Positions 1 through 64,000 of a DNA stretch of 64,000 bases are shown here, in pieces. This stretch comes from Gammaproteobacteria bacterium. GTDB taxonomy: Bacteria > Pseudomonadota > Gammaproteobacteria > JADZEE01. The position numbers were made by a program, and so were the translations under genes. The DNA lies in the NCBI GenBank assembly GCA_020850735.1, contig JADZEE010000007.1:1-64000 (forward strand). The letters run 5' to 3'. Every line of letters begins with the position of its first letter. The first letter of the stretch is position 1. Below the pieces are notes generated by a model. It saw only the letters and a program-made list of their open reading frames with translations, was not told the origin of the DNA and did not search any database.

Positions 1-384
<384 letters not shown>

Positions 385-618
385 CCCTGCCGCGGCAGCG
401 TCCGGACGCGTCCGCGCGGGCACGGAGCACTTGCCGGCATCGCCGCCGCGTTTCACCACCCGCATCCGGATATGATGTTCGCGGCTGGCGCGAGCGGAGC
501 TGTGCGTGCGGTCACCGCCGCAGCACAGGCGGCGGCGTCGCCGCGGGCCTGAGTCGATCCGTTTGCACTGACGGCGGCGCGTTGCGCGACAGCGGATGGA
601 ACCCTGGGAGGTGTGGCC

Positions 619-2130
619 ATGATCGAGGAGCGGTTGCAGGGTTTCGTTTTCGTCAGCCTCGAGCTGATGGCGGCGCTGTTCGTATTCATCCTCGGTGCGC
701 TGCTGCTCACGATCGGCGTCCTGTACGTCATCGATCGGTCGCAGACGCGACATGCCATCCGCCGCAACTACCCGGTGATCGGGCGGTTTCGCTACCTGTT
801 CGAACACCTCGGCGAGTTCTTCCGCCAGTATTTCTTCGCGATGGACCGCGAGGAGCTGCCCTTCAACCGGGCGCAGCGCGCCTGGTGTTACCGGGCGGCG
901 AAGAACGTCGACAACACCGCGGCGTTCGGGTCGACCCGGGATCTGCGGCCCGCGGGTACCGTGCTGTTCGTCAATTGTCCGTTCCCGACTCTGGACGAGG
1001 ACGCGGTGGCGCCGGAACCGCTGCAGATCGGCCCGTACTGCCGGCGACCCTACGAGACCGCCTCCGTGTTCAACATCTCCGCCATGAGCTACGGTGCGAT
1101 CTCGCGGCCAGCAACGCTGGCGCTGTCCAAGGGTGCGCACCTGGCCGGTTGCTGGCTCAACACCGGCGAGGGCGGCCTGTCCCCGGCGCACCTGGAGGGT
1201 GGTTGCGACATCGTCTTCCAGATCGGCACGGCGAAGTACGGCGTGCGCGACGGGTCCGGCGGCCTGAGTTACGAGCGACTCGCGGCGGTTGCGGCGCACG
1301 AGCAGGTTCGCATGTTCGAGATCAAGCTCAGCCAGGGTGCCAAACCCGGCAAAGGCGGCATACTGCCGGGCGCCAAGGTTACGGCCGAGATCGCCGCGAT
1401 CCGCGCCATCGCCCAGGGACAGGACTCCATCAGTCCGAACCGGCACGTGGAGATCGAGGACAACGTCGAGCTGCTCGACATGATTCAGCGCGTGCGTTCC
1501 GTCACCGGCAAGCCGGTCGGCTTCAAGACGGTCGTCGGCGCAGCCGGCTGGCTCGATGGCCTGTTCGCCACCGTGCAGGAGCGCGGCGATGAATCGGCGC
1601 CGGATTTCATCACCGTCGACGGTGCCGAGGGTGGAACCGGAGCCGCGCCGCTGCCCCTCATCGACGCCATGGGTCTGCCATTGCGGGAGGCCCTGCCCCT
1701 CATCGTGGACAAGCTGAACGAGTACGGACTGCGCAATCGCATCCGCGTGATCGCCTCCGGCAAGCTCGTCACCCCCGCAGATGTCGCCTGGGCTCTGTGC
1801 ATGGGGGCAGACTTCGTGAACAGCGCGCGCGGTTTCATGTTCGCACTCGGCTGCATCCAGGCGCTCCAGTGCAACAAGAACACCTGCCCGACCGGAATCA
1901 CGACGCACAATCCGCGCCTGCAGCGTGGGCTCGTGCCCGAGGAAAAGGCGGTGCGCGTGATGAACTACGCGCGCAACATGGTCCATGAAGTCGGCGTTAT
2001 CGCCCACTCCTGCGGCGTGCGCTCACTGCGCCGGTTGCGCCGGCATCACGCGCGCATCGTCGGCGCGAACGGTCTTTCGATTGCATTGAGCGAGTTGCAT
2101 CCGGACGTGCACGCCAGCACGACGCTGTAG
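619..2130 (+). CDS. FMN-binding glutamate synthase-like protein with membrane anchor
   Basis: This is a 503-residue protein. Residues about 13-38 form one hydrophobic N-terminal segment, and the rest is a glutamate-synthase central (FMN) domain. The cysteine pattern C-x5-C-x4-C in the CIQALQCNKNTCPTG stretch matches the ligands of the 3Fe-4S cluster of GltB, and ITVDGAEGGTGAAP matches its FMN-binding barrel. It lacks the N-terminal glutaminase domain and the C-terminal GXGXG domain of real GltB, so it belongs to the stand-alone GltB2-type family of poorly known function. ATG 619 is preferred over GTG 613 because GGGAGG lies at 606-611. No partner gene is adjacent. Confidence 0.85.
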   Translation: MIEERLQGFVFVSLELMAALFVFILGALLLTIGVLYVIDRSQTRHAIRRNYPVIGRFRYLFEHLGEFFRQYFFAMDREELPFNRAQRAWCYRAAKNVDNTAAFGSTRDLRPAGTVLFVNCPFPTLDEDAVAPEPLQIGPYCRRPYETASVFNISAMSYGAISRPATLALSKGAHLAGCWLNTGEGGLSPAHLEGGCDIVFQIGTAKYGVRDGSGGLSYERLAAVAAHEQVRMFEIKLSQGAKPGKGGILPGAKVTAEIAAIRAIAQGQDSISPNRHVEIEDNVELLDMIQRVRSVTGKPVGFKTVVGAAGWLDGLFATVQERGDESAPDFITVDGAEGGTGAAPLPLIDAMGLPLREALPLIVDKLNEYGLRNRIRVIASGKLVTPADVAWALCMGADFVNSARGFMFALGCIQALQCNKNTCPTGITTHNPRLQRGLVPEEKAVRVMNYARNMVHEVGVIAHSCGVRSLRRLRRHHARIVGANGLSIALSELHPDVHASTTL

Positions 2131-2150
2131 ACGCACCGTGAAGCGCGCCG

Positions 2151-4541
2151 TCAACGCGCGAGCTCGAGCGGCCGGGCGGCGCCGGCGAGCCGGCCGTCGG
2201 CGAAATCCACGCCGGCGCCGCGCAGGCTTGCCCAGGTGGCCTGGTCGCTGACACCGCAGGCGATGGTGCGCATGCCCAGGGTGCGAGCGATGCGGTTGAG
2301 CGCGACGACGACCTCGTAGTTCGTGGAATCCCGTGTCATCCGGTTGACGCAATGACCCGCGAGCTTGACGTAGTCGGCGCGCAGTTGCCCGATCCGGACG
2401 AGGCCGCCCGCCCCTGCGCCGAAATCGGCAAGTGTGACCCGGCAGCCGCGGTCGTGCACCAGGGCGATGAAGCGGCGCACGTTGCGCAATGAACGCGTAT
2501 CGGCCGGCTCGGTAATCTCGAAGCACAGGCGTTCGGCCGGGACTCCCGGCTCATCGAGCGCACGGATGATTTCCCGTACGCGCAGATCGTCAGCGAGCGT
2601 GTCCGTGCACACGGGGATTCCGATGTGCCGGAGGCGGCGCAGGACCGGGTGACCCAGGCGCAGGGCGTCCAGCACGGCCTTGACGGTCCAGCGGTCGATG
2701 TCGCGCTCGAGCCGATAGCGCTGCGCCGTCTCCGCGAAGCGCGCGCGTTCTGCGCCGTCGTCGTCCAGCCGCGTCTCGATGGTGTGGTAGCCGATGGAGT
2801 CGCCGGACTGCAAATCGAGCACCGGACGGTGGAACAGCGTGAATCGGTCCGCGGCCAGCGCCTCGCGCAATGTCGCCAGCCGGCGTAAGGCGCCGGCGCG
2901 GCGGGTGACGGTCTCGTCGTCGTCCCGATACACCTGCACACGTCCCGCGCCTCGTGCTCTCGCGCTCTCGATTGCCGCGCCCGCGGCGTTGAACGCCCGG
3001 TCGACGTCGTCGCGGCCCGGATGCAGCGCGACCACCGCCACGCTCGCGTCGGCGGTGATGATCGCCCCTTTCCAGCGCAGCTCACAGGCTGAGATTGCCG
3101 CACGCAATGCCTGCGCGATCAGCTGCGATTTGTCGGCCGCGCAGCCGTGGAGCAGGACGGCGAATTCGTCCGCACCGGTGCGCCCGATCGCGTCGGCATC
3201 GCGCACGTGCTTGCGCAGGACGGCTGCGATGCGCCGGAGCAGCTCACTGCCGGCCTTCACGCCGTAGGCGTCGTTGATGGCGGCAAAGCGATCCAGGTCG
3301 ACATAGCACAGGGTGTGGACGGGAACTCGCGCGTCGGCGGCCAGGGCCTGCCCGAGCCGCGCTTCGAATTCGCATCGATTGAGCACACCGGTGAGCGCGT
3401 CGTGAGTACAGTGCCACGCAAGCGTGGAGGTCAGTGAGCGTTTCGCGGTCAGGTCGTGGAAAAGGACCACGCGGCCGTTCACCCGGCCCGCATCGTCCCG
3501 TATTGCGGCGGCGCAGTGTCCGATCGTGTACTCCAGACCGTCGCGACGCAGCAGCACGCCGTCTTCGTTCCATGGCGTCGTGACCGCTGTCGCCGCCACA
3601 CCGTCGGCGGCGGACAGCCGCCGGCGCGTCGCCGGGTCGAACACCCGATACACGCTCGACAAGGGGCGGCCGCGCACCTCGGCGGCGCTCCATCCGGTCA
3701 GCACCTCCGCGATCGGGTTCATGTACCGGATCGTGCCGCTCGCGTCGGTGGCAATCACGGCGTCGCGGATCGCGCGCAGAATCGTGTCCGTGCGTAGACG
3801 TTCCATCCGCCCGGCGGACGCGGCCGTCTCCCGTCGCCGGTTCTCCTGGCGCAGTCGTTGCGTCGCTGCGTGCAGTTCCTGCGCTTGCGCGCTGAGCAAC
3901 GCCTGCTGGCGCGCGAGTCGGGCCAGCCCGTCCAGCGCGCGCCGCCCGCGCGCCGTGCCCCGGTTCGCCACGAGCGCCAGCCCGGCGCCGAACCCGGCCA
4001 GGAGCAAGGCCGTCGGCGTGTGTGAATGCAGCGGCTGGGTGAGGATCCACACCAGCGGCGGCAGCACCATGGCAGCGAGGTAGGCCAGGTAAGCGCCAAA
4101 GTCCTGCGCCAGTGACCCTTGTGCCAGCAGCGCCAGCAGCAGGACTGCGGCGATGAACGTGCCTGCCGGCGTCGGTGTCAGCCAGGCAAGCGCGGTGATA
4201 CCGGCGGCACCCCAAGCGAGGCCGAGCACACCGAGCATCAGGGTATGGAACTGCCGCCAGGCGGGCTGGCGTGCGTCGTCCGCGGCCAGCCGCCCCCGGT
4301 GCTGCAGCAGGCCCAGGTGTACGGCGGCGCTGGCGACCGCAAAAAACAGCCAGGGCACCAGCAGGTGGTTCGGAACCTGACCCCATGCGAACCAGACGGC
4401 GGCGACTGACGCGAGGACGTTGATAGCGACGAAACCGGGGCCGGCGTACGCGGGCGGCGGGAGCCCGGCGTCGAAAGGCGGGGTCGTGACGACCACGTCC
4501 CGACCTCGCGATACGTGCTCACCATCGGCAATCGTCTGCAT
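2151..4541 (-). CDS. Membrane PAS-GGDEF-EAL protein with degenerate catalytic motifs
   Basis: The roughly 796-residue protein has an N-terminal membrane region (about residues 35-190, several hydrophobic helices), a short coiled stretch, a PAS domain (DAVIATDASGTIRYMNPIAE), a GGDEF domain and an EAL domain. Key residues have drifted. GGDEF reads GADEF, the EAL triplet reads IET, the DDFG motif reads ADFG, and the usual AEGVE reads ACGVS; the EITE motif is kept. It may therefore bind c-di-GMP or GTP or act as a scaffold rather than turn c-di-GMP over. The longest frame opens with GTG at 4706, but its Arg/Ala-rich extension looks unlike coding sequence. ATG 4541 behind a weak CAGGTG site is preferred. 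Confidence 0.8.
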   Translation of the reverse strand: MQTIADGEHVSRGRDVVVTTPPFDAGLPPPAYAGPGFVAINVLASVAAVWFAWGQVPNHLLVPWLFFAVASAAVHLGLLQHRGRLAADDARQPAWRQFHTLMLGVLGLAWGAAGITALAWLTPTPAGTFIAAVLLLALLAQGSLAQDFGAYLAYLAAMVLPPLVWILTQPLHSHTPTALLLAGFGAGLALVANRGTARGRRALDGLARLARQQALLSAQAQELHAATQRLRQENRRRETAASAGRMERLRTDTILRAIRDAVIATDASGTIRYMNPIAEVLTGWSAAEVRGRPLSSVYRVFDPATRRRLSAADGVAATAVTTPWNEDGVLLRRDGLEYTIGHCAAAIRDDAGRVNGRVVLFHDLTAKRSLTSTLAWHCTHDALTGVLNRCEFEARLGQALAADARVPVHTLCYVDLDRFAAINDAYGVKAGSELLRRIAAVLRKHVRDADAIGRTGADEFAVLLHGCAADKSQLIAQALRAAISACELRWKGAIITADASVAVVALHPGRDDVDRAFNAAGAAIESARARGAGRVQVYRDDDETVTRRAGALRRLATLREALAADRFTLFHRPVLDLQSGDSIGYHTIETRLDDDGAERARFAETAQRYRLERDIDRWTVKAVLDALRLGHPVLRRLRHIGIPVCTDTLADDLRVREIIRALDEPGVPAERLCFEITEPADTRSLRNVRRFIALVHDRGCRVTLADFGAGAGGLVRIGQLRADYVKLAGHCVNRMTRDSTNYEVVVALNRIARTLGMRTIACGVSDQATWASLRGAGVDFADGRLAGAARPLELAR

Positions 4542-4659
4542 CGCGCGCGCACCTGCTGCAACGTCCCGGGCCGACGGCACCGGGGCTGCAACCGCACGGG
4601 ACGCGGCTGCAGGTGCGACACAGCTTACCGGCCGCAACGCCTGCCGGCGGCGATGCCCG

Positions 4660-4707
4660 TGTGACCTCGCGCACACAAGACCGACGCCCGCCGTGACTGC
4701 AATCACA
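4660..4707 (-). promoter_or_regulatory. Two tandem CRP/Vfr-like palindromes
   Basis: Upstream of the PAS-GGDEF-EAL gene lie two sequences close to the CRP consensus TGTGA-N6-TCACA. Read on the plus strand, 4660-4675 is TGTGA-N6-GCACA and 4692-4707 is CGTGA-N6-TCACA. Each matches 9 of 10 consensus bases. Their centres are 32 bp apart (about three helical turns) and lie about 126 and 158 bp from the chosen start codon. The site class is inferred from consensus only. Confidence 0.45.
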
Positions 4708-4757
4708 GAACGGCCGGCGCGCGGGGCGGCCGTGTCAAACAGTGTGTCGCGCCGGGC

Positions 4758-5975
<1,218 letters not shown>

Positions 5976-6014
5976 ACGGATTCTCCCGGGGGATCGGCGC
6001 GCTCGTCGCCGTGC

Positions 6015-6032
6015 GAAAAAAGGCGCTCATTG
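6015..6032. repeat. 18-bp repeat, copy 1 (upstream of argG)
   Basis: GAAAAAAGGCGCTCATTG occurs here and again, exactly, at 21495-21512. Both copies lie 39-40 bp upstream of the start codon of a minus-strand gene (argG here, the CDP-alcohol transferase there) in the same orientation. Read on the minus strand it is a CAATGAGCGCC block followed by a T-run. Confidence 0.5.
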
Positions 6033-6072
6033 TGCCCGCGGCACCGGATCCCGTCCAGCGCCGTCGCACCGG

Positions 6073-6849
6073 TCACGGTGCGTCGACGAAGCGCTGCAGG
6101 CAGGCCAGGAACGCCGCCGGCCGCTCGCTGTGAGGCCAGTGACCGGCGCCATCGATCGTGTCGACGACGACGTGCGGGAACCGTGCCCGCAACGCGGTTT
6201 CGTGGGCGGCGCCGACCGACGTCGACAATGCACCGCGAATGAGCTGAACCGGGCCGTCGTAGCGCCGATCCGCCGGCCACGCGGGGAAGTCGAGGATGTC
6301 CGCGATGTTGTCGCGGATCGACGTAAGCGCGATGCGCCAGCGCCAGCCGTTGTTGCCGCGCTCGAGGTTCTGCAACAGGAAGGCGCGCAGCCGTGCGTCG
6401 GCTATCGCTGCCTGCAGGTGGTGATCGGCATCGCCGCGCGTACCGATCCGCGCGAGCGGCAGCGCCAGCATTGCATCGATGAGCGTCGAAAACCGATCCG
6501 GATAGCGCACCGGCGCAATGTCGACCACGACCAGGCGCTCTATCCGTGCGCTCTGCGTCAGCGCCGCTGCCATCGCCGTCTTGCCACCCATGCTGTGGCC
6601 GACGACGGTGGCTGTCTCGAGGCCCAGCCGGTCCATGAGCGCCAGGACGTCGCCGGCCATGGCCGCGTAGCCCATGGTGGCGGCGTGCGGGGATTGACCG
6701 TGATTGCGCAGGTCGACGGTGAGGATCCGCCAGCGCGGCGCGAGCCGTGTGGCGATGCCCTGCCAGTTGCGCGCACTGCCGAACAGGCCGTGCAGGACGA
6801 TGAGCGGCCGACCCTGGCCGCGTTCGGTGAAATGCAGGTCAACGCTCAT
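6073..6849 (-). CDS. Alpha/beta-fold hydrolase (YbfF-like esterase)
   Basis: This 258-residue protein has the alpha/beta-hydrolase layout: the oxyanion-hole region LIVLHGLFGSARNW near residue 15, the nucleophile elbow GHSMGG near residue 90, and the catalytic histidine in GAGHWPHSERP near the C-terminus. It resembles acyl-CoA esterases of the YbfF type, but the substrate cannot be read from sequence. The start MSVDLHFTERG (ATG 6849) is preferred over a longer frame because the extension is Arg/Cys-rich and would run deep into the upstream Nudix gene. The chosen start overlaps the Nudix stop by 11 bp, which suggests translational coupling. Confidence 0.85.
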   Translation of the reverse strand: MSVDLHFTERGQGRPLIVLHGLFGSARNWQGIATRLAPRWRILTVDLRNHGQSPHAATMGYAAMAGDVLALMDRLGLETATVVGHSMGGKTAMAAALTQSARIERLVVVDIAPVRYPDRFSTLIDAMLALPLARIGTRGDADHHLQAAIADARLRAFLLQNLERGNNGWRWRIALTSIRDNIADILDFPAWPADRRYDGPVQLIRGALSTSVGAAHETALRARFPHVVVDTIDGAGHWPHSERPAAFLACLQRFVDAP

Positions 6850-7306
6850 CCGCATCGGGCTCCGGTGGCAGGCCTGCGGCATCGAGCGCGCTGCGGGGCC
6901 ACACGCCCAGCCAGGCGATGTCCTGGTCGACACCCGGCACGGTCTCGTAGCGTGCATAGTCCTCGATACCGACCCATGCCCACGCGGTGTGCTCGTGGTT
7001 CAGTACCACTTCGCCGCGCAGATGCCGGTAGTGGAACAGCCAGATCTCGTAGCGCCCGCCGTAGAGCGTGTCGCGCACCGGACCGAGCATGCGCACCGGT
7101 ACGAGCACGTGATCGGGTCCGATCTCCTCGGCGATCTCGCGTCGCGAACAACTCTCGGGCGACTCGCCCGCCTCGATGTGGCCGGCCGGGAAGCCCCACA
7201 GACCCGGTCCCAGGCCTGCACTCGGCGAGCGCTTGAGTAACAGCAGACGTCCGGCTGCGTTCTCGAGCACATTGATCGCAAACCGCGCTGCCGGCGCTTG
7301 CGTCAT
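6839..7306 (-). CDS. Nudix hydrolase
   Basis: The 155-residue protein carries a complete Nudix box G-x5-E-x7-REUXEEXGU, from GHIEAGESPE to REIAEEIG at about residues 42-64, which binds metal for hydrolysis of a nucleoside diphosphate-linked compound. PGLWGFPAG just before it and WAWVGIEDY after it fit the fold. The substrate is not determinable. It lies 37 bp downstream of aceF on the same strand and overlaps the start of the hydrolase gene, so the four genes aceE-aceF-nudix-hydrolase may be co-transcribed. Confidence 0.88.
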   Translation of the reverse strand: MTQAPAARFAINVLENAAGRLLLLKRSPSAGLGPGLWGFPAGHIEAGESPESCSRREIAEEIGPDHVLVPVRMLGPVRDTLYGGRYEIWLFHYRHLRGEVVLNHEHTAWAWVGIEDYARYETVPGVDQDIAWLGVWPRSALDAAGLPPEPDADER

Positions 7307-7343
7307 CGCTCAGGCGCCGGCCCGCAGCGAGCGCGCACGACCG

Positions 7344-8962
7344 TCAGAGCAGCACCTTGCGGATGTCGGCCAGCACCGCGGCGAGCATGGTGGTGAAGCG
7401 GGCGGCGGCGACGCCGTCGACGGCCCGGTGGTCGAAGGACAGGGACAAAGGCAGGCAAAGGCGCGGCGCGAGCGCGCCATCCCGGTACACCGGTTTGGTC
7501 ACGGCGCGTGAGACCCCGAGGATCGCGACTTCGGGCGCGTTGATGATCGGCGTGAAAGCCGTGCCGCCGACGCCGCCGAGACTGGAAATCGTGAACGTAC
7601 CGCCCTGCAGGGCCGCCGGCGCGAGCTTGCGCTCGCGTGCTTTGGCGCTGAGCTCCTGGACCTCGGCCGCGATGTCATACAGGCCCTTCTTGTCGACGTC
7701 GCGGATCACCGGGACCAGCAGTCCCTCCGGCGTGTCGGCGGCAAAGCCGAGGTGATAGTAGTGCTTGACGATGAGCTCGTTGCCGCCCGGGGCCAACGAG
7801 GCGTTGAACTCGGGAAATTTCTTCAGTACCACCACGCTCGCCTTGAGCAGGAACGACAGCAGCGTGAGCTTGACACCGCGTTCGGCGGTGCTGGCGATAT
7901 TCTGGCGACGGAACTCCTCCAGCTCGGTGATGTCGGCCTCGTCGAACTGGGTCACGTGCGGTATCGAGATCCATGCCCGGTGCAGGTTCTGTCCGGACAG
8001 GCGCCGGATCTTGCCGAGCGGCTGGTGCTCGATTTCGCCGAAGCGGGCGAAGTCGATCGCTGCCGGCGCGGGGATGTCGAACGCAGCGGCGTCAGCGCCG
8101 GCCGGCCGGCTCAGGCGCGCCTTGACAAACGCCTGCACGTCTTCGCGCAGGATCCGGCCCTTGGGACCCGAGCCCGTGACCTGTCCCGCGTCGACACCGA
8201 GCTCGCGGGCGTAGCGGCGCACCGATGGGCTCGCGTGCGCCGGCTCGGCAGTGTCGCGGTCGGCCGCCGCCGGCGCGACCGGCGGTTTGCGGCCTGTAAC
8301 GACGGTCGTCGGCGCCGGTGCTACGGACTGGGTGTCGGGCGCAGGAACTGCCCGCGCCGGCTGGGCGTCCCGCACGTCGGCGCGTACGGTCAGCAGCGCT
8401 GAGCCCATCGATACTTTGTCACCGACGCTGACGACGAGATCGACGACGGTACCCGCGAGCGGCGATGGAATGTCCATCGTCGCTTTCTCGCTTTCCAGCG
8501 TGACCAGCGGCGTTTCCGCTGCCACCACGTCACCCGGGCGGACCAGGATATCGATGACGTCGACACTGTCGAAATCGCCGATGTCCGGCACCGTGACGAG
8601 CTGTTCGCCGGCGCCGTTGCCGGCGGTGCCGGCCTCGTCGCGTGCCACCGCCGGCTGCCCGGCTTTCGGCCGCCCGGTCTCCGGCTGTGCGGTCTCCGGC
8701 TGTGCGGCGGCTGGTGCCGCATCGAGCACGAGCAGCAGGGCACCCTCGGAGACGCGGTCCCCGACCGCAACCCGGATCTCGCGTACCGTGCCGGCGGCCG
8801 GCGACGGAATGTCCATGACCGCCTTGTCACTCTCGAGGGTGACCAGCGGTGTCTCGATCCCGATCCGGTCGCCGGGCTTGACCAGTATCTCGATGACCTC
8901 GACGTCCTTGAAGTCACCGATGTCGGGCAGCAGGACGTTGCGGGCGGACGTGTCTTGCGCGC

Positions 8963-8966
<4 letters not shown>
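7344..8966 (-). CDS. aceF: Pyruvate dehydrogenase E2, dihydrolipoyl acetyltransferase
   Basis: The 540-residue E2 core of the pyruvate dehydrogenase complex has two lipoyl domains with lipoyl lysines near residues 48 (ESDKA) and 161 (ESEKA). Ala/Pro-rich linkers join them to a peripheral-subunit binding domain (about residues 246-284, PSVRRYARELGV) and a catalytic domain ending in DHRAVDG near residue 512 with the active-site histidine. The start MSAQDTSARN at ATG 8966 overlaps the aceE stop by 4 bp (ATGA), so a longer frame inside aceE is not used. The E3 gene is not next to it. Confidence 0.96.
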
Positions 8967-11644
<2,678 letters not shown>

Positions 11645-11674
11645 GAGGTTTTCCGAAAGCGGGTGCGGAGCGCG

Positions 11675-11680
11675 ATTATA
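11675..11680 (-). promoter_or_regulatory. Predicted -10 element of the aceEF promoter
   Basis: On the minus strand a perfect TATAAT lies 31 bp upstream of the aceE ATG, in the 95-bp gap after the desaturase gene. No good -35 hexamer is found at 16-18 bp, so an activator-dependent promoter is possible. It would let aceEF be expressed independently of the lipid genes transcribed toward it from upstream. Confidence 0.4.
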
Positions 11681-11739
11681 GCGCGGGCAACGATAGCACG
11701 GGGCGCCGCATGAGTGTATCCACTTTTATTTTCCCGCCG

Positions 11740-12906
11740 CTAAATCATTGGCTTGCCGTTGCAAGGCCGGGTCCTTGCGGGAGCCGTGGTCGCGGTCTGC
11801 TCAACCGGCGCGCGGGCCGGCTGCGATAACCGGGCACCGCCGCGCCAGTGCGCCATCACCGCCCGGCCTTCATCGCCACTGGCCGCCGCGCGCGCCCATA
11901 GCCGGCGCAGCAGCAAACACAGACCACGCTGTTCGGTGCGCCGGTACGGCGAGTCGGCCGGCAGGCGTTGGAGCAGGCGCCGGTGTGCGCGGCCGAGATT
12001 GTGATAAGGCAGAGCGGGGAACAGGTGATGCAGCGCGTGGTAGGCGAGACCGACCGGGCACAGCAGCTCGACCAGCCATGGCCAGCCGGCGAAATTGACC
12101 GAGTCGAGCATCTGCTGCAGATGGTCGACCGGCCGGCCCGGGACGCGGTAATGGTGCGCGATCAGCGTCCGGATCCAGTTCAGGCCGACGGCGAATACCA
12201 CCAGCGCGTAGACCTGCAGCAGGGTCATCACCCCGACCGCGCCGCCCAGGAGCGCTGCGGTGACGGCGAGCAGCCAGGCGCAGCAGGCGGCTTCCAGCCA
12301 TGCGAACCCGTGCTGGCGGCGGACGACCTCGGGGCTGCGCCGATACTGCGGGTTGATGACCAGGCAAGTGGCCCGTTCCAGCACCCAGGCGCGCAGGCCC
12401 GGATGCAGCCAGGACGCAGGCGCGAGCAGCAGGAAACGCGCCACCGCGAGCACCGGCAACAGGGGCAACAGGGCGGCAAAGCGCAGGATCTCGCTGGCTG
12501 GTGCGACGCCGAACGGCAGGTACTCGCCGTCGGCGGGCGTTCCGTAGCGGTGGCTGTTGTGGTGGTCGATGTGGCTCATGTACATCGGCGAAGGCGTCAG
12601 CAGCGGGATGCCGTACAGCAGGTTCCACGCGAGCTGGAATCCCGGCACGCGTTCGCGGCCGAGGTGCACCAGCTCGTGCATGAAGGCGCCGACGCGGTAC
12701 AGGGCGACTCCGGCGACCAGGAACGCGGGCAGCCGCCAGGTCCCGGGCACGGCGCTGTTGAGGTACAGCGCTGTCGCGCCGTAGGCCAGGATCGCGCTCG
12801 CCAGCAGGTCCATCCAGTAGACCCGCGCCGCCGGCTCGAAGAGATCGTGGATGACGCCTTTCGCTGCGCGCAGGTCGAAATCGCCACGCGGGCCCGCGGT
12901 GCTCAT
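11740..12906 (-). CDS. Membrane fatty acid desaturase/hydroxylase family protein
   Basis: This roughly 388-residue integral membrane protein has the three histidine boxes of the di-iron desaturase superfamily: HELVH, HIDHHNSH and HALHH followed by LFPALPYHN. Several hydrophobic helices lie between them. Such enzymes introduce double bonds or hydroxyls into acyl chains or sphingoid bases, and the position acted on is unknown. It lies directly downstream of the Tam41-like gene on the same strand, facing away from the ceramide operon across a shared intergenic region, so action on a sphingolipid or phospholipid chain is plausible. The start is uncertain (ATG 12906, ATG 12927 or GTG 12999). Confidence 0.85.
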   Translation of the reverse strand: MSTAGPRGDFDLRAAKGVIHDLFEPAARVYWMDLLASAILAYGATALYLNSAVPGTWRLPAFLVAGVALYRVGAFMHELVHLGRERVPGFQLAWNLLYGIPLLTPSPMYMSHIDHHNSHRYGTPADGEYLPFGVAPASEILRFAALLPLLPVLAVARFLLLAPASWLHPGLRAWVLERATCLVINPQYRRSPEVVRRQHGFAWLEAACCAWLLAVTAALLGGAVGVMTLLQVYALVVFAVGLNWIRTLIAHHYRVPGRPVDHLQQMLDSVNFAGWPWLVELLCPVGLAYHALHHLFPALPYHNLGRAHRRLLQRLPADSPYRRTEQRGLCLLLRRLWARAAASGDEGRAVMAHWRGGARLSQPARAPVEQTATTAPARTRPCNGKPMI

Positions 12907-12985
12907 CCGCGCGCCTGTGGCGGGCATCGGCGCTCGGGAGCACCCCCGTGTGGCGGCGCACAGCGCCCGTGCGGTGTAGCGCTGA

Positions 12986-13930
12986 TCACCGGAACGCACC
13001 CATGCGGTACAAGCGCCAGGCGGTCGCCCAGATGTGCAGCAAGGGGTGTCGCCGCATCGCGTCCGTTGCCTCCACGCGCACGCCCGAGTGCCGCTCGATT
13101 TTCCACAGCACGTAATCCACGCCGCCCTCGAAGGTGAACACGGCCTTGACCAGGCGCAACAGGTTCAACAGCTTGCCGTGTACGCGCCGCAATGGCCAGG
13201 TGAGCCGCGCGCGCCGGCGGGTGCGCCGGTCGGGTGGCGGCAGGGCGGCGGCGGTGGTGAAGTGGCGGTAGCGTTCGGGCGCGGCATCGACGATGCGTGC
13301 GGCGGCCAGCGCCGGATCCTCGGGACGCAGCTCCGTGGCGTAACTCGCGGCGAGTCCCGTGCGCCACAGCAGCAGCGCATCGGCCGGCGCCGGCACGATG
13401 GCCTGTGCCCGTGTGAGGAAGGTGAGCACGGCGGTGGTGAGGGCGTCGACCACCGCCACGCGCGCGGCGGTGTCGCGCAGGTATACGGCGGCGCAGGGCT
13501 GCGCAAACCGGGCCCACAACGAGGCCTGAAAGCAGCGCGGGGACACGTGGCGGACAAAATCACGCGCCGAGATCACGGCGTACTTCAACCGCAGCGGCGC
13601 CACCGGCGCCGACAGCTGCAGGTAGAAGACGTTCGGCGGCAGCAAGGCGTTGGCGAGCGCCGGAGTGAGGCGCCGGTAAGCCTGGTGGTAATCGTCGACC
13701 AGGACGTACAGGTCGAGCAGACCGTCGATGTCGGCGCGACCCCGAAAGCACGCGCCGTAGTAAAGGATGGCCAGCACGCTCTCGCCGAGGCGTGCGCGCA
13801 CCGCCGCCGCCGCCCGGACGGCGCGATCTCCGCAGGGGGCATCGATCTCGGCCGCAATGAGCGCGGCCAGCGCGGTTCGTGACGCGCATTCGTCGGGGGG
13901 GCTAGGGTTCTGCACGGCGCTGCGGGTCAC
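12986..13930 (-). CDS. Tam41-like nucleotidyltransferase (candidate CDP-lipid synthase)
   Basis: The roughly 314-residue protein resembles mitochondrial Tam41, the CTP:phosphatidate cytidylyltransferase. The matching elements, in order, are a YYGACFRG turn (YGSG in Tam41), DLYVLVDD with the metal-binding acidic residues, LRLKYAVIS (KYGVIS), and a C-terminal amphipathic segment VKAVFTFEGGVDYVLWKIE. The family makes CDP-diacylglycerol on membranes; acting on another phospho-lipid here would be inference. No ATG precedes the conserved core in frame. GTG 13930 or GTG 13915 are possible starts, and an in-frame TTG at 14170 is thought too far upstream. The next gene, the desaturase, follows about 80 bp later. 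Confidence 0.6.
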   Translation of the reverse strand: MTRSAVQNPSPPDECASRTALAALIAAEIDAPCGDRAVRAAAAVRARLGESVLAILYYGACFRGRADIDGLLDLYVLVDDYHQAYRRLTPALANALLPPNVFYLQLSAPVAPLRLKYAVISARDFVRHVSPRCFQASLWARFAQPCAAVYLRDTAARVAVVDALTTAVLTFLTRAQAIVPAPADALLLWRTGLAASYATELRPEDPALAAARIVDAAPERYRHFTTAAALPPPDRRTRRRARLTWPLRRVHGKLLNLLRLVKAVFTFEGGVDYVLWKIERHSGVRVEATDAMRRHPLLHIWATAWRLYRMGAFR

Positions 13931-14546
13931 GTTCGACGGGGCGTTGCTGGAACCTGCGGGTGGCGCGCGGCCGGCCCGATCACGCCCGCGGCGCGGCGGC
14001 CCGACGAGCGCCGCGGGCCCGGTCGCGCAGTATAGGGGGCGACGCCTGCCGCCGCCAGCCGCGTCCGGCTGCCCGCGTACACGAGACCTATGGGAAAATC
14101 CTTGAATCCGATACACTTGCACACTTATGAGGCGTCGGCAGCCGTTACCGGTGCGGGTACCCGGTAGCAACGTTGGGGAGACGAAGAGAGCGCGGGAAGG
14201 GCATGGCGCACTCCGGCAGACTCGATATGCTGGGCGGTGATGTGTCCATGGCGTCAGGCGTTTTCAAAAGAACAAGTACCTGGCGTGTTGTGGGAGAACT
14301 CCCGCCGTGTGTCCAGACGTTTTGCTGCCGGTGCCCGGGGGGAACACTAGCATCACCGCAACGGGCCGAGCCGTGTCTGCCCGGCTCGAGTCGTTATTGT
14401 TGATCGCGATCGGGTTGGCCCCGGCGCGTTTGGAGTAGATATGAACGCATTTTCCGCGGTTGCGGATACGGGCGGCTGGACGCGTGATCCGGTACGGGGG
14501 GAAGAAATGCACAAGGCATTTTTGCGGAGTCAGGGGAAACGCATTC
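13931..14546. other. Divergent intergenic region of the lipid locus (616 bp)
   Basis: No credible gene was found between the Tam41-like gene (leftward) and the acyl-AMP ligase operon (rightward). Base composition falls in GC near 14095-14125 and 14390-14470, where promoters are likely; TTGAAT at about 14102 with a following TTATGA is one weak candidate. A small inverted repeat TACCGG/CCGGTA lies around 14146-14166. The region probably controls both arms of the lipid locus. No riboswitch or RNA gene was recognised. Confidence 0.4.
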
Positions 14547-16295
14547 ATGCATAAGCGTCCTACGCCGACCCAACACCAGTTGAAGCGCAGGCTGGCGGAT
14601 TTTTCCAGCCTTGCCGAAGCGCTCGACTACGCAGCCGACGGTGAGACGGGCTGCAACTACTACAGCGGTACAGGACAACTCGTCGCCGTGCTCGCGTACG
14701 CGGAGCTGCGCGATCAGGCGCTGGCGCTCGCGCGACGCCTGCACGGCCTGGGTTTGCAACGCGGCGCGCGGGTGGCGCTGGTGGCCGATACGAACCCGAG
14801 CTTCCAGCGTTTCTTCTTCGCCTGCCAGTACGCCGGGCTCGTACCGGTGCCCGTGGCGCCACCGCTGCACCTCGGTGGCCGCACCGCCTACGTGGAACAC
14901 CTGCACCGGCTGCTGGCGAACTGCCGCGCGACCGTCGGCATCGCACCGACGGAATTCGGTGCGCTGATGGCCGAGGCCGCCGAAGGGCTGCACCTGCAGT
15001 TTGTCGGCAGCCCGGAGGCGTTTTCACACTTCCCCGACGCGCACTGCCACCTTCGCCCTTCGTCTGCGGACGAGCTGGCGCACTTGCAGTACACCTCCGG
15101 CAGCACCAGGTTCCCCCGCGGCGTCATGATCAGCCAGCGCGCCGTGCTCGCCAATCTCGCCGGTACGTTCGGTCACATCCGGATCCGCGAAGACGATCGC
15201 TGCATGTCGTGGTTGCCCTACTACCACGACATGGGGCTGGTCGGACTGGTTCTCGGGCCGATCGCCGCGCAGTTGTCGGTGGACTACCTCGGCACTCGCG
15301 AGTTCGCGATGCGCCCGCGCCAGTGGCTGGTGCGGATGGCAGACAGCCGCGCGACCATCTCCTTCAGTCCGCCATTCGGGTACGAGCTGTGCGTGCGGCG
15401 ACTGCGTGAGAGCGACGTCAGCACGCTGGACCTCAGTGCCTGGCGCATTGCCGGTATCGGCGCCGAGAAGATCCGCCCGGAGCCGATGACCCGGTTCGCG
15501 GAGATTCTGGCGCCCTGCGGGTTCACGGCGCGCGCGTTTCTGCCCTGCTACGGACTGGCGGAGTCGTCACTGGCCGTGAGCTGTGTCGACCCGGGTGACG
15601 GGCTGCAGGCCGAGCTCGTCGACGGTGAGCATCTGGCGCAGACCCAGCAAGCGCTGCCGCTGACGGATGGGGGGGACACCCGTGCCAACGTATTCGTCAA
15701 TTGCGGTCGGCCACTCGATGGCCACGAAGTCGTCGCTCGCGGGTCTGACGCGAGCGTGCTCCCCGATCGCCAGTGCGGCACCCTCTATGTGCGTGGTCCG
15801 AGCGTCATGTCCGGGTACTTCGGCGTTGATGCGAACGAAAGCCACGTGCTGTCCGCGGACGGCTGGCTTGACACCGGCGACATCGGCTATCGGGTTGACG
15901 GCCACGTTTTCATCACCGGGCGCAAGAAGGATCTCATCGTCATCAACGGTCGTAATATCTGGCCGCAGGATCTGGAATACCTGGCCGAGCAGGAGCCCGA
16001 AGTGCGTTCCGGCGAAGCCTCTGCGTTCTCCGTCAGCGGACCGGACGGCTCGGAACGCGCAGTGCTCGTGATCCAGTGTCGGGAATCCGACCCCGCGCGG
16101 CGCCAGCACCTGACCCACCGCCTCGACCACGCGATCCGTACTGAGCTCGGCATCGAGTGCGTGATCGAGCTGGTCCCGCCGCACACCCTGGTGCGCACGT
16201 CGTCCGGCAAGCTGTCGCGGTCGCGTACGCGGCAGGATTTTCTCGAGCGGACCGACTGGGGACAGCACGTCCAGCCTCAGCGCGCGGCGGGCTGA
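14547..16295 (+). CDS. aasR: Fatty acyl-AMP ligase / acyl-ACP synthetase of sphingolipid locus
   Basis: The 582-residue adenylating enzyme has the ATP motif YTSGSTRFPRGV near residue 183. The STRxP variant is typical of fatty acyl-AMP ligases, in contrast to STGxPKG of acyl-CoA synthetases. YGLAESSLAVS, TGDIGYRVDGHVFITGRKKD and INGRNIWPQDLE follow, then the C-terminal lysine in SSGKLSRSR. The predicted role is to activate a fatty acid and load it on the ACP two genes downstream. ATG 14547 is chosen because AGGGGAA lies just upstream, and longer frames are not conserved-looking. Known Caulobacter sphingolipid clusters have the same gene next to cerR, acpR and spt. Confidence 0.85.
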   Translation: MHKRPTPTQHQLKRRLADFSSLAEALDYAADGETGCNYYSGTGQLVAVLAYAELRDQALALARRLHGLGLQRGARVALVADTNPSFQRFFFACQYAGLVPVPVAPPLHLGGRTAYVEHLHRLLANCRATVGIAPTEFGALMAEAAEGLHLQFVGSPEAFSHFPDAHCHLRPSSADELAHLQYTSGSTRFPRGVMISQRAVLANLAGTFGHIRIREDDRCMSWLPYYHDMGLVGLVLGPIAAQLSVDYLGTREFAMRPRQWLVRMADSRATISFSPPFGYELCVRRLRESDVSTLDLSAWRIAGIGAEKIRPEPMTRFAEILAPCGFTARAFLPCYGLAESSLAVSCVDPGDGLQAELVDGEHLAQTQQALPLTDGGDTRANVFVNCGRPLDGHEVVARGSDASVLPDRQCGTLYVRGPSVMSGYFGVDANESHVLSADGWLDTGDIGYRVDGHVFITGRKKDLIVINGRNIWPQDLEYLAEQEPEVRSGEASAFSVSGPDGSERAVLVIQCRESDPARRQHLTHRLDHAIRTELGIECVIELVPPHTLVRTSSGKLSRSRTRQDFLERTDWGQHVQPQRAAG

Positions 16296-16345
16296 ACACG
16301 ACCAGCGCCGGGTCGACGCTGCCACTTTCCCGCGACGCGGTCCGG

Positions 16346-17278
16346 ATGGACCGTTCCGTTGCCCTGACGGGCGCCACCGGATTCATCGGCAGTACGCTGC
16401 TGCGCCGCCTGCACGCCGACGGCTGGCGGGTGCGGGCACTGGTGCGCGCGCGGCGCCAGCCGCGTTCGTTGCCGCCGGCTGCGCAATGGATCACCGGGTC
16501 GCTCGAGGACCCCGCCGCGCTCGCGCGGTTGGTGTCGGGCGTCGACGCCGTGATACATTGCGCCGGCGCCGTCCGGGGCGCATCGTCGGCGCAGTTCGAG
16601 CGCGTGAACGCGGCGGGTGTCGCAGCCCTCGTGCGCGTGGCCGCGGCACAGGAACGCGTGCCCCGATTTCTGCTGCTGTCGTCCCTGGCGGCCCGTGAGC
16701 CGACGCTCTCACCCTATGCCGCCAGCAAGCGGCACGGCGAGCAGGCGCTCGACAGGCATGGGGAGACGACGCACTGGACCGTGTTGCGTCCGCCCGCGGT
16801 GTACGGCCCGGGCGACCGGGAGTTGCTGCCGCTGTTGCGGTGGATGGCGCGCGGCTGGGCAGTGATGGTCGGCGATCGCAGCGCGCGCTTTTCGTTGCTG
16901 TACGTGGAGGACCTGGCGGCCGCGATTGTGCACTGGCTCGAGCAGCCGCCGCCTGCGGGGACCGTGCTCGAGCTCGACGACGGCCGCGCCGGCGGGTACT
17001 GCTGGGCGGACGTGGTGGCGGTCGCAGCGCGCTTGCGCGGGCGGCGGGTCAGGCAGTTCACGGTGCCGGCAGCGGCTCTGGACCTGATTGCCGCGGCGAA
17101 TCTGCGCGCGGCCAGGCTGCTCGGCTACGCGCCCATGCTCACGCCGTGGAAGCTGGGCGAGCTGCGCCACGCCGACTGGGTATGCAAGGACGACGCGGCC
17201 AGGCGCGCGTTCGCGTGGCGCCCGCGGGTGAGCCTGGCCGATGGTATCGAACTTACGCTGCGCTCGTTTCGGGGATGA
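16346..17278 (+). CDS. cerR: NAD(P)-dependent epimerase/reductase, CerR-like (3-ketosphinganine/ketoceramide reductase)
   Basis: The 310-residue extended SDR protein has the dinucleotide motif TGATGFIGS (residues 8-16), DVAGL-type HCAGAV (71-76), serine pair LSS near 112 and the catalytic Y124-x3-K128 (PYAASK). In bacterial sphingolipid loci this family (CerR) reduces the 3-keto group made by serine palmitoyltransferase. That role here rests on its place between the acyl-AMP ligase and the ACP/spt pair. ATG 16346 is taken as start, 50 bp after the ligase stop. A generic sugar epimerase is the alternative on sequence alone. Confidence 0.78.
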   Translation: MDRSVALTGATGFIGSTLLRRLHADGWRVRALVRARRQPRSLPPAAQWITGSLEDPAALARLVSGVDAVIHCAGAVRGASSAQFERVNAAGVAALVRVAAAQERVPRFLLLSSLAAREPTLSPYAASKRHGEQALDRHGETTHWTVLRPPAVYGPGDRELLPLLRWMARGWAVMVGDRSARFSLLYVEDLAAAIVHWLEQPPPAGTVLELDDGRAGGYCWADVVAVAARLRGRRVRQFTVPAAALDLIAAANLRAARLLGYAPMLTPWKLGELRHADWVCKDDAARRAFAWRPRVSLADGIELTLRSFRG

Positions 17279-17310
17279 GCCCCGACCCGCGCCGTTCGGT
17301 CAGAACTGAC

Positions 17311-17562
17311 ATGCACAGCTACGACGAAGTCCTGCACCGACTGTACGAAATCCTGGCGCCGCACGCGGATCCGGGGATCGTGCTCGTGGAAAACACCGAC
17401 CTGGTCGTCGACCTGGGGCTGGACTCGCCCCGGGTCCTGGATCTCGTGCTGGAGCTGGAAGAGCATTTCGACGTCTCCGTGCCCATGAACGTGCTCCCGG
17501 ACGTGCAGACGATCGGCGACCTCGCCAGGCAGATCCAGCAACTGATCGACGCTACGCCGTGA
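17311..17562 (+). CDS. acpR: Acyl carrier protein dedicated to sphingolipid synthesis
   Basis: The 83-residue acidic helical protein has a phosphopantetheine attachment serine at about residue 39 in DLGLDSPRVLDLV. The usual DSL motif is DSP here. Sphingolipid-type serine palmitoyltransferases of Rhodobacteria are known to use a special ACP (AcpR) as acyl donor. The stop overlaps the GTG of spt by 4 bp (GTGA), so ACP and Spt are probably translationally coupled. ATG 17311 gives the normal ACP length. Confidence 0.88.
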   Translation: MHSYDEVLHRLYEILAPHADPGIVLVENTDLVVDLGLDSPRVLDLVLELEEHFDVSVPMNVLPDVQTIGDLARQIQQLIDATP

Positions 17563-18752
17563 GCCTGCTCAGCAAGTTCGAGACATACGACGCGCGTCGC
17601 CGCGAGCTCAATCGTATCGGGATCAACCCGTTCGGGGTCGTGCAGGAACGCGTACTGTCCGCGACCGAAGCCGTCATCAACGGGCGCGAGACGATACTCG
17701 CGGGCACGAACAACTATCTCGGTCTGACCTTCGACCCGGACTGCATTTCCGCGGCGAAGATCGCACTCGACGAGCAGGGCACGGGCACCACCGGTTCGCG
17801 CATGGCCAACGGCACCTTCGCCGAGCACCTTGCGCTCGAACGGGATCTCGCTGAATTCTTCGGTCGGCGGGCGGCGATCGTGTTCTCCACGGGATTCCTC
17901 GCCAATCTCGGCATTCTCTCGACTCTGACCGGTCGCGGGGACGTCATCGTGCTCGACGCCGACTGTCATGCCAGCATCTACGACGGCTGCCAGCTCGGCG
18001 GCGCGGAGGTCATCCGCTTCCGGCACAACGATGCCGGTGACCTGGCCAAACGACTGCGGCGGCTCGGTGAGCGTGCCGCCGACACGCTCGTGGTCGTCGA
18101 AGGCATCTACAGCATGCTCGGCGACAGCGCCCCACTGGCGGACATCGTGGCGGTCAAGCGTGAATTCGGCGCGCTGCTGCTGGTCGACGAGGCGCACTCG
18201 ATGGGTGTGCTCAGTGCGCGCGGCCTGGCCGAGGCGGCCGGCGTCGAAGCCGGAGTCGACTTCATCACCGGCACGTTCAGCAAGAGTCTCGGCGCGACCG
18301 GCGGTTTCTGTGTCAGCGACCTGCCCGAGCTCGATTCCATTCGCGTCGCCAGCCGCGCCTATGTGTTCACCGCGTCGCTGTGTCCCTCGGTGGTCGCCTC
18401 CACGCGCGCGGCGCTCGAGTGCGTGCGCAAGCGCCCGCATTTGCGCGCACAGTTGTGGCGCAACGCGCGTGACCTGTATGCCCGCCTGCAGGGCCTGGGT
18501 TTCACGCTCGGGCCCGAGCCGAGCCCGGTGATAGCAGTCCTCCAGGCGCAGCCCGAAGGGGCGCTGGCCTTCTGGGCAGGACTGCTGGAACGCGGCGTCT
18601 ACGTCAACCTGGTCCTGCCGCCGGCGACGCCCGCAGGCATGTCCCTGCTTCGCTGCAGCGTCAGCGCCGCGCACAGCGAAAATCAGATCGCGGCGATCGC
18701 GGCCGCTTTCGGCGCCGTACGCGCAGATCTGGAGACGACCTCCGCCGCCTGA
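17559..18752 (+). CDS. spt: Serine palmitoyltransferase
   Basis: The 397-residue fold-type I PLP enzyme of the alpha-oxoamine synthase family condenses serine with a C16-type acyl thioester to 3-ketosphinganine. Visible residues are H137 (stacks on PLP), D210 and H213 in DEAHSMG, and the PLP lysine K242 in GTFSKSLGATGG. The FSKS form favours Spt over KBL (GKALGG), ALAS (GKAFG) and BioF. The GTG start overlaps the acpR stop. The neighbours ligase-CerR-ACP reproduce the known Caulobacter ceramide gene set. It is cytoplasmic, without membrane helices, as in other bacteria. Confidence 0.9.
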   Translation: MSLLSKFETYDARRRELNRIGINPFGVVQERVLSATEAVINGRETILAGTNNYLGLTFDPDCISAAKIALDEQGTGTTGSRMANGTFAEHLALERDLAEFFGRRAAIVFSTGFLANLGILSTLTGRGDVIVLDADCHASIYDGCQLGGAEVIRFRHNDAGDLAKRLRRLGERAADTLVVVEGIYSMLGDSAPLADIVAVKREFGALLLVDEAHSMGVLSARGLAEAAGVEAGVDFITGTFSKSLGATGGFCVSDLPELDSIRVASRAYVFTASLCPSVVASTRAALECVRKRPHLRAQLWRNARDLYARLQGLGFTLGPEPSPVIAVLQAQPEGALAFWAGLLERGVYVNLVLPPATPAGMSLLRCSVSAAHSENQIAAIAAAFGAVRADLETTSAA

Positions 18753-18777
18753 GCGGGACGGATCGGCGCCGGTGGCG

Positions 18778-19542
18778 CTACAGGACGCGGCGCAGCGCCG
18801 CCGCGCCGCGGGACGGGGCGGGATCCGCGAACAGTGCACGGGCGCGCTCGAGGTCGCGCGGAAAATCCACCTCACCCCAGCGCAGGCCGTGCACTGATTC
18901 GACCCGCACGAGACCGCGCTCCGCCAGTACCCCGACGGCCTTCAGATACCACCAGCCGAGGCTGTTCGGCGTGCGCATGATCTGGTTGACTACCGTCGCG
19001 AACTCGCGCGCACCGTCGGCGCTGAATCTGAGCATGCCGATCGATTCCCCGTGCACGCTGTCGGGTGCGAGCGTCTTGCCGACTTCCAGCAGGCGCGTGC
19101 CGTCGACACGGACTTTCATGTCGTCGGCGTCGTAGCCATTCTTGATGTCGATGGCCATATTCACCGGTGCGAGGGGCGCTGCCAGCAGGTGCGCGCAAAC
19201 GGCCGGGTCGAACAGCGTGTCGCCGTTGACGAGCACGAAGTCCGTATCCATCTCCCCCCGAACCATCCAGCAGCTCGCGAGATTATCGGCGACGTTGAAA
19301 AACGGGTTGTAGGCGCAGCGTACCGCCAGGCCAGGGCGGTCGAGCCCGGCCATGCAGTGCTCGACGGCGCCGGCGCAGAATCCGGTGACGACCACGATCT
19401 CGCGAACTCCGACCTGGTACAGGGCGTGAACCTGTTTCTCCAGCAGCGTCTCATCATCGATGGGAAGCAGGCATTTGGGCGTGTTCTCGGTGAGCGGCAG
19501 CAGTCGCGAACCCTGTCCCGCGCTGAGAATGATGGCTTTCAT
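18778..19542 (-). CDS. Nucleotidyltransferase (LicC/phospho-head-group cytidylyltransferase type)
   Basis: The 254-residue Rossmann-like NTP transferase starts MKAIILSAGQGSRLLPLTE, with G9-x-G11-x-R13 and P22-K23 binding the nucleotide, and has FVLVNGDTLFD as the metal site. The family includes choline-phosphate, phosphoethanolamine and inositol-1-phosphate cytidylyltransferases. It is last in a minus-strand operon with a HAD phosphatase and a CDP-alcohol phosphatidyltransferase, so it probably makes a CDP-activated head group. Which alcohol is used cannot be told. It is convergent with spt, with only 25 bp between stops. ATG 19542 is chosen over a 29-codon longer frame. Confidence 0.82.
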   Translation of the reverse strand: MKAIILSAGQGSRLLPLTENTPKCLLPIDDETLLEKQVHALYQVGVREIVVVTGFCAGAVEHCMAGLDRPGLAVRCAYNPFFNVADNLASCWMVRGEMDTDFVLVNGDTLFDPAVCAHLLAAPLAPVNMAIDIKNGYDADDMKVRVDGTRLLEVGKTLAPDSVHGESIGMLRFSADGAREFATVVNQIMRTPNSLGWWYLKAVGVLAERGLVRVESVHGLRWGEVDFPRDLERARALFADPAPSRGAAALRRVL

Positions 19543-19573
19543 GTACTGTTTCCCGTGGTTTCGCAATGTCGCT

Positions 19574-20284
19574 TCAGGTCGACCGGTTCCAGTCGACGAT
19601 TTCCAGACCGTGCTCGACGGCATAGGCACGCAGGCGCCGCGTCGGGTTCACCGCTATGCCCGTATGCGCCCACTCGAGCAAGGGAATGTCGCTGTGGTGA
19701 TCGGTGTAGGCGACCACCCGGCAACGCGCGCGCAGGCCCGGCAGCCGTTGCTCGAGGGCGGCGACCTTGTGCTCGCCGCGGCAGTTCGCGCCCGCGATCC
19801 GCCCGTCGAGGCGGTCGCCGTCCCAGATCACCGTGGTGCCCACGACGCTGTCAAAACCCAGCCGCCGGCCGAGCGGTTCCGCGTAGAATTCGAAGCTCGC
19901 CGTCGCCAGGACGAGATGATCGCCTCGGCTGCGATGGCGGTCAATCGCCCGGGCGGCTCCCGGGCGCAGCCCGCTGCGGATACAGTGCTCGACGAAGGTG
20001 CCGACGTGGACGTCGACCTGCGCCCGCGTCGCCCGCGCGAGTACTGCCGCGAGCATCCGCTCCTTGAGCCGTGCACGGCTCGAACGGCCGAGCAGGCAGG
20101 CCAGTATCGTCGCCGCGAGGCCGGGGATCCGCAGCCGTCCACCCGGCATGCGTCCCGCCGCATGCAGCAGAAACGGTGTGTATGTCCCGTGGCGGGTGAT
20201 CGTGTTGTCGAGGTCGAACACCGCGGCCCCCGGCAGCGGGCCGGCAGCGCCCGGCGCTGCCGGTTTCAGCTCGCGCTCATCCAC
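19574..20284 (-). CDS. HAD-IB family phosphatase (SerB-like)
   Basis: The 236-residue HAD hydrolase has motif I FDLDNTIT (D24, D26), motif II LATASFEFY, and motif IV YTDHHSDIPLL. The IB subfamily contains phosphoserine phosphatases and several lipid or head-group phosphatases. In this operon it would fit removal of a phosphate from a head group or a phospholipid precursor; this is inference. GTG 20284 is chosen, overlapping the end of the CDP-alcohol transferase gene by about 19 bp. No in-frame ATG precedes motif I closely. It lies 32 bp before the nucleotidyltransferase start. Confidence 0.8.
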   Translation of the reverse strand: MDERELKPAAPGAAGPLPGAAVFDLDNTITRHGTYTPFLLHAAGRMPGGRLRIPGLAATILACLLGRSSRARLKERMLAAVLARATRAQVDVHVGTFVEHCIRSGLRPGAARAIDRHRSRGDHLVLATASFEFYAEPLGRRLGFDSVVGTTVIWDGDRLDGRIAGANCRGEHKVAALEQRLPGLRARCRVVAYTDHHSDIPLLEWAHTGIAVNPTRRLRAYAVEHGLEIVDWNRST

Positions 20285-21456
20285 GAGCGCACCGTACCAC
20301 CGCGCAGACGGTACCCGAGCGCCTGTGTGAAGCGGACCAGGTGAAACACGAGCGACAGCACCGTCCAGATCGCCATTGCCAGGAAGCCGACGTCCGCACG
20401 ACCGCAGATGGCCCCGAGCGTCAGCAGCGCCAGGTTCGGGTTGCGGCGGGCCGTGATGGTGCGGAACCACGAGTCTATCCGTCCCCACACGTGCATCTGG
20501 ATGTCGAAGGCGTAGACGAACGCGCCCTCCAGGATCCGGCCGAGCACATAGCCGCCGATCACGATCGCAAACGCGGGTTGCAGGTAGGGGAGCATGTGGT
20601 CGGGAGCGCTCGCGAGCATGCCGTGATACCAGGCCCACCACCAGAACGGCGGATGCAGCAGATCGATGCCGTGATCGTACAGGTTCCCCCAGCGCGAGGA
20701 GGTGAGCGTGACCCGGGCGAGCTTGCCGTCGACCGTGTCGAGAAACGTCATTGCCCACGCGACGGGTATGCCGAGCAGCCAGTTGCCGCGGGCGAACAGC
20801 CAGGTGGCGACGACGACCAGCACCAGGCTCGCGGTGGTCACCGTATTGGGACGGATCCCGCGGGCCGCGGCCCAGCGTGTCACCCACCGTGCCGGTACCG
20901 GCCAGCACCACTTGGTGACGAAATCCGTGGCGCCCTTGTATACCGCGGCGAACGTTCTCTTTTCGACTTCTGCGGGCGCCGTCCGCGGGAGCGAAAGGAC
21001 CAGCGGCGCAGCGCGCTTGCGCAACGCGTCATCGTAGCTCGAACCGAGCGTCTGCGCCGTCAGCAGGCGCACCCCCGCAGGCACCGGCGCATCCGCCGCC
21101 AGGGTGCCTGCCTCGAGCAGGCGCGTGACAGCCTCGACATCCGCGGCGCGGGCATGTGCCGCCACCAACGTGTGCTCGCCGGATCCCGGGCCCGGGATCC
21201 CGAGAATGACGTCCGGGGTGCGCACCAGCGCACGGGCCAACTCCTCGGCAATGACACAGTCTTCGCGGACGATGAGCGCCGCACCTGTGTTACCCGCCAC
21301 CGGATCTGCCGCCCCGGCGCGGGCGAAGGCGCGACGATGACGCTCCGCAGGCGTCAGGCCCCAGAGCAGAGCCTGGTAGGGGGCCACCAGCACGAGCGCG
21401 GGGCCGCTTTCCCGGGGCGCGGCGATCGTCGAGGTCGGTAGCGTCGAATGCGACAT
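20266..21456 (-). CDS. CDP-alcohol phosphatidyltransferase with decayed N-terminal nucleotidyltransferase-like domain
   Basis: The 396-residue protein has two parts. Residues about 173-390 are a multi-helix CDP-alcohol phosphatidyltransferase with the complete motif D240-x2-D243-G-x2-A-R-x8-G-x3-D261-x3-D265. Residues 1-165 look like a remnant nucleotidyltransferase: WGLTPAERHRRAFARAGA and GAALIVREDCVIAEEL are in the right order, but the P-loop and the lysine are missing. Bifunctional IPCT-DIPPS enzymes have this architecture with an active N-domain. Here a separate nucleotidyltransferase two genes on may supply the lost activity. The acceptor (ceramide or glycerolipid) is unknown. ATG 21456 is chosen; in-frame ATG 21510 lies within the repeat at 21495. 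Confidence 0.85.
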   Translation of the reverse strand: MSHSTLPTSTIAAPRESGPALVLVAPYQALLWGLTPAERHRRAFARAGAADPVAGNTGAALIVREDCVIAEELARALVRTPDVILGIPGPGSGEHTLVAAHARAADVEAVTRLLEAGTLAADAPVPAGVRLLTAQTLGSSYDDALRKRAAPLVLSLPRTAPAEVEKRTFAAVYKGATDFVTKWCWPVPARWVTRWAAARGIRPNTVTTASLVLVVVATWLFARGNWLLGIPVAWAMTFLDTVDGKLARVTLTSSRWGNLYDHGIDLLHPPFWWWAWYHGMLASAPDHMLPYLQPAFAIVIGGYVLGRILEGAFVYAFDIQMHVWGRIDSWFRTITARRNPNLALLTLGAICGRADVGFLAMAIWTVLSLVFHLVRFTQALGYRLRGGTVRSWMSAS

Positions 21457-21494
21457 GTGATCCCCGGGTTCGTCACCGGCCGGGTTCCGCGTTG

Positions 21495-21512
21495 GAAAAA
21501 AGGCGCTCATTG
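21495..21512. repeat. 18-bp repeat, copy 2 (upstream of CDP-alcohol transferase)
   Basis: This is identical to 6015-6032 and lies 39 bp before the start codon of the minus-strand lipid operon. It also contains an in-frame ATG (21510) that would begin MSAFF, so part of the match could reflect an alternative start codon. Confidence 0.5.
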
Positions 21513-21645
21513 CACACCAATGCGGGCCTCGCTGCCAAGTCGGGACGCGCCGTCCGCAGGCCGGAGCGCGGGCGCCGTTCTTCTTAGGGCCGGGATGAAC
21601 GGGTAAACTCCCACCGGCCCGCGACGCATCCCGTCGTTGCGCGCA

Positions 21646-22767
21646 ATGCGTAGGGGCGGGACGCACCCATTGATCATCGAGCGCTACATCGCCGCCGAAG
21701 TCCTCAGACCGCTGATGGCGAGCGCGACCTTCCTGCTGGTGATTTTCGTCGGCTACAGCTCGGCGCAGTTTCTCACCGATGCAGTGAACGGGCTGCTGCC
21801 CGTCGATGTCCTGTATTCGCTCATCCTGCTCAAAGCGGCCGTCGCGCTGGAGGTGCTGCTGCCGATTGCGCTGTATGTGTCGGTCGTGCTCGGACTCGGC
21901 AGGCTGTACGGTGACTCCGAAATCACGGCGATGCTTGCCTGCGGGATCGGTCTCGGCCGGGTCGTGCGCGTCGTGTTCGTGGTATCGCTGGCGCTGGCAC
22001 TGGCGGTCGCCGGGCTGTCGCTCTACGGTCGGCCGCGAGCTTATGAGGAAAGTTACTGGATCCGCGCCCGGGCCGATGCCCAGATGGTCCTGGACCGGCT
22101 CGAAGGCGGTCGCTTTTTCATCGGCACGCACAGCGGACGGGCGATTTTCGTCGGCCATGTCGGGGTCGGCGGGATCCTCCACGACGTCTTCCTGCGCGAC
22201 GAGATCAGGAACGTCGTGCACCTGGTCCGGGCGCGACGCGGTCACCAGCAGGTCGATCCCGGCAGCGGGCGGCGCCGACTGGTGCTCGAGGACGTGCGCC
22301 TGTACGCGCTCAATCGGGACAACACGCACGACATCATCGGTCGTTTCGGTCAGTTCGCAATCGTCCTCGACACGCCGGGACGCGTGTCCGTGGGATATCG
22401 CCGCAAGGCGGCACCAACCCTGGAGCTGGTCGGGTCACGGCAGCCGGAGGATCTGGCCGAGCTGCAATGGCGGATTTCAACGCCCGTGTCCACTGTGTTG
22501 CTCGGTCTGCTGGGCGTGGTGGTCGGACGCTCGGGACGGGGTCGCGGCCGTAGCCGCTACGGCAAGATGATTGCGGCGACCCTCGTCTATGCCGCCTACT
22601 ACAACGTGAGCGCCCTGGCCAGGACGTGGGTCGACAAGGGCGTCGTGCCCGTCGTACCCGGAATCTGGTGGGTACAGGTGCTGTTCGCCGTGCTGCTGGT
22701 TTTCCTGTTCGCGCTGCCGCGCCTGCGGTTCCGCCGCCGCCGCGTCGTGGCGCTGTCGCCACGCTGA
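21646..22767 (+). CDS. lptF: LptF-type permease (YjgP/YjgQ family)
   Basis: The roughly 373-residue protein has the LptF/G plan: three N-terminal membrane helices, a periplasmic beta-jellyroll middle (about residues 140-265) and three C-terminal helices. It opens with the family's IIERYIAAEVLRPL and has the G-DSEITAMLACGI loop that couples to LptB. LptF and LptG extract LPS from the inner membrane. Here the gene starts an operon of lipid-modifying genes rather than sitting near pepA, so it may handle another lipid. Start choices are ATG 21646 (no clear ribosome site) or TTG 21670 behind GGGGCGGGA; TTG 21637 is also open. Confidence 0.85.
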   Translation: MRRGGTHPLIIERYIAAEVLRPLMASATFLLVIFVGYSSAQFLTDAVNGLLPVDVLYSLILLKAAVALEVLLPIALYVSVVLGLGRLYGDSEITAMLACGIGLGRVVRVVFVVSLALALAVAGLSLYGRPRAYEESYWIRARADAQMVLDRLEGGRFFIGTHSGRAIFVGHVGVGGILHDVFLRDEIRNVVHLVRARRGHQQVDPGSGRRRLVLEDVRLYALNRDNTHDIIGRFGQFAIVLDTPGRVSVGYRRKAAPTLELVGSRQPEDLAELQWRISTPVSTVLLGLLGVVVGRSGRGRGRSRYGKMIAATLVYAAYYNVSALARTWVDKGVVPVVPGIWWVQVLFAVLLVFLFALPRLRFRRRRVVALSPR

Positions 22768-22780
22768 GGCGGGTTCGCAC

Positions 22781-23887
22781 GTGCGCATCTTCGGGCGATA
22801 CATCCACGACCACCTCGCGCGCGGCTTCGTGCTGGTACTGCTGTTGCTGCTCACGTTGTTCAGTTTCATCGATTTCGTCGACGAACTGGAGGAAACCGGC
22901 CGCGGCCGCTACGGTGCGCTCGATGCTGTGAACTTCGTCGTGCTCATGACACCGGCCCGCGTGCTGGGCCTGGTGCCCGTCACCGCGCTGCTCGGTACCT
23001 TGTTCGGCCTCGGTGTGCTGCAGCGGTCGAACGAGCTCACCGCCATGCGTGCCGCCGGCGTCTCGCCACTGACGATCCTCGCGGCCGTCGTCCGGGCCGG
23101 CGCGGTCCTGCTCGTGGTGGTCGCGGTCCTCGCCGAGTTCGTGGCGCCCCGCCTCGCCCAGCGTGCCTGGGAGCAGCGCGCGCGCGCACTTTCCGGTGAC
23201 GTCATCGCCTACACGGAGGAGGGCGGCAGCTTCTGGTTCCGTGACGGCGCACGCTTCATCAAGGTCGGCGAGATGCGCTTCGGGCGCGACCCGATCGACG
23301 TCGAGATCTACGATTTCGACGCCGCGGGCAGGCTGCATGCATACATCCAGGCGCAAGAAGCCGAAAAGCTGGCGCCGGGTCGCTGGCTGCTCAGGCAGGT
23401 GCGTGAGAAGCGTTACGGCGAAGCGGCCGTGGAGCTGTTGCGTCTGCCGACGCTGGTGTGGACCGGCTTTCTCAGTCCCGAGCAGGGCGCCGTGACCGAG
23501 CTCGACGTCGACAGCCTGGCGCCGTCGACCCTGTACCTGTACGCGGCGGATCTGCGCCGGCGCGGGCAGAACGCGGAACGCTACGAAGTCGCACTGTGGC
23601 GCAAGCTGTCGCTGCCCGTTGCGACCATGGCGATGCTGCTGGTCGCGGTGGCATTCATGTTCGGCGCGTTCGGTCTGACCGGGATGGGTCAGCGGGTGTT
23701 TGCCGGCGCGGTCGTCGGCGTCGTGTTCTACCTCGCGGACCAGATCCTGGCGCAGACGGGCCTGCTGGTCGGGCTCAATCCGGCGTGGCCCGCGCTCGTG
23801 CCCGCGCTGCTGCTGGGTGCGTCCGGATACTGGCTGCTGCTGCACGCCGCTTCGCGCGGACGCCGGACCGGCCGCCGCCGCGGCTGA
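22781..23887 (+). CDS. lptG: LptG-type permease (YjgP/YjgQ family)
   Basis: The 368-residue partner of the preceding gene begins MRIFGRYIHDHLARGF and has the same 3 helices-periplasmic domain-3 helices order. RSNELTAMRAAGVSP is the cytoplasmic coupling helix that meets the ABC ATPase. Start is GTG 22781 after GAGGCGGG, 13 bp behind lptF. No lptB is in the operon; the ATPase could be shared with the housekeeping Lpt system. Whether the genome has another lptFG pair cannot be seen from this window, but the context suggests a specialised copy. Confidence 0.85.
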   Translation: MRIFGRYIHDHLARGFVLVLLLLLTLFSFIDFVDELEETGRGRYGALDAVNFVVLMTPARVLGLVPVTALLGTLFGLGVLQRSNELTAMRAAGVSPLTILAAVVRAGAVLLVVVAVLAEFVAPRLAQRAWEQRARALSGDVIAYTEEGGSFWFRDGARFIKVGEMRFGRDPIDVEIYDFDAAGRLHAYIQAQEAEKLAPGRWLLRQVREKRYGEAAVELLRLPTLVWTGFLSPEQGAVTELDVDSLAPSTLYLYAADLRRRGQNAERYEVALWRKLSLPVATMAMLLVAVAFMFGAFGLTGMGQRVFAGAVVGVVFYLADQILAQTGLLVGLNPAWPALVPALLLGASGYWLLLHAASRGRRTGRRRG

Positions 23888-23941
23888 TGTCCCGCCGTGC
23901 TGATTTGGCAGCCGTCGCGCCGTTCGTGCGATCATGGGCGG

Positions 23942-24739
23942 ATGCATCCGGGTCCCGAATTCACGGCACTCGTACTGGCCGGCAGTCGCGGCGCGGGCGA
24001 TCCGGTCGCCCGTGCCGGGGGCTGCAGTCACAAGGCGCTCGTGACGGTCGCCGGTGTGCCGATGCTCGCGCGCGTCCTGGACGCGCTGGCGGCGAGCTCG
24101 AGCATCAGGCGCATCGTGATCTGCGTAGAGGCCGACGCCGCGGTGCTCGCGGACCCGCATATCGCGATGCGGGTCGCCGAAGCGGACTGCTCGCACGTCG
24201 ACGCGGCGGGGTCGCCGGCGCGCAGCGTGCTCGCGGCCATGGCAGCCATCGACGATGCGCTTCCCCTGCTCGTGGTCACCGGCGACCACCCGCTGCTCAG
24301 CAGCGCGATGATCGATCATTTCTGCCGTGCGGCGCGGGCGGCGGACGTCGCCGTCGGGCTCGCCCGGGCCGAACTGGTCCTGGCCGCCTACCCGCGCACG
24401 GTGCGCACGCAGCTCAGGTTTGCGGACGGCGCCCGGTGCGGCTGCAACCTGTTTGCCCTGAACACGGCTGCGGCGCGGGCCGCGCCCCGGCTGTGGCAGC
24501 GCGTCGAGGCGGCGCGCAAGCGACCGTGGCGCGTAATTGGCGCATTCGGCGCCGCGACGCTGCTGCGCTATGCCTGCGGGACCTTGAGCACCGATGCGGC
24601 CATGGCCGCCGCGTCCGCGCGACTGGGTGTGACGGTGCGGGCGGTGGACATGCCGTTCGCGGACGCGGCGGTGGACGTCGACAGCGCCGCGGATCTCGCT
24701 CTCGTGCGCCAGCGGCTCGAAACCCGGGAGCATCCCTGA
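23942..24739 (+). CDS. Nucleotidyltransferase-like protein (MobA-like fold) in lipid operon
   Basis: The 265-residue protein has an NTP-transferase opening FTALVLAGSRGAGD, a lysine at about residue 31 (HKALVTVAGVPMLARVLDAL) and LVVTGDHPLLS as the metal-binding strand. It has no molybdopterin gene context, and lies 54 bp after lptG and 2 bp before a lipid kinase. A role in making a nucleotide-activated head group or sugar for the phosphorylated lipid is inferred from context. The glycine-rich loop is unusual (GSRGAGDPVARAGG), so activity is not certain. ATG 23942 is the start. Confidence 0.72.
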   Translation: MHPGPEFTALVLAGSRGAGDPVARAGGCSHKALVTVAGVPMLARVLDALAASSSIRRIVICVEADAAVLADPHIAMRVAEADCSHVDAAGSPARSVLAAMAAIDDALPLLVVTGDHPLLSSAMIDHFCRAARAADVAVGLARAELVLAAYPRTVRTQLRFADGARCGCNLFALNTAAARAAPRLWQRVEAARKRPWRVIGAFGAATLLRYACGTLSTDAAMAAASARLGVTVRAVDMPFADAAVDVDSAADLALVRQRLETREHP

Positions 24740-24741
24740 CG

Positions 24742-25716
24742 GTGCAAGCGCGCGGCCCGGTCAAGACCGGCGTGATTACCAACCCCCGCAGCCGCGCCAA
24801 CCGTCGCGGCTTTGCCGACATAAGCGCGGTGCTCGCGCGCCGCGCCGGTGTCGTCCATCGCGTGCTCGAGGAGTTCGCCGATCTGCCCGGAGTGCTGCGT
24901 GAATTCGCGCAGGCGCAGGTGGGGCTGGTGGCGATCAATGGCGGCGATGGCACGGTGCAGGCGACGCTGTCGGAGCTGTTGCGTGAACCGGTCCGCGAAC
25001 CCCTGCCGTTGCTGGGCGTGCTCGCGGGCGGCACGACGAACGCGATCGCCAACGACGTCGGCGGCCGGGGCCGGCGCGTCGCGGTCCTCGCGCGCTTGAT
25101 CGAGCAGGGGCGCGGCGGGGTCGATCCGGCGCTGGTCACGGCGCGCCACGTCATCGCGCTACGGCGCGCCCCGGGCGAACCCGTTCGCTACGGTATGCTG
25201 TTCGGCAGCGCCGGGATCAGCAGGGGCATCGCGCTGCGCCGTGCGCTGATCCCGCAGATCTGGGTGCCGGACGCGCTCGCCAACGCCGCGGTCGTCGCCG
25301 GGCTCGCGCTCGGCTGGTCGCTCGGTCTTGCGTTCGCGCGCCGGGTGTTCGAGGGTGAACCCGTCGGCGTCGGTTTCGATGGTGAGCAACCGGTGCGCGG
25401 CCATCACGTCATCGTGCTGGTGACGACCCTGCAACGCCTCGTGCTGGGTATGCGCCCGTTTTGGGGCACGGGCCCCGGGGGCTTGCAATACACGAGCATC
25501 GCTTACCCGCCGCGGGCCCTGCTCGGCAATCTGCGCCGCCTGCTCTACGGTGACCGGCAACGCCGCCTGCCGGCAGGCTATTTGAGCCGCAACGCCGACG
25601 CGATATCGCTGCGACTGAGCTGCCCGTTCGTGCTGGACGGGGAGTTCTACGAGCCCGCGCCGGGGCAGCCGGTAGAGCTTCGCGCCGGGCCGCGGGTTGG
25701 CTTCCTGCGATGCTGA
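24742..25716 (+). CDS. Diacylglycerol kinase-family lipid kinase (candidate ceramide kinase)
   Basis: The 324-residue protein has the DAGK catalytic motif NGGDGTVQA (residues 66-74) and the following GVLAGGTTNAIANDVG nucleotide-binding loop, then a beta-sandwich domain. The family phosphorylates diacylglycerol, sphingosine or ceramide. Caulobacter has a ceramide kinase of this fold (CpgB) in its sphingolipid locus, which makes ceramide the likeliest substrate here. Start GTG 24742 lies 2 bp after the previous stop, with GGGAG upstream. Its C-terminal third contains a membrane-like stretch (residues about 178-203). Confidence 0.78.
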   Translation: MQARGPVKTGVITNPRSRANRRGFADISAVLARRAGVVHRVLEEFADLPGVLREFAQAQVGLVAINGGDGTVQATLSELLREPVREPLPLLGVLAGGTTNAIANDVGGRGRRVAVLARLIEQGRGGVDPALVTARHVIALRRAPGEPVRYGMLFGSAGISRGIALRRALIPQIWVPDALANAAVVAGLALGWSLGLAFARRVFEGEPVGVGFDGEQPVRGHHVIVLVTTLQRLVLGMRPFWGTGPGGLQYTSIAYPPRALLGNLRRLLYGDRQRRLPAGYLSRNADAISLRLSCPFVLDGEFYEPAPGQPVELRAGPRVGFLRC

Positions 25717-25762
25717 CAGCTAGCCGCTGCGGGTGGGTGCGCCCTGCGAGGCCGCCGGGCTG

Positions 25763-27499
25763 ATGCGCATGCTGCTCGCATTCGCCCGCTGCTATCCGGC
25801 GCACAGCGTCGCCACGCTGGTGGCGCTGCTCGTTGCCGGGCTGATGGAAGGCGTGGGCCTGTCCACTTTGCTGCCCATTCTGTCGGTGGCAATCGGTGGC
25901 GAGCCCGGCACGGCAACCGGTGCGACCGCGAAGCTGACGCAGCTGGTGCCGGACGCGCTGGCGTCGCTCGGCGTCACCCCGACCGTCGGGGCGCTGCTCG
26001 CGGTCATGGTCGCCGGGATCGTGCTCAAGAGCTTCCTGTTACTGCTGGCCCAGCGCCACGTCGGTTACACCATCGCCCACATCGCGACCGACCTGCGTCT
26101 TGCGCTGATTCGTGCGGTGCTGTGCGCGCGCTGGGAATACTATCTGCACCAGCGCATCGGCAGCTTCGCCAATGCCGCCGGCACGGAGGCCATCCGGGCC
26201 TCCTACGCCTATTACTACGGGGCCCGGGCGATTGCCTACCTGGTGCAGGCCTGCGTCTACGTCGGCGTGGCATTCGCGGTTTCCTGGCAGGCGAGCGCCA
26301 TCTCCCTCATCGCCGCAGGGGTCCTGCTGCCGATGTTCAGCCGGCTCGTGCGTTCGACCCGGCGGGCGGGGCTGCGCCAGACCAGGGTGCTCAAGTCACT
26401 GCTGGCGCGTCTGACCGACGCGCTGCTGTCAGTCAAACCGCTGAAGTCGATGGCGCGCGAGGATCTCGTCGGCCCGTTGCTCGAGGCCGAAACCCACGAG
26501 CTCAACCTGGCGCTGCGCCGGGAGGTCATGAGCAAGGAGGCGATGCGCGCCGTCCAGGAGCCGACGATCACGGCCCTGATCGCGGTCGGTTTGTACGTGG
26601 CGCTGGTGCGCTTCGAAGTTTCCCCGGCCGTCGTACTGGCACTGGTGTTCCTGCTCGCCCGCGGCTTGTACCAACTCGCCATCGTCCAACGCATGTACCA
26701 GCACATGGTCAACGACGAGAGCGCCTACTGGTCACTTCAGGAGACGATCCAGGGCGCCTGCGCGGCGCGTGAGGTGGCGAACGGCACGCGCGCGCCCACG
26801 CTCGAGGAGGGTATCCGTTTCGACGCCGTGAGCTTCAGCTACGCCGACAAGCCTGTCCTCGACCAGGCGACGCTGGCGATCGGGGCCGGTGACTTCGTGG
26901 CGCTGGTCGGTCCGTCCGGGGAGGGCAAGACGACCGTCGTCGATCTGGTCACCGGTTTGCTGCGTCCCCAGCAGGGACGCGTGCTCATCGACGGCATTGC
27001 GCTGGACGAGATCGATCTGCAGCGCTGGCGGCGGATGATCGGTTACGTCCCGCAGGAGACCGGCCTGCTGCACGACACCGTGCTGAACAACGTCACGCTC
27101 GGGGACCCGCAGCTCGACGAGGCAGCGGCCGAGGTCGCATTGCGCGCCGCCGGGGCCTGGGAGTTCGTCGCCGCCATGCCCGCCGGACTGCAAGCGACGG
27201 TGGGCGAGCGCGGTACGCGCCTTTCCGGTGGTCAACGCCAGCGCATCGTCATCGCCCGCGCGCTCGTACATCGTCCGCGCCTGCTCATTCTCGACGAGGC
27301 GACGAGCGCGCTCGACCATAACAACGAGGTGGCCGTGTACCGGGCATTGCGCGCCCTCGATCCCGCGCCGACCATCCTCGCCATTTCCCACCGGGCGGCG
27401 GCCGAAGGAGTCGCCGATCACGTCTACCGTCTGCGCGGCGGGGTTTTCGTCGCGGCCGGCGACGACAGCGCCGGCAGCGCAGCCGAGGCGCGCCAGTGA
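25763..27499 (+). CDS. MsbA-like ABC exporter (fused membrane and ATPase domains)
   Basis: The roughly 578-residue half-transporter has six transmembrane helices in residues 1-300, then an ATPase domain with Walker A GPSGEGKTT, signature LSGGQRQ, Walker B LLILDEATSALD and the switch histidine in ISHR. The architecture is that of MsbA and other lipid flippases. Its position between the lipid kinase and the ceramide acyltransferase gene suggests flipping of a (phospho)ceramide across the inner membrane. Start ATG 25763 is preferred over GTG 25733. The stop overlaps the next gene's GTG by 4 bp. Confidence 0.86.
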   Translation: MRMLLAFARCYPAHSVATLVALLVAGLMEGVGLSTLLPILSVAIGGEPGTATGATAKLTQLVPDALASLGVTPTVGALLAVMVAGIVLKSFLLLLAQRHVGYTIAHIATDLRLALIRAVLCARWEYYLHQRIGSFANAAGTEAIRASYAYYYGARAIAYLVQACVYVGVAFAVSWQASAISLIAAGVLLPMFSRLVRSTRRAGLRQTRVLKSLLARLTDALLSVKPLKSMAREDLVGPLLEAETHELNLALRREVMSKEAMRAVQEPTITALIAVGLYVALVRFEVSPAVVLALVFLLARGLYQLAIVQRMYQHMVNDESAYWSLQETIQGACAAREVANGTRAPTLEEGIRFDAVSFSYADKPVLDQATLAIGAGDFVALVGPSGEGKTTVVDLVTGLLRPQQGRVLIDGIALDEIDLQRWRRMIGYVPQETGLLHDTVLNNVTLGDPQLDEAAAEVALRAAGAWEFVAAMPAGLQATVGERGTRLSGGQRQRIVIARALVHRPRLLILDEATSALDHNNEVAVYRALRALDPAPTILAISHRAAAEGVADHVYRLRGGVFVAAGDDSAGSAAEARQ

Positions 27500-28671
27500 C
27501 ACCCCGGGCCGATGCCGTCGCGGCAGCAGCGATGCGCAGCAACGACGTTGAAATCCTGCCGGTCGGCACGCGCCGAACACGCCGGGCTTTCCTCGATCTA
27601 CCCCGGCGACTGTACCGTGACGACCCCATTTGGCGGGGCCCGCTGACGATCGAACGGCGGCTGCATGTCTCGCGCTACAATCCCTACTTCGAGCACGCCC
27701 GCTGGCAGGGCTTCCTGGCGATGCGTGGTGGCGAGCCCGTCGGTCGCATCAGCGCCCAGGTCGACGATCTGCATCGCGCCCGCTACGGGCCCGACACCGG
27801 CCATTTCGGCATGCTCGAAGCCGTCGACGACGGGGCGGTGTTCGCCGCGCTCCTGGGCGCGGCCGAAGCGTGGCTGCGGGAGCGGGGAACGCGTCGGGTC
27901 ACGGGCCCGTTCAGCTTTTCCGTGAACCAGGAGTGCGGCCTGCTCGTAGAGGGATTCGACACGCCGCCGGCGGTGATGATGCCGCATGGCCGGCCGTGGT
28001 ACGGGCCGCGGCTCGAGGCGCTGGGATACAGGCAGGCCAGGGATCTGCTGGCCTACTGGATCAACACCGATTTCGAACCGCCGCCCGTCATGGTCGCGCT
28101 GCTCAAGCGTTACCAGAAGCGGATCCGGATCCGCACGATGCAGCGTTCGCGCTTCCGGCAGGAGCTCGAGCTACTGAGTGAGCTGTTCAACGACGCGTGG
28201 TCGGAGAACTGGGGTTTCGTGCCGTTCACCGAAGCGGAGTTCGCCGAGCTCGGTCTGCTGTTGCGCCTGGCTGTACCCGATGATCTGATCCAGATCGCCG
28301 AGCTCGACGGCGAGCCCGCCGCTTTCGTCGTCGGACTGCCCGATCTCAATGCCGCGGCGCGCGACCTCGACGGCCGGCTGCTGCCGTTCGGCTGGGCACG
28401 GCTGTTGTGGCGGCTCAAGCGGGGGCTGGTGCCGACCGGACGGGTTCCGTTGATGGGCGTGCGCAAGCGGCTGCAGAAGAGCACGCTCGGCTCGGCGCTC
28501 GCCCTGGGGGTCATCGGCGCAGTCAAGCAGACCCTGTTTCGGCGCGGCATACGCCACGTGGAGTTGTCATGGATCCTGGAGGACAACGCCGGCATGCGCA
28601 GCATACTCGAGGCCATCGGCAGCGATCTGTACAAGCGTTACCGGCTCTATTCCCGCGACCTGCGCGGCTGA
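27496..28671 (+). CDS. bCerS-type ceramide acyltransferase (GNAT-like fold)
   Basis: The 391-residue protein belongs to a proteobacterial family often mislabelled as dATP pyrophosphohydrolase. Hallmarks are [20 protein letters not shown] followed by [14 protein letters not shown] near residues 135-170 and a GNAT-like C-terminal half ending [22 protein letters not shown]. In Caulobacter a member of this family (bCerS) N-acylates the sphingoid base to ceramide. Together with spt, acpR, aasR and cerR it completes the five-gene set known to be needed for ceramide. GTG 27496 overlaps the ABC stop; ATG 27532 is an alternative. It converges on and overlaps the macro-domain gene by 25 bp. Confidence 0.75.
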
Positions 28672-29252
28672 TCCCCCGGTAGGCAGCCGCAGGCGGCCAG
28701 CGCGGCGGTGACGGCACGGCGGACCGTCGTACCGAAGCAGCAGAACATCACCGACTCGATGCCCGCCTCACCGGCGAGGAAATCGCCCGTGGTGCGCACC
28801 GCGGTGATCGCCGCCGCGTCCGGCGGATAACCGTAGGCACCGCAGCTGATGGCCGGGAAGGCAATGGTCCTTACGCCGTTGGCCACGGCCAGGGCGAGAC
28901 TGTTGCGGTAGCACGCTGCCAGCAACTCCGGCTCGTGCGCGTGACCGCCGGACCACACCGGGCCCACGGTATGGATGACGTAGCGCGCCGGAAGGCGGTA
29001 ACCCCGCGTCAGCTTCGCCTCACCAGTCCGGCAGCCATCGAGGGTGCGACACGCGGCGAGCAGCTCGGGCCCGGCAGCGCGGTGAATGGCGCCGTCGACA
29101 CCGCCGCCACCGAGCAGGCTTGTGTTCGCCGCATTGACGATCGCGTCGACGGCGAGACTCGTGATGTCGCCCTCGACGACGCACATCCTGGCGCACACCG
29201 CGGCGGGCAGCGACGGGACCCCTGGCGCTCGCAGGTCGCTGCCGGTGGTCAT
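28647..29252 (-). CDS. Macro-domain protein (O-acetyl-ADP-ribose deacetylase, YmdB-like)
   Basis: The 201-residue single macro domain binds ADP-ribose. Diagnostic blocks are [33 protein letters not shown], and [14 protein letters not shown]. YmdB-type enzymes remove acetyl from O-acetyl-ADP-ribose or ADP-ribose from proteins. ATG 29252 is preferred over GTG 29258. Its 3' end overlaps the 3' end of the plus-strand ceramide acyltransferase gene by 25 bp. It is probably unrelated in function to the lipid genes. Confidence 0.92.
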
Positions 29253-29305
29253 CGTCACGGCCGCACACCGGCACCGGGCGAGCGCTGGGCAGCCGCGCCG
29301 CTCTG

Positions 29306-29785
29306 CTAGAGTCGCTTCAGGATCTCCGCGGCGCCCGAGACCTCGAACTTGCCGGGTTCGTCCACCAACAGCGTTTGGATCACGCCGTCGTCCACGATCA
29401 TGGCGTAACGATGGGAGCGGACGCCGAGCCCGCGCGCCGTCAGATCGAAGGTGAGGCCGAGCGCTTTGGCGAGGTCGGCGCTGCCGTCCGCGAGCATGAC
29501 CAGCGCGTCGGCGTTATGGGCCTTGCCCCAGGCATCCATCACGAACACGTCGTTGACGGCCACGCAGGCGATCGTGTCGGCGCCCTTGGCTTTGATCTTG
29601 TCGGCATTGACCACGAATCCCGGCAGGTGTGCGGCCGAACAGGTCGGCGTGAACGCCCCGGGTACCGCGAACAGCACCACTTTCTTACCGCCGAACAGCT
29701 CCTTCGTCGTCACCGCCTGGGGGCCTTCGGGGCCCATCACATATAGGGTTGCATCGGGGATCCGGTCACCTGCTTTTACGGTCAT
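29306..29785 (-). CDS. Peroxiredoxin, Prx5 subfamily
   Basis: The 159-residue thiol peroxidase has the peroxidatic cysteine in [16 protein letters not shown] near residue 50. The start [14 protein letters not shown] and the [21 protein letters not shown] stretch are typical of Prx5/hybrid peroxiredoxins that reduce hydroperoxides with glutathione or thioredoxin. There is no fused glutaredoxin domain. GAGGAA lies well placed before ATG 29785, which rejects a much longer frame reaching into the next gene. Confidence 0.94.
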
Positions 29786-29866
29786 GACGTTCCTCGCTAA
29801 GCTTAAGCCGTGGTCAGAGGGTGTGGCCCCTGATCCTATCACCGGCCATACGGCGAGGGCACGAGT

Positions 29867-30664
29867 ATGATCGTTCAGCAGCCAGCGGGCTCCGATCCGG
29901 GCGCGCCGCGTTTCGTCATCAAGAACACCGAGCACCAGGCGCTCGCAGCCGGATTCGCGCGAGCGTTCGGAAATCGCCATTTTCGTGCACTCGAACCACG
30001 CGAGGAGATGCTCTATCTGGTCGCCCACCATGACCAGGGCTGGCAGAGCGTGGACGACGCCGCACCGATCGATCCGGACACCGGTCTGCCGTACCACCTC
30101 GTACGCACACCGACGGATCTCATCCTTGCGACCGGCAGTGCTTCACCGGATTTCAACGAGGCCCACAGCCCGTTTGCGGGCCTTTTGTCGAGCATGCACA
30201 CCTGCGGCCTGTACAACGGCCGTTACGGGCTGTCCGACAAGGTGCGCGTGGACTGGATCCCGGCGCACTCCCGCGCCGCCGTCGACGCCATGCTGGAAGG
30301 GGAGCACGCGCGCCAGGCGCGCCTGCGCGCGGCTCTGCCGACGCAGCCCTGGGCACGTCCCGAGCACGTGCTGCATTGCTACAAGCAGCTGCAGTTTTTC
30401 GATACCCTGGCCCTGTATTTCAACTTTGCCCCGCCCGGGGCTCGTGGGACCGCCGTGTTCACGAACGTGCCCCGGGGTGTCGGTCGTGACGTCAGCGTGC
30501 GCGTGAGCGAGTTGCCGGACGGCGGTTACGCGTTCGAGCCGTTTCCCTTTGCCCGTGAGCACATCGAGGTTTATTGCGAAGGACGCTACCTGGCACCGGG
30601 GGAGGGTGGGCGCTTCGCGTCGGCGCCGGTGGCGCGGCAGATTTTCACGCTGCTCGCGGCGTGA
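29867..30664 (+). CDS. DUF3891 family protein
   Basis: The 265-residue protein of unknown function is conserved in proteobacteria. It has a metal-site-like AHHDQGWQSVDD near residue 50 and further histidines in NEAHSPFAGLLSSMHTCGLYNGRYG, suggesting an HD-like helical metal-binding core. It is soluble, without signal peptide. The gene is divergent from the peroxiredoxin gene and ends 10 bp from the convergent AsnC-domain gene. I recognise the family but not a function. Confidence 0.7.
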   Translation: MIVQQPAGSDPGAPRFVIKNTEHQALAAGFARAFGNRHFRALEPREEMLYLVAHHDQGWQSVDDAAPIDPDTGLPYHLVRTPTDLILATGSASPDFNEAHSPFAGLLSSMHTCGLYNGRYGLSDKVRVDWIPAHSRAAVDAMLEGEHARQARLRAALPTQPWARPEHVLHCYKQLQFFDTLALYFNFAPPGARGTAVFTNVPRGVGRDVSVRVSELPDGGYAFEPFPFAREHIEVYCEGRYLAPGEGGRFASAPVARQIFTLLAA

Positions 30665-30674
30665 AAGTCCAACC

Positions 30675-30953
30675 TCATTGCATACCGACCGAGAACATGC
30701 CGTCGAGATCGTGCCGCGAGTAGGCCTTGAAAGCGATCAGCGTCTCGGTACGATCGATTCCGTCCAGGTTCTGGATCGTATCCGTGACCAGCCGTGCCAG
30801 GTCTTCGTTCTGGTGCACGCGAACGATGGCGACCAGGTCGAAGCCGCCCGCGACCGAGTAGACCTCGGAGATTTCGGCCCGCTCGGCGAGGTGCTCGGCG
30901 ACGCGGGTGACCTGACCGCGCTGGGTGTTGATCAGTATGACTGCAGTGACCAT
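30675..30953 (-). CDS. Stand-alone Lrp/AsnC ligand-binding (RAM) domain protein
   Basis: The 92-residue protein is only the C-terminal RAM domain of Lrp/AsnC regulators (VTAVILINTQRGQVTRVAEHL, then EVYSVAGGFDLVAIVRV); no DNA-binding helix-turn-helix is present. Such small proteins form decamers or dimers that bind amino acids. AGAGGAT precedes ATG 30953. It closes a minus-strand row with an aminotransferase, which makes sensing of an amino acid plausible. Confidence 0.88.
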   Translation of the reverse strand: MVTAVILINTQRGQVTRVAEHLAERAEISEVYSVAGGFDLVAIVRVHQNEDLARLVTDTIQNLDGIDRTETLIAFKAYSRHDLDGMFSVGMQ

Positions 30954-30990
30954 GGAGGGATCCTCTTGCAAGGGCGGTGCATGTGCGGGC

Positions 30991-31440
30991 TCAGAACCCG
31001 TCGGGACGCCGATACCTGAACGGCTGAAACACCACGGTGGCACCGGTCGCTCGCAGCAGCGCCTCGATCTGCGGCCGCTGGTGTTCCGGACCCAGGTAGA
31101 CGACCGTCGTCGCGTCCAGCTCGCGCGCGCCGAGCTGCCCGGTCGCCGCGCGGACGACCTGGAGGCACAATTGCGGGACGGGGCCCGTGATGCCGATATA
31201 ACCACGCTCGGCCTGGGTCGCGCGCAGCAGATCGCGCAGCTCGCTCGCCATGGCCGCTGTGGCGAGCTGCGGCTCGACGGTAAAGAAGTAGTAATCCGTG
31301 ACCGCCCGCGGGACGTGCTGCGCCGCCAGGTCGATAGCCTCGTAGACGCGCGGATCGACCGGCACGTCGGGCGCCTGCTGCGCATGGCCCGCCGACGTGA
31401 CCAGTGCCAGCACGAGTGCCTGGACGAGACGCAGTCGCAC
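30991..31440 (-). CDS. Secreted hypothetical protein
   Basis: The 149-residue protein has a clear Sec signal peptide (MRLRLVQALVLALVTSAGHA, cleavage after residue 20). The mature part is mixed alpha/beta with GYIGITGPVPQLCLQVVRAA and TTVVYLGPEHQRPQIEALLRATGAT, which suggests a small periplasmic sensor-like or inhibitor-like domain. I do not recognise the family. The GTG start at 31440 lies 1 bp beyond the aminotransferase stop region, so it is probably co-translated with it. Confidence 0.7.
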   Translation of the reverse strand: MRLRLVQALVLALVTSAGHAQQAPDVPVDPRVYEAIDLAAQHVPRAVTDYYFFTVEPQLATAAMASELRDLLRATQAERGYIGITGPVPQLCLQVVRAATGQLGARELDATTVVYLGPEHQRPQIEALLRATGATVVFQPFRYRRPDGF

Positions 31441-31441
31441 G

Positions 31442-32809
31442 TCAGCGGATCACGTTGTCGACTTGTGTGAGGGCGGCGTCGAATGCGTCCATGGCGATAT
31501 CGATCTCGGATTCCTCGATCGTATAAGGCGGGCCGATCTTGATGGTATTGGGCACGAAGCCGCCGAGCAGCACGCCGCGGCGCGCACACTCGCGGGCGAC
31601 GATATTGTTCGGATGACCGGCCAGGTCGCCGGTGAAGTCCGTGTCGCGGTCGCTGGGGATGATGGGACGGCCGTTGCTGTCGACGAGGTCGACAGCGTAA
31701 AAGAGCCCCCAGCCGCCGGTGCGTCCCACGCAGGGGTGACGGTCGGCCAGCGCCTCCAGACGATTGCGCAGGTAGGCGCCGCGCGAGCGCACCCGCGCGA
31801 GCATGTCAGTCGCCAGCATGCTCTCGATGGCGCCGACGATGGATGCACACACCAGCGGATGGCCGTCCCAGGTGCTGCCGCTCCACCAGCGGGCACGATC
31901 GAAGTATTCGGCGATGGGCTTGCTGGCGATGACGACGCCGGCCGGCAGCGCGCAGCCGTTCACTGCTTTGCCGGCCGCCACGAGATCGGGAACGGAATCA
32001 CCAAACACCTGATAGCCGAACCACTCGCCCAGGCGCCCGAATCCGCACAGCACCTCGTCGTCGATCCACAACAGATCATGGCGGTCGCACAGCGCCCGAA
32101 TCGCCGGCAGATATTCCGGGTGCGAGGGGATCCCGGCAGCTCCGAGCATGGGTTCGGTGATGATGGCGGCGATCTTGTCCGCGCCGATACGCCCGATGAT
32201 CGCCTCGGTCTCGACGATGGACGGCAGCGGGCCGGCGGACACGTAGCGCTGGTGCTCCGGCGGCGGAATGGCGGCGAATCCGCTGCGCGGGAAGTCCGGA
32301 CTGTCGATCGCGTGGGCGAAATCCGGCGGACTGAGGTTGTTGCGGTAGCCGCGCAGCCACGTGGCACCGACCGTCAGACCGTGGAAGGAGTGCTGCTGCG
32401 TGAGCACGACGGGCCGACCGGTGTACAACCGCGCCATCGTCATGCAGCTGTCTACGGCTTCGGTGCCCGACGCGAGTACCCGCACCCGACCGGCCCAGCC
32501 GTGTGCGCCGAGCACATCCTCGATGATGAGCTTTGCCGCGCGCGCCCGGTACTCGCTCGCCATGCCGAAGAAGACGTGACCGTAGCGGTCCATCGCCTTG
32601 CGGATCTCGGCATACGTGCCGGGGTGGCGGTGTCCGAGGCCGTCAGAGATGAGCTGGCTCTGGAAGTCCAGCAGGCGCGTGCCGTCAGCGAGCCACAGGT
32701 AATTACCGTCCTGGCGTTCGACGGCGCAGAACGCGTACTCCGACTGCGCCTGCACGTTGTGCAGGTAATAGGCGCGGTCCCAGCGCTCGATGCTCTGCCA
32801 GTCCGTCAT
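31442..32809 (-). CDS. Class III (PLP) aminotransferase
   Basis: The 455-residue fold-type I PLP enzyme of the class III (omega) aminotransferase group has the glycine-rich ASGTEAVDSC, LLWIDDEVLCGFGR (PLP-binding aspartate) and the PLP lysine in DLVAAGKAVNGC. The substrate cannot be named. It is not an obvious ArgD, GabT or HemL. It follows a protein-kinase-like gene after only 4 bp. In eukaryotes and some bacteria, kinase plus class III aminotransferase pairs act on phosphorylated amino alcohols as phospho-lyases; this is one possibility. Confidence 0.88.
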   Translation of the reverse strand: MTDWQSIERWDRAYYLHNVQAQSEYAFCAVERQDGNYLWLADGTRLLDFQSQLISDGLGHRHPGTYAEIRKAMDRYGHVFFGMASEYRARAAKLIIEDVLGAHGWAGRVRVLASGTEAVDSCMTMARLYTGRPVVLTQQHSFHGLTVGATWLRGYRNNLSPPDFAHAIDSPDFPRSGFAAIPPPEHQRYVSAGPLPSIVETEAIIGRIGADKIAAIITEPMLGAAGIPSHPEYLPAIRALCDRHDLLWIDDEVLCGFGRLGEWFGYQVFGDSVPDLVAAGKAVNGCALPAGVVIASKPIAEYFDRARWWSGSTWDGHPLVCASIVGAIESMLATDMLARVRSRGAYLRNRLEALADRHPCVGRTGGWGLFYAVDLVDSNGRPIIPSDRDTDFTGDLAGHPNNIVARECARRGVLLGGFVPNTIKIGPPYTIEESEIDIAMDAFDAALTQVDNVIR

Positions 32810-32813
32810 GCGT

Positions 32814-33530
32814 TCACCAGCTCATGGTTTCGAGATGCTCACGCAGCTGCGACATGGTGCGAAAGCGCTGCAGGATCAGTGACCGCTTCAGGCCGCAGCA
32901 GATGAATTTGATCGGGGTGGGATGGCGCGCGTAGTGCTTCTTGCCACCGAGCGCGGAGAAGAATATATGGATGAGGTCGCAGACGTCGTCCTGGCGGTTG
33001 GCCGCCTTGGATCCGTGCCAGTGGAACATGTCGAGCAATTTCACATCGAAATTCAGCCCGAAGCGGTTGATGATGATGTTTTCGGTATGCAGGTCACCGT
33101 GGTACTCGTTCATCAGATGTATCGGCTCCAGGCCCTTGACCAGGGCATAGAGCAGATGCAGCGCCTGGAACGGTGACAGGCGTCGTCCGGGGAAGCACTT
33201 GAGGAAGTCCGCCAGCAGCTCACCCTCGACATATTCGGACACCAGTACCATCACCGGGCTGCCCGCGTAGACCATACGCTCCTCGGTGTGGTACTGGATG
33301 AGAATGGGGCACTGGCGCAGCTTGTGCAGCTTCTTGGCGTAGAAACGGGCGGCACGGTTGTGCAGATTTCGATGCGGATAAAAAAGCTTGGCAGCCCGCT
33401 CGATGCGCGTGCTCCGCTCGGCGATCTTGTAGACTTCGCCCTCCCAGCCGGCGCCGAGCCTGCCGAGCACTTCGAACTTGTGCGCGATGATCGTTCCGGG
33501 TTCTAGATCGAATGAGCGGATTTTCGGCAT
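32814..33530 (-). CDS. Protein kinase-like (ePK/APH fold) protein
   Basis: The 238-residue kinase-fold protein has a glycine loop LGRLGAGWEGEVYKI, an ATP-lysine in AAKLFYP, the catalytic loop HGDLHTENIIIN (HGD rather than HRD, as in APH and RIO kinases) and a metal-binding aspartate in KLLDMF in place of DFG. It ends soon after, without the full C-lobe of Hanks kinases. ATG 33530 (MPKIRSFDLEPG) is chosen. A longer frame upstream is Arg/Pro-rich and covers the divergent promoter region. The stop is 4 bp from the aminotransferase start. Confidence 0.78.
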   Translation of the reverse strand: MPKIRSFDLEPGTIIAHKFEVLGRLGAGWEGEVYKIAERSTRIERAAKLFYPHRNLHNRAARFYAKKLHKLRQCPILIQYHTEERMVYAGSPVMVLVSEYVEGELLADFLKCFPGRRLSPFQALHLLYALVKGLEPIHLMNEYHGDLHTENIIINRFGLNFDVKLLDMFHWHGSKAANRQDDVCDLIHIFFSALGGKKHYARHPTPIKFICCGLKRSLILQRFRTMSQLREHLETMSW

Positions 33531-33631
33531 CGCGACGGGCTGTGAATCGATTGACGTGGGCGACGTGCTGTGGGGCTTGGACCTTGACGTTCCATTATAA
33601 GGGCTCGCGCGCGGCCGCGGCGGCGCGCCAC

Positions 33632-34072
33632 ATGCTGCTACTGCTGGCGACCGGTGCCGGGGCGGGCTATGCGCCACGCGCGCCGGGTACGGCCGGGACG
33701 CTGGTGGCCGTCCCGCTGTATCTTGCGCTCGCGGCCCTGCCGCTGCCCGCATATGTGGCCGTGACCGCCTGCCTGTGCGCGCTCGCCGTGCCGATCTGCG
33801 GCCACGCGGCCGTCGTGCTCGGCAGCGCCGATCCGGGGGCGGTGGTGCTCGACGAGATCGCCGGTTTTCTCGTCGCCATGTGTGCGGCGCCACCCGGATG
33901 GGCCTGGGTCATCGCCGGGTTCTGCGCCTTCCGCTTTTTCGATATTCTCAAACCCTGGCCGATCGCCTGGCTCGATCGGCACGTGCGTGGCGGCCTCGGG
34001 ATCGTGGCCGACGACCTCATGGCCGGCTTGTATGCGGCAATTTGTTTACAAGTTAGTGTATATATATTATAA
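33632..34072 (+). CDS. pgpA: Phosphatidylglycerophosphatase A
   Basis: The roughly 146-residue membrane enzyme dephosphorylates phosphatidylglycerol phosphate. Family blocks are GAGAGYAPRAPGTAGTL, VLDEIAGFLVA, FRFFDILKPWPI and VADDLMAGLYA, with four hydrophobic helices. Family members usually carry 15-20 residues before the first block, so the true start may be upstream in the same frame (for example TTG in LTFHYKG or the GTG in VNRL). ATG 33632 is the conservative choice and has no clear ribosome site. The 3' end merges into an AT-rich promoter for the next gene. Confidence 0.88.
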   Translation: MLLLLATGAGAGYAPRAPGTAGTLVAVPLYLALAALPLPAYVAVTACLCALAVPICGHAAVVLGSADPGAVVLDEIAGFLVAMCAAPPGWAWVIAGFCAFRFFDILKPWPIAWLDRHVRGGLGIVADDLMAGLYAAICLQVSVYIL

Positions 34073-34106
34073 AGTTGTACAACTATTCTAGAACGAACCT
34101 TAGAAT
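34045..34106 (+). promoter_or_regulatory. Sigma70-type promoter with palindromic operator-like sites
   Basis: TTTACA (34045-34050), 17 bp, then TATAAA (34068-34073) form a strong promoter for the lytic transglycosylase gene in an AT-rich island that overlaps the end of pgpA. Directly after it lie a perfect 12-bp palindrome AGTTGTACAACT (34073-34084), an 8-bp palindrome TTCTAGAA (34086-34093), and an ATTCTA-N10-TAGAAT repeat (34085-34106) that abuts the ATG. A repressor or a leader hairpin could act here. Confidence 0.6.
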
Positions 34107-34736
34107 ATGGGTTCCATGATCACGCCAAGACCAGCCGCAGTCGGCCTGGTCATGCTCGCTGCCGCGATCGTGCCAGCCCAGCCCGCGCACGCCGACATCT
34201 TCAAGTACGTCGACAAGAACGGTCACGTTTATCTCACCGATCGTCCCAATCACCCGGGCTACAAGCTGCTGGTCAAGACCTGGAAGGGCTGGACCGAGTC
34301 CAGGGGACGCATCGACTTTCGCCGCGTCGAGCTCAACCGCAAGCGCTTCGGCCCGGCGATCCGGCAGATCGCGCGCGAGTACCAGCTTCCGGACGCCCTG
34401 CTGCATGCGGTGATCAAGGCCGAGTCCTACTACGATCCCAACGCCGTCTCGCGCGCCGGAGCGGTCGGTCTGATGCAGCTGATGCCCGGCACGGCACAGC
34501 GTTACGGTGTGCGCGATCGGCGCGATCCGCTCGCCAACATGCATGGCGGGAGCCGCTACCTGCGCGATCTGCTCGGCATGTTCAACAACAACGTCGTGCT
34601 CGCCCTCGCGGCCTACAATGCCGGCGAGAACGCCGTCATCCAGAACGGCTACAAGATCCCGCCCTACAGCGAGACACGCACCTACGTGAAGAAGGTCCTG
34701 CAGTTCTATCGGGAGAATCGCACTCAGGTGATGTGA
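34107..34736 (+). CDS. Lytic transglycosylase (SLT domain) with DUF4124
   Basis: The 209-residue exported murein hydrolase has a signal peptide up to about residue 29 (PAQPAHA), a DUF4124 segment DIFKYVDKNGHVYLTD, then an SLT fold. The catalytic glutamate is in AVIKAESYYDPNAVSRAGAVG, followed by LMQLMPGTAQRYGV and ALAAYNAGENAV. It would cleave peptidoglycan glycan strands in the periplasm. Start is ATG 34107 or ATG 34116; neither has a Shine-Dalgarno sequence, so translation may be unusual or weak. Confidence 0.9.
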   Translation: MGSMITPRPAAVGLVMLAAAIVPAQPAHADIFKYVDKNGHVYLTDRPNHPGYKLLVKTWKGWTESRGRIDFRRVELNRKRFGPAIRQIAREYQLPDALLHAVIKAESYYDPNAVSRAGAVGLMQLMPGTAQRYGVRDRRDPLANMHGGSRYLRDLLGMFNNNVVLALAAYNAGENAVIQNGYKIPPYSETRTYVKKVLQFYRENRTQVM

Positions 34737-34752
34737 CCGCGTCGCCGCCCCG

Positions 34753-36432
34753 CTACTCGTCGGTGACGCAGCCTTCCGACGCGCTCTTTACGTTCTTGAT
34801 GAACTTGAACAGCGTGCCGCGGGTCGCCTTGTATGGGGGCATGATCCACGCGGCTTTGCGGCGTTCGAACTCCTGCGTGCCGATGTCCGCGTCCAGCCGT
34901 CGCGACTCGGCATCGATGCGGATCCGATCGCCATCGCAAAGCAGGGCGATCGGACCGCCTTCCTGGGCTTCGGGCGTCACGTGCCCGACGATGAAACCGT
35001 GCGAACCGCCGGAGAAGCGGCCATCGGTGATCAGGGCCACGTCGCCGCCGAGTCCGGCACCCATGATCGCCGAGGTCGGAGTCAGCATCTCCGGCATGCC
35101 CGGCCCCCCCTTGGGGCCCTCGTAGCGGATGACGATGACGTCCCCCTTGCCGATTTGCCCGCGTTCCAGCGCGGCCAGCATCGCCTCTTCGCCGTCGAAC
35201 ACGCGCGCTGGTCCCTCGAAGCGCAGCCCTTCCTTGCCGGTGATCTTGGCGACCGATCCACCCGGAGCGACGTTGCCGCGCAGGATCTGGATGTGCCCGG
35301 ACGCCTTGATCGGGCGCGCCAGCGGCCGCACCACGTCCTGCTCGGGACCGAGCGGTGCGACCCCGGCGAGGTTTTCGGCCAGCGTACGGCCCGTCACGGT
35401 GATGCAGTCGCCGTCGATGAGCCCGTTCCCGAGCAGGTACTTCAGCAGCGCCGGCGTGCCCCCGACGTCGTGCAGGTCCTCCATGACGTAACGACCACTG
35501 GGTTTGAGATCGGCGAGAAAAGGTACGCGATCGCTGACCGCCTGGAAGGCGTCGAGGTCCACGTCGACGCCCGCGGCGCGAGCCATGGCGATGAGGTGCA
35601 GCACGGCGTTGGTGGAGCCGCCGAGCACCGTGACCGCCACCATCGCGTTCTCGAACGCCGCCCGCGTCATGATGTCGCGCGGTTTGAGGTCGAGCTCGAG
35701 CAGCCGGCGCACGGCCGCCCCCGCGCGCCTGCATTCCTCGAGCTTGCCCGGGTCCACCGCGGGGGTCGAGGAGCTGTAGGGCAGCGACATGCCGAGCGCC
35801 TCGATCGCGGCTGCCATCGTGTTGGCGGTGTACATGCCACCGCAGGCCCCCGGTCCCGGACAGGCTTTCTTGAGGATCTGCAGCCGCGTCGCGTCGTCGA
35901 TCCGTCCGGCGATGAATTCGCCGTAGCTCTGAAAAGCCGAGACGATGTCGATGGCCTGATCGTCGCGGTAACCCGGCTTGATCGTCCCGCCGTAGACCAT
36001 CAGCGCCGGCCGGTTGATCCGTGCCATGGCCATCAGGCACCCCGGCATGTTCTTGTCACATCCGGGGATGGACACGAGGCCGTCGTACCACTGCGCGCCC
36101 ATCACGGTTTCGATCGAGTCGGCGATCAGATCCCGCGACTGTAGCGAGTAGCACATGCCCTCGGTGCCCATCGCCATCCCGTCGCTCACGCCGATGGTAT
36201 TGAAGCGCATGCCGACCATGTCCGACTCCTGCACGCCCTCGCGTACCGCGGCGGCGAGGTCCAGCAGGTGCATGTTGCAGGTGTTGCCGTCGTACCAGAC
36301 GCTGGCGATCCCGATCTGTGGCTTGGCCAGGTCGGCGTCGGTGAGACCCGTGCCGTAGAGCATGGCCTGCGACGCACCCTGCGACTTGGGCGCAGTGAGG
36401 CGGGCGCTGTACCGGTTCAGTGGCTGCGTCAT
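34753..36432 (-). CDS. ilvD: Dihydroxy-acid dehydratase
   Basis: The 559-residue Fe-S dehydratase acts in branched-chain amino acid synthesis. Iron-sulfur ligands are in [17 protein letters not shown] and [12 protein letters not shown], and the C-terminal blocks [12 protein letters not shown] and [11 protein letters not shown] are those of IlvD. The start MTQPLNRYS (ATG 36432) gives a normal length and rejects a 25-codon extension. It is convergent with the lytic transglycosylase gene and divergent from argE. Confidence 0.97.
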
Positions 36433-36572
36433 GTTCGCACTCCGTGGAGATCGTGACAGTAGGCCGCGGGCCGTACCGCGCGGGCGGCACAGGATACTAC
36501 AGGCCATATCGCCCTGCAGGCGGCTGGTCGCCGGTGTAAAATCCGCCTTTCGGACTGCATCCGAGCCAACCC

Positions 36573-37733
36573 ATGCCCGTTCGTCTCCCCAGCATCGTCG
36601 ACATGCTCGACCGGCTCGTCGCCAGCCCGTCGGTCAGCAGCGTCAATCCGGCTTTCGACCAGAGCAACCGTCCGGTCGTGGATCTGCTCGCCGACTGGCT
36701 CGAGGGACTGGGCTTCGCGATCGAGCTCATGCCGGTCCCGCAGCGTCCGGGCAAGTTCAACCTGATCGCGACCCGTGGCGATGGCGCCGCCGGCCTGGTG
36801 CTGGCAGGGCACACCGACACGGTGCCCTACGACGCCGGCGCCTGGCGTTCGGATCCGTTCGAGTTGACCGAGCGAGACGGCCGCCTGCACGGCCTCGGTA
36901 CCTGCGACATGAAGGGTTTCTTTCCGCTCGCTCTCGCCGCCGTGCAGCAGCATGGCGACGCGCTCGCCGCGCCGCTCACGGTGCTCGCGACCGCGGACGA
37001 AGAGAGTTCCATGAGCGGCGCGCGTGCACTGGTCGAGGCCGGGCTGCCGCACGGGCGCCACGCGCTCATCGGCGAGCCGACCGACATGCGGCCGATCCGC
37101 GCCCACAAAGGCGTCCTCATACAGTCGATCCGGGTGCAGGGTCGGTCGGGCCACTCCAGCGATCCCGCACTCGGGCGCAACGCCCTGGAGGGTATGCACC
37201 GCGTGCTCGGTGCCCTGCTCGGGTGGCGCGACGAGCTGCAGTCCCGCTACCAGGATCCGGCCTTCGCCGTCGCGACCCCGACGGTCAATCTCGGTTACAT
37301 CCACGGCGGCGACAACCCGAACCGCATCTGTGCCGCCTGTGAGCTGCAGATCGACGTGCGCATACTGCCGGGCATGGACCCCGTGCTGGTGCAGCGGGAG
37401 CTCGACGAGCGCGTCACCGAGGCGCTGCGCGGCAGCGAGCTGACGGGTATCGTCACGCCGATGTGTACCGCCATCCCGGCCCTGGCGACAGCAGCCGGCG
37501 CTGCCGTCGTCACCGCGGTCGAGGAGCTCACGGGTAGCGCCGCCGGCACCGTCGCATTCGCAAGCGAGGGGCCTTACCTGAACGCGCTCGGCATGGACAC
37601 CGTGCTGTTCGGACCCGGGAGCATCGCCTGCGCCCACCAGCCCGACGAGTACGTCGAGCTCGAGCGCCTGCAGCCCACGATCGACGTACTTGCGCGCCTC
37701 ATCTCGCGCTTCTGTCGGGAGCCCGGCCGATGA
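36573..37733 (+). CDS. argE: Acetylornithine deacetylase (M20 family)
   Basis: The 386-residue zinc hydrolase of the M20 family converts N-acetylornithine to ornithine. Metal and catalytic residues are seen in [21 protein letters not shown] and [12 protein letters not shown], and the dimer domain starts [17 protein letters not shown]. The following argA overlaps by 4 bp (ATGA), supporting an arginine role over other M20 enzymes. A TAAAAT box about 30 bp upstream of the ATG may be its -10. Confidence 0.93.
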
Positions 37734-39046
37734 TCGACAGCCCGCAGGAGTTCGTGCGCTGGTTTCGCGAAGCCTCGCCCTACATACACGCGCATCGGAG
37801 CCGGACGTTCGTCATCGTGTTCGGCGGCGAGGCCTTGCTCGACGCCGCATTCGAGCACCTCATTCATGATCTCGCCCTGTTGGTGAGCCTGGGGATTCGC
37901 CTGGTCGTCGTCCACGGGGCACGACCACAGGTGGAGACCCGGTTGCGCGCGCGCGGCATCGAGCTGCGCTACGTCGATGGCCTGCGAGTCACGGATACGG
38001 CGGCGATGGAGTGCGTCAAGGACGCGGTCGGGACGGTGCGCGTCGAAATCGAGGCGCTGCTGTCGATGGGGCTGGCGAACTCGCCCATGGCCGGGGCGCG
38101 CATCCGCGTGACCACCGGCAACTTCATCACGGCGCGCCCGCTCGGGATCCGCAATGGCACCGATTTCCGGCACACCGGGGTCGTGCGCCGCGTCGATACC
38201 GAGACCATCAATGCCCAACTGGACGCCGGTGGACTCGTGCTCGTACCGCCGCTCGGCTACTCACCCACGGGCGAGATATTCAACCTGAACGCCGAGGAGG
38301 TCGGTACCGCGGTGGCCGCCGAGCTGCACGCTGCCAAGCTCATCTTTCTGTTGGAGGGCCAGCGTCTGCTCGACACCGATGGTGACCTGGTGCGCGAGAT
38401 CATCGGCACGGATCTGCCGGGCTTGCTGGCGGCGCTGCGCGCAGCCGGCGATCCGCTCGCCTGGGTGTTGCAGCTCGCGGACCAGGCCTGCCGCAACGGC
38501 GTGCGACGGGTGCATCTGCTGGATCGGCAATCGGACGGCGCGCTCATCCGCGAGCTTTTCACCCGCGACGGCGCCGGCACGCTGGTCAGCGCATCGCCGT
38601 TCGACGACATGCGCAGCGCCACGATCGACGATGCCGCCGGCATCCTCGAGATCATCCGGCCGCTGGAGGCGGACGGTACGCTCGTGTGGCGCGAGCGCGA
38701 AAAGCTGGAGATGGAGATCGGCCAGTTCACTGTCGTCGCGCGCGACGGCGTCATCCTCGGCTGCGCGGCGCTGTTCCCGTATCCCGGTGAGAGCGTCGCC
38801 GAGCTCGCCTGCCTTGCCGTGGGGACCGACTACCGCCGCGGCGGCTACGGCCAGGCCCTGCTCGACCTGCTCGAGGGACGGGCGCGCCAGCTCGGCGTCC
38901 GGCGCCTGTTCGTGCTCACGACGCAGGCCGAGCACTGGTTCGAGGAGCGCGGCTTCGTCGAGGCGGACATCGACGCCCTGCCGGTAGAGCGCAAGGCGTT
39001 GTACAACTACCAGCGCAACTCCAAAGTGCTGATCAAAGCTCTTTGA
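37730..39046 (+). CDS. argA: N-acetylglutamate synthase (kinase-like plus GNAT domains)
   Basis: The 438-residue enzyme performs the first step of arginine synthesis. An N-terminal amino-acid-kinase-like domain (TFVIVFGGEALLD, LVVVHGARPQVE) is followed from about residue 290 by a GNAT domain with the acetyl-CoA loop AVGTDYRRGGYGQALL. The length and order match ArgA of gammaproteobacteria. ATG 37730 overlaps the argE stop. The kinase-like part is likely the site of arginine feedback inhibition. A large inverted repeat begins 2 bp after its stop. Confidence 0.95.
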   Translation: MIDSPQEFVRWFREASPYIHAHRSRTFVIVFGGEALLDAAFEHLIHDLALLVSLGIRLVVVHGARPQVETRLRARGIELRYVDGLRVTDTAAMECVKDAVGTVRVEIEALLSMGLANSPMAGARIRVTTGNFITARPLGIRNGTDFRHTGVVRRVDTETINAQLDAGGLVLVPPLGYSPTGEIFNLNAEEVGTAVAAELHAAKLIFLLEGQRLLDTDGDLVREIIGTDLPGLLAALRAAGDPLAWVLQLADQACRNGVRRVHLLDRQSDGALIRELFTRDGAGTLVSASPFDDMRSATIDDAAGILEIIRPLEADGTLVWREREKLEMEIGQFTVVARDGVILGCAALFPYPGESVAELACLAVGTDYRRGGYGQALLDLLEGRARQLGVRRLFVLTTQAEHWFEERGFVEADIDALPVERKALYNYQRNSKVLIKAL

Positions 39047-39048
39047 AA

Positions 39049-39151
39049 CCCCGCCAAAAACCGGGGTCAGAGTCGAATTTCCGAGCGAACGCCGAGCCGC
39101 GGGTTTGCGGCCGTTGCGGAAATTCGACTCTGACCCCGGTTTTTGGCGGGG
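39049..39151. repeat. Perfect 35-bp inverted repeat element between argA and clpA
   Basis: Arms 39049-39083 and 39117-39151 are exact reverse complements, separated by 33 bp that contain a smaller GCCGC/GCGGC stem. Each arm carries GGGGTCAGAGTCGAATTTCC. I recall this GGGGTCAGAGT core as a dispersed repeat of many proteobacteria, often linked to Y1/RAYT-type transposases; here it has no transposase, so it would be a non-autonomous element. It sits between two convergent stops (39046 and 39164) and may also end transcription from both sides. Confidence 0.85.
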
Positions 39152-39163
39152 GTCTTGCCGGCC

Positions 39164-41437
39164 TCAAACGGCGCCGGCGGTCTCCTCGACCAGCACCTCG
39201 ACGTGCAATTCGTCCTCGCGGGTCGTGACCAGCACGTGGCCCCCGTGCTCCAGGCGGCCGAACAGCAGCTCCTCGGCCAGGGGTTTCTTGATCCGTTCCT
39301 GGATCAGACGGCCCATGGGGCGTGCGCCCATGAGCGGATCGTAGCCGTGCTCAGCGAGCCAGCGGCGGGCATCCTCGTCGACGTCCACGGTGACACGCTT
39401 GCCGTCGAGCTGGGCTTCGAGCTCGGTCAGGAACTTGTCGACGACCTGGGCAATGGTGACCGAGTCCAGGGCGTTGAACTGGATGATCGCGTCCAGCCGG
39501 TTGCGAAACTCGGGCGTGAAAGAGCGTTTGATGACCTCTATCGCGTCACCGGTGTGATCCTGGATGGTGAAGCCGATCGACGCGCGGCTGATGCGGTCCG
39601 CGCCGGCGTTGGTGGTCATCACCAGGATGATGTTGCGGAAATCGGTCTTGCGCCCGTTGGTGTCCGTCAGCGTACCGTGGTCCATGACCTGCAGCAGCAG
39701 GTTGTAGACGTCCGGGTGCGCCTTTTCCATTTCGTCGAGCAGCAGGACGGCATGCGGGTGCCTGGTAATGGCCTCGGTCAGCAGGCCGCCCTCGTCGAAA
39801 CCGACGTAGCCCGGCGGGGCGCCGATGAGGCGCGAAACCGTGTGCCGTTCCATGTACTCCGACATGTCGAAGCGCACCAGTTCGATGCCCATGATGCGCG
39901 CGAGCTGCCGGCAGACCTCGGTCTTACCGACCCCGGTCGGACCCGCGAACAGAAACGAACCGATGGGTTTGGCGCCGTCTCCCAGCCCCGAGCGCGCCAT
40001 CTTGATGGCGGTCGACAGTGACGAGATTGCCTCGTCCTGTCCGAACACGACCATCTTGAGATCGCGATCGAGGTTCTTGAGCACGTCCTTGTCGTTACGG
40101 GTGACCGTTTTCGGAGGTATGCGCGCGATCTTGGCGACGATGTTCTCGATGTCGGTGACGTTCACGGTCTTGCGCCGTCGCGAGGCGGGCATGAGCCGCA
40201 TCCGCGCGCCAGCCTCGTCGATGACGTCGATGGCTTTGTCGGGCAGGTGCCGATCGTTGATGTAGCGGCTGGTCAGCTCCACCGCGGCCCGCAGCGCCTG
40301 GTTCGTGTAGCGCACGTCGTGGTGCTCCTCGAACCGTGACTTCAGGCCGTGCAGGATCTTGACCGTCTCTTCGGTCGACGGCTCGGTGACGTCGATCTTC
40401 TGAAAGCGGCGCGACAGCGCCCGGTCCTTCTCGAAAATGCCACGGTACTCGTGATAGGTCGTCGAGCCGATGCACTTGAGTTCCCCCGATGCGAGCATGG
40501 GCTTGATCAGGTTGGAGGCGTCCATCACTCCGCCTGACGCGGCGCCGGCGCCGATGATGGTATGGATCTCGTCGATGAAAAGGATCGCGCCCGGCTCGCG
40601 GTTGAGTTGCCCGAGCACGCTCTTGAGGCGTTTCTCGAAGTCGCCGCGATACTTGGTGCCGGCGAGCAGGGCGCCGAGATCGAGCGCGTAGATGGTGGAG
40701 CCCGACAGCACCTCGGGGACTTCGCCATCGACGATCTTTTTCGCCAGCCCTTCGGCGATGGCGGTCTTGCCGACGCCGGCCTCACCGACGAACAGCGGAT
40801 TGTTCTTGCGCCTGCGGCACAGGATCTGGATGGTGCGTTCCACCTCCAGCTCGCGGCCGATGAGGGGGTCGATCTTGCCGATGCGCGCCTGCTGATTGAG
40901 GTTGGTGGTGAAGGCGTCGAGTGCGTTCTTGCCCGGCTCGGCATGCTCGCCGTCTTCCTCCGGCGCGGGTGCGCCGGGCATGTCTTCGCCGTGCTCCTCG
41001 TCGGGGACTTTGGCGATACCGTGGGATATGAAGTTGACCACGTCCAGCCGCGTGATGCCCTGCTGGTTGAGCAGGTACACGGCTTGCGACTCGCGCTCGC
41101 CGAAGATGGCGACGAGCACATTCGCGCCGGTGACTTCTTTCTTACCCGAAGACTGGACGTGGAAGACAGCGCGCTGGAGCACTCGCTGGAATCCCAGTGT
41201 CGGCTGCGTATCCCGGTCCGTGCCCTCGGGCAGGACCGGCGAGTTCTCGCGGATGAAATTGACGAGCTCGTGACGCAACTCGTTCAGGTTGGCACCGCAG
41301 GCCCGCAGCACCTTGGCGGCGGTCGGATTGTCGAGCAGCGCCAGCAGCAGGTGCTCGACGGTCATGAATTCGTGCCGTTGCTCGCGCGCGTCCTTGAAGG
41401 CGAGGTTCAGGGTCACTTCGAGTTCGCGGCTCAGCAT
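39164..41437 (-). CDS. clpA: ATP-dependent Clp protease ATPase subunit ClpA
   Basis: The 757-residue AAA+ unfoldase feeds ClpP. It has an N-domain (residues 1-145, [24 protein letters not shown]), first ATPase with Walker [15 protein letters not shown] and Walker [10 protein letters not shown], and second ATPase with [15 protein letters not shown] and [13 protein letters not shown]. The short linker without a long middle coiled coil distinguishes ClpA from ClpB. It lies 36 bp after clpS, the usual pair. ATG 41437 is the start. Confidence 0.98.
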
Positions 41438-41473
41438 CGGATATCTCGCAGTTCGGGTCGTGCGGCTCCTACG

Positions 41474-41797
41474 CTAGGCTTGTTCGAGCGTACAAAGCAA
41501 GGGGTGGTTGTTATCACGCGAGTAGGCATTGACCTGTTCGACCTTGGTTTCGGCGATCTCGTGTGAGTATATGCCGCACACGCCTTTGCCGCGCGTGTGC
41601 ACCTCGAGCATGATCCGCGTCGCGCTGTGCCGGTCCTTGGCGAAGAAGATCTCCAGGATGTGGACGACGAACTCCATCGGTGTGTAGTCGTCATTGAGCA
41701 GTACGACCTTGAACAGCGGCGGCAGTTTGAGCCGCGGCTTGGCTTCCTGCAGGGCCACACCGTCGTCGGACTGTGGTCGAGATGGCTCGTCGGACAT
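41474..41797 (-). CDS. clpS: ClpS adaptor of the ClpAP N-end rule pathway
   Basis: The 107-residue adaptor has the core [15 protein letters not shown] and [27 protein letters not shown], which holds the residues that bind N-degron side chains. The N-terminal 25 residues are flexible and dock on ClpA. It sits directly upstream of clpA. ATG 41797 follows a predicted promoter with a perfect TATAAT about 70 bp away. Confidence 0.97.
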
Positions 41798-41866
41798 GGC
41801 TCTGGACGAAACTGCTGGCAGCGCGATCTTCGATGCGTGGCGCCGGTCTACGTGAGGACCGAGTCA

Positions 41867-41896
41867 ATTATACGTGGGTGGTTCCGAGAATCCACA
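41867..41896 (-). promoter_or_regulatory. Predicted clpSA promoter
   Basis: On the minus strand a perfect TATAAT occupies 41867-41872. At 18 bp spacing upstream is TGTGGA (41891-41896), a weak -35. The distance to the clpS ATG is about 70 bp. No heat-shock promoter was recognised. Confidence 0.45.
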
Positions 41897-41972
41897 CGTG
41901 TCCCCGGCGCCGCCCCGGCAGTGCCGGGGGATCGCTGCGGCCCCGGCCGCAGACGCGGGGTCCGCGCGACGT

Positions 41973-42932
41973 TCATACCGTGCCCGCCGGCAGTACCGGG
42001 CTGTCACCGCCGGTCGCGTCGTCGTGCGCGTCGAGCAGCTCGATGAATTTGCGGGCTGCGGGCGACAGGTGCTTGCCCTTGCGCAGGATGAGCCCGTAGC
42101 TGCGTTTGGGAAAGTAGCGATCCAGCGGCCTGACGGCGAGACGCTCGTTGCCGCGCAGGCACACGCTCGTGACGATGGAGATGCCCAGGCCCGTCTCGAC
42201 GTAGCCCTTGATCACCTCCCAGCCCTGGGCTTCGAGCGTGACGGCATAGCGCACCCCGTGCTGGCGAAACACGTACTCGACGATGCGCCAGGTGCTCATG
42301 TGCCGTGGCGGCAGGATGAGGCCGTAGGGGCTGATGTCCTCGAGGGTGATCCGCTCGCAGGTCGCCAGCGGGTGCCCGGGCGGAGTAATGAGCACGGGCT
42401 CGTAGACCAGCAGGGGGCGGTAATCGATGTCGTCCGGGATCTCCAGTATCGGGCCGACGGCAAAGTCCACTTCATTCGCGCGCAGCAGGTCCAGCGCACT
42501 GCCGCCGGCTACGTTGTGCAGCTTGAAGCGGACATTGGGGTAGCGGGTCGAGAACTCGCGCACCAGCGGCGGCAGGATGTACAACGTGGTCGACTCGCCC
42601 GCGGCGATGTCGAGCTGGCCGGAGGTGATGTTATGGCAGCGTTCGGTGAACACCTCGCCGAGATTGTCCATGCTCTCGACCAGGGGTTCGGCCAGTTCCT
42701 GCAGGATCCGGCCCTCGACCGTCAGCAGAATGCGCGGGCCGCGGCGTTCGAAAAGCAGTGTGTCGAGATCCGTTTCCAGGGCCTGGATGAGGATGGAAAC
42801 GGTCGGCTGGCTCAGGTGCATGCGTTGCGCGGCAGCCGACACACTGCCGGTCTGTGCGGCGTGGCAGAACGCGCGTAACTGTTTGAGCTGATTCTGCTTG
42901 TAATAGAAACGCTGCGGTACGACGGGGCGCAT
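41973..42932 (-). CDS. LysR-family transcriptional regulator divergent from the glyoxylate shunt genes
   Basis: The 319-residue LysR protein has an N-terminal winged helix ([38 protein letters not shown]), then a CysB-like effector domain ([35 protein letters not shown]). It faces aceB across 169 bp, the classical LysR layout, so it probably controls aceBA in response to a small metabolite; this is inference from context. ATG 42932 is chosen with GGAG 8 bp upstream; a TTG seven codons earlier is open. Its own -35 overlaps a dyad at 42990-43005. Confidence 0.88.
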
Positions 42933-42976
42933 TCGGGGCTCCGGCAGGGTCAATCAAAGATTGAAAAAACCAATAC

Positions 42977-43005
42977 ATAATATTGAAAGATTTGACTTGT
43001 CAAAT
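42977..43005. promoter_or_regulatory. LysR/aceB divergent control region with dyad operator
   Basis: ATTTGAC (42990-42996) and GTCAAAT (42999-43005) form a 7-bp-arm dyad around TT. The dyad contains TTGACA on the minus strand (42998-43003) with TATTAT 15 bp away, fitting the LysR gene promoter, and TTGACT on the plus strand (42992-42997), a candidate -35 for aceB. Two ATTGAAA direct repeats lie next to it. Confidence 0.5.
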
Positions 43006-43101
43006 TGTGCGCTGCAACTTAGCGTTGCACTGCAGCCCGCCGGAGGGCGCGCGGTCGTGCCGTGCGGCCCCGGCTTCGAAATGACGAAGGAGAGATTTCG
43101 A

Positions 43102-44709
<1,608 letters not shown>

Positions 44710-44729
44710 GCCGCAGGAGGAACGCAGTC

Positions 44730-46061
44730 ATGAGTAGTTCACGGGACCAGCAGATCAGGCAGCTCGAGCGGGAGTGGCGGGAGAATCCGCGCTGGCGCGG
44801 CGTCAAGCGCGGTTACAGCGCCGCCGATGTCGTGCGCCTGCGCGGCAGCGTGCACGTCGAGCATACGCTCGCGCGGCGCGGCGCCGAGAATCTGTGGCGC
44901 CTCGTCCATGAAACACCCTACGTCAACTGCCTCGGTGCGCTCACCGGCGGGCAGGCGCTGCAGCAGGTCAAGGCCGGCGTCAAGGCCATTTACCTGTCCG
45001 GCTGGCAGGTGGCGGCCGACAACAACAGCTACCTGACCATGTATCCCGACCAGTCGCTGTACCCGGTGAACTCGGTCCCGGCGGTGGTCGAGCGCATCAA
45101 CAACTCCTTCAAGCGCGCCGACGAGATCCAGAGCGGCAAGGGCACAGATCCCGGCGACCAGGGCTACGTCGATTATTTCGCGCCCATCGTTGCCGACGCG
45201 GAAGCCGGTTTCGGCGGCGTGCTGAACGCGTTCGAGCTCATGAAGGCGATGATCCGTGCCGGCGCCGCCGGTGTGCACTTCGAGGACCAGCTCGCCGCGG
45301 TCAAGAAATGCGGCCACATGGGCGGCAAGGTGCTGGTGCCGACCCAGGAGGCGGTGCAGAAACTCATTGCCGCGCGCCTGGCCGCCGACACCATGGGTGT
45401 GCCGACCATCGTGCTCGCGCGTACCGACGCCGAGGCGGCCGACCTCGTCACCTCGGACGTCGACGAGAACGATCGGCCGTTCCTGACCGGAGAACGTACC
45501 GTCGAGGGCTTCTTCAAGTCGCGCAAGGGGCTGGCGCAGGCGGTGAGCCGCGGCCTCGCCTACGCCCCCTACGCCGATCTCATCTGGTGCGAGACCGGCA
45601 CGCCCGACCTCGAGTTCGCGAAGGCCTTCGCCGACGGGATCCACAAGCATTTCCCCGGCAAGCTGCTGGCGTACAACTGCTCGCCGTCGTTCAACTGGAA
45701 GAAAAACCTCGACGACGCGACGATCGCGAGGTTCCAGCGTGAGCTCGGGGCGATGGGCTACAAGTACCAGTTCATCACCCTGGCCGGCATTCATTCCATG
45801 TGGTTCAACATGTTCGATCTGGCGCAGGACTACGTCGCGCGCGGCATGTCGGCCTATGTCGACAAGGTGCAGGAGCCCGAGTTCGCCGCACGCGAGCGCG
45901 GCTACACCTTCGTCTCCCATCAGCAGGAAGTCGGTACCGGTTATTTCGACGACGTGACCACCGTCATTCAGGGTGGCGCGTCGAGCGTCACGGCGCTGTC
46001 CGGATCGACCGAGGAAGCGCAGTTCCAGGGCGGTGCGGCCGCATCGGCAGGTGGGCACTGA
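44730..46061 (+). CDS. aceA: Isocitrate lyase
   Basis: The 443-residue enzyme splits isocitrate into succinate and glyoxylate. The catalytic cysteine motif [11 protein letters not shown] is near residue 193, and [21 protein letters not shown] and [15 protein letters not shown] are all family blocks. ATG 44730 follows a strong AGGAGG at 44715-44720. A clear rho-independent terminator comes 31 bp after the stop, closing the aceBA operon. No aceK is adjacent. Confidence 0.98.
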
Positions 46062-46091
46062 CGCGCCCTGGCGCGCCCCGGCAGGGTCGGC

Positions 46092-46125
46092 GACGGCCGC
46101 CGATGCCGGCGGCCGTCTTTTTTTT
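46092..46125 (+). terminator. Rho-independent terminator after aceA
   Basis: A perfect 11-bp stem GACGGCCGCCG / CGGCGGCCGTC (46092-46102, 46107-46117) with a 4-nt loop is followed by eight T residues (46118-46125). It ends the aceB-aceA transcript. It is the clearest intrinsic terminator in the window. Confidence 0.93.
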
Positions 46126-46232
46126 CGGGGCTGCGCGCGCAGCGGGCCTGCGCAAACGATTCCGGGGGTCCCCGCAACGCCGCCGGAGGCGTCCGGGGGC
46201 CGTCGCAGCAGGCGCGGTGATTGTTTCAGCTC

Positions 46233-47360
46233 TCAGCAGAGCAGGCGCGAGAGCACGTCCTCATAGATGGCCGAGAGCGTGTCCAGATCCGCAACGGCGA
46301 CGCGCTCGTCGACCTTGTGGATGGTCGCGTTGACCGGGCCGAGCTCGACCACCTCGGCGCCGGTCGTGGCGATGAAACGCCCGTCCGACGTGCCGCCGCC
46401 GGTCGACAGTCGCGGTTCAATACCGGTACGGCCGCGAACGGCCGCCCGCGTGACCTCGAGCAGGACGCCGGCGGGGGTCAGAAACGGCTCGCCGGACCGG
46501 CGCCATTCCAGCGTGCAGTCGAGGCCGTGGCGGGCGAGGATAGCCGCGACGCGCTGCTGCAATCCGGCCGCGGTCTGCGCACTGCCGTAGCGGAAATTGA
46601 GCAGCACTTCGAGGCGGCCCGGGATGACGTTGTCGGCACCGGTGCCGGCGTGGACGTTGGAAATCTGGAAGCTGGTGGGCGGAAAGTGCGCATTGCCGGC
46701 ATCCCACTGCGTCGCACAGAGCTCGGCGAGCGCCGGCACGGCGACGTGGATGGGATTGCGGGCTCGTTCCGGGTAGGCGACATGGCCCTGGACGCCGCGC
46801 ACGACCAGGGTGCCGCCGAGCGAACCCCGGCGGCCGTTGCGGATGACGTCACCGAGGTGTTCGTCGCTCGAGGGTTCGCCGACGAGCGCGAAATTCACGG
46901 CCACGCCGCGTGCGGCGAGCGTCTCGACGATCCTGGCTGTGCCGTCGATGGCCGGGCCCTCCTCGTCGCTGGTGAGCAGGAAAGCGAGCGATCCGGCATG
47001 CCCGGGCCGGGCGGCGACGAATCGCTCTGCCGCGGTCACCATGGCGGCGAGGCTGCCCTTCATGTCGGCGGCCCCGCGACCGTACAGCCAGCCGTCCTCG
47101 ACCACGGCAGCGAACGGATCGAAACGCCAGTCCGCGCGCGGTCCGGCGGGGACGACGTCGGTGTGGCCGGCGAATACGAACAGCGGCGCGGTTTCCCCGT
47201 GCCGCGCCCACAGATTTTCCACTTCGCCGCGGCGCAGGTGCTCGATCGTGAAACCGCGGCGCGCGAGCCGCGCGGCAATGTGCGCCTGGCAGCCGCCGTC
47301 CGCGGGTGTCACCGAAGGCCGGCGGATCAGCTCGATGGCGAGCGCCAGCGTCGGGCTCAT
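46233..47360 (-). CDS. dapE: Succinyl-diaminopimelate desuccinylase
   Basis: The 375-residue M20 zinc hydrolase acts in lysine and peptidoglycan precursor synthesis. Metal-site blocks are [25 protein letters not shown] and [11 protein letters not shown], and the C-terminal [24 protein letters not shown] is specific to DapE. ATG 47360 overlaps the methyltransferase stop by 4 bp. It is the last gene of a minus-strand run that begins with yciB. Confidence 0.96.
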
Positions 47361-48226
47361 CGGGACCGCGCCGTGGCGGCCCGGGACGTTGCCTCCTGCA
47401 GGCGCTGCGCGGCGATGCGGGCATAGCCGGGATCGATTTCGCAACCGAGAAAGCGCCGGCCCAGCCGTAACGCCGCGACCCCGGTCGAACCGGATCCCGC
47501 GAAGGGATCCAGCACCAGATCGTCCGGCAAGGTGCTCGCGCGCAGGCAGCGCTCGATCAGTGCCAGCGGCTTTTGCGTCGGGTGTCTGCCGTGCCGCTTT
47601 TCAGCGGCGCCAGGCGCGGCGAAGCGCCAGACGTTCTTCATCTGCCGGTCGCCGTTCTCGCTGCGCATCTCGGCATAATTGAAGGTGTAGCGGTCACTGC
47701 TGCCGCGTGCCGAACGCGTCGCCCAGAACAGCATTTCGGTGGCGTGCGTGAAGCAGCGACAGCCGAGGTTGGGGGGCGGGTTGGGTTTTTCCCAGACGAT
47801 GTCGTTCAGGATCCGGAATCCGAGCCGGCGCAGGGTCATGCCGACGCTCAGATATACGTGCAGCGTGCCGCTGACCCAGATCGTGCCGGTGGGCTTGAGC
47901 AGCCGCCGGCAGGATGCCAGCCAGTCGAGGTTGAAGGCGTCGTCCGCGTCGGTTCCGGCGCTGCGGTCCCAGCCCCCCTTGTCGACCGCGGCGCGGCGTC
48001 CGGCGACGCAGGTCGTGCCGCCGTTCGACAGGAAGTAGGGCGGATCGGTCCAGATGCAGTCGACCGATTCGGCCGGCAGTGACGCCAGCCAGTTGCGCTG
48101 ATCGGCCACGTACAGCGCCGAGGCGCCGTGCGCGGACTGCCAGCGTGGTGCGGCCGGTGCCCGCCGCTGTCCCGGCGCCGGTTCAGGCGGTTTCGGCGGG
48201 CGTGAGCGCCGTGATGGTGAGGGCAT
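47357..48226 (-). CDS. Orphan beta-class DNA methyltransferase (N4/N6)
   Basis: The roughly 289-residue S-adenosylmethionine-dependent DNA methylase has the catalytic motif [12 protein letters not shown] near residue 60, HPTQKP near residue 235, then the AdoMet motif [10 protein letters not shown], the order of the beta class. No restriction endonuclease is nearby. It is coupled to dapE by an ATGA overlap and overlaps bolA. DPPY makes adenine-N6 or cytosine-N4 the target. ATG 48226 is chosen, but the first 45 residues are Pro/Arg-rich and a later GTG could be the real start. Confidence 0.88.
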
Positions 48227-48461
48227 GGATATCGGTCTGCATGAGTTCACCCAGGGCGGCATATACGGCGCGGTGACGCGCGAGCGGTGCCTGCCCCGCG
48301 AAACGGTCGGAAACCACGGTGACGCGGAAATGCCCCCGTCCGGACCGTGCACCGGCATGACCCGCGTGCAGGTGACTTTCGTCGCGCACCTCGAGCCGCA
48401 GTGGCGCGAAGCCGTCCTCGAGGCGGCGCCGGATCAACGCCAGGCGCGATGCCTCGCTCAC
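48183..48461 (-). CDS. BolA family protein
   Basis: The 92-residue protein has the BolA core ([46 protein letters not shown] split by the usual invariant HAGH) and the C-terminal [26 protein letters not shown] helix. BolA proteins pair with monothiol glutaredoxins in iron-sulfur handling. GTG 48461 overlaps the YciI-type stop by 4 bp. Confidence 0.93.
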
Positions 48462-48760
48462 GCCGGCAGGCTCTTGCGAAAAGGGCGTACGGTCACACCG
48501 GCGTACACGCCGGCCGCGACGAAGGGATCGGCGCGGGCCCAGCGCTCGGCGTCCTCGCGCGAGTCGAACTCGGCGACGATCAGACTGCCGCTGAAACCGG
48601 CTGGTCCGGGGTCGTCGGCATCGACGGCCGGGAACGGTCCGGCAAGAAGCAGCCGGCCCTGCTCCTGCAAAGCCTCGAGCCGCGCCAGGTGTGCCGCACG
48701 TGCACGCTGCCGGGCAGCCAGGCTGTTCGCAACGTCGTCGGCGATGATCGCATACCCCAT
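48458..48760 (-). CDS. YciI family protein
   Basis: The 100-residue alpha/beta protein has the YciI ferredoxin-like fold. Its start [21 protein letters not shown] and the [17 protein letters not shown] end hold the conserved His/Asp-type pocket positions of the family. Function is unknown in general. GAGGAG before ATG 48760 decides the start. The gene is 4 bp behind yciB. Confidence 0.9.
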
Positions 48761-48764
48761 GGGG

Positions 48765-49322
48765 TCACTCCTCGTCAGCCGGCGCCTTGACATGGCGGGC
48801 GATGGCGAACGTCTGCGCGATGGCGAACAGCAGGACCAGCGCGGTCATGCCGAACACCTTGAACCGGACCCAGGTCGTTTCGTCGAAATGGTAGGCGACG
48901 AACAGGTTGGCCGCGCCGAGGATCAGAAAGAACGCCGCCCAGCTCAGGTTGAGCCGGCGCCACGCCCTGGCGGACAGCGCGACATGCGCGTCGAGCGCGT
49001 GGCGGATCAGGTTTTTCTCGCCGATGCAGTCACTGGTGACGAAGGCGAGCGAAAACAGCCAGTACACGGCGGTTGGTTTCCACATGATGAAATGCTGATC
49101 GTGCAGTGCCAGCGTGAGACCGCCAAGTACCACCAGCAACGCCGTGGTCGCGACCTGCATGCGTTCCACCCGCCGGTGCCGCCACCACGTCCAGGCAGCC
49201 ACGGCGAGACCGGCGACGACGGCCGCCGCGGTCGCGCGGAATATCGCCTCCTCGCGCGCACCCGGCAGCGAATAGGCGATGAAAAATGCGATCAACGGCA
49301 GCAGATCAAGCAGGATTTTCAC
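48765..49322 (-). CDS. yciB: YciB inner-membrane protein (intracellular septation family)
   Basis: The 185-residue polytopic protein has five hydrophobic segments and family blocks [28 protein letters not shown] and [22 protein letters not shown]. YciB works with YciC-type proteins in envelope integrity. GTG 49322 is the start. It heads the minus-strand yciB-yciI-bolA-methyltransferase-dapE row and is divergent from the yciO-like gene. Confidence 0.94.
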
Positions 49323-49411
49323 GGCGTCGGTGCACGGTCAGGGTGCTCGGAGCGCGTATAATAGCAGTCACGGCGACCGGCTGACCCCATGCCGGCGGTA
49401 TTTCCGACGTC

Positions 49412-50035
49412 ATGGCCCAGCACCTGCGCATCCACCCGACCACGCCCCAGCCGCGGCTCGTCAACCAGGTGGTGGCCGCGTTGCGGGCCGGTGCCGTGAT
49501 CGCCTATCCGACCGATTCGTGCTATGCGCTCGGCTGTCTGATCGGCGACAAGACCGCGCAGGACCGCATCCGCAGGTTGCGGCGCCTGGATGCCGATCAC
49601 GAACTCTCCCTGGTGTGCCGGGACCTGTCGGAGATCGCCACCTATGCCAAAGTCGACAACAGCGCCTACCGGCTGCTGCGCGCGCTCACACCCGGGGCCT
49701 ATACCTTCATCCTGCGAGCCGGCCGCGAGGTGCCGCGGCGGCTGCAGAATCCGCGCCGCAAGACCGTCGGCCTGCGAGTTCCGGACAACCCCATCGTCGC
49801 GAGCCTGCTCGAGGCGCTGGGCGAGCCGCTCATGAGCACGACGCTGCAGCTGCCGGGTGACGATTTTCCCTTGAGTGATCCCGAGGACATCCGCGCGCGC
49901 ATGGATGCCCTCATCGACGTGATCGTGGACGGTGGGGCGTGCGGGCTCGAACCCACCACCGTCATCGACCTCGTCGGCCCGCAGCCGGTGGTCGTGCGCC
50001 ACGGCCGTGGCCCCACGACGCTGTTCGAATCCTGA
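49412..50035 (+). CDS. Sua5/YciO/YrdC family protein (YciO-like)
   Basis: The 207-residue protein has the YrdC-fold core GAVIAYPTDSCYALGCLIGD, LSLVCRDLSEIATYA and the C-terminal GLEPTTVIDLVGPQPVVVRHGRG. YrdC/Sua5 make threonylcarbamoyl-AMP for tRNA t6A. YciO is a close paralogue with uncertain or weaker role, and the SCYALGC form fits YciO. ATG 49412 is the start. It is followed by an M50 protease and trpS, a known gammaproteobacterial order. Confidence 0.9.
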   Translation: MAQHLRIHPTTPQPRLVNQVVAALRAGAVIAYPTDSCYALGCLIGDKTAQDRIRRLRRLDADHELSLVCRDLSEIATYAKVDNSAYRLLRALTPGAYTFILRAGREVPRRLQNPRRKTVGLRVPDNPIVASLLEALGEPLMSTTLQLPGDDFPLSDPEDIRARMDALIDVIVDGGACGLEPTTVIDLVGPQPVVVRHGRGPTTLFES

Positions 50036-50059
50036 GCGCGGCGCGCGTCGAGACGGCTC

Positions 50060-50695
50060 ATGCTCGCAGTCATCCTGGCGATCGTCCCGATTCTGCTCGC
50101 CGTCAGCTTTCACGAGCTCGGTCACGGCTGGGCCGCGCGCCAGCTCGGCGACGACACTGCGTTTCGCATGGGCCGCATGACCATGAACCCGCTGCGCCAC
50201 GTCGACCCGGTCGGCACCGTGGTCGTCCCCGGCCTGCTCCTGCTGGCGCACAGCCCGTTCCTGTTCGGCTGGGCCAAGCCGGTGCCCGTCGACTGGCGGC
50301 GGCTGCGTCATCCGCGTCGCGACATGGCGCTGGTCGCCCTGGCCGGGCCGGCCGCCAATCTGCTGATGCTGGCCGGCTGGCTGCTCGTCGCCCTGGCGGG
50401 GTTGCACGGCGCGCTGGCCGGCCCGCTCGCTGCGCCTTTGCTGGAGATGGTCAAGTTCGGGATAATGATCAACAGCGTATTGATGCTGGTGAATCTCGTG
50501 CCGGTGCCGCCCCTGGACGGCAGCAGGGTCGTCACGGCGTTGCTGCCCCCGCCACTCGCCATCCGCTACAACCGCCTCGAACCCTACGGACTCATCATCT
50601 TGGCCGTGCTGCTCGTCACTGGTGTTCTCGGGACCATGCTGCGCCCGCTGCAGGCCGGTGTCGGCGCCATCGTACGCTGGGTGCTGGGTGGCTGA
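50060..50695 (+). CDS. Site-2 protease family (M50) membrane metalloprotease
   Basis: The 211-residue polytopic protein has a zinc motif HELGH at about residue 18-22 in the first helix, and the second metal site NLVPVPPLDGSRVV. FLFGWAKPVPVDWRRLR is typical of the small YwhC-type group. It lacks the PDZ domains of RseP. The substrate is unknown. It is 24 bp after the yciO-like stop. Confidence 0.92.
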   Translation: MLAVILAIVPILLAVSFHELGHGWAARQLGDDTAFRMGRMTMNPLRHVDPVGTVVVPGLLLLAHSPFLFGWAKPVPVDWRRLRHPRRDMALVALAGPAANLLMLAGWLLVALAGLHGALAGPLAAPLLEMVKFGIMINSVLMLVNLVPVPPLDGSRVVTALLPPPLAIRYNRLEPYGLIILAVLLVTGVLGTMLRPLQAGVGAIVRWVLGG

Positions 50696-50763
50696 CGGCG
50701 CTCCCGGCGCGCCTGCCGCGTGCGGTAGCATCGCGATCATCGTTACATCAGGGAGGATTTGAC

Positions 50764-51975
50764 GTGGCCTTGGGCGCAAACAGGCGTGTACTTTCCGGCA
50801 TGCGGCCGACGGGACAGCTGCACCTCGGACATTATCACGGCGTGCTCAAGAACTGGGCGAGCCTGCAGCATGAATACGAATGCTACTTTTTCGTCGCCGA
50901 CTGGCATGCACTGACGACCGACTACGAGAATCCGGCCATCATCGGCAGCAGCGTGTGGGAGATGATCATCGACTGGCTCGCCGTCGGTATCAATCCGAGC
51001 GAGGCGACGCTGTTCATCCAGTCACGCGTGCCGGAGCACGCCGAGCTGCACCTGCTGCTGTCGATGATAACGCCCCTCGGCTGGCTGGAGCGCGTGCCCA
51101 CCTACAAGGACCAGCAGTCCCGGTTGCGGGAGAAGGATCTCGCGACTTACGGTTTCCTCGGCTACCCGCTGCTGCAGTCGGCGGACGTGCTCATCTACAA
51201 GGCCGGGCTGGTGCCGGTGGGCGAGGACCAGGTGTCGCACATCGAGATCGCGCGCGAGATCGCGCGCCGCTTCAACCACATATATGGCCGCGAGACGGGT
51301 TTCGAGGAAAAAGCCGAAGCCGCGGCCCGCAAGATGGGCCGGCGCAATGCGAAGTTGTATGCCGATCTGCGCCGGCGTTACCAGGAGGAGGGCGACGGCG
51401 AGGCGCTCGAGCGCGGTCGCGCGCTGCTCGAAGCGCAGCAGAACATCAGTCTGGGTGATCGCGAGCGCCTGCACGGCTACCTGGAGGGCAGTGGCAAGAT
51501 GATACTGCCCGAGCCACAGGCCCTGCTGACGCCGCAGGCGAAGATGCCGGGACTGGACGGGGAGAAAATGTCCAAGTCCTACGGCAACGTCATCACCTTG
51601 CGCGAGAGCCCGGAGTCGGTGGAGCAGAAGATCCGGACGATGCCGACCGATCCGGCGCGCGTGCGCCGGACCGATCCGGGCGACCCGGACAAGTGCCCGG
51701 TCTGGAAGCTGCACGAGGTCTATTCCGGCGACGACGTCCGGGCCTGGGTGCAGTCCGGCTGTCGTTCCGCCGCGTTCGGCTGCCTGGAGTGCAAGCAGCC
51801 GGTCATCGACGCCGTGCTCGCCGAGCAGGCGCCCATCCGTGAGCGCAGCGAGGAATTCGTCCGGGACCCGGATGCCGTTCGGAGTATCATTGACGAAGGT
51901 TGCGAGGCGGCGCGGGCGGTGGCGCGGGAGACCCTGGAGGAAGTCCGCGCCGCGATGGGACTGGATTACCGCTGA
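50764..51975 (+). CDS. trpS: Tryptophanyl-tRNA synthetase
   Basis: The 403-residue class I aminoacyl-tRNA synthetase has the HIGH-type motif PTGQLHLGHYHG and KMSKS motif DGEKMSKSYGN. YPLLQSADVLIYKAGLVPVGEDQ is the tryptophanyl-adenylate pocket. There is an insert around residues 170-240 (coiled, charged) seen in many proteobacterial TrpS. GTG 50764 is preferred since AGGGAGG lies at 50750-50756. Confidence 0.96.
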   Translation: MALGANRRVLSGMRPTGQLHLGHYHGVLKNWASLQHEYECYFFVADWHALTTDYENPAIIGSSVWEMIIDWLAVGINPSEATLFIQSRVPEHAELHLLLSMITPLGWLERVPTYKDQQSRLREKDLATYGFLGYPLLQSADVLIYKAGLVPVGEDQVSHIEIAREIARRFNHIYGRETGFEEKAEAAARKMGRRNAKLYADLRRRYQEEGDGEALERGRALLEAQQNISLGDRERLHGYLEGSGKMILPEPQALLTPQAKMPGLDGEKMSKSYGNVITLRESPESVEQKIRTMPTDPARVRRTDPGDPDKCPVWKLHEVYSGDDVRAWVQSGCRSAAFGCLECKQPVIDAVLAEQAPIRERSEEFVRDPDAVRSIIDEGCEAARAVARETLEEVRAAMGLDYR

Positions 51976-52008
51976 GCGCCGCCGTTGGGGCCGCGCCGGC
52001 CCCCCACG

Positions 52009-52878
52009 ATGACGGCGATCGCCGCCGGATCGCACGATCGCGCACTAGAGTGTCCGCTGGTGACGAGTGAACTGACTGAATCAAGTGACGCGACGCGTCC
52101 GGCCCAGGCCGAGATGCCGTTTGCCATCGTGCAGGGAACTCCGCTGACGGAGCTGCCGCGCGATCTGTACATACCTCCCGACGCGCTCGAGGTTTTTCTG
52201 GAAGCGTTCGAAGGGCCGCTGGACCTGCTGCTGTATCTCATCAAGCGCCAGAATCTCGATGTTCTCGACATCCCCATCGCCCGCATCACGCACCAGTACA
52301 TGCGCTACATCGAGCTCATGCAGGTGCTCCAGATCGAGCTCGCGGCCGAGTATCTGGTCATGGCCGCGATGCTCGCCGAAATCAAGTCGCGCATGCTGCT
52401 GCCGCGGCCGGCGAGCGACGCCGAAGAGGACGATCCGCGAGCCGAACTGGTACGCAGGCTGCAGGAGTACGAGCGCTACAAGCAGGCTGCCAGCGAGCTC
52501 GACGCGCTGCCGCGGCTGGAGCGCGAGCTGCATCTGGTCGTCGTCGAGTTCAGCGAACGCAGCACCAGGCAGTTGCCGCCGACGGTGTCGCTGGAGGAAA
52601 TGCTCGCGGCCATGAAAGAAGTTGTCGAGCGTGCCGAGCTGTTCACGAACCACCAGGTGCAGCGCGAGGCGCTGTCGGTGCGTGAACGGATGGCCATGAT
52701 TCTGGACCTCGGCGCAGGCGGGGAGTTTGTCGAGTTCACGCGCTTTTTCGAGCATCGCGAAGGTCGTCTCGGCGTCGTCGTCACCCTGCTGGCCATCCTC
52801 GAACTGCTCAAGGAAGCGCTGATCGAGATGGTTCAGAACGAGCCTCAAGGCCCGATCTACGTGAAGGTGGCGGCATGA
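52009..52878 (+). CDS. scpA: Segregation and condensation protein A
   Basis: The roughly 289-residue kleisin works with ScpB and SMC in chromosome folding. Core block FEGPLDLLLYLIKRQNLDVLDIPIA is diagnostic, with EYLVMAAMLAEIKSRMLLP after it and a C-terminal winged helix. ATG 52009 is used; GTG 52060 and ATG 52114 are possible later starts, since the first 35 residues look unconserved. scpB follows 54 bp later. Confidence 0.95.
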   Translation: MTAIAAGSHDRALECPLVTSELTESSDATRPAQAEMPFAIVQGTPLTELPRDLYIPPDALEVFLEAFEGPLDLLLYLIKRQNLDVLDIPIARITHQYMRYIELMQVLQIELAAEYLVMAAMLAEIKSRMLLPRPASDAEEDDPRAELVRRLQEYERYKQAASELDALPRLERELHLVVVEFSERSTRQLPPTVSLEEMLAAMKEVVERAELFTNHQVQREALSVRERMAMILDLGAGGEFVEFTRFFEHREGRLGVVVTLLAILELLKEALIEMVQNEPQGPIYVKVAA

Positions 52879-52932
52879 GCCGGCGCGCAGCTCAGCCACC
52901 GCTGCCGGACTCGAGCCCGGGGAGCGACTGCC

Positions 52933-53676
52933 ATGACCGGAATTGACCACAGCGGGGACGATGTCGTGGATATTGCCGCCGAGCTGCAGACCGGGGCTGA
53001 CGACGGCGCCGATCCGGCGCTCATCAGGAACGTGGTGGAGACCGCGCTACTGGTGGCCGGACAGCCGGTATCGCTCGATCGCCTGCAGGCTTTGTTCGTC
53101 GGCGACGCTCATGGCGAGCCACCGCGCGACGCCATCCGCGCCGCGCTGGAGGCTCTGCGGCAGGACTACGCCGCGCGTGGCATCGAGCTCAAGGAGGTCG
53201 CCAGTGGCTTCCGGGTTCAGGTGCGCGGCGAGCTCGCACCTTACGTCAGCCGGCTGTGGGACGAGCGCTCGCCACGCTACTCGCGCGCGCTGCTCGAGAC
53301 GCTCGCGATCATCGCCTACCGCCAGCCGGTCACCCGCGCCGAGATCGAGGACATTCGCGGCGTCGCCGTGAGCACGAACATGATCAAGTCACTGCTCGAG
53401 CGCGAGTGGATCCGCGTCGCCGGGCACCGCGACGTTCCCGGTCGTCCGGCCGTCTACACCACCACGCGCCAGTTCCTGGATTACTTCAACCTGAAGACCC
53501 TGGCGGAGCTGCCCACGCTCGCCGAGTTGCGTGACATCGACGACATCAATCCGGATCTGTTCGCGGGGCTGGGCGCGGCGGACGAATCCGGTATCGGGGA
53601 CGGCGGCGGCGACGCCGCGCCTGACGGCGGCGCGCAGACCGTTGCGGCCGACCTGCCACGCGAAGCCGCCGGCTGA
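52933..53676 (+). CDS. scpB: Segregation and condensation protein B
   Basis: The 247-residue protein has two winged-helix domains. SRALLETLAIIAYRQPVTRAEIEDIRGV and REWIRVAGHRDVPGRPAVYTTT are hallmarks. The C-terminal 40 residues are Gly/Asp/Ala-rich and probably disordered. It forms the SMC-ScpAB complex with the preceding gene. Confidence 0.96.
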   Translation: MTGIDHSGDDVVDIAAELQTGADDGADPALIRNVVETALLVAGQPVSLDRLQALFVGDAHGEPPRDAIRAALEALRQDYAARGIELKEVASGFRVQVRGELAPYVSRLWDERSPRYSRALLETLAIIAYRQPVTRAEIEDIRGVAVSTNMIKSLLEREWIRVAGHRDVPGRPAVYTTTRQFLDYFNLKTLAELPTLAELRDIDDINPDLFAGLGAADESGIGDGGGDAAPDGGAQTVAADLPREAAG

Positions 53677-53693
53677 CGCGCGACGCGACCGCC

Positions 53694-54608
53694 GTGGCCA
53701 GTCGCCGTCCATCGCGCCCGGGTGCGCGTGCCGGCCGCGCCGCCCGTAAACCGCCGGGGCGCGCGGGCGCCGCGCCGCCACCAAAGCCTGCGCTCCGGGA
53801 GCGGGTGCAGAAAGTGCTGGCCCGCGCCGGGCTGGGTTCGCGGCGCGCGCTGGAAGAGTGGATCGCCGCCGGCCGTGTGACGGTGAACGGCCGCAGTGCG
53901 AGGCTCGGCGACAGCGTCGGTCCGGGCGACCGGGTCCGGGTGGACGGCCGGCCGGTGGCGCTGGCCGCGCTCGTGCAGGCGCCCTGTGAGGTGCTGGCAC
54001 TGCACAAACCCCCCGGCTGTGTGTCGACACGGCGCGATCCGCAGGGACGCCCGACCGTCTACGAACTGCTGCCTGCGCCCGCAGCCGGGCGCTGGATCGG
54101 TATCGGCCGACTGGATTTCAATACCGGCGGTCTGCTGCTGTTCACGACCGACGGCGAGCTCGCCCACCGCCTCATGCACCCGCGCCAGCAGGTTCTGCGC
54201 GAGTACGCGGTGCGCGTGCGCGGGCAGTTGAGCGGCGAGCAGATGCAGGCGCTGCGCGCGGGAGTCGAGATCAGCGACGGCCCGGCAGGCTTCGAGACGA
54301 TCGCGGACGCCGGCGGCGCGGCCAGCAACCACTGGTACCGGGTGGCGCTGCGTGAAGGGCGCAAGCACGAGGTCCGGCGGCTGATGGAATCCCAGGGACT
54401 GGTCGTCAGCCGGCTCATGCGGGTTCGCTATGGCCCGGTGGAGCTGCCCCGCGCCCGCCGTGCCGGCCACTGGTGGCTGCTCGACGCCGCCACCGTGACC
54501 GAGCTGCGCGCCGCCGCCGGGCTGGCTCCGGCGGTACGGCAACGCCCCGACCGCCGGCCGGCGAACCGCCCGCCGCGCCGTTCCCGTGGTGGTGGCGCGG
54601 GGGTTTGA
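53694..54608 (+). CDS. rluB: 23S rRNA pseudouridine synthase B
   Basis: The 304-residue enzyme has an Arg/Pro-rich basic start, an S4 RNA-binding domain (RVQKVLARAGLGSRRALEEWI) and the RsuA-type catalytic block GRLDFNTGGLLLFTTDGELA with the catalytic aspartate. The C-terminus is basic and disordered. RluB modifies U2605 of 23S rRNA; RluF or RluE are less likely given length and the scpAB neighbourhood. Start is GTG 53694. Confidence 0.92.
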   Translation: MASRRPSRPGARAGRAARKPPGRAGAAPPPKPALRERVQKVLARAGLGSRRALEEWIAAGRVTVNGRSARLGDSVGPGDRVRVDGRPVALAALVQAPCEVLALHKPPGCVSTRRDPQGRPTVYELLPAPAAGRWIGIGRLDFNTGGLLLFTTDGELAHRLMHPRQQVLREYAVRVRGQLSGEQMQALRAGVEISDGPAGFETIADAGGAASNHWYRVALREGRKHEVRRLMESQGLVVSRLMRVRYGPVELPRARRAGHWWLLDAATVTELRAAAGLAPAVRQRPDRRPANRPPRRSRGGGAGV

Positions 54609-54662
54609 TCTCCCCCGGGGTAGTCGCTAAGCTTGCCGCCCGCCGCAAGGCCGTCGAGTCCG

Positions 54663-55415
54663 ATGCGAATCCCGCTGGTAGCCGGAAACTGGAAGATGAA
54701 TGGCGACCGCCGGGGCGTCGCGCGGTTGCTCGATGAGTTGCTGGCATCCCGGGTGGCGGATGGCGCGGCCGACGTGATGGTGTTCCCGCCCTATCCCTAC
54801 CTGCCGCTGGTCAGCGAACGGCTCGCCGGTACGCGTATCGGCTGGGGTGCACAGAACATTGCCGACCAGGACGGCGGCGCCTTTACCGGCGAGGTGTCCG
54901 GCGCCATGTTGCGCGACTGGGGCTGCAGCGGCGTACTCGTTGGGCATTCGGAGCGGCGCCGGATCTACGCCGAGACCGATGCCGTGGTCGCGGAAAAATA
55001 CGCCGCGGCGCGGCGTGCCGGGCTCGCAGCGGTGATTTGTGTCGGCGAGAGTCTCGAGGAACGCGATGGCGGCCGCACGCTCGAAGTCGTCCGGCGCCAG
55101 GTGGAGGCGGTGTTCGCCCGCAACACGGACGACGATTTCAGCACGGCCACGTTCGCCTACGAACCGGTCTGGGCCATCGGTACCGGTCGCACGGCGACGC
55201 CCGAGCAGGCGCAGGAGGTGCACGCCTTCGTCCGTGGTCTGCTGGACGCCCGTGCCGCCGGACTCGGCGGGCGTGTGCGCATCGTCTACGGCGGCAGCGT
55301 CACCGCCGGGAATGCGGCGCAGCTGTTTGCCATGCCGGACGTGGACGGCGGCCTGGTCGGCGGCGCTTCCCTGAAGGCGGATCAGTTCGCAGCAATTTGT
55401 GCTGCCGCCGGGTGA
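54663..55415 (+). CDS. tpiA: Triosephosphate isomerase
   Basis: The 250-residue glycolytic TIM barrel has K11-type NWKMNG, catalytic histidine GHSERR, catalytic glutamate in AYEPVWAIGTGRTA and phosphate loop YGGSVTAGNA. ATG 54663 starts at MRIPLVAGNWKMN and rejects a 10-codon extension. It is followed by secG, the typical order. Confidence 0.98.
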   Translation: MRIPLVAGNWKMNGDRRGVARLLDELLASRVADGAADVMVFPPYPYLPLVSERLAGTRIGWGAQNIADQDGGAFTGEVSGAMLRDWGCSGVLVGHSERRRIYAETDAVVAEKYAAARRAGLAAVICVGESLEERDGGRTLEVVRRQVEAVFARNTDDDFSTATFAYEPVWAIGTGRTATPEQAQEVHAFVRGLLDARAAGLGGRVRIVYGGSVTAGNAAQLFAMPDVDGGLVGGASLKADQFAAICAAAG

Positions 55416-55448
55416 TGCCCCGGCCGCGGCGGGAGGAGTAGTGCGCAG

Positions 55449-55808
55449 ATGCAATCGATTCTGATGGTGGCACACCTGCTGATGGCCTTCGCGCTCATCG
55501 GCTTCATCCTGCTGCAGCAGGGGCGTGGTGCCGACACGGGGGCGGCCTTCGGCAGCGGGGCGTCCACCACGGTTTTCGGCGCGCGGGGTTCGGCGACATT
55601 TCTCAGCCGGGCGACCGCCGTGCTGGCCATCCTGTTCTTCGCCAACAGCCTGTTGCTGGCACACCTGTCGAGCCGGCGCGTGGAGAGCCGCAGCCTGATG
55701 GAGGACGTCGTCGTGGAAAGCCCGGTCGCGCCGGCCCCCGCAGTGCCTGCCGACGTACCCAGCATTCCCGGTCGCGACGCCGACGTGCCGGTGGCACCGG
55801 CCCCCTGA
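55449..55808 (+). CDS. secG: Protein translocase subunit SecG
   Basis: The 119-residue inner-membrane protein has two hydrophobic helices (about residues 3-22 and 52-70) with LLQQGRGADTGAAFGSGAS between them, the diagnostic SecG loop, and a Pro/Ala-rich tail. It assists SecYE translocation. It lies between tpiA and the tRNA-Leu gene. Confidence 0.95.
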   Translation: MQSILMVAHLLMAFALIGFILLQQGRGADTGAAFGSGASTTVFGARGSATFLSRATAVLAILFFANSLLLAHLSSRRVESRSLMEDVVVESPVAPAPAVPADVPSIPGRDADVPVAPAP

Positions 55809-55913
55809 CCCGCGCGCCGCGCTCGATTCCTGCGCGCGCATTCTGTATTCTTTCCCGCCCGCGCGGTCCGGCGAGCCGGACCCGGGTCGCGCGAGTCGTG
55901 TTCCTCGTTGCAT

Positions 55914-55998
55914 GCGGATGTGGTGGAATTGGTAGACACGCCGTCTTGAGGGGGCGGTGGCGCAAGCCGTGTGAGTTCGAGTCTCACCATCCGCACCA
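55914..55998 (+). tRNA. tRNA-Leu, anticodon GAG
   Basis: The cloverleaf is complete. Acceptor arms GCGGATG (55914-55920) and CATCCGC (55988-55994) pair, the anticodon stem CCGTC/GGCGG encloses TTGAGGG with anticodon GAG, there is a long variable arm of the class II type, and the T-arm has GTTCGAGTC. The CCA end is encoded (55996-55998). The place between secG and nuoA is usual in gammaproteobacteria. No integrase sits next to it. Confidence 0.97.
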
Positions 55999-56117
55999 CC
56001 CCGATCGGCGCGGGCGCGATTCACGCGCCGGTCTGCCTGCACCGCAGTGCAAAAAACGGGTAAGATAGACCTCCTTTACGGCTGGCGCCGGTGCATTTGC
56101 GCCCGCCGGTGAACGTA

Positions 56118-56495
56118 ATGGCAGCGCGGCGGCCAACGGTGCTAGAACAGTATCTGCCCATCCTCGTGTTTATCGTGTTCGGCGCGCTCGTCGGCGTCGT
56201 CGCCATCTCCGTCGGTTTCGTCATCGGCCCGCACCGGCCTGACGAGGAGAAGCTCTCGCCTTACGAATGCGGTTTCGAGGCCTTTGAAGACGCGCGCATG
56301 CAGTTCGACGTGCGTTACTACCTGGTCGCCATTCTGTTCATCATTTTCGATCTGGAGATTGCCTTCCTGTTTCCGTGGGCGGTCGTGCTCGAGGACATCG
56401 GCACGTTCGGATTCGTCGCCATGATGATATTCCTCGCCATCCTCGTCGTAGGCTTCATCTACGAGTGGAAGAAGGGGGCCCTGGAATGGGAATAG
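56118..56495 (+). CDS. nuoA: NADH-quinone oxidoreductase subunit A
   Basis: The 125-residue subunit has three transmembrane helices. ERK-like [23 protein letters not shown] is the family signature loop with the switch cysteine. It is part of the membrane arm of complex I. ATG 56118 is preferred to the GTG nine codons upstream. The stop overlaps nuoB by 10 bp. A weak TAAGAT box at 56061-56066 may belong to the nuo promoter. Confidence 0.97.
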
Positions 56496-56962
56496 AAGGG
56501 GTCCTCGAGAAGGGTGTCGTCACCACCAGCGTAGACAAGCTGGTCAACTGGGCGCGTACGGGGTCACTGTGGCCGGTGACGTTCGGCCTTGCCTGCTGTG
56601 CGGTGGAGATGATGCACGCCGGGGCAGCGCGCTACGACCTCGACCGCTTCGGCATCGTCTTCCGTCCGAGTCCGCGCCAGTCCGACGTGATGATCGTAGC
56701 GGGGACTCTGGTGAACAAGATGGCCCCGGCGCTGCGCAAGGTCTACGACCAGATGGCCGAGCCGCGCTGGGTGATTTCCATGGGCTCGTGCGCCAACGGC
56801 GGCGGCTACTACCATTATTCCTACGCGGTCGTGCGTGGCTGTGACCGGATCGTGCCCGTGGACGTGTACGTGCCCGGCTGTCCGCCGACGGCCGAGGCGC
56901 TGCTGTTCGGCATCGTGCAGTTGCAGAACAAGATCCGCCGCACCAACACGATCGCCCGCTGA
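56486..56962 (+). CDS. nuoB: NADH-quinone oxidoreductase subunit B
   Basis: The 158-residue subunit binds the terminal cluster N2. The ligand cysteines are in [24 protein letters not shown] and [10 protein letters not shown]. It sits at the junction with the quinone site. ATG 56486 lies within the end of nuoA. Confidence 0.98.
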
Positions 56963-56985
56963 ACGACATCCTTGCACCGATCCGC

Positions 56986-57678
56986 ATGACCACCTCGACG
57001 ACCGACGCGCTGCTCGCGCGCCTGCAGGCCAGATTCGAAGGACGACTGGAATCGGCGACGGTCAGTCACGGCACGATCACGCTCGAGATCCAGGGCGCCC
57101 GTATACGCGAGATCGGCACGGCGCTGCGCGACGATCCGCAGTTCGATTTCGCCCAATTGTCCGATCTGTGCGGCGTGGATTATCTGAGCTACGGGGAGGC
57201 CGACTGGGTGACCGAGGATGCCACCAGCTCGGGCTTCAGCCGCGCGGTCGGCCGCGGCGCAGTCGGCGCGCAGCCCGGCCATGGCGAGCGCTTCGCCGTC
57301 GTCTACCACCTGCTGTCGCTGTCGGCCAACCGGCGCCTGCGCCTGCGCGCCTGGGTCGGGGGTGAACCGCCCGCGATCGCCTCGGTGGTCGACATCTGGC
57401 CGTCCGCGAACTGGTTCGAGCGCGAAGCGTTCGATCTGTTCGGGATCCTGTTCGACGGCCATCCCGATCTGCGCCGCATCCTCACCGATTACGGTTTCAT
57501 CGGCCATCCGTTTCGCAAGGACTTTCCGCTCGAGGGCTACGTCGAGATGCGTTACGACCCTGACAAGGGGCGGGTGGTGTACCAGCCCGTGTCGATCGAC
57601 AACCGAGTGCTCGTACCCCGTGTAATCCGTGACGACAGCCGCTACGCGCATCCGCAGGAGGGCGGCGCGAGTGCCTGA
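56986..57678 (+). CDS. nuoC: NADH-quinone oxidoreductase subunit C
   Basis: The 230-residue peripheral subunit is separate from NuoD here (not fused as in E. coli). [12 protein letters not shown] and [29 protein letters not shown] are diagnostic, and [12 protein letters not shown] ends the core. ATG 56986 is used. Confidence 0.97.
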
Positions 57679-58924
57679 GATCCGCAACCTGACCATCAAC
57701 TTCGGGCCGCAGCATCCGGCCGCGCACGGCGTGCTCAGGCTGGTGCTGGAAATGGACGGCGAGGTCATCGAGCGCGCCGACCCGCACGTCGGACTGCTGC
57801 ACCGGGGCACGGAGAAACTCGCCGAGTCCAAGCCGTTCAGCCAGAGCATCGGCTACATGGACCGGCTCGACTACGTCTCGATGATGTGCAACGAGCACGC
57901 CTATGTGCTCGCCATCGAGCGGCTGCTCGGTATCGCGCCGCCGGTTCGCGCGCAGTACATCCGCGTCCTGTTCGACGAGATTACCCGCATCCTCAACCAC
58001 CTGTTGTGGCTCGGTGCGCACGGTCTCGACATCGGCGCGATGACGGTTTTCCTGTACTGCTTCCGTGAGCGCGAGGATCTCATGGACTGCTACGAGGCGG
58101 TGTCTGGCACGCGCATGCACGCGACCTACTACCGGCCCGGGGGCGTATACCGCGATCTGCCGGCGAAGATGCCGCAGTACGAAGCCTCGCGGTTCCGCAG
58201 TGCCGGCGACGTTGAGCGCCTGAACGCCAGCCGCCAGGGGTCGCTGCTCGATTTCATCGACGACTTCGCCGCGCGATTTCCGGCCTGCGTCGACGACTAC
58301 GAGACCCTGCTCACGGACAACCGGATCTGGAAGCAGCGCACCGTCGGTATCGGCGTCGTCGAGCCCGAGCGGGCGGTGGCGCTCGGCTTCACCGGACCGA
58401 TGCTGCGCGGATCGGGCATCGCGTGGGATCTGCGCAAGCAGCAGCCCTACGAGGTCTACGCCGATCTCGATTTCGACATTCCCGTCGGTACCGGCGGCGA
58501 CTGCTACGACCGTTACCTGGTGCGGGTGGAGGAGATGCGGCAGTCGGCGCGCATCATCAGACAATGCGTGCAGTGGCTGCGCGCCAACCCGGGACCGGTG
58601 ATGCTCGACGATCACAAGTTCGCGGCGCCCGCACGGGAGGAGATGAAGCGCGACATGGAGTCCCTCATCCATCATTTCAAGCTGTTCACCGAGGGCTACT
58701 GCGTGCCGCCGGGCGAGGTCTACGCGGCGGTCGAGCACCCCAAGGGCGAGTTCGGCATCTACCTCGTGTCCGACGGGGCGAACAAGCCCTATCGCGTCAA
58801 GATCCGCGCCCCCGGTTTCGTGCACATTTCCGCCATGGACGAGATGACGCGCGGGCACATGCTCGCCGACGTGGTGGCCGTGATCGGAACGCAGGACATC
58901 GTGTTCGGCGAGGTGGATCGCTGA
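57671..58924 (+). CDS. nuoD: NADH-quinone oxidoreductase subunit D
   Basis: The 417-residue subunit lines the quinone pocket (49-kDa homologue). Blocks are [22 protein letters not shown] and [20 protein letters not shown] 57671 overlaps the nuoC stop by 8 bp. A 14-codon longer frame beginning inside nuoC is rejected. Confidence 0.97.
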
Positions 58925-59442
58925 TGAGCGCGACGCACGGCAGCGCACCGGACGACGCCGGCGAGGCGCTCTCGGCGCATGCGCGCGAGGTCATCGATGC
59001 CTGGATCCGCAAGTACCCGCAGGAGCGCAAGCAATCGGCCGTGCTCGCTGCGCTGCGGGAAGTGCAGCACGACAACGGCGGTTTCCTGACCACCGGGCTG
59101 ATGGACGCCGTTGCCGGGTATCTCGACATGGCGCCCATCGCGGTCTACGAGGTCGCGAGCTTCTACTCGATGTTCGAGACCAGACCCGTCGCGCGGCACA
59201 GCGTCTCCGTATGCACCAACGTGTCGTGCTGGCTGCGCGGCGCACAGGAAATCGTCGATCACATCGAATCCAGGCTCGACATCAGCACCGGCGAGTCGAC
59301 CGCCGACGGCCGCGTGTATCTCAAGTGCGAGGAAGAGTGCCTCGCCGCCTGCTGCGGCGCGCCCATGATGATGGTCGATCACGTCTATCACGAGAACCTC
59401 ACGCCCGAGAAGGTGGATGCCATCCTGGACGCGCTGAAATGA
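58924..59442 (+). CDS. nuoE: NADH-quinone oxidoreductase subunit E
   Basis: The 172-residue thioredoxin-like subunit has the [2Fe-2S] cluster N1a cysteines in [11 protein letters not shown] and [17 protein letters not shown] 58924 shares one base with the nuoD stop (TGATG). Confidence 0.97.
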
Positions 59443-60743
59443 CGGAAATCGCGCTCAATCAGGTCTGCTACGAGACCCTGAAGTTCGCCGAGCCGTGGAC
59501 ACTGGAGAGTTACCGGAGCGTCGGCGGTTACGAGGCCTGGTTGCGGATCCTGCGCGAGGGGATCACGCCCGAGCAGGTCATCGAGACGGTGAAGGCCTCG
59601 GGGCTGCGAGGTCGCGGCGGCGCGGGCTTCCCCACGGGGCTGAAGTGGAGCTTCATGCCCAGGGCCTACGCGGGCCAGAAGTACATCGTGTGCAACTCGG
59701 ACGAGAGCGAACCGGGCACCTGCAAGGACCGCGACATCCTGCGCTACAACCCGCACGCGCTCGTGGAGGGCATGGTGATCGCGGGTTACGCCATCGGCGC
59801 GACGGTGGGCTACAACTACATGCGTGGCGAGTTCATGGACGAACCCTGGATCCGCTTCGAGCAGGCGCTCGCCGCCGCATACGCCGCCGGTTACCTGGGG
59901 CGCGATATCCAGGGCAGTGGCGTGGACTTCGACCTCTACGGGCACCTCGGCGCCGGAGCCTACATCTGCGGCGAGGAGACCGCGCTGCTGGAGTCGCTCG
60001 AGGGCAAGAAAGGCCAGCCGCGCTTCAAGCCGCCGTTTCCCGCCAATTTCGGCCTGTACGGCAAGCCGACCACGATCAACAACACCGAGTCCATCGCGTC
60101 GGTACCGTCCATCCTGCGTAAAGGGCCACAGTGGTTCGCCGATCTCGGCGTTGCGAATGCCGGCGGCACCAAGATCTTTTCCGTCAGCGGCCACGTGGAG
60201 CGACCCGGCAACTTCGAGGTCGCCATGGGCATCCCGTTCCGCGAGCTGCTCGCACTCGCCGGCGGGGTGTGGAAAGGGCGCAAGCTCAAGGCGGTGATCC
60301 CGGGCGGGTCTTCCGTGCCGGTGCTGCCCGGCGGGGCGATGCTAACGGCGAACATGGACTACGATTCGATCAAGAAAGCCGGCTCCATGCTCGGTTCCGG
60401 CGCGGTGATCGTGATGGACGAGACCACCTGCATGGTGCAGGTGTTGCGCCGGATTTCGCGTTTCTACTACTCCGAGTCCTGCGGCCAGTGCACACCGTGC
60501 CGCGAGGGCACCGGCTGGATGTACCGGATGCTGTCGCGCATCATCGACGGCAAGGGCCGGCCGGAGGACATCGACAAGCTGGACGACGTGTCGCGCAAGA
60601 TCGAGGGCCGCACGATCTGCGCGCTGGGCGATGCCGCGGCGTGGCCGGTGCAGAGCTTCATCCGCCATTTCCGCCACGAGTTCGAGTATTACATCGAACA
60701 CGGCCGCAGCCTCGTCGAGGCGCCGCAGGAGGCCGCGGCGTGA
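59439..60743 (+). CDS. nuoF: NADH-quinone oxidoreductase subunit F
   Basis: The 434-residue subunit binds NADH, FMN and cluster N3. [16 protein letters not shown] is the NADH/FMN loop, and [13 protein letters not shown] plus the later [13 protein letters not shown] hold the [4Fe-4S] cysteines. ATG 59439 overlaps the nuoE stop. A 108-bp gap without a gene follows before nuoG. Confidence 0.98.
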
Positions 60744-60851
60744 GCGAGACGGCACGCAGGTCTTGATTCGTCATTCGTATAACACGATCGGAAACGACGA
60801 TCCGCCGCACGCCGGCCACGAACCAAACAGCAAGAATCTCGAATAATTCCC

Positions 60852-63236
60852 ATGGCAGACGAGCTGGTAACCATCGAGGTCGACGGCCGGACCCTCGAGG
60901 CGCGCAAGGGCGCGATGCTGATCGAGGCGACGGACGCCGCCGGCATCTACGTGCCGCGTTTCTGCTATCACGACAAGCTGTCGGTGGCGGCCAACTGCCG
61001 CATGTGTCTGGTCGAGGTCGAGAAGGCCCCCAAACCGCTGCCGGCCTGCGCCACGCCGGTCGTCGACGGCATGAAGGTCAGGACACGTTCGCCGCTCGCC
61101 CTTGACGCCCAGCGCTCGACCATGGAATTCCTGCTCATCAATCACCCGCTGGACTGTCCGATCTGCGACCAGGGCGGGGAGTGCGAGCTGCAGGATCTGG
61201 CGATGGGTTACGGCAACGACGTGTCCCGGTACACCGAGCGCAAGCGGGTCGTAAAGGACAAGGACATCGGCCCCCTCATCCAGACCGACATGACGCGCTG
61301 CATCCATTGCACGCGCTGCATCCGGTTCGGCGAAGAAATCGCGGGGCTGCGCGAGCTCGGCGCCACGGGCCGCGGCGAACACATGGAAATCGGCACCTAC
61401 GTCGCCCGCGCGGTCGGTTCAGAGCTGTCCGGCAACGTCATCGATCTGTGCCCGGTCGGCGCGCTGACTTCCAAACCGTACCGGTACACGGCGCGCGCCT
61501 GGGAGCTGCGCCAGCACGAGGCGGTGGCGCCGCACGATTCAGTCGGCTCGAACCTGTATGTGCACGCAAAGGGCAATGTCGTCAAGCGCGTCGTGCCGCG
61601 CGAGAACGGGGCCATCAACGAGTCCTGGATCGCCGACCGCGATCGTTATGCCTACCTGGGTCTGAATCACGCGGATCGCCTCACGATGCCGCTGCTGAAG
61701 GACGGCGGCAGGTGGCGCGAGGTCGACTGGCAGACCGTCCTCGGTGTGGTTGCCGATCGCCTGCGTGCCGTGTGCGCGCAGGACGGGCCGGCCGGCCTGG
61801 GCATGCTCGCCAACCCGTCCGCCAGGCTCGAGGAGCTGTACCTGTTTGCGAAGCTCGGCCGCGCACTGGGCGTGACCGGCATCGATCACCGCCTCAGGCA
61901 GCAAGATTTCAGTGACGACGATGTGAGCCCGCTCGCGCCGTGGCTCGGTGGCTCCATTGCGTCCCTGGAAGAAATCGACGCGGCGCTGCTGATCGGTACC
62001 AACGTGCGCAAGGAACAACCGCTCATCAACCACCGGCTGCGCAAGGCCGGGCTGCGCGGCGCACGCCTCGCGGTCGTCAACCCGGTCGATTTCGATTTCA
62101 ACTGGCCGGTCTCGGCGCGTTTCGTGAGCGCTCCCGAGGCCATGGTCAGCAACCTCGCGGGCATCGCCCGGGCGCTGCTCGGTGACGGTTCGGGCGCTGC
62201 GGGCGCGCTGGCCGGGGTGACTGTCGAGCCGGACCACCAACGCGTCGCCGAGTCGCTGCGCCAGGCGCAGTCCGCCGTGGTACTGCTGGGCAATATGGCA
62301 CTGTCGCATCCCGATCTCGCGCGGCTGCGCTGGCTGGCGGACGTCATCGCGAGTGCGTCCGGCGCGCGCCTGGGCTATCTGCCCGAAGCCGGCAATAGCG
62401 TCGGTGCCGCGCTGGCGGGCGTGCTGCCGCACCGGGGTCCTGGCGGCCAGGCGGTTGGCGCGGGGCTGAACGCCCGGGCGCTGCTCGAATCCCGGCCCGC
62501 GGCGCTGGCCTTGTACGGCCTGGAGCCGGAATTCGATTGCTGGGATCCTGCGCTGGCGCTGGCGGCGGCGCGTGCGGCGCGCTTCGTGGTCAGCTTCACC
62601 GCTCATCGCAGTGCCGCGATGGACGAATATGCGCACGTGCTGCTGCCGATCGCCGGATTCGCGGAAGCGGCCGGGACTTACGTCAACTGTGCCGGGGACT
62701 GGCAGAGCTGCGCGGCGGCGGTCAAGCCGCCCGGCGACGCGCGCCCGGGCTGGCGGGTGTTGCGCGTGCTCGGCAACCGCCTCGATCTCGATGGCTTCGA
62801 CTACCAGGATGTCGCCGAGGTTCGTGAGGAGCTCGCCGCGCGGGTACACGATCGCAGGCCGCCGCTGGCCGGTTGCAGCCGCGCGGCCGACACGCTCGGT
62901 ACTCCCTCCCAGGGCTTGCGGCGCGTCACCTGGCTCGGACCGTATTCGCTGGATCCGCTCGTACGCCGGTCGCAGGCGCTGCAACGCAGCCCGGACGGTG
63001 CCGATGACGCCGTCCGGGTCGCGCCGGCGCTCGCCGAACGACTCGGCTGCGTCGAGGGTGACGCCGTGACCGTGCGCCAGGGTGGGGCCGAGGTCCGCGC
63101 ATCGCTGCGCGTGGACGCACGCGTGCCGCACGACTGCGTGCTGCTGTTCGGCGCGCGTGAGTGCTTCGTCCCGCTCGGCGGCTGGTACGGCGGGATCGAG
63201 CTGATCCGGCAGGGCGACCCGGGCGAACAGGCATGA
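60852..63236 (+). CDS. nuoG: NADH-quinone oxidoreductase subunit G
   Basis: The 794-residue subunit carries a [2Fe-2S] domain ([24 protein letters not shown]) and two [4Fe-4S] sites ([31 protein letters not shown] with DLCPVGAL), then a molybdopterin-oxidoreductase-like domain without cofactor. The cysteines of the extra cluster N7 found in E. coli are absent after residue 220, as in mitochondrial-type enzymes. Start ATG 60852 sits at [12 protein letters not shown]. Confidence 0.97.
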
Positions 63237-64000
63237 ACGAACTGCTCCACAATCTCTTGCGCTGGCTGCCGGATCCGGTCGAGCCGGTCGGCATCGTGGT
63301 CGTGAAGATCGTCGCCATCGTCGTGCCACTGATGCTGAGCGTCGCCTACCTGACCTTCGCCGAGCGCAAGATCATCGGTTACATGCAGGTCCGTCTCGGC
63401 CCCAACCGGGTCGGACCGCGCGGTTGGCTGCAACCCATCGCCGATGCCGTCAAGCTCGTGTTCAAGGAAATCGTGGTGCCGTCGGGCGCCAACAAGATCC
63501 TGTTTATCCTCGCGCCGATCCTTGCTCTCGGTCCGGCGCTGGCGGCGTGGGCGGTCGTGCCGTTCGACGCGGGCATGGTGCTGGCGGACATCAACGCCGG
63601 TCTGCTGTACGTCCTCGCCCTGACTTCGATGGGCGTGTATGGCGTCATCATTGCGGGCTGGGCCTCCAACTCCAAGTACGCGTTTCTGGGCGCGATGCGT
63701 TCAGCGGCGCAGATCGTGGCCTACGAGATCGCCATGGGTTTCGCGCTCGTGGGCGTGCTGATCGCCGCCGGCAGCCTCAACCTCGGCGCCATCGTGACCG
63801 CGCAGGCGGGCAGCTTTCTGCACTGGTTCTGGCTGCCGCTGCTGCCGCTGTTTCTGGTCTACTTCATCTCCGGGGTTGCCGAGACCAACCGGGCGCCGTT
63901 CGACGTGGCCGAGGGCGAGTCGGAAATCGTCGCCGGCTTCCACGTCGAGTACTCGGGTATGGCGTTCGCCGTTTTTTTCCTGGCCGAATACGCCAACATG
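63233..64000 (+). CDS. nuoH: NADH-quinone oxidoreductase subunit H (3' end outside window)
   Basis: The first 256 codons encode the membrane subunit that joins the arms of complex I near the quinone tunnel. [25 protein letters not shown] and [31 protein letters not shown] are diagnostic. ATG 63233 overlaps the nuoG stop by 4 bp. The gene continues beyond the window. Confidence 0.98.

Follow-up and report, generated by a model that had tools for sequence, protein, structure and literature searches.

Fifteen tightly packed genes occupy positions 11740-28671 of the window (the whole 64-kb stretch of DNA that was analysed). A sequence-only reading had described a combined sphingolipid locus here; each gene that it named was found in its place by profile models and family searches, and models confirmed the acyl carrier protein (ACP), the CDP-alcohol transferase, the HAD hydrolase, the DAGK-type kinase, the FA_desaturase, two nucleotidyltransferases (NTases) and LptF/LptG. 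The full set of ceramide genes, a set for the head group and candidates for export do lie together at one locus; that nothing unrelated lies in between is a fair statement, except that the tie of the HAD gene to the pathway is only proposed. By homology the 15 genes correspond to the Caulobacter cluster described for the synthesis of ceramide phosphoglycerate (CPG/CPG2), with counterparts of AasR, CerR, AcpR, Spt, CerS, CpgA, CpgB, CpgC, CpgD, the CC_1153-type NTase and the second LptF/LptG pair.

We compared the locus with 80 Spt loci from other genomes, 39 of which were at least 20.5 kb long (long loci); reference proteins for local alignments came from the Caulobacter locus, L075. The nearest Spt locus was from a MAG named Gammaproteobacteria; rpoB was not found in our assembly. 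The same families were found beside Spt in other genomes. Among the 39 long loci, AasR was present in 39, CerR in 38, AcpR in 39 and bCerS in 31; head-group genes were present in 25 (NT2), 22 (CpgB), 18 (CpgA), 18 (CpgC) and 10 (CpgD), and transport genes in 25 (LptF), 18 (exporter) and 17 (LptG). Three of the 80 loci (L009, L042 and L075) had AasR, CerR, AcpR, bCerS, CpgA-D, NT2 and LptF all beside Spt. Gene content shared in this way indicates that the grouping exceeds chance.

The fatty acyl-AMP/ACP ligase AasR (14547..16295, plus strand) scored 771.8 bits on NF006624 (cut-off 600), and CerR (16346..17278, plus), an NAD-dependent epimerase-type reductase with the motif TGATGFIG, scored 110 bits on PF01370. 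The gene for the acyl carrier protein AcpR (17311..17562, plus; PF00550, 38.2 bits; alternative start, ATG at 17275) overlaps by 4 bases the gene for serine palmitoyltransferase, Spt (17559..18752, plus), which is 59% identical to the Caulobacter protein. Spt scored 611.9 bits on NF047599 (cut-off 500) and fell below the cut-off on the BioF (317.6) and glycine C-acetyltransferase (294.4) models; its best PDB match was the SPT 2x8u (447 bits), the best KBL reaching 212 bits. By NCBIfam model scores and PDB comparison it is nearer to SPT than to KBL/BioF. The GNAT-type ceramide synthase bCerS (27496..28671, plus; 46% identity over 376 residues to L075; PF00583, 21.7 bits) overlaps the exporter gene by 4 bases if its start is the GTG at 27496. 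All five ceramide genes of a CPG2 cluster (aasR, cerR, acpR, spt and cerS) are present.

LptF2 (21646..22767, plus) scored 286.6 bits on TIGR04407 (cut-off 230) and LptG2 (22781..23887, plus) 323 bits on TIGR04408 (cut-off 240). Since another LptF lies on contig C92 (317.3 bits) and another LptG on C81 (399.3 bits), the pair at the locus is a second set of the assembly; no Caulobacter-type LptC2 was found in the 64-kb window. In trees, Spt-linked LptF/LptG of gamma- and deltaproteobacteria and of a Nitrospirae MAG formed branches of their own, apart from the Caulobacter pair, and the locus proteins were not on the Caulobacter Spt-linked LptF2/LptG2 branch (60-row tree; a second tree left out the Caulobacter rows). 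We did not find these separate branches in print. They also hold unlinked pairs (two gammaproteobacterial MAGs and one deltaproteobacterial row), and in three Methylothermaceae a pair on the same branch was the only one found; thus they may belong to a wider lineage of LPS transporters. The idea of a separate lipid route to the outer membrane in this organism would be favored by the second set, whereas the sole pair of the Methylothermaceae would weaken it.

The MsbA-like ABC exporter (25769..27499, plus; alternative start, GTG at 25733), a proposed ceramide-lipid flippase, matched PF00005 and PF00664. In a search of 143 genomes of the class, limited to nine scored exporter candidates for almost every genome listed, its family was found in all six Spt genomes, from six families, and in none of the 137 others. 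The match in G065 had 36% identity only and was on the Spt contig though apart from Spt; in G034 and G001 exporter and Spt were on different contigs. The family was present in 32 of the 80 Spt loci, and 25 of these have it immediately after Spt; in an alphaproteobacterium (L086) it was 8 kb from Spt. Homologues of CC_1166, the candidate flippase of Caulobacter, occurred in 13 of the 80 loci and together with the exporter in none (Fisher p 0.0011, a value that ignores relatedness of the loci), while 35 of the 80, some of them short, had neither. CC_1166-type matches scored 93-191 bits outside alphaproteobacteria versus 303-865 bits within them, so some of the weak ones may be other flippases. 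CC_1166 was found neither in the 64-kb window (E 0.01) nor in the genome (E 1e-10; the same search was positive in 4 of 13 genomes). The link of this exporter family with Spt and the lack of any locus shared with CC_1166 homologues were not found in print. One could speculate that its members are dedicated ceramide-lipid flippases, mostly of gamma- and deltaproteobacterial loci, replacing the CC_1166 type and that, given the separate LptF/LptG branches, outer-membrane sphingolipid export arose at least twice from LPS-export parts; we see the chances of this as evenly balanced.

The permeases and the exporter might instead serve LPS or another lipid and be mere neighbours of the sphingolipid genes: LptF2 and LptG2 both exceed the cut-offs of LPS-permease equivalogs, and the Methylothermaceae pairs point the same way. 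We regard this as unlikely, because the LPS models give higher scores to the assembly's other LptF and LptG, pairs linked to Spt fall together in the trees even when they come from different phyla, and the exporter accompanies Spt even where the two lie apart, as in G065, G034 and G001.

The head-group genes of a CPG2 cluster are present as homologues of CpgA, CpgB, CpgC, CpgD and CC_1153, with 31-51% identity to L075. CpgC (CC_1161 type; 12986..13930, minus; 39% over 248 residues) is proposed to activate ceramide-1-phosphate. Its AlphaFold model (pLDDT 90.6) had Tam41 structures as all of its top four PDB matches (7ecd/6ig2/6ig4; E 2.3e-06 to 3.6e-05), with TM 0.51/0.58 to 7ecd, and the family profile reached Tam41 6ig2 at E 3e-04. 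The locus protein gave no PF09139 match at E 1; 9 of 19 relatives matched PF09139 (E up to 1; best 4.2e-07), that of L042 just below the gathering cut-off (23.6 versus 24). The label Tam41-like is therefore apt for the predicted fold and not at the Pfam gathering score, and as PF09139 is unmatched we speak of a Tam41-fold protein, not of Tam41.

The predicted CTP:phosphoglycerate cytidylyltransferase CpgD (18778..19542, minus; 50% to L075) was compared with published substrate and catalytic residues (PMC13228409). Eleven of the 13 CTP-binding, glycerate-binding and catalytic residues were identical; of the others, T88A concerns a backbone contact and T93S keeps the hydroxyl, so CDP-glycerate is the predicted product. 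CpgA (CC_1159 type; 20266..21456, minus; 51% over 301 residues to L075, 45% in the full alignment) joins an NTase-like N domain to a CDP-alcohol phosphotransferase with a complete motif, D..DG..AR...G...D...D, at 240-265, its motif positions invariant in 17 rows. The predicted fold (pLDDT 84.9) matches AF2299 4o6n (TM 0.65/0.76) and IPCT-DIPPS 4mnd. These archaeal CDP-alcohol phosphotransferases with NTase-type N domains resemble CpgA in two-domain fold and in having a cytidylyltransferase partner; in contrast to them, CpgD and CpgA are not joined in one protein and are predicted to use glycerate.

IPCT-DIPPS makes inositol products. Its place among the CpgA fold matches would suit a ceramide whose head group is inositol phosphate or some other phospho-alcohol, a change of substrate in the CpgD and CpgA homologues being assumed; inositol-type models also matched, if weakly (CpgD on NF041135, 55.8 bits, cut-off 580; CpgA on PIPSynth, 43.3, cut-off 170). 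However, the CpgD residues reported to contact glycerate (Asn90, Asn110, Met147, Lys161 and Ser170) are all retained here and do not vary across the 15 rows of the family alignment, and the 15 genes include no inositol-phosphate synthase, which makes such a head group quite improbable.

NT2 (23942..24739, plus; alternative start, GTG at 23897) is a MobA/CofC-like NTase of the CC_1153 type (PF12804, 57 bits; 39% to L075); where a locus had both NT2 and bCerS (36 loci), the two were neighbours in 31, which is not the case here. CpgB (24772..25716, plus; alternative start, GTG at 24742), a DAGK-family protein predicted to be the ceramide kinase (PF00781, 40.3 bits; 31% to L075), carries GGDGT at 57-61, which we take to be the kinase motif of that family.

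The HAD-IB hydrolase (19574..20284, minus; PF12710, 122 bits; TIGR01490, 124.3, cut-off 98.3; motif DLDNT) overlaps CpgA by 19 bases if its start is the GTG at 20284. Many clusters have a metallophosphoesterase beside CpgA; a HAD gene overlapping CpgA instead was not found in print, and among the 80 loci only one (L058) had a match, at 36%. No CC_1158 phosphoesterase was found in the 64-kb window (E 0.01, L075 query) or in the genome (E 0.001, Salinicola homologue as query). L009 has neither HAD nor metallophosphoesterase within its 21 kb, so neither need be required; CC_1158 is not essential for CPG2 in Caulobacter, according to PMC11324152.

The membrane oxygenase of the FA_desaturase family, a desaturase or hydroxylase (11740..12999, minus; PF00487, 84.8 bits; start at 12999, GTG, or 12927, ATG), has three histidine boxes, HELVH, HIDHH and HALHH, presumably the motif of this family. 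It adjoins CpgC in L009 too (48% identity). A 39% homologue lies off the Spt contig in Caulobacter vibrioides DSM 9893; that genome has two FA_desaturase proteins, this homologue and one other, and either may be the sphingolipid acyl hydroxylase CC_0202.

That the genes are intact on a contaminating contig is highly improbable: contamination of the assembly is 5.89%, but the locus differs little in GC (0.65-0.73 per 2 kb) from the rest of the window (0.64-0.71), and the genome of L009 is the tree sister both of the Spt-linked pair and of the C92 LptF and C81 LptG (four sister pairs).

We put at roughly 80% the probability that the gene set of the locus is complete for synthesis of a CPG/CPG2-type anionic phospho-ceramide and includes candidates for moving the product to the outer membrane. 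AasR would pass a fatty acid to AcpR, Spt would combine the AcpR-bound acyl chain with serine, and bCerS and CerR would complete dihydroceramide, of which the oxygenase probably hydroxylates or desaturates one chain. CpgB would phosphorylate the ceramide, CpgC would activate ceramide-1-phosphate with CTP, CpgD would make CDP-glycerate, and CpgA would join a CDP-activated unit to a hydroxyl; NT2 may activate a further phosphoglycerate-type unit and the HAD hydrolase may remove a phosphate. The exporter would flip the product, which LptF2/LptG2 would carry outward together with shared LptB, C, A, D and E.

The pathway has for the most part been described before; its link with the exporter seems to be new. 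Caulobacter crescentus CC_1168-CC_1152 was described as a phosphosphingolipid (CPG/CPG2) cluster that includes LptF2/LptG2 and a protein that may be a flippase (Olea-Ozuna et al. 2024, PMC11324152), and the same paper reports that the genes are contiguous in the gammaproteobacteria Azotobacter vinelandii and Pseudomonas luteola as well. The locus therefore adds one more example to a known class, and the decorated phospho-ceramide that the sequence-only reading saw as an addition corresponds to the known CPG2 route. It shares with C. crescentus the five ceramide genes, CpgA-D, the CC_1153-type NTase and an adjoining second LptF/LptG pair. Homologues of CC_1158, CC_1157, CC_1166, CC_1167 and CC_1168 are absent from the window (E 0.01; queries were L075 proteins assigned to these names by gene position); the locus has instead the HAD, exporter and desaturase-family genes, and LptF/LptG from other branches. 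The A. vinelandii and P. luteola clusters, compared by description, likewise lack CC_1166 to CC_1168 and CC_1158 orthologues. PMC11324152 also states that Caulobacter makes CPG without CpgA, the enzyme adding the first glycerate being unidentified, and that how sphingolipids reach the outer membrane is not known.

The locus offers a candidate flippase that is open to test in laboratory Pseudomonas, where a homologue directly follows spt (e.g. L041 and L059). P. asuensis (L041) is a close relative of P. luteola; its exporter gene comes after Spt, and desaturase and HAD were not detected there. The locus also invites a comparison of head-group steps, to tell those that are fixed from those that may be exchanged (metallophosphoesterase versus HAD). 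A charged ceramide lipid of the CPG type helps Caulobacter survive without lipopolysaccharide.

L009, from Gammaproteobacteria bacterium OFTM106 (JAJFJQ010000066), holds desaturase, CpgC, bCerS, AasR-CerR-AcpR-Spt, CpgD, CpgA, LptF, LptG, NT2 and kinase within 21 kb. It differs in that bCerS adjoins CpgC, HAD of this type is absent, the exporter is on another contig, and NUDIX, epoxide-hydrolase-type and phosphoglycerate mutase genes lie between Spt and CpgD. The mutase gene adjoins CpgD in L009 (TIGR01258, 211.9 versus cut-off 81.7), the only one of the 80 loci to have it, and is absent from the 64-kb window; it encodes an enzyme that produces the substrate of CpgD.

The locus at 11740-28671 consists of 15 tightly packed genes in what appear to be four transcription units: CpgC-desaturase (minus strand), AasR-CerR-AcpR-Spt (plus strand), CpgA-HAD-CpgD (minus strand) and LptF-LptG-NT2-CpgB-ABC exporter-bCerS (plus strand). 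With the chosen starts, AcpR and Spt overlap by 4 bases, as do the exporter and bCerS; CpgA and HAD overlap by 19 bases. Genes were named from family models, solved structures and comparisons with other loci; four motifs (GGDGT, the histidine boxes, TGxxGxxG and CDP-AP) were read in their usual sense. One flank carries genes that, by eye, look like parts of pyruvate dehydrogenase; on the other, a macro-domain protein gene of the O-acetyl-ADP-ribose deacetylase type (28647-29258) lies on the opposite strand and overlaps the end of bCerS. The composition of the locus shows no clear mark of recent import, the GC content being close to that of the surroundings.

Other named records were scanned for Spt and the best 80 loci were kept out of a larger number; a gene was counted when it passed a fixed bit-score cut and lay no further than about 10 kb from Spt. 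AcpR was present in all 80 of these best loci, CerR in 66, AasR in 62 and bCerS in 46. In those 39 of the best 80 that span at least 20.5 kb we saw ceramide genes (AcpR 39, CerR 38, AasR 39, bCerS 31), head-group genes (CpgB 22, CpgA 18, CpgC 18, CpgD 10, NT2 25) and transport genes (LptF 25, LptG 17, exporter 18). All ten of AasR, CerR, AcpR, bCerS, CpgA-D, NT2 and LptF occurred together in three of the best 80: L009 (Gammaproteobacteria bacterium OFTM106), L075 (Caulobacter vibrioides DSM 9893) and a third Spt locus, L042. As the same genes recur across the best 80 Spt loci, their grouping around Spt is not due to chance, and the sphingolipid superlocus recognized in the sequence-only reading is confirmed. 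A Mito_fiss_Elm1 (PF06258) protein was present in 16 of the best 80 loci, mostly unlike the window type (e.g. L018, 8245-9360).

In local alignments with the homologues of L075, identity was 51% for CpgA, 50% for CpgD, 46% for bCerS and 39% for both CpgC and NT2; in the locus comparison it was 59% for Spt and 31% for the kinase. According to Olea-Ozuna et al. 2024 (PMC11324152), Caulobacter mutants show that the cluster genes are required for ceramide phosphoglycerate (CPG) and the diphosphoglycerate lipid CPG2; LptF2/LptG2 and CC_1166 are put forward there as transport parts, CC_1161 is proposed to activate ceramide-1-phosphate, and contiguous clusters are reported in Azotobacter vinelandii and Pseudomonas luteola. 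Since the homologues match the Caulobacter pathway and contiguous gammaproteobacterial clusters have been published, the window locus is a further member of the CPG/CPG2 cluster kind; the interpretation in the sequence-only reading is supported in part, the gene set standing as it had been read and the locus as such being of an already published kind. Searches of the 64-kb window gave no homologue of CC_1158, CC_1157, CC_1166, CC_1167 or CC_1168. The desaturase-family gene adjoins CpgC in L009 as it does in the window; C. vibrioides has a homologue elsewhere in its genome. Caulobacter has two desaturases, one of them this homologue; CC_0202, reported to hydroxylate the amide-linked acyl chain (PMC11324152), may be either of the two.

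CpgA carries a complete CDP-alcohol phosphotransferase motif. The top PDB matches of its predicted model (pLDDT 84.9) were to AF2299 (TM 0.65/0.76), with archaeal IPCT-DIPPS, an enzyme of the di-inositol phosphate route, at rank 6; profile comparison of the CpgA N domain with CpgD gave no useful link (28% probability over 31 columns). The predicted model of CpgC has a Tam41-like fold (pLDDT 90.6; 7ecd, E 2.3e-06, TM 0.51/0.58), and its sequence had no match to the Tam41 Pfam model. CpgD is a CTP:phosphoglycerate cytidylyltransferase (PMC12275187) with structures in a preprint (PMC13228409); the window protein keeps 11 of the 13 residues named in the preprint, the differences being Thr88 to Ala, where contact is via the backbone, and Thr93 to Ser. 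The head-group route would run from ceramide through ceramide-1-phosphate and CDP-ceramide to phosphoglyceryl ceramide. A literature search for CDP-ceramide in bacteria gave no match under that term; the idea is not new, since PMC11324152 already proposes in other wording an NDP-activated ceramide formed by CC_1161.

Among the best 80 Spt loci, bCerS and NT2 were adjacent in 31 of the 36 that have both; as the CC_1153-type gene mostly adjoins the ceramide synthase gene, this hints at an NT2 role that lies closer to ceramide than the late step proposed for it. In L009 a gene for 2,3-bisphosphoglycerate-dependent phosphoglycerate mutase (13153-13953) lies tail to tail with cpgD; neither the window nor any of the 79 remaining loci showed one. 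Its place fits a 2-phosphoglycerate substrate, as if the mutase supplied 2-phosphoglycerate.

The CC_1158-type metallophosphoesterase occurred in 18 of the best 80 loci and lay within 267 bases of CpgA in all 11 with both; it had no match anywhere in the window's genome, where HAD (19574-20284) stands in its place, overlapping CpgA. The only one of the best 80 loci with a HAD of the window type was L058, downstream of its CpgC, and CpgA was not detected in that locus. That HAD might have replaced CC_1158 is a guess, because L009 has neither protein in its 21 kb, its HAD being of another subfamily and far from CpgA.

The exporter (25769-27499), counted above 300 bits, was found in 32 of the best 80 loci; in 25 of them it is the gene that follows Spt, and in the other 7 it has a different place in the locus. 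The CC_1166 type, which we take to be a Wzx-type protein, was found in 13; Pfam gave no Wzx-type match for it. The two were never seen together in the best 80 loci (Fisher p 0.0011 for 80 loci and 0.004 for 39, relatedness ignored), and 35 loci had neither. One could suppose that the CC_1166 type is mainly alphaproteobacterial; this was rejected, as just five of its 13 loci (L074, L075, L081, L085, L087) are alphaproteobacterial and the others come from Nitrospirae, beta- and gammaproteobacteria, taxa as recorded. Nitrospirae records contributed none of the exporter loci among the best 80. Genome-wide, the CC_1166 type was present in four of 13 genomes and absent from all nine of them that bear the exporter; the closest exporter match in Caulobacter has 30% identity.

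In a search of 143 genomes of the class, with both Spt and exporter taken at E up to 1e-100, Spt was found in six genomes (six families) and the exporter in the same six and in none of the 137 others, with only 9 exporter candidates scored in nearly every genome listed. In four of the six, exporter and Spt share a cluster or lie within 4 kb of each other (7 kb in the window). G034 has them on separate contigs, and in G065, whose exporter match has 36% identity, 160 kb lie between them. In the genome of L009 they are also on separate contigs. Because both co-occur in genomes where they lie apart, the exporter-Spt link has more behind it than proximity. All 25 relatives listed in the class search (with 117 more beyond the listing) share only the class rank with the window organism, which seems far from the genomes searched. 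No rpoB was found in the assembly by which to place the organism.

Among the open-licence papers listed, and in passages of PMC9386255, PMC11334938 and PMC10331486, no link of the exporter or of LptF/LptG to bacterial sphingolipids was seen. Neither the association of exporter and Spt nor the recruitment of LptF/LptG, which appears to have been independent, was found in print there; the locus kind and the activated-ceramide idea are already known (PMC11324152).

The assembly has four LptF/LptG matches: the locus pair (21646-23887), an LptG on contig C81 and an LptF on contig C92; the locus pair as the only LPS permeases was accordingly rejected. A first tree held 60 of 76 matches from 18 of 22 genomes (Desulfoprunum with three of four; no rows from Pseudomonas sp. 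Root562, C. radicis, BMS3Bbin13 or a Thermodesulfobacteriaceae MAG). Here the Spt-linked rows of gamma- and deltaproteobacteria and of a Nitrospirae MAG formed one branch for LptF and one for LptG, of 10 rows each (support 100/99 and 100/100), with a Methylohalobius pair within both; Spt-linked rows of Caulobacter and Oleisolibacter, the latter long-branched, were placed elsewhere. Judging from such sequence trees, LptF2/LptG2 were apparently recruited independently of the Caulobacter pair. A further tree, built quickly from 67 rows and without bootstrap, took in 20 of 22 new matches and two Methylohalobius rows and left out Caulobacter, Oleisolibacter, Rhodanobacter and Salinisphaera hydrothermalis; linkage was assigned manually from the positions on the contigs, with L201 counted as unlinked though its contig is 3.3 kb long. 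Both groups were kept (LptF 19 rows, 14 linked, SH-aLRT 99; LptG 19 rows, 13 linked, SH-aLRT 97), and they also took in three Methylothermaceae pairs, each the only one found in its genome, the unlinked pairs of the gammaproteobacterial MAGs that carry L033 and L037, and one deltaproteobacterial row. Because the 20 added rows brought unlinked pairs into the branches, a purely sphingolipid-specific reading of them is weakened. Of the organism's supposed own route to the outer membrane, what holds is that LptF2/LptG2 are a second set here, with kin that travel with Spt; the branches may serve more than sphingolipids.

The Methylothermaceae genomes G021, G164 and G165 (loci L054, L055 and L066) show a single LptF/LptG pair each, inside the branches of Spt-linked pairs, as if it handled both lipids. 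In the window's assembly lptF and lptG do not form their usual pair: on C81 (L005) LptG sits next to a pepA-type M17 aminopeptidase gene, lptF being absent from the space between them, and LptF lies on C92 (L008). Likewise, in the genome of L009 the LptF and LptG not linked to Spt are on separate contigs.
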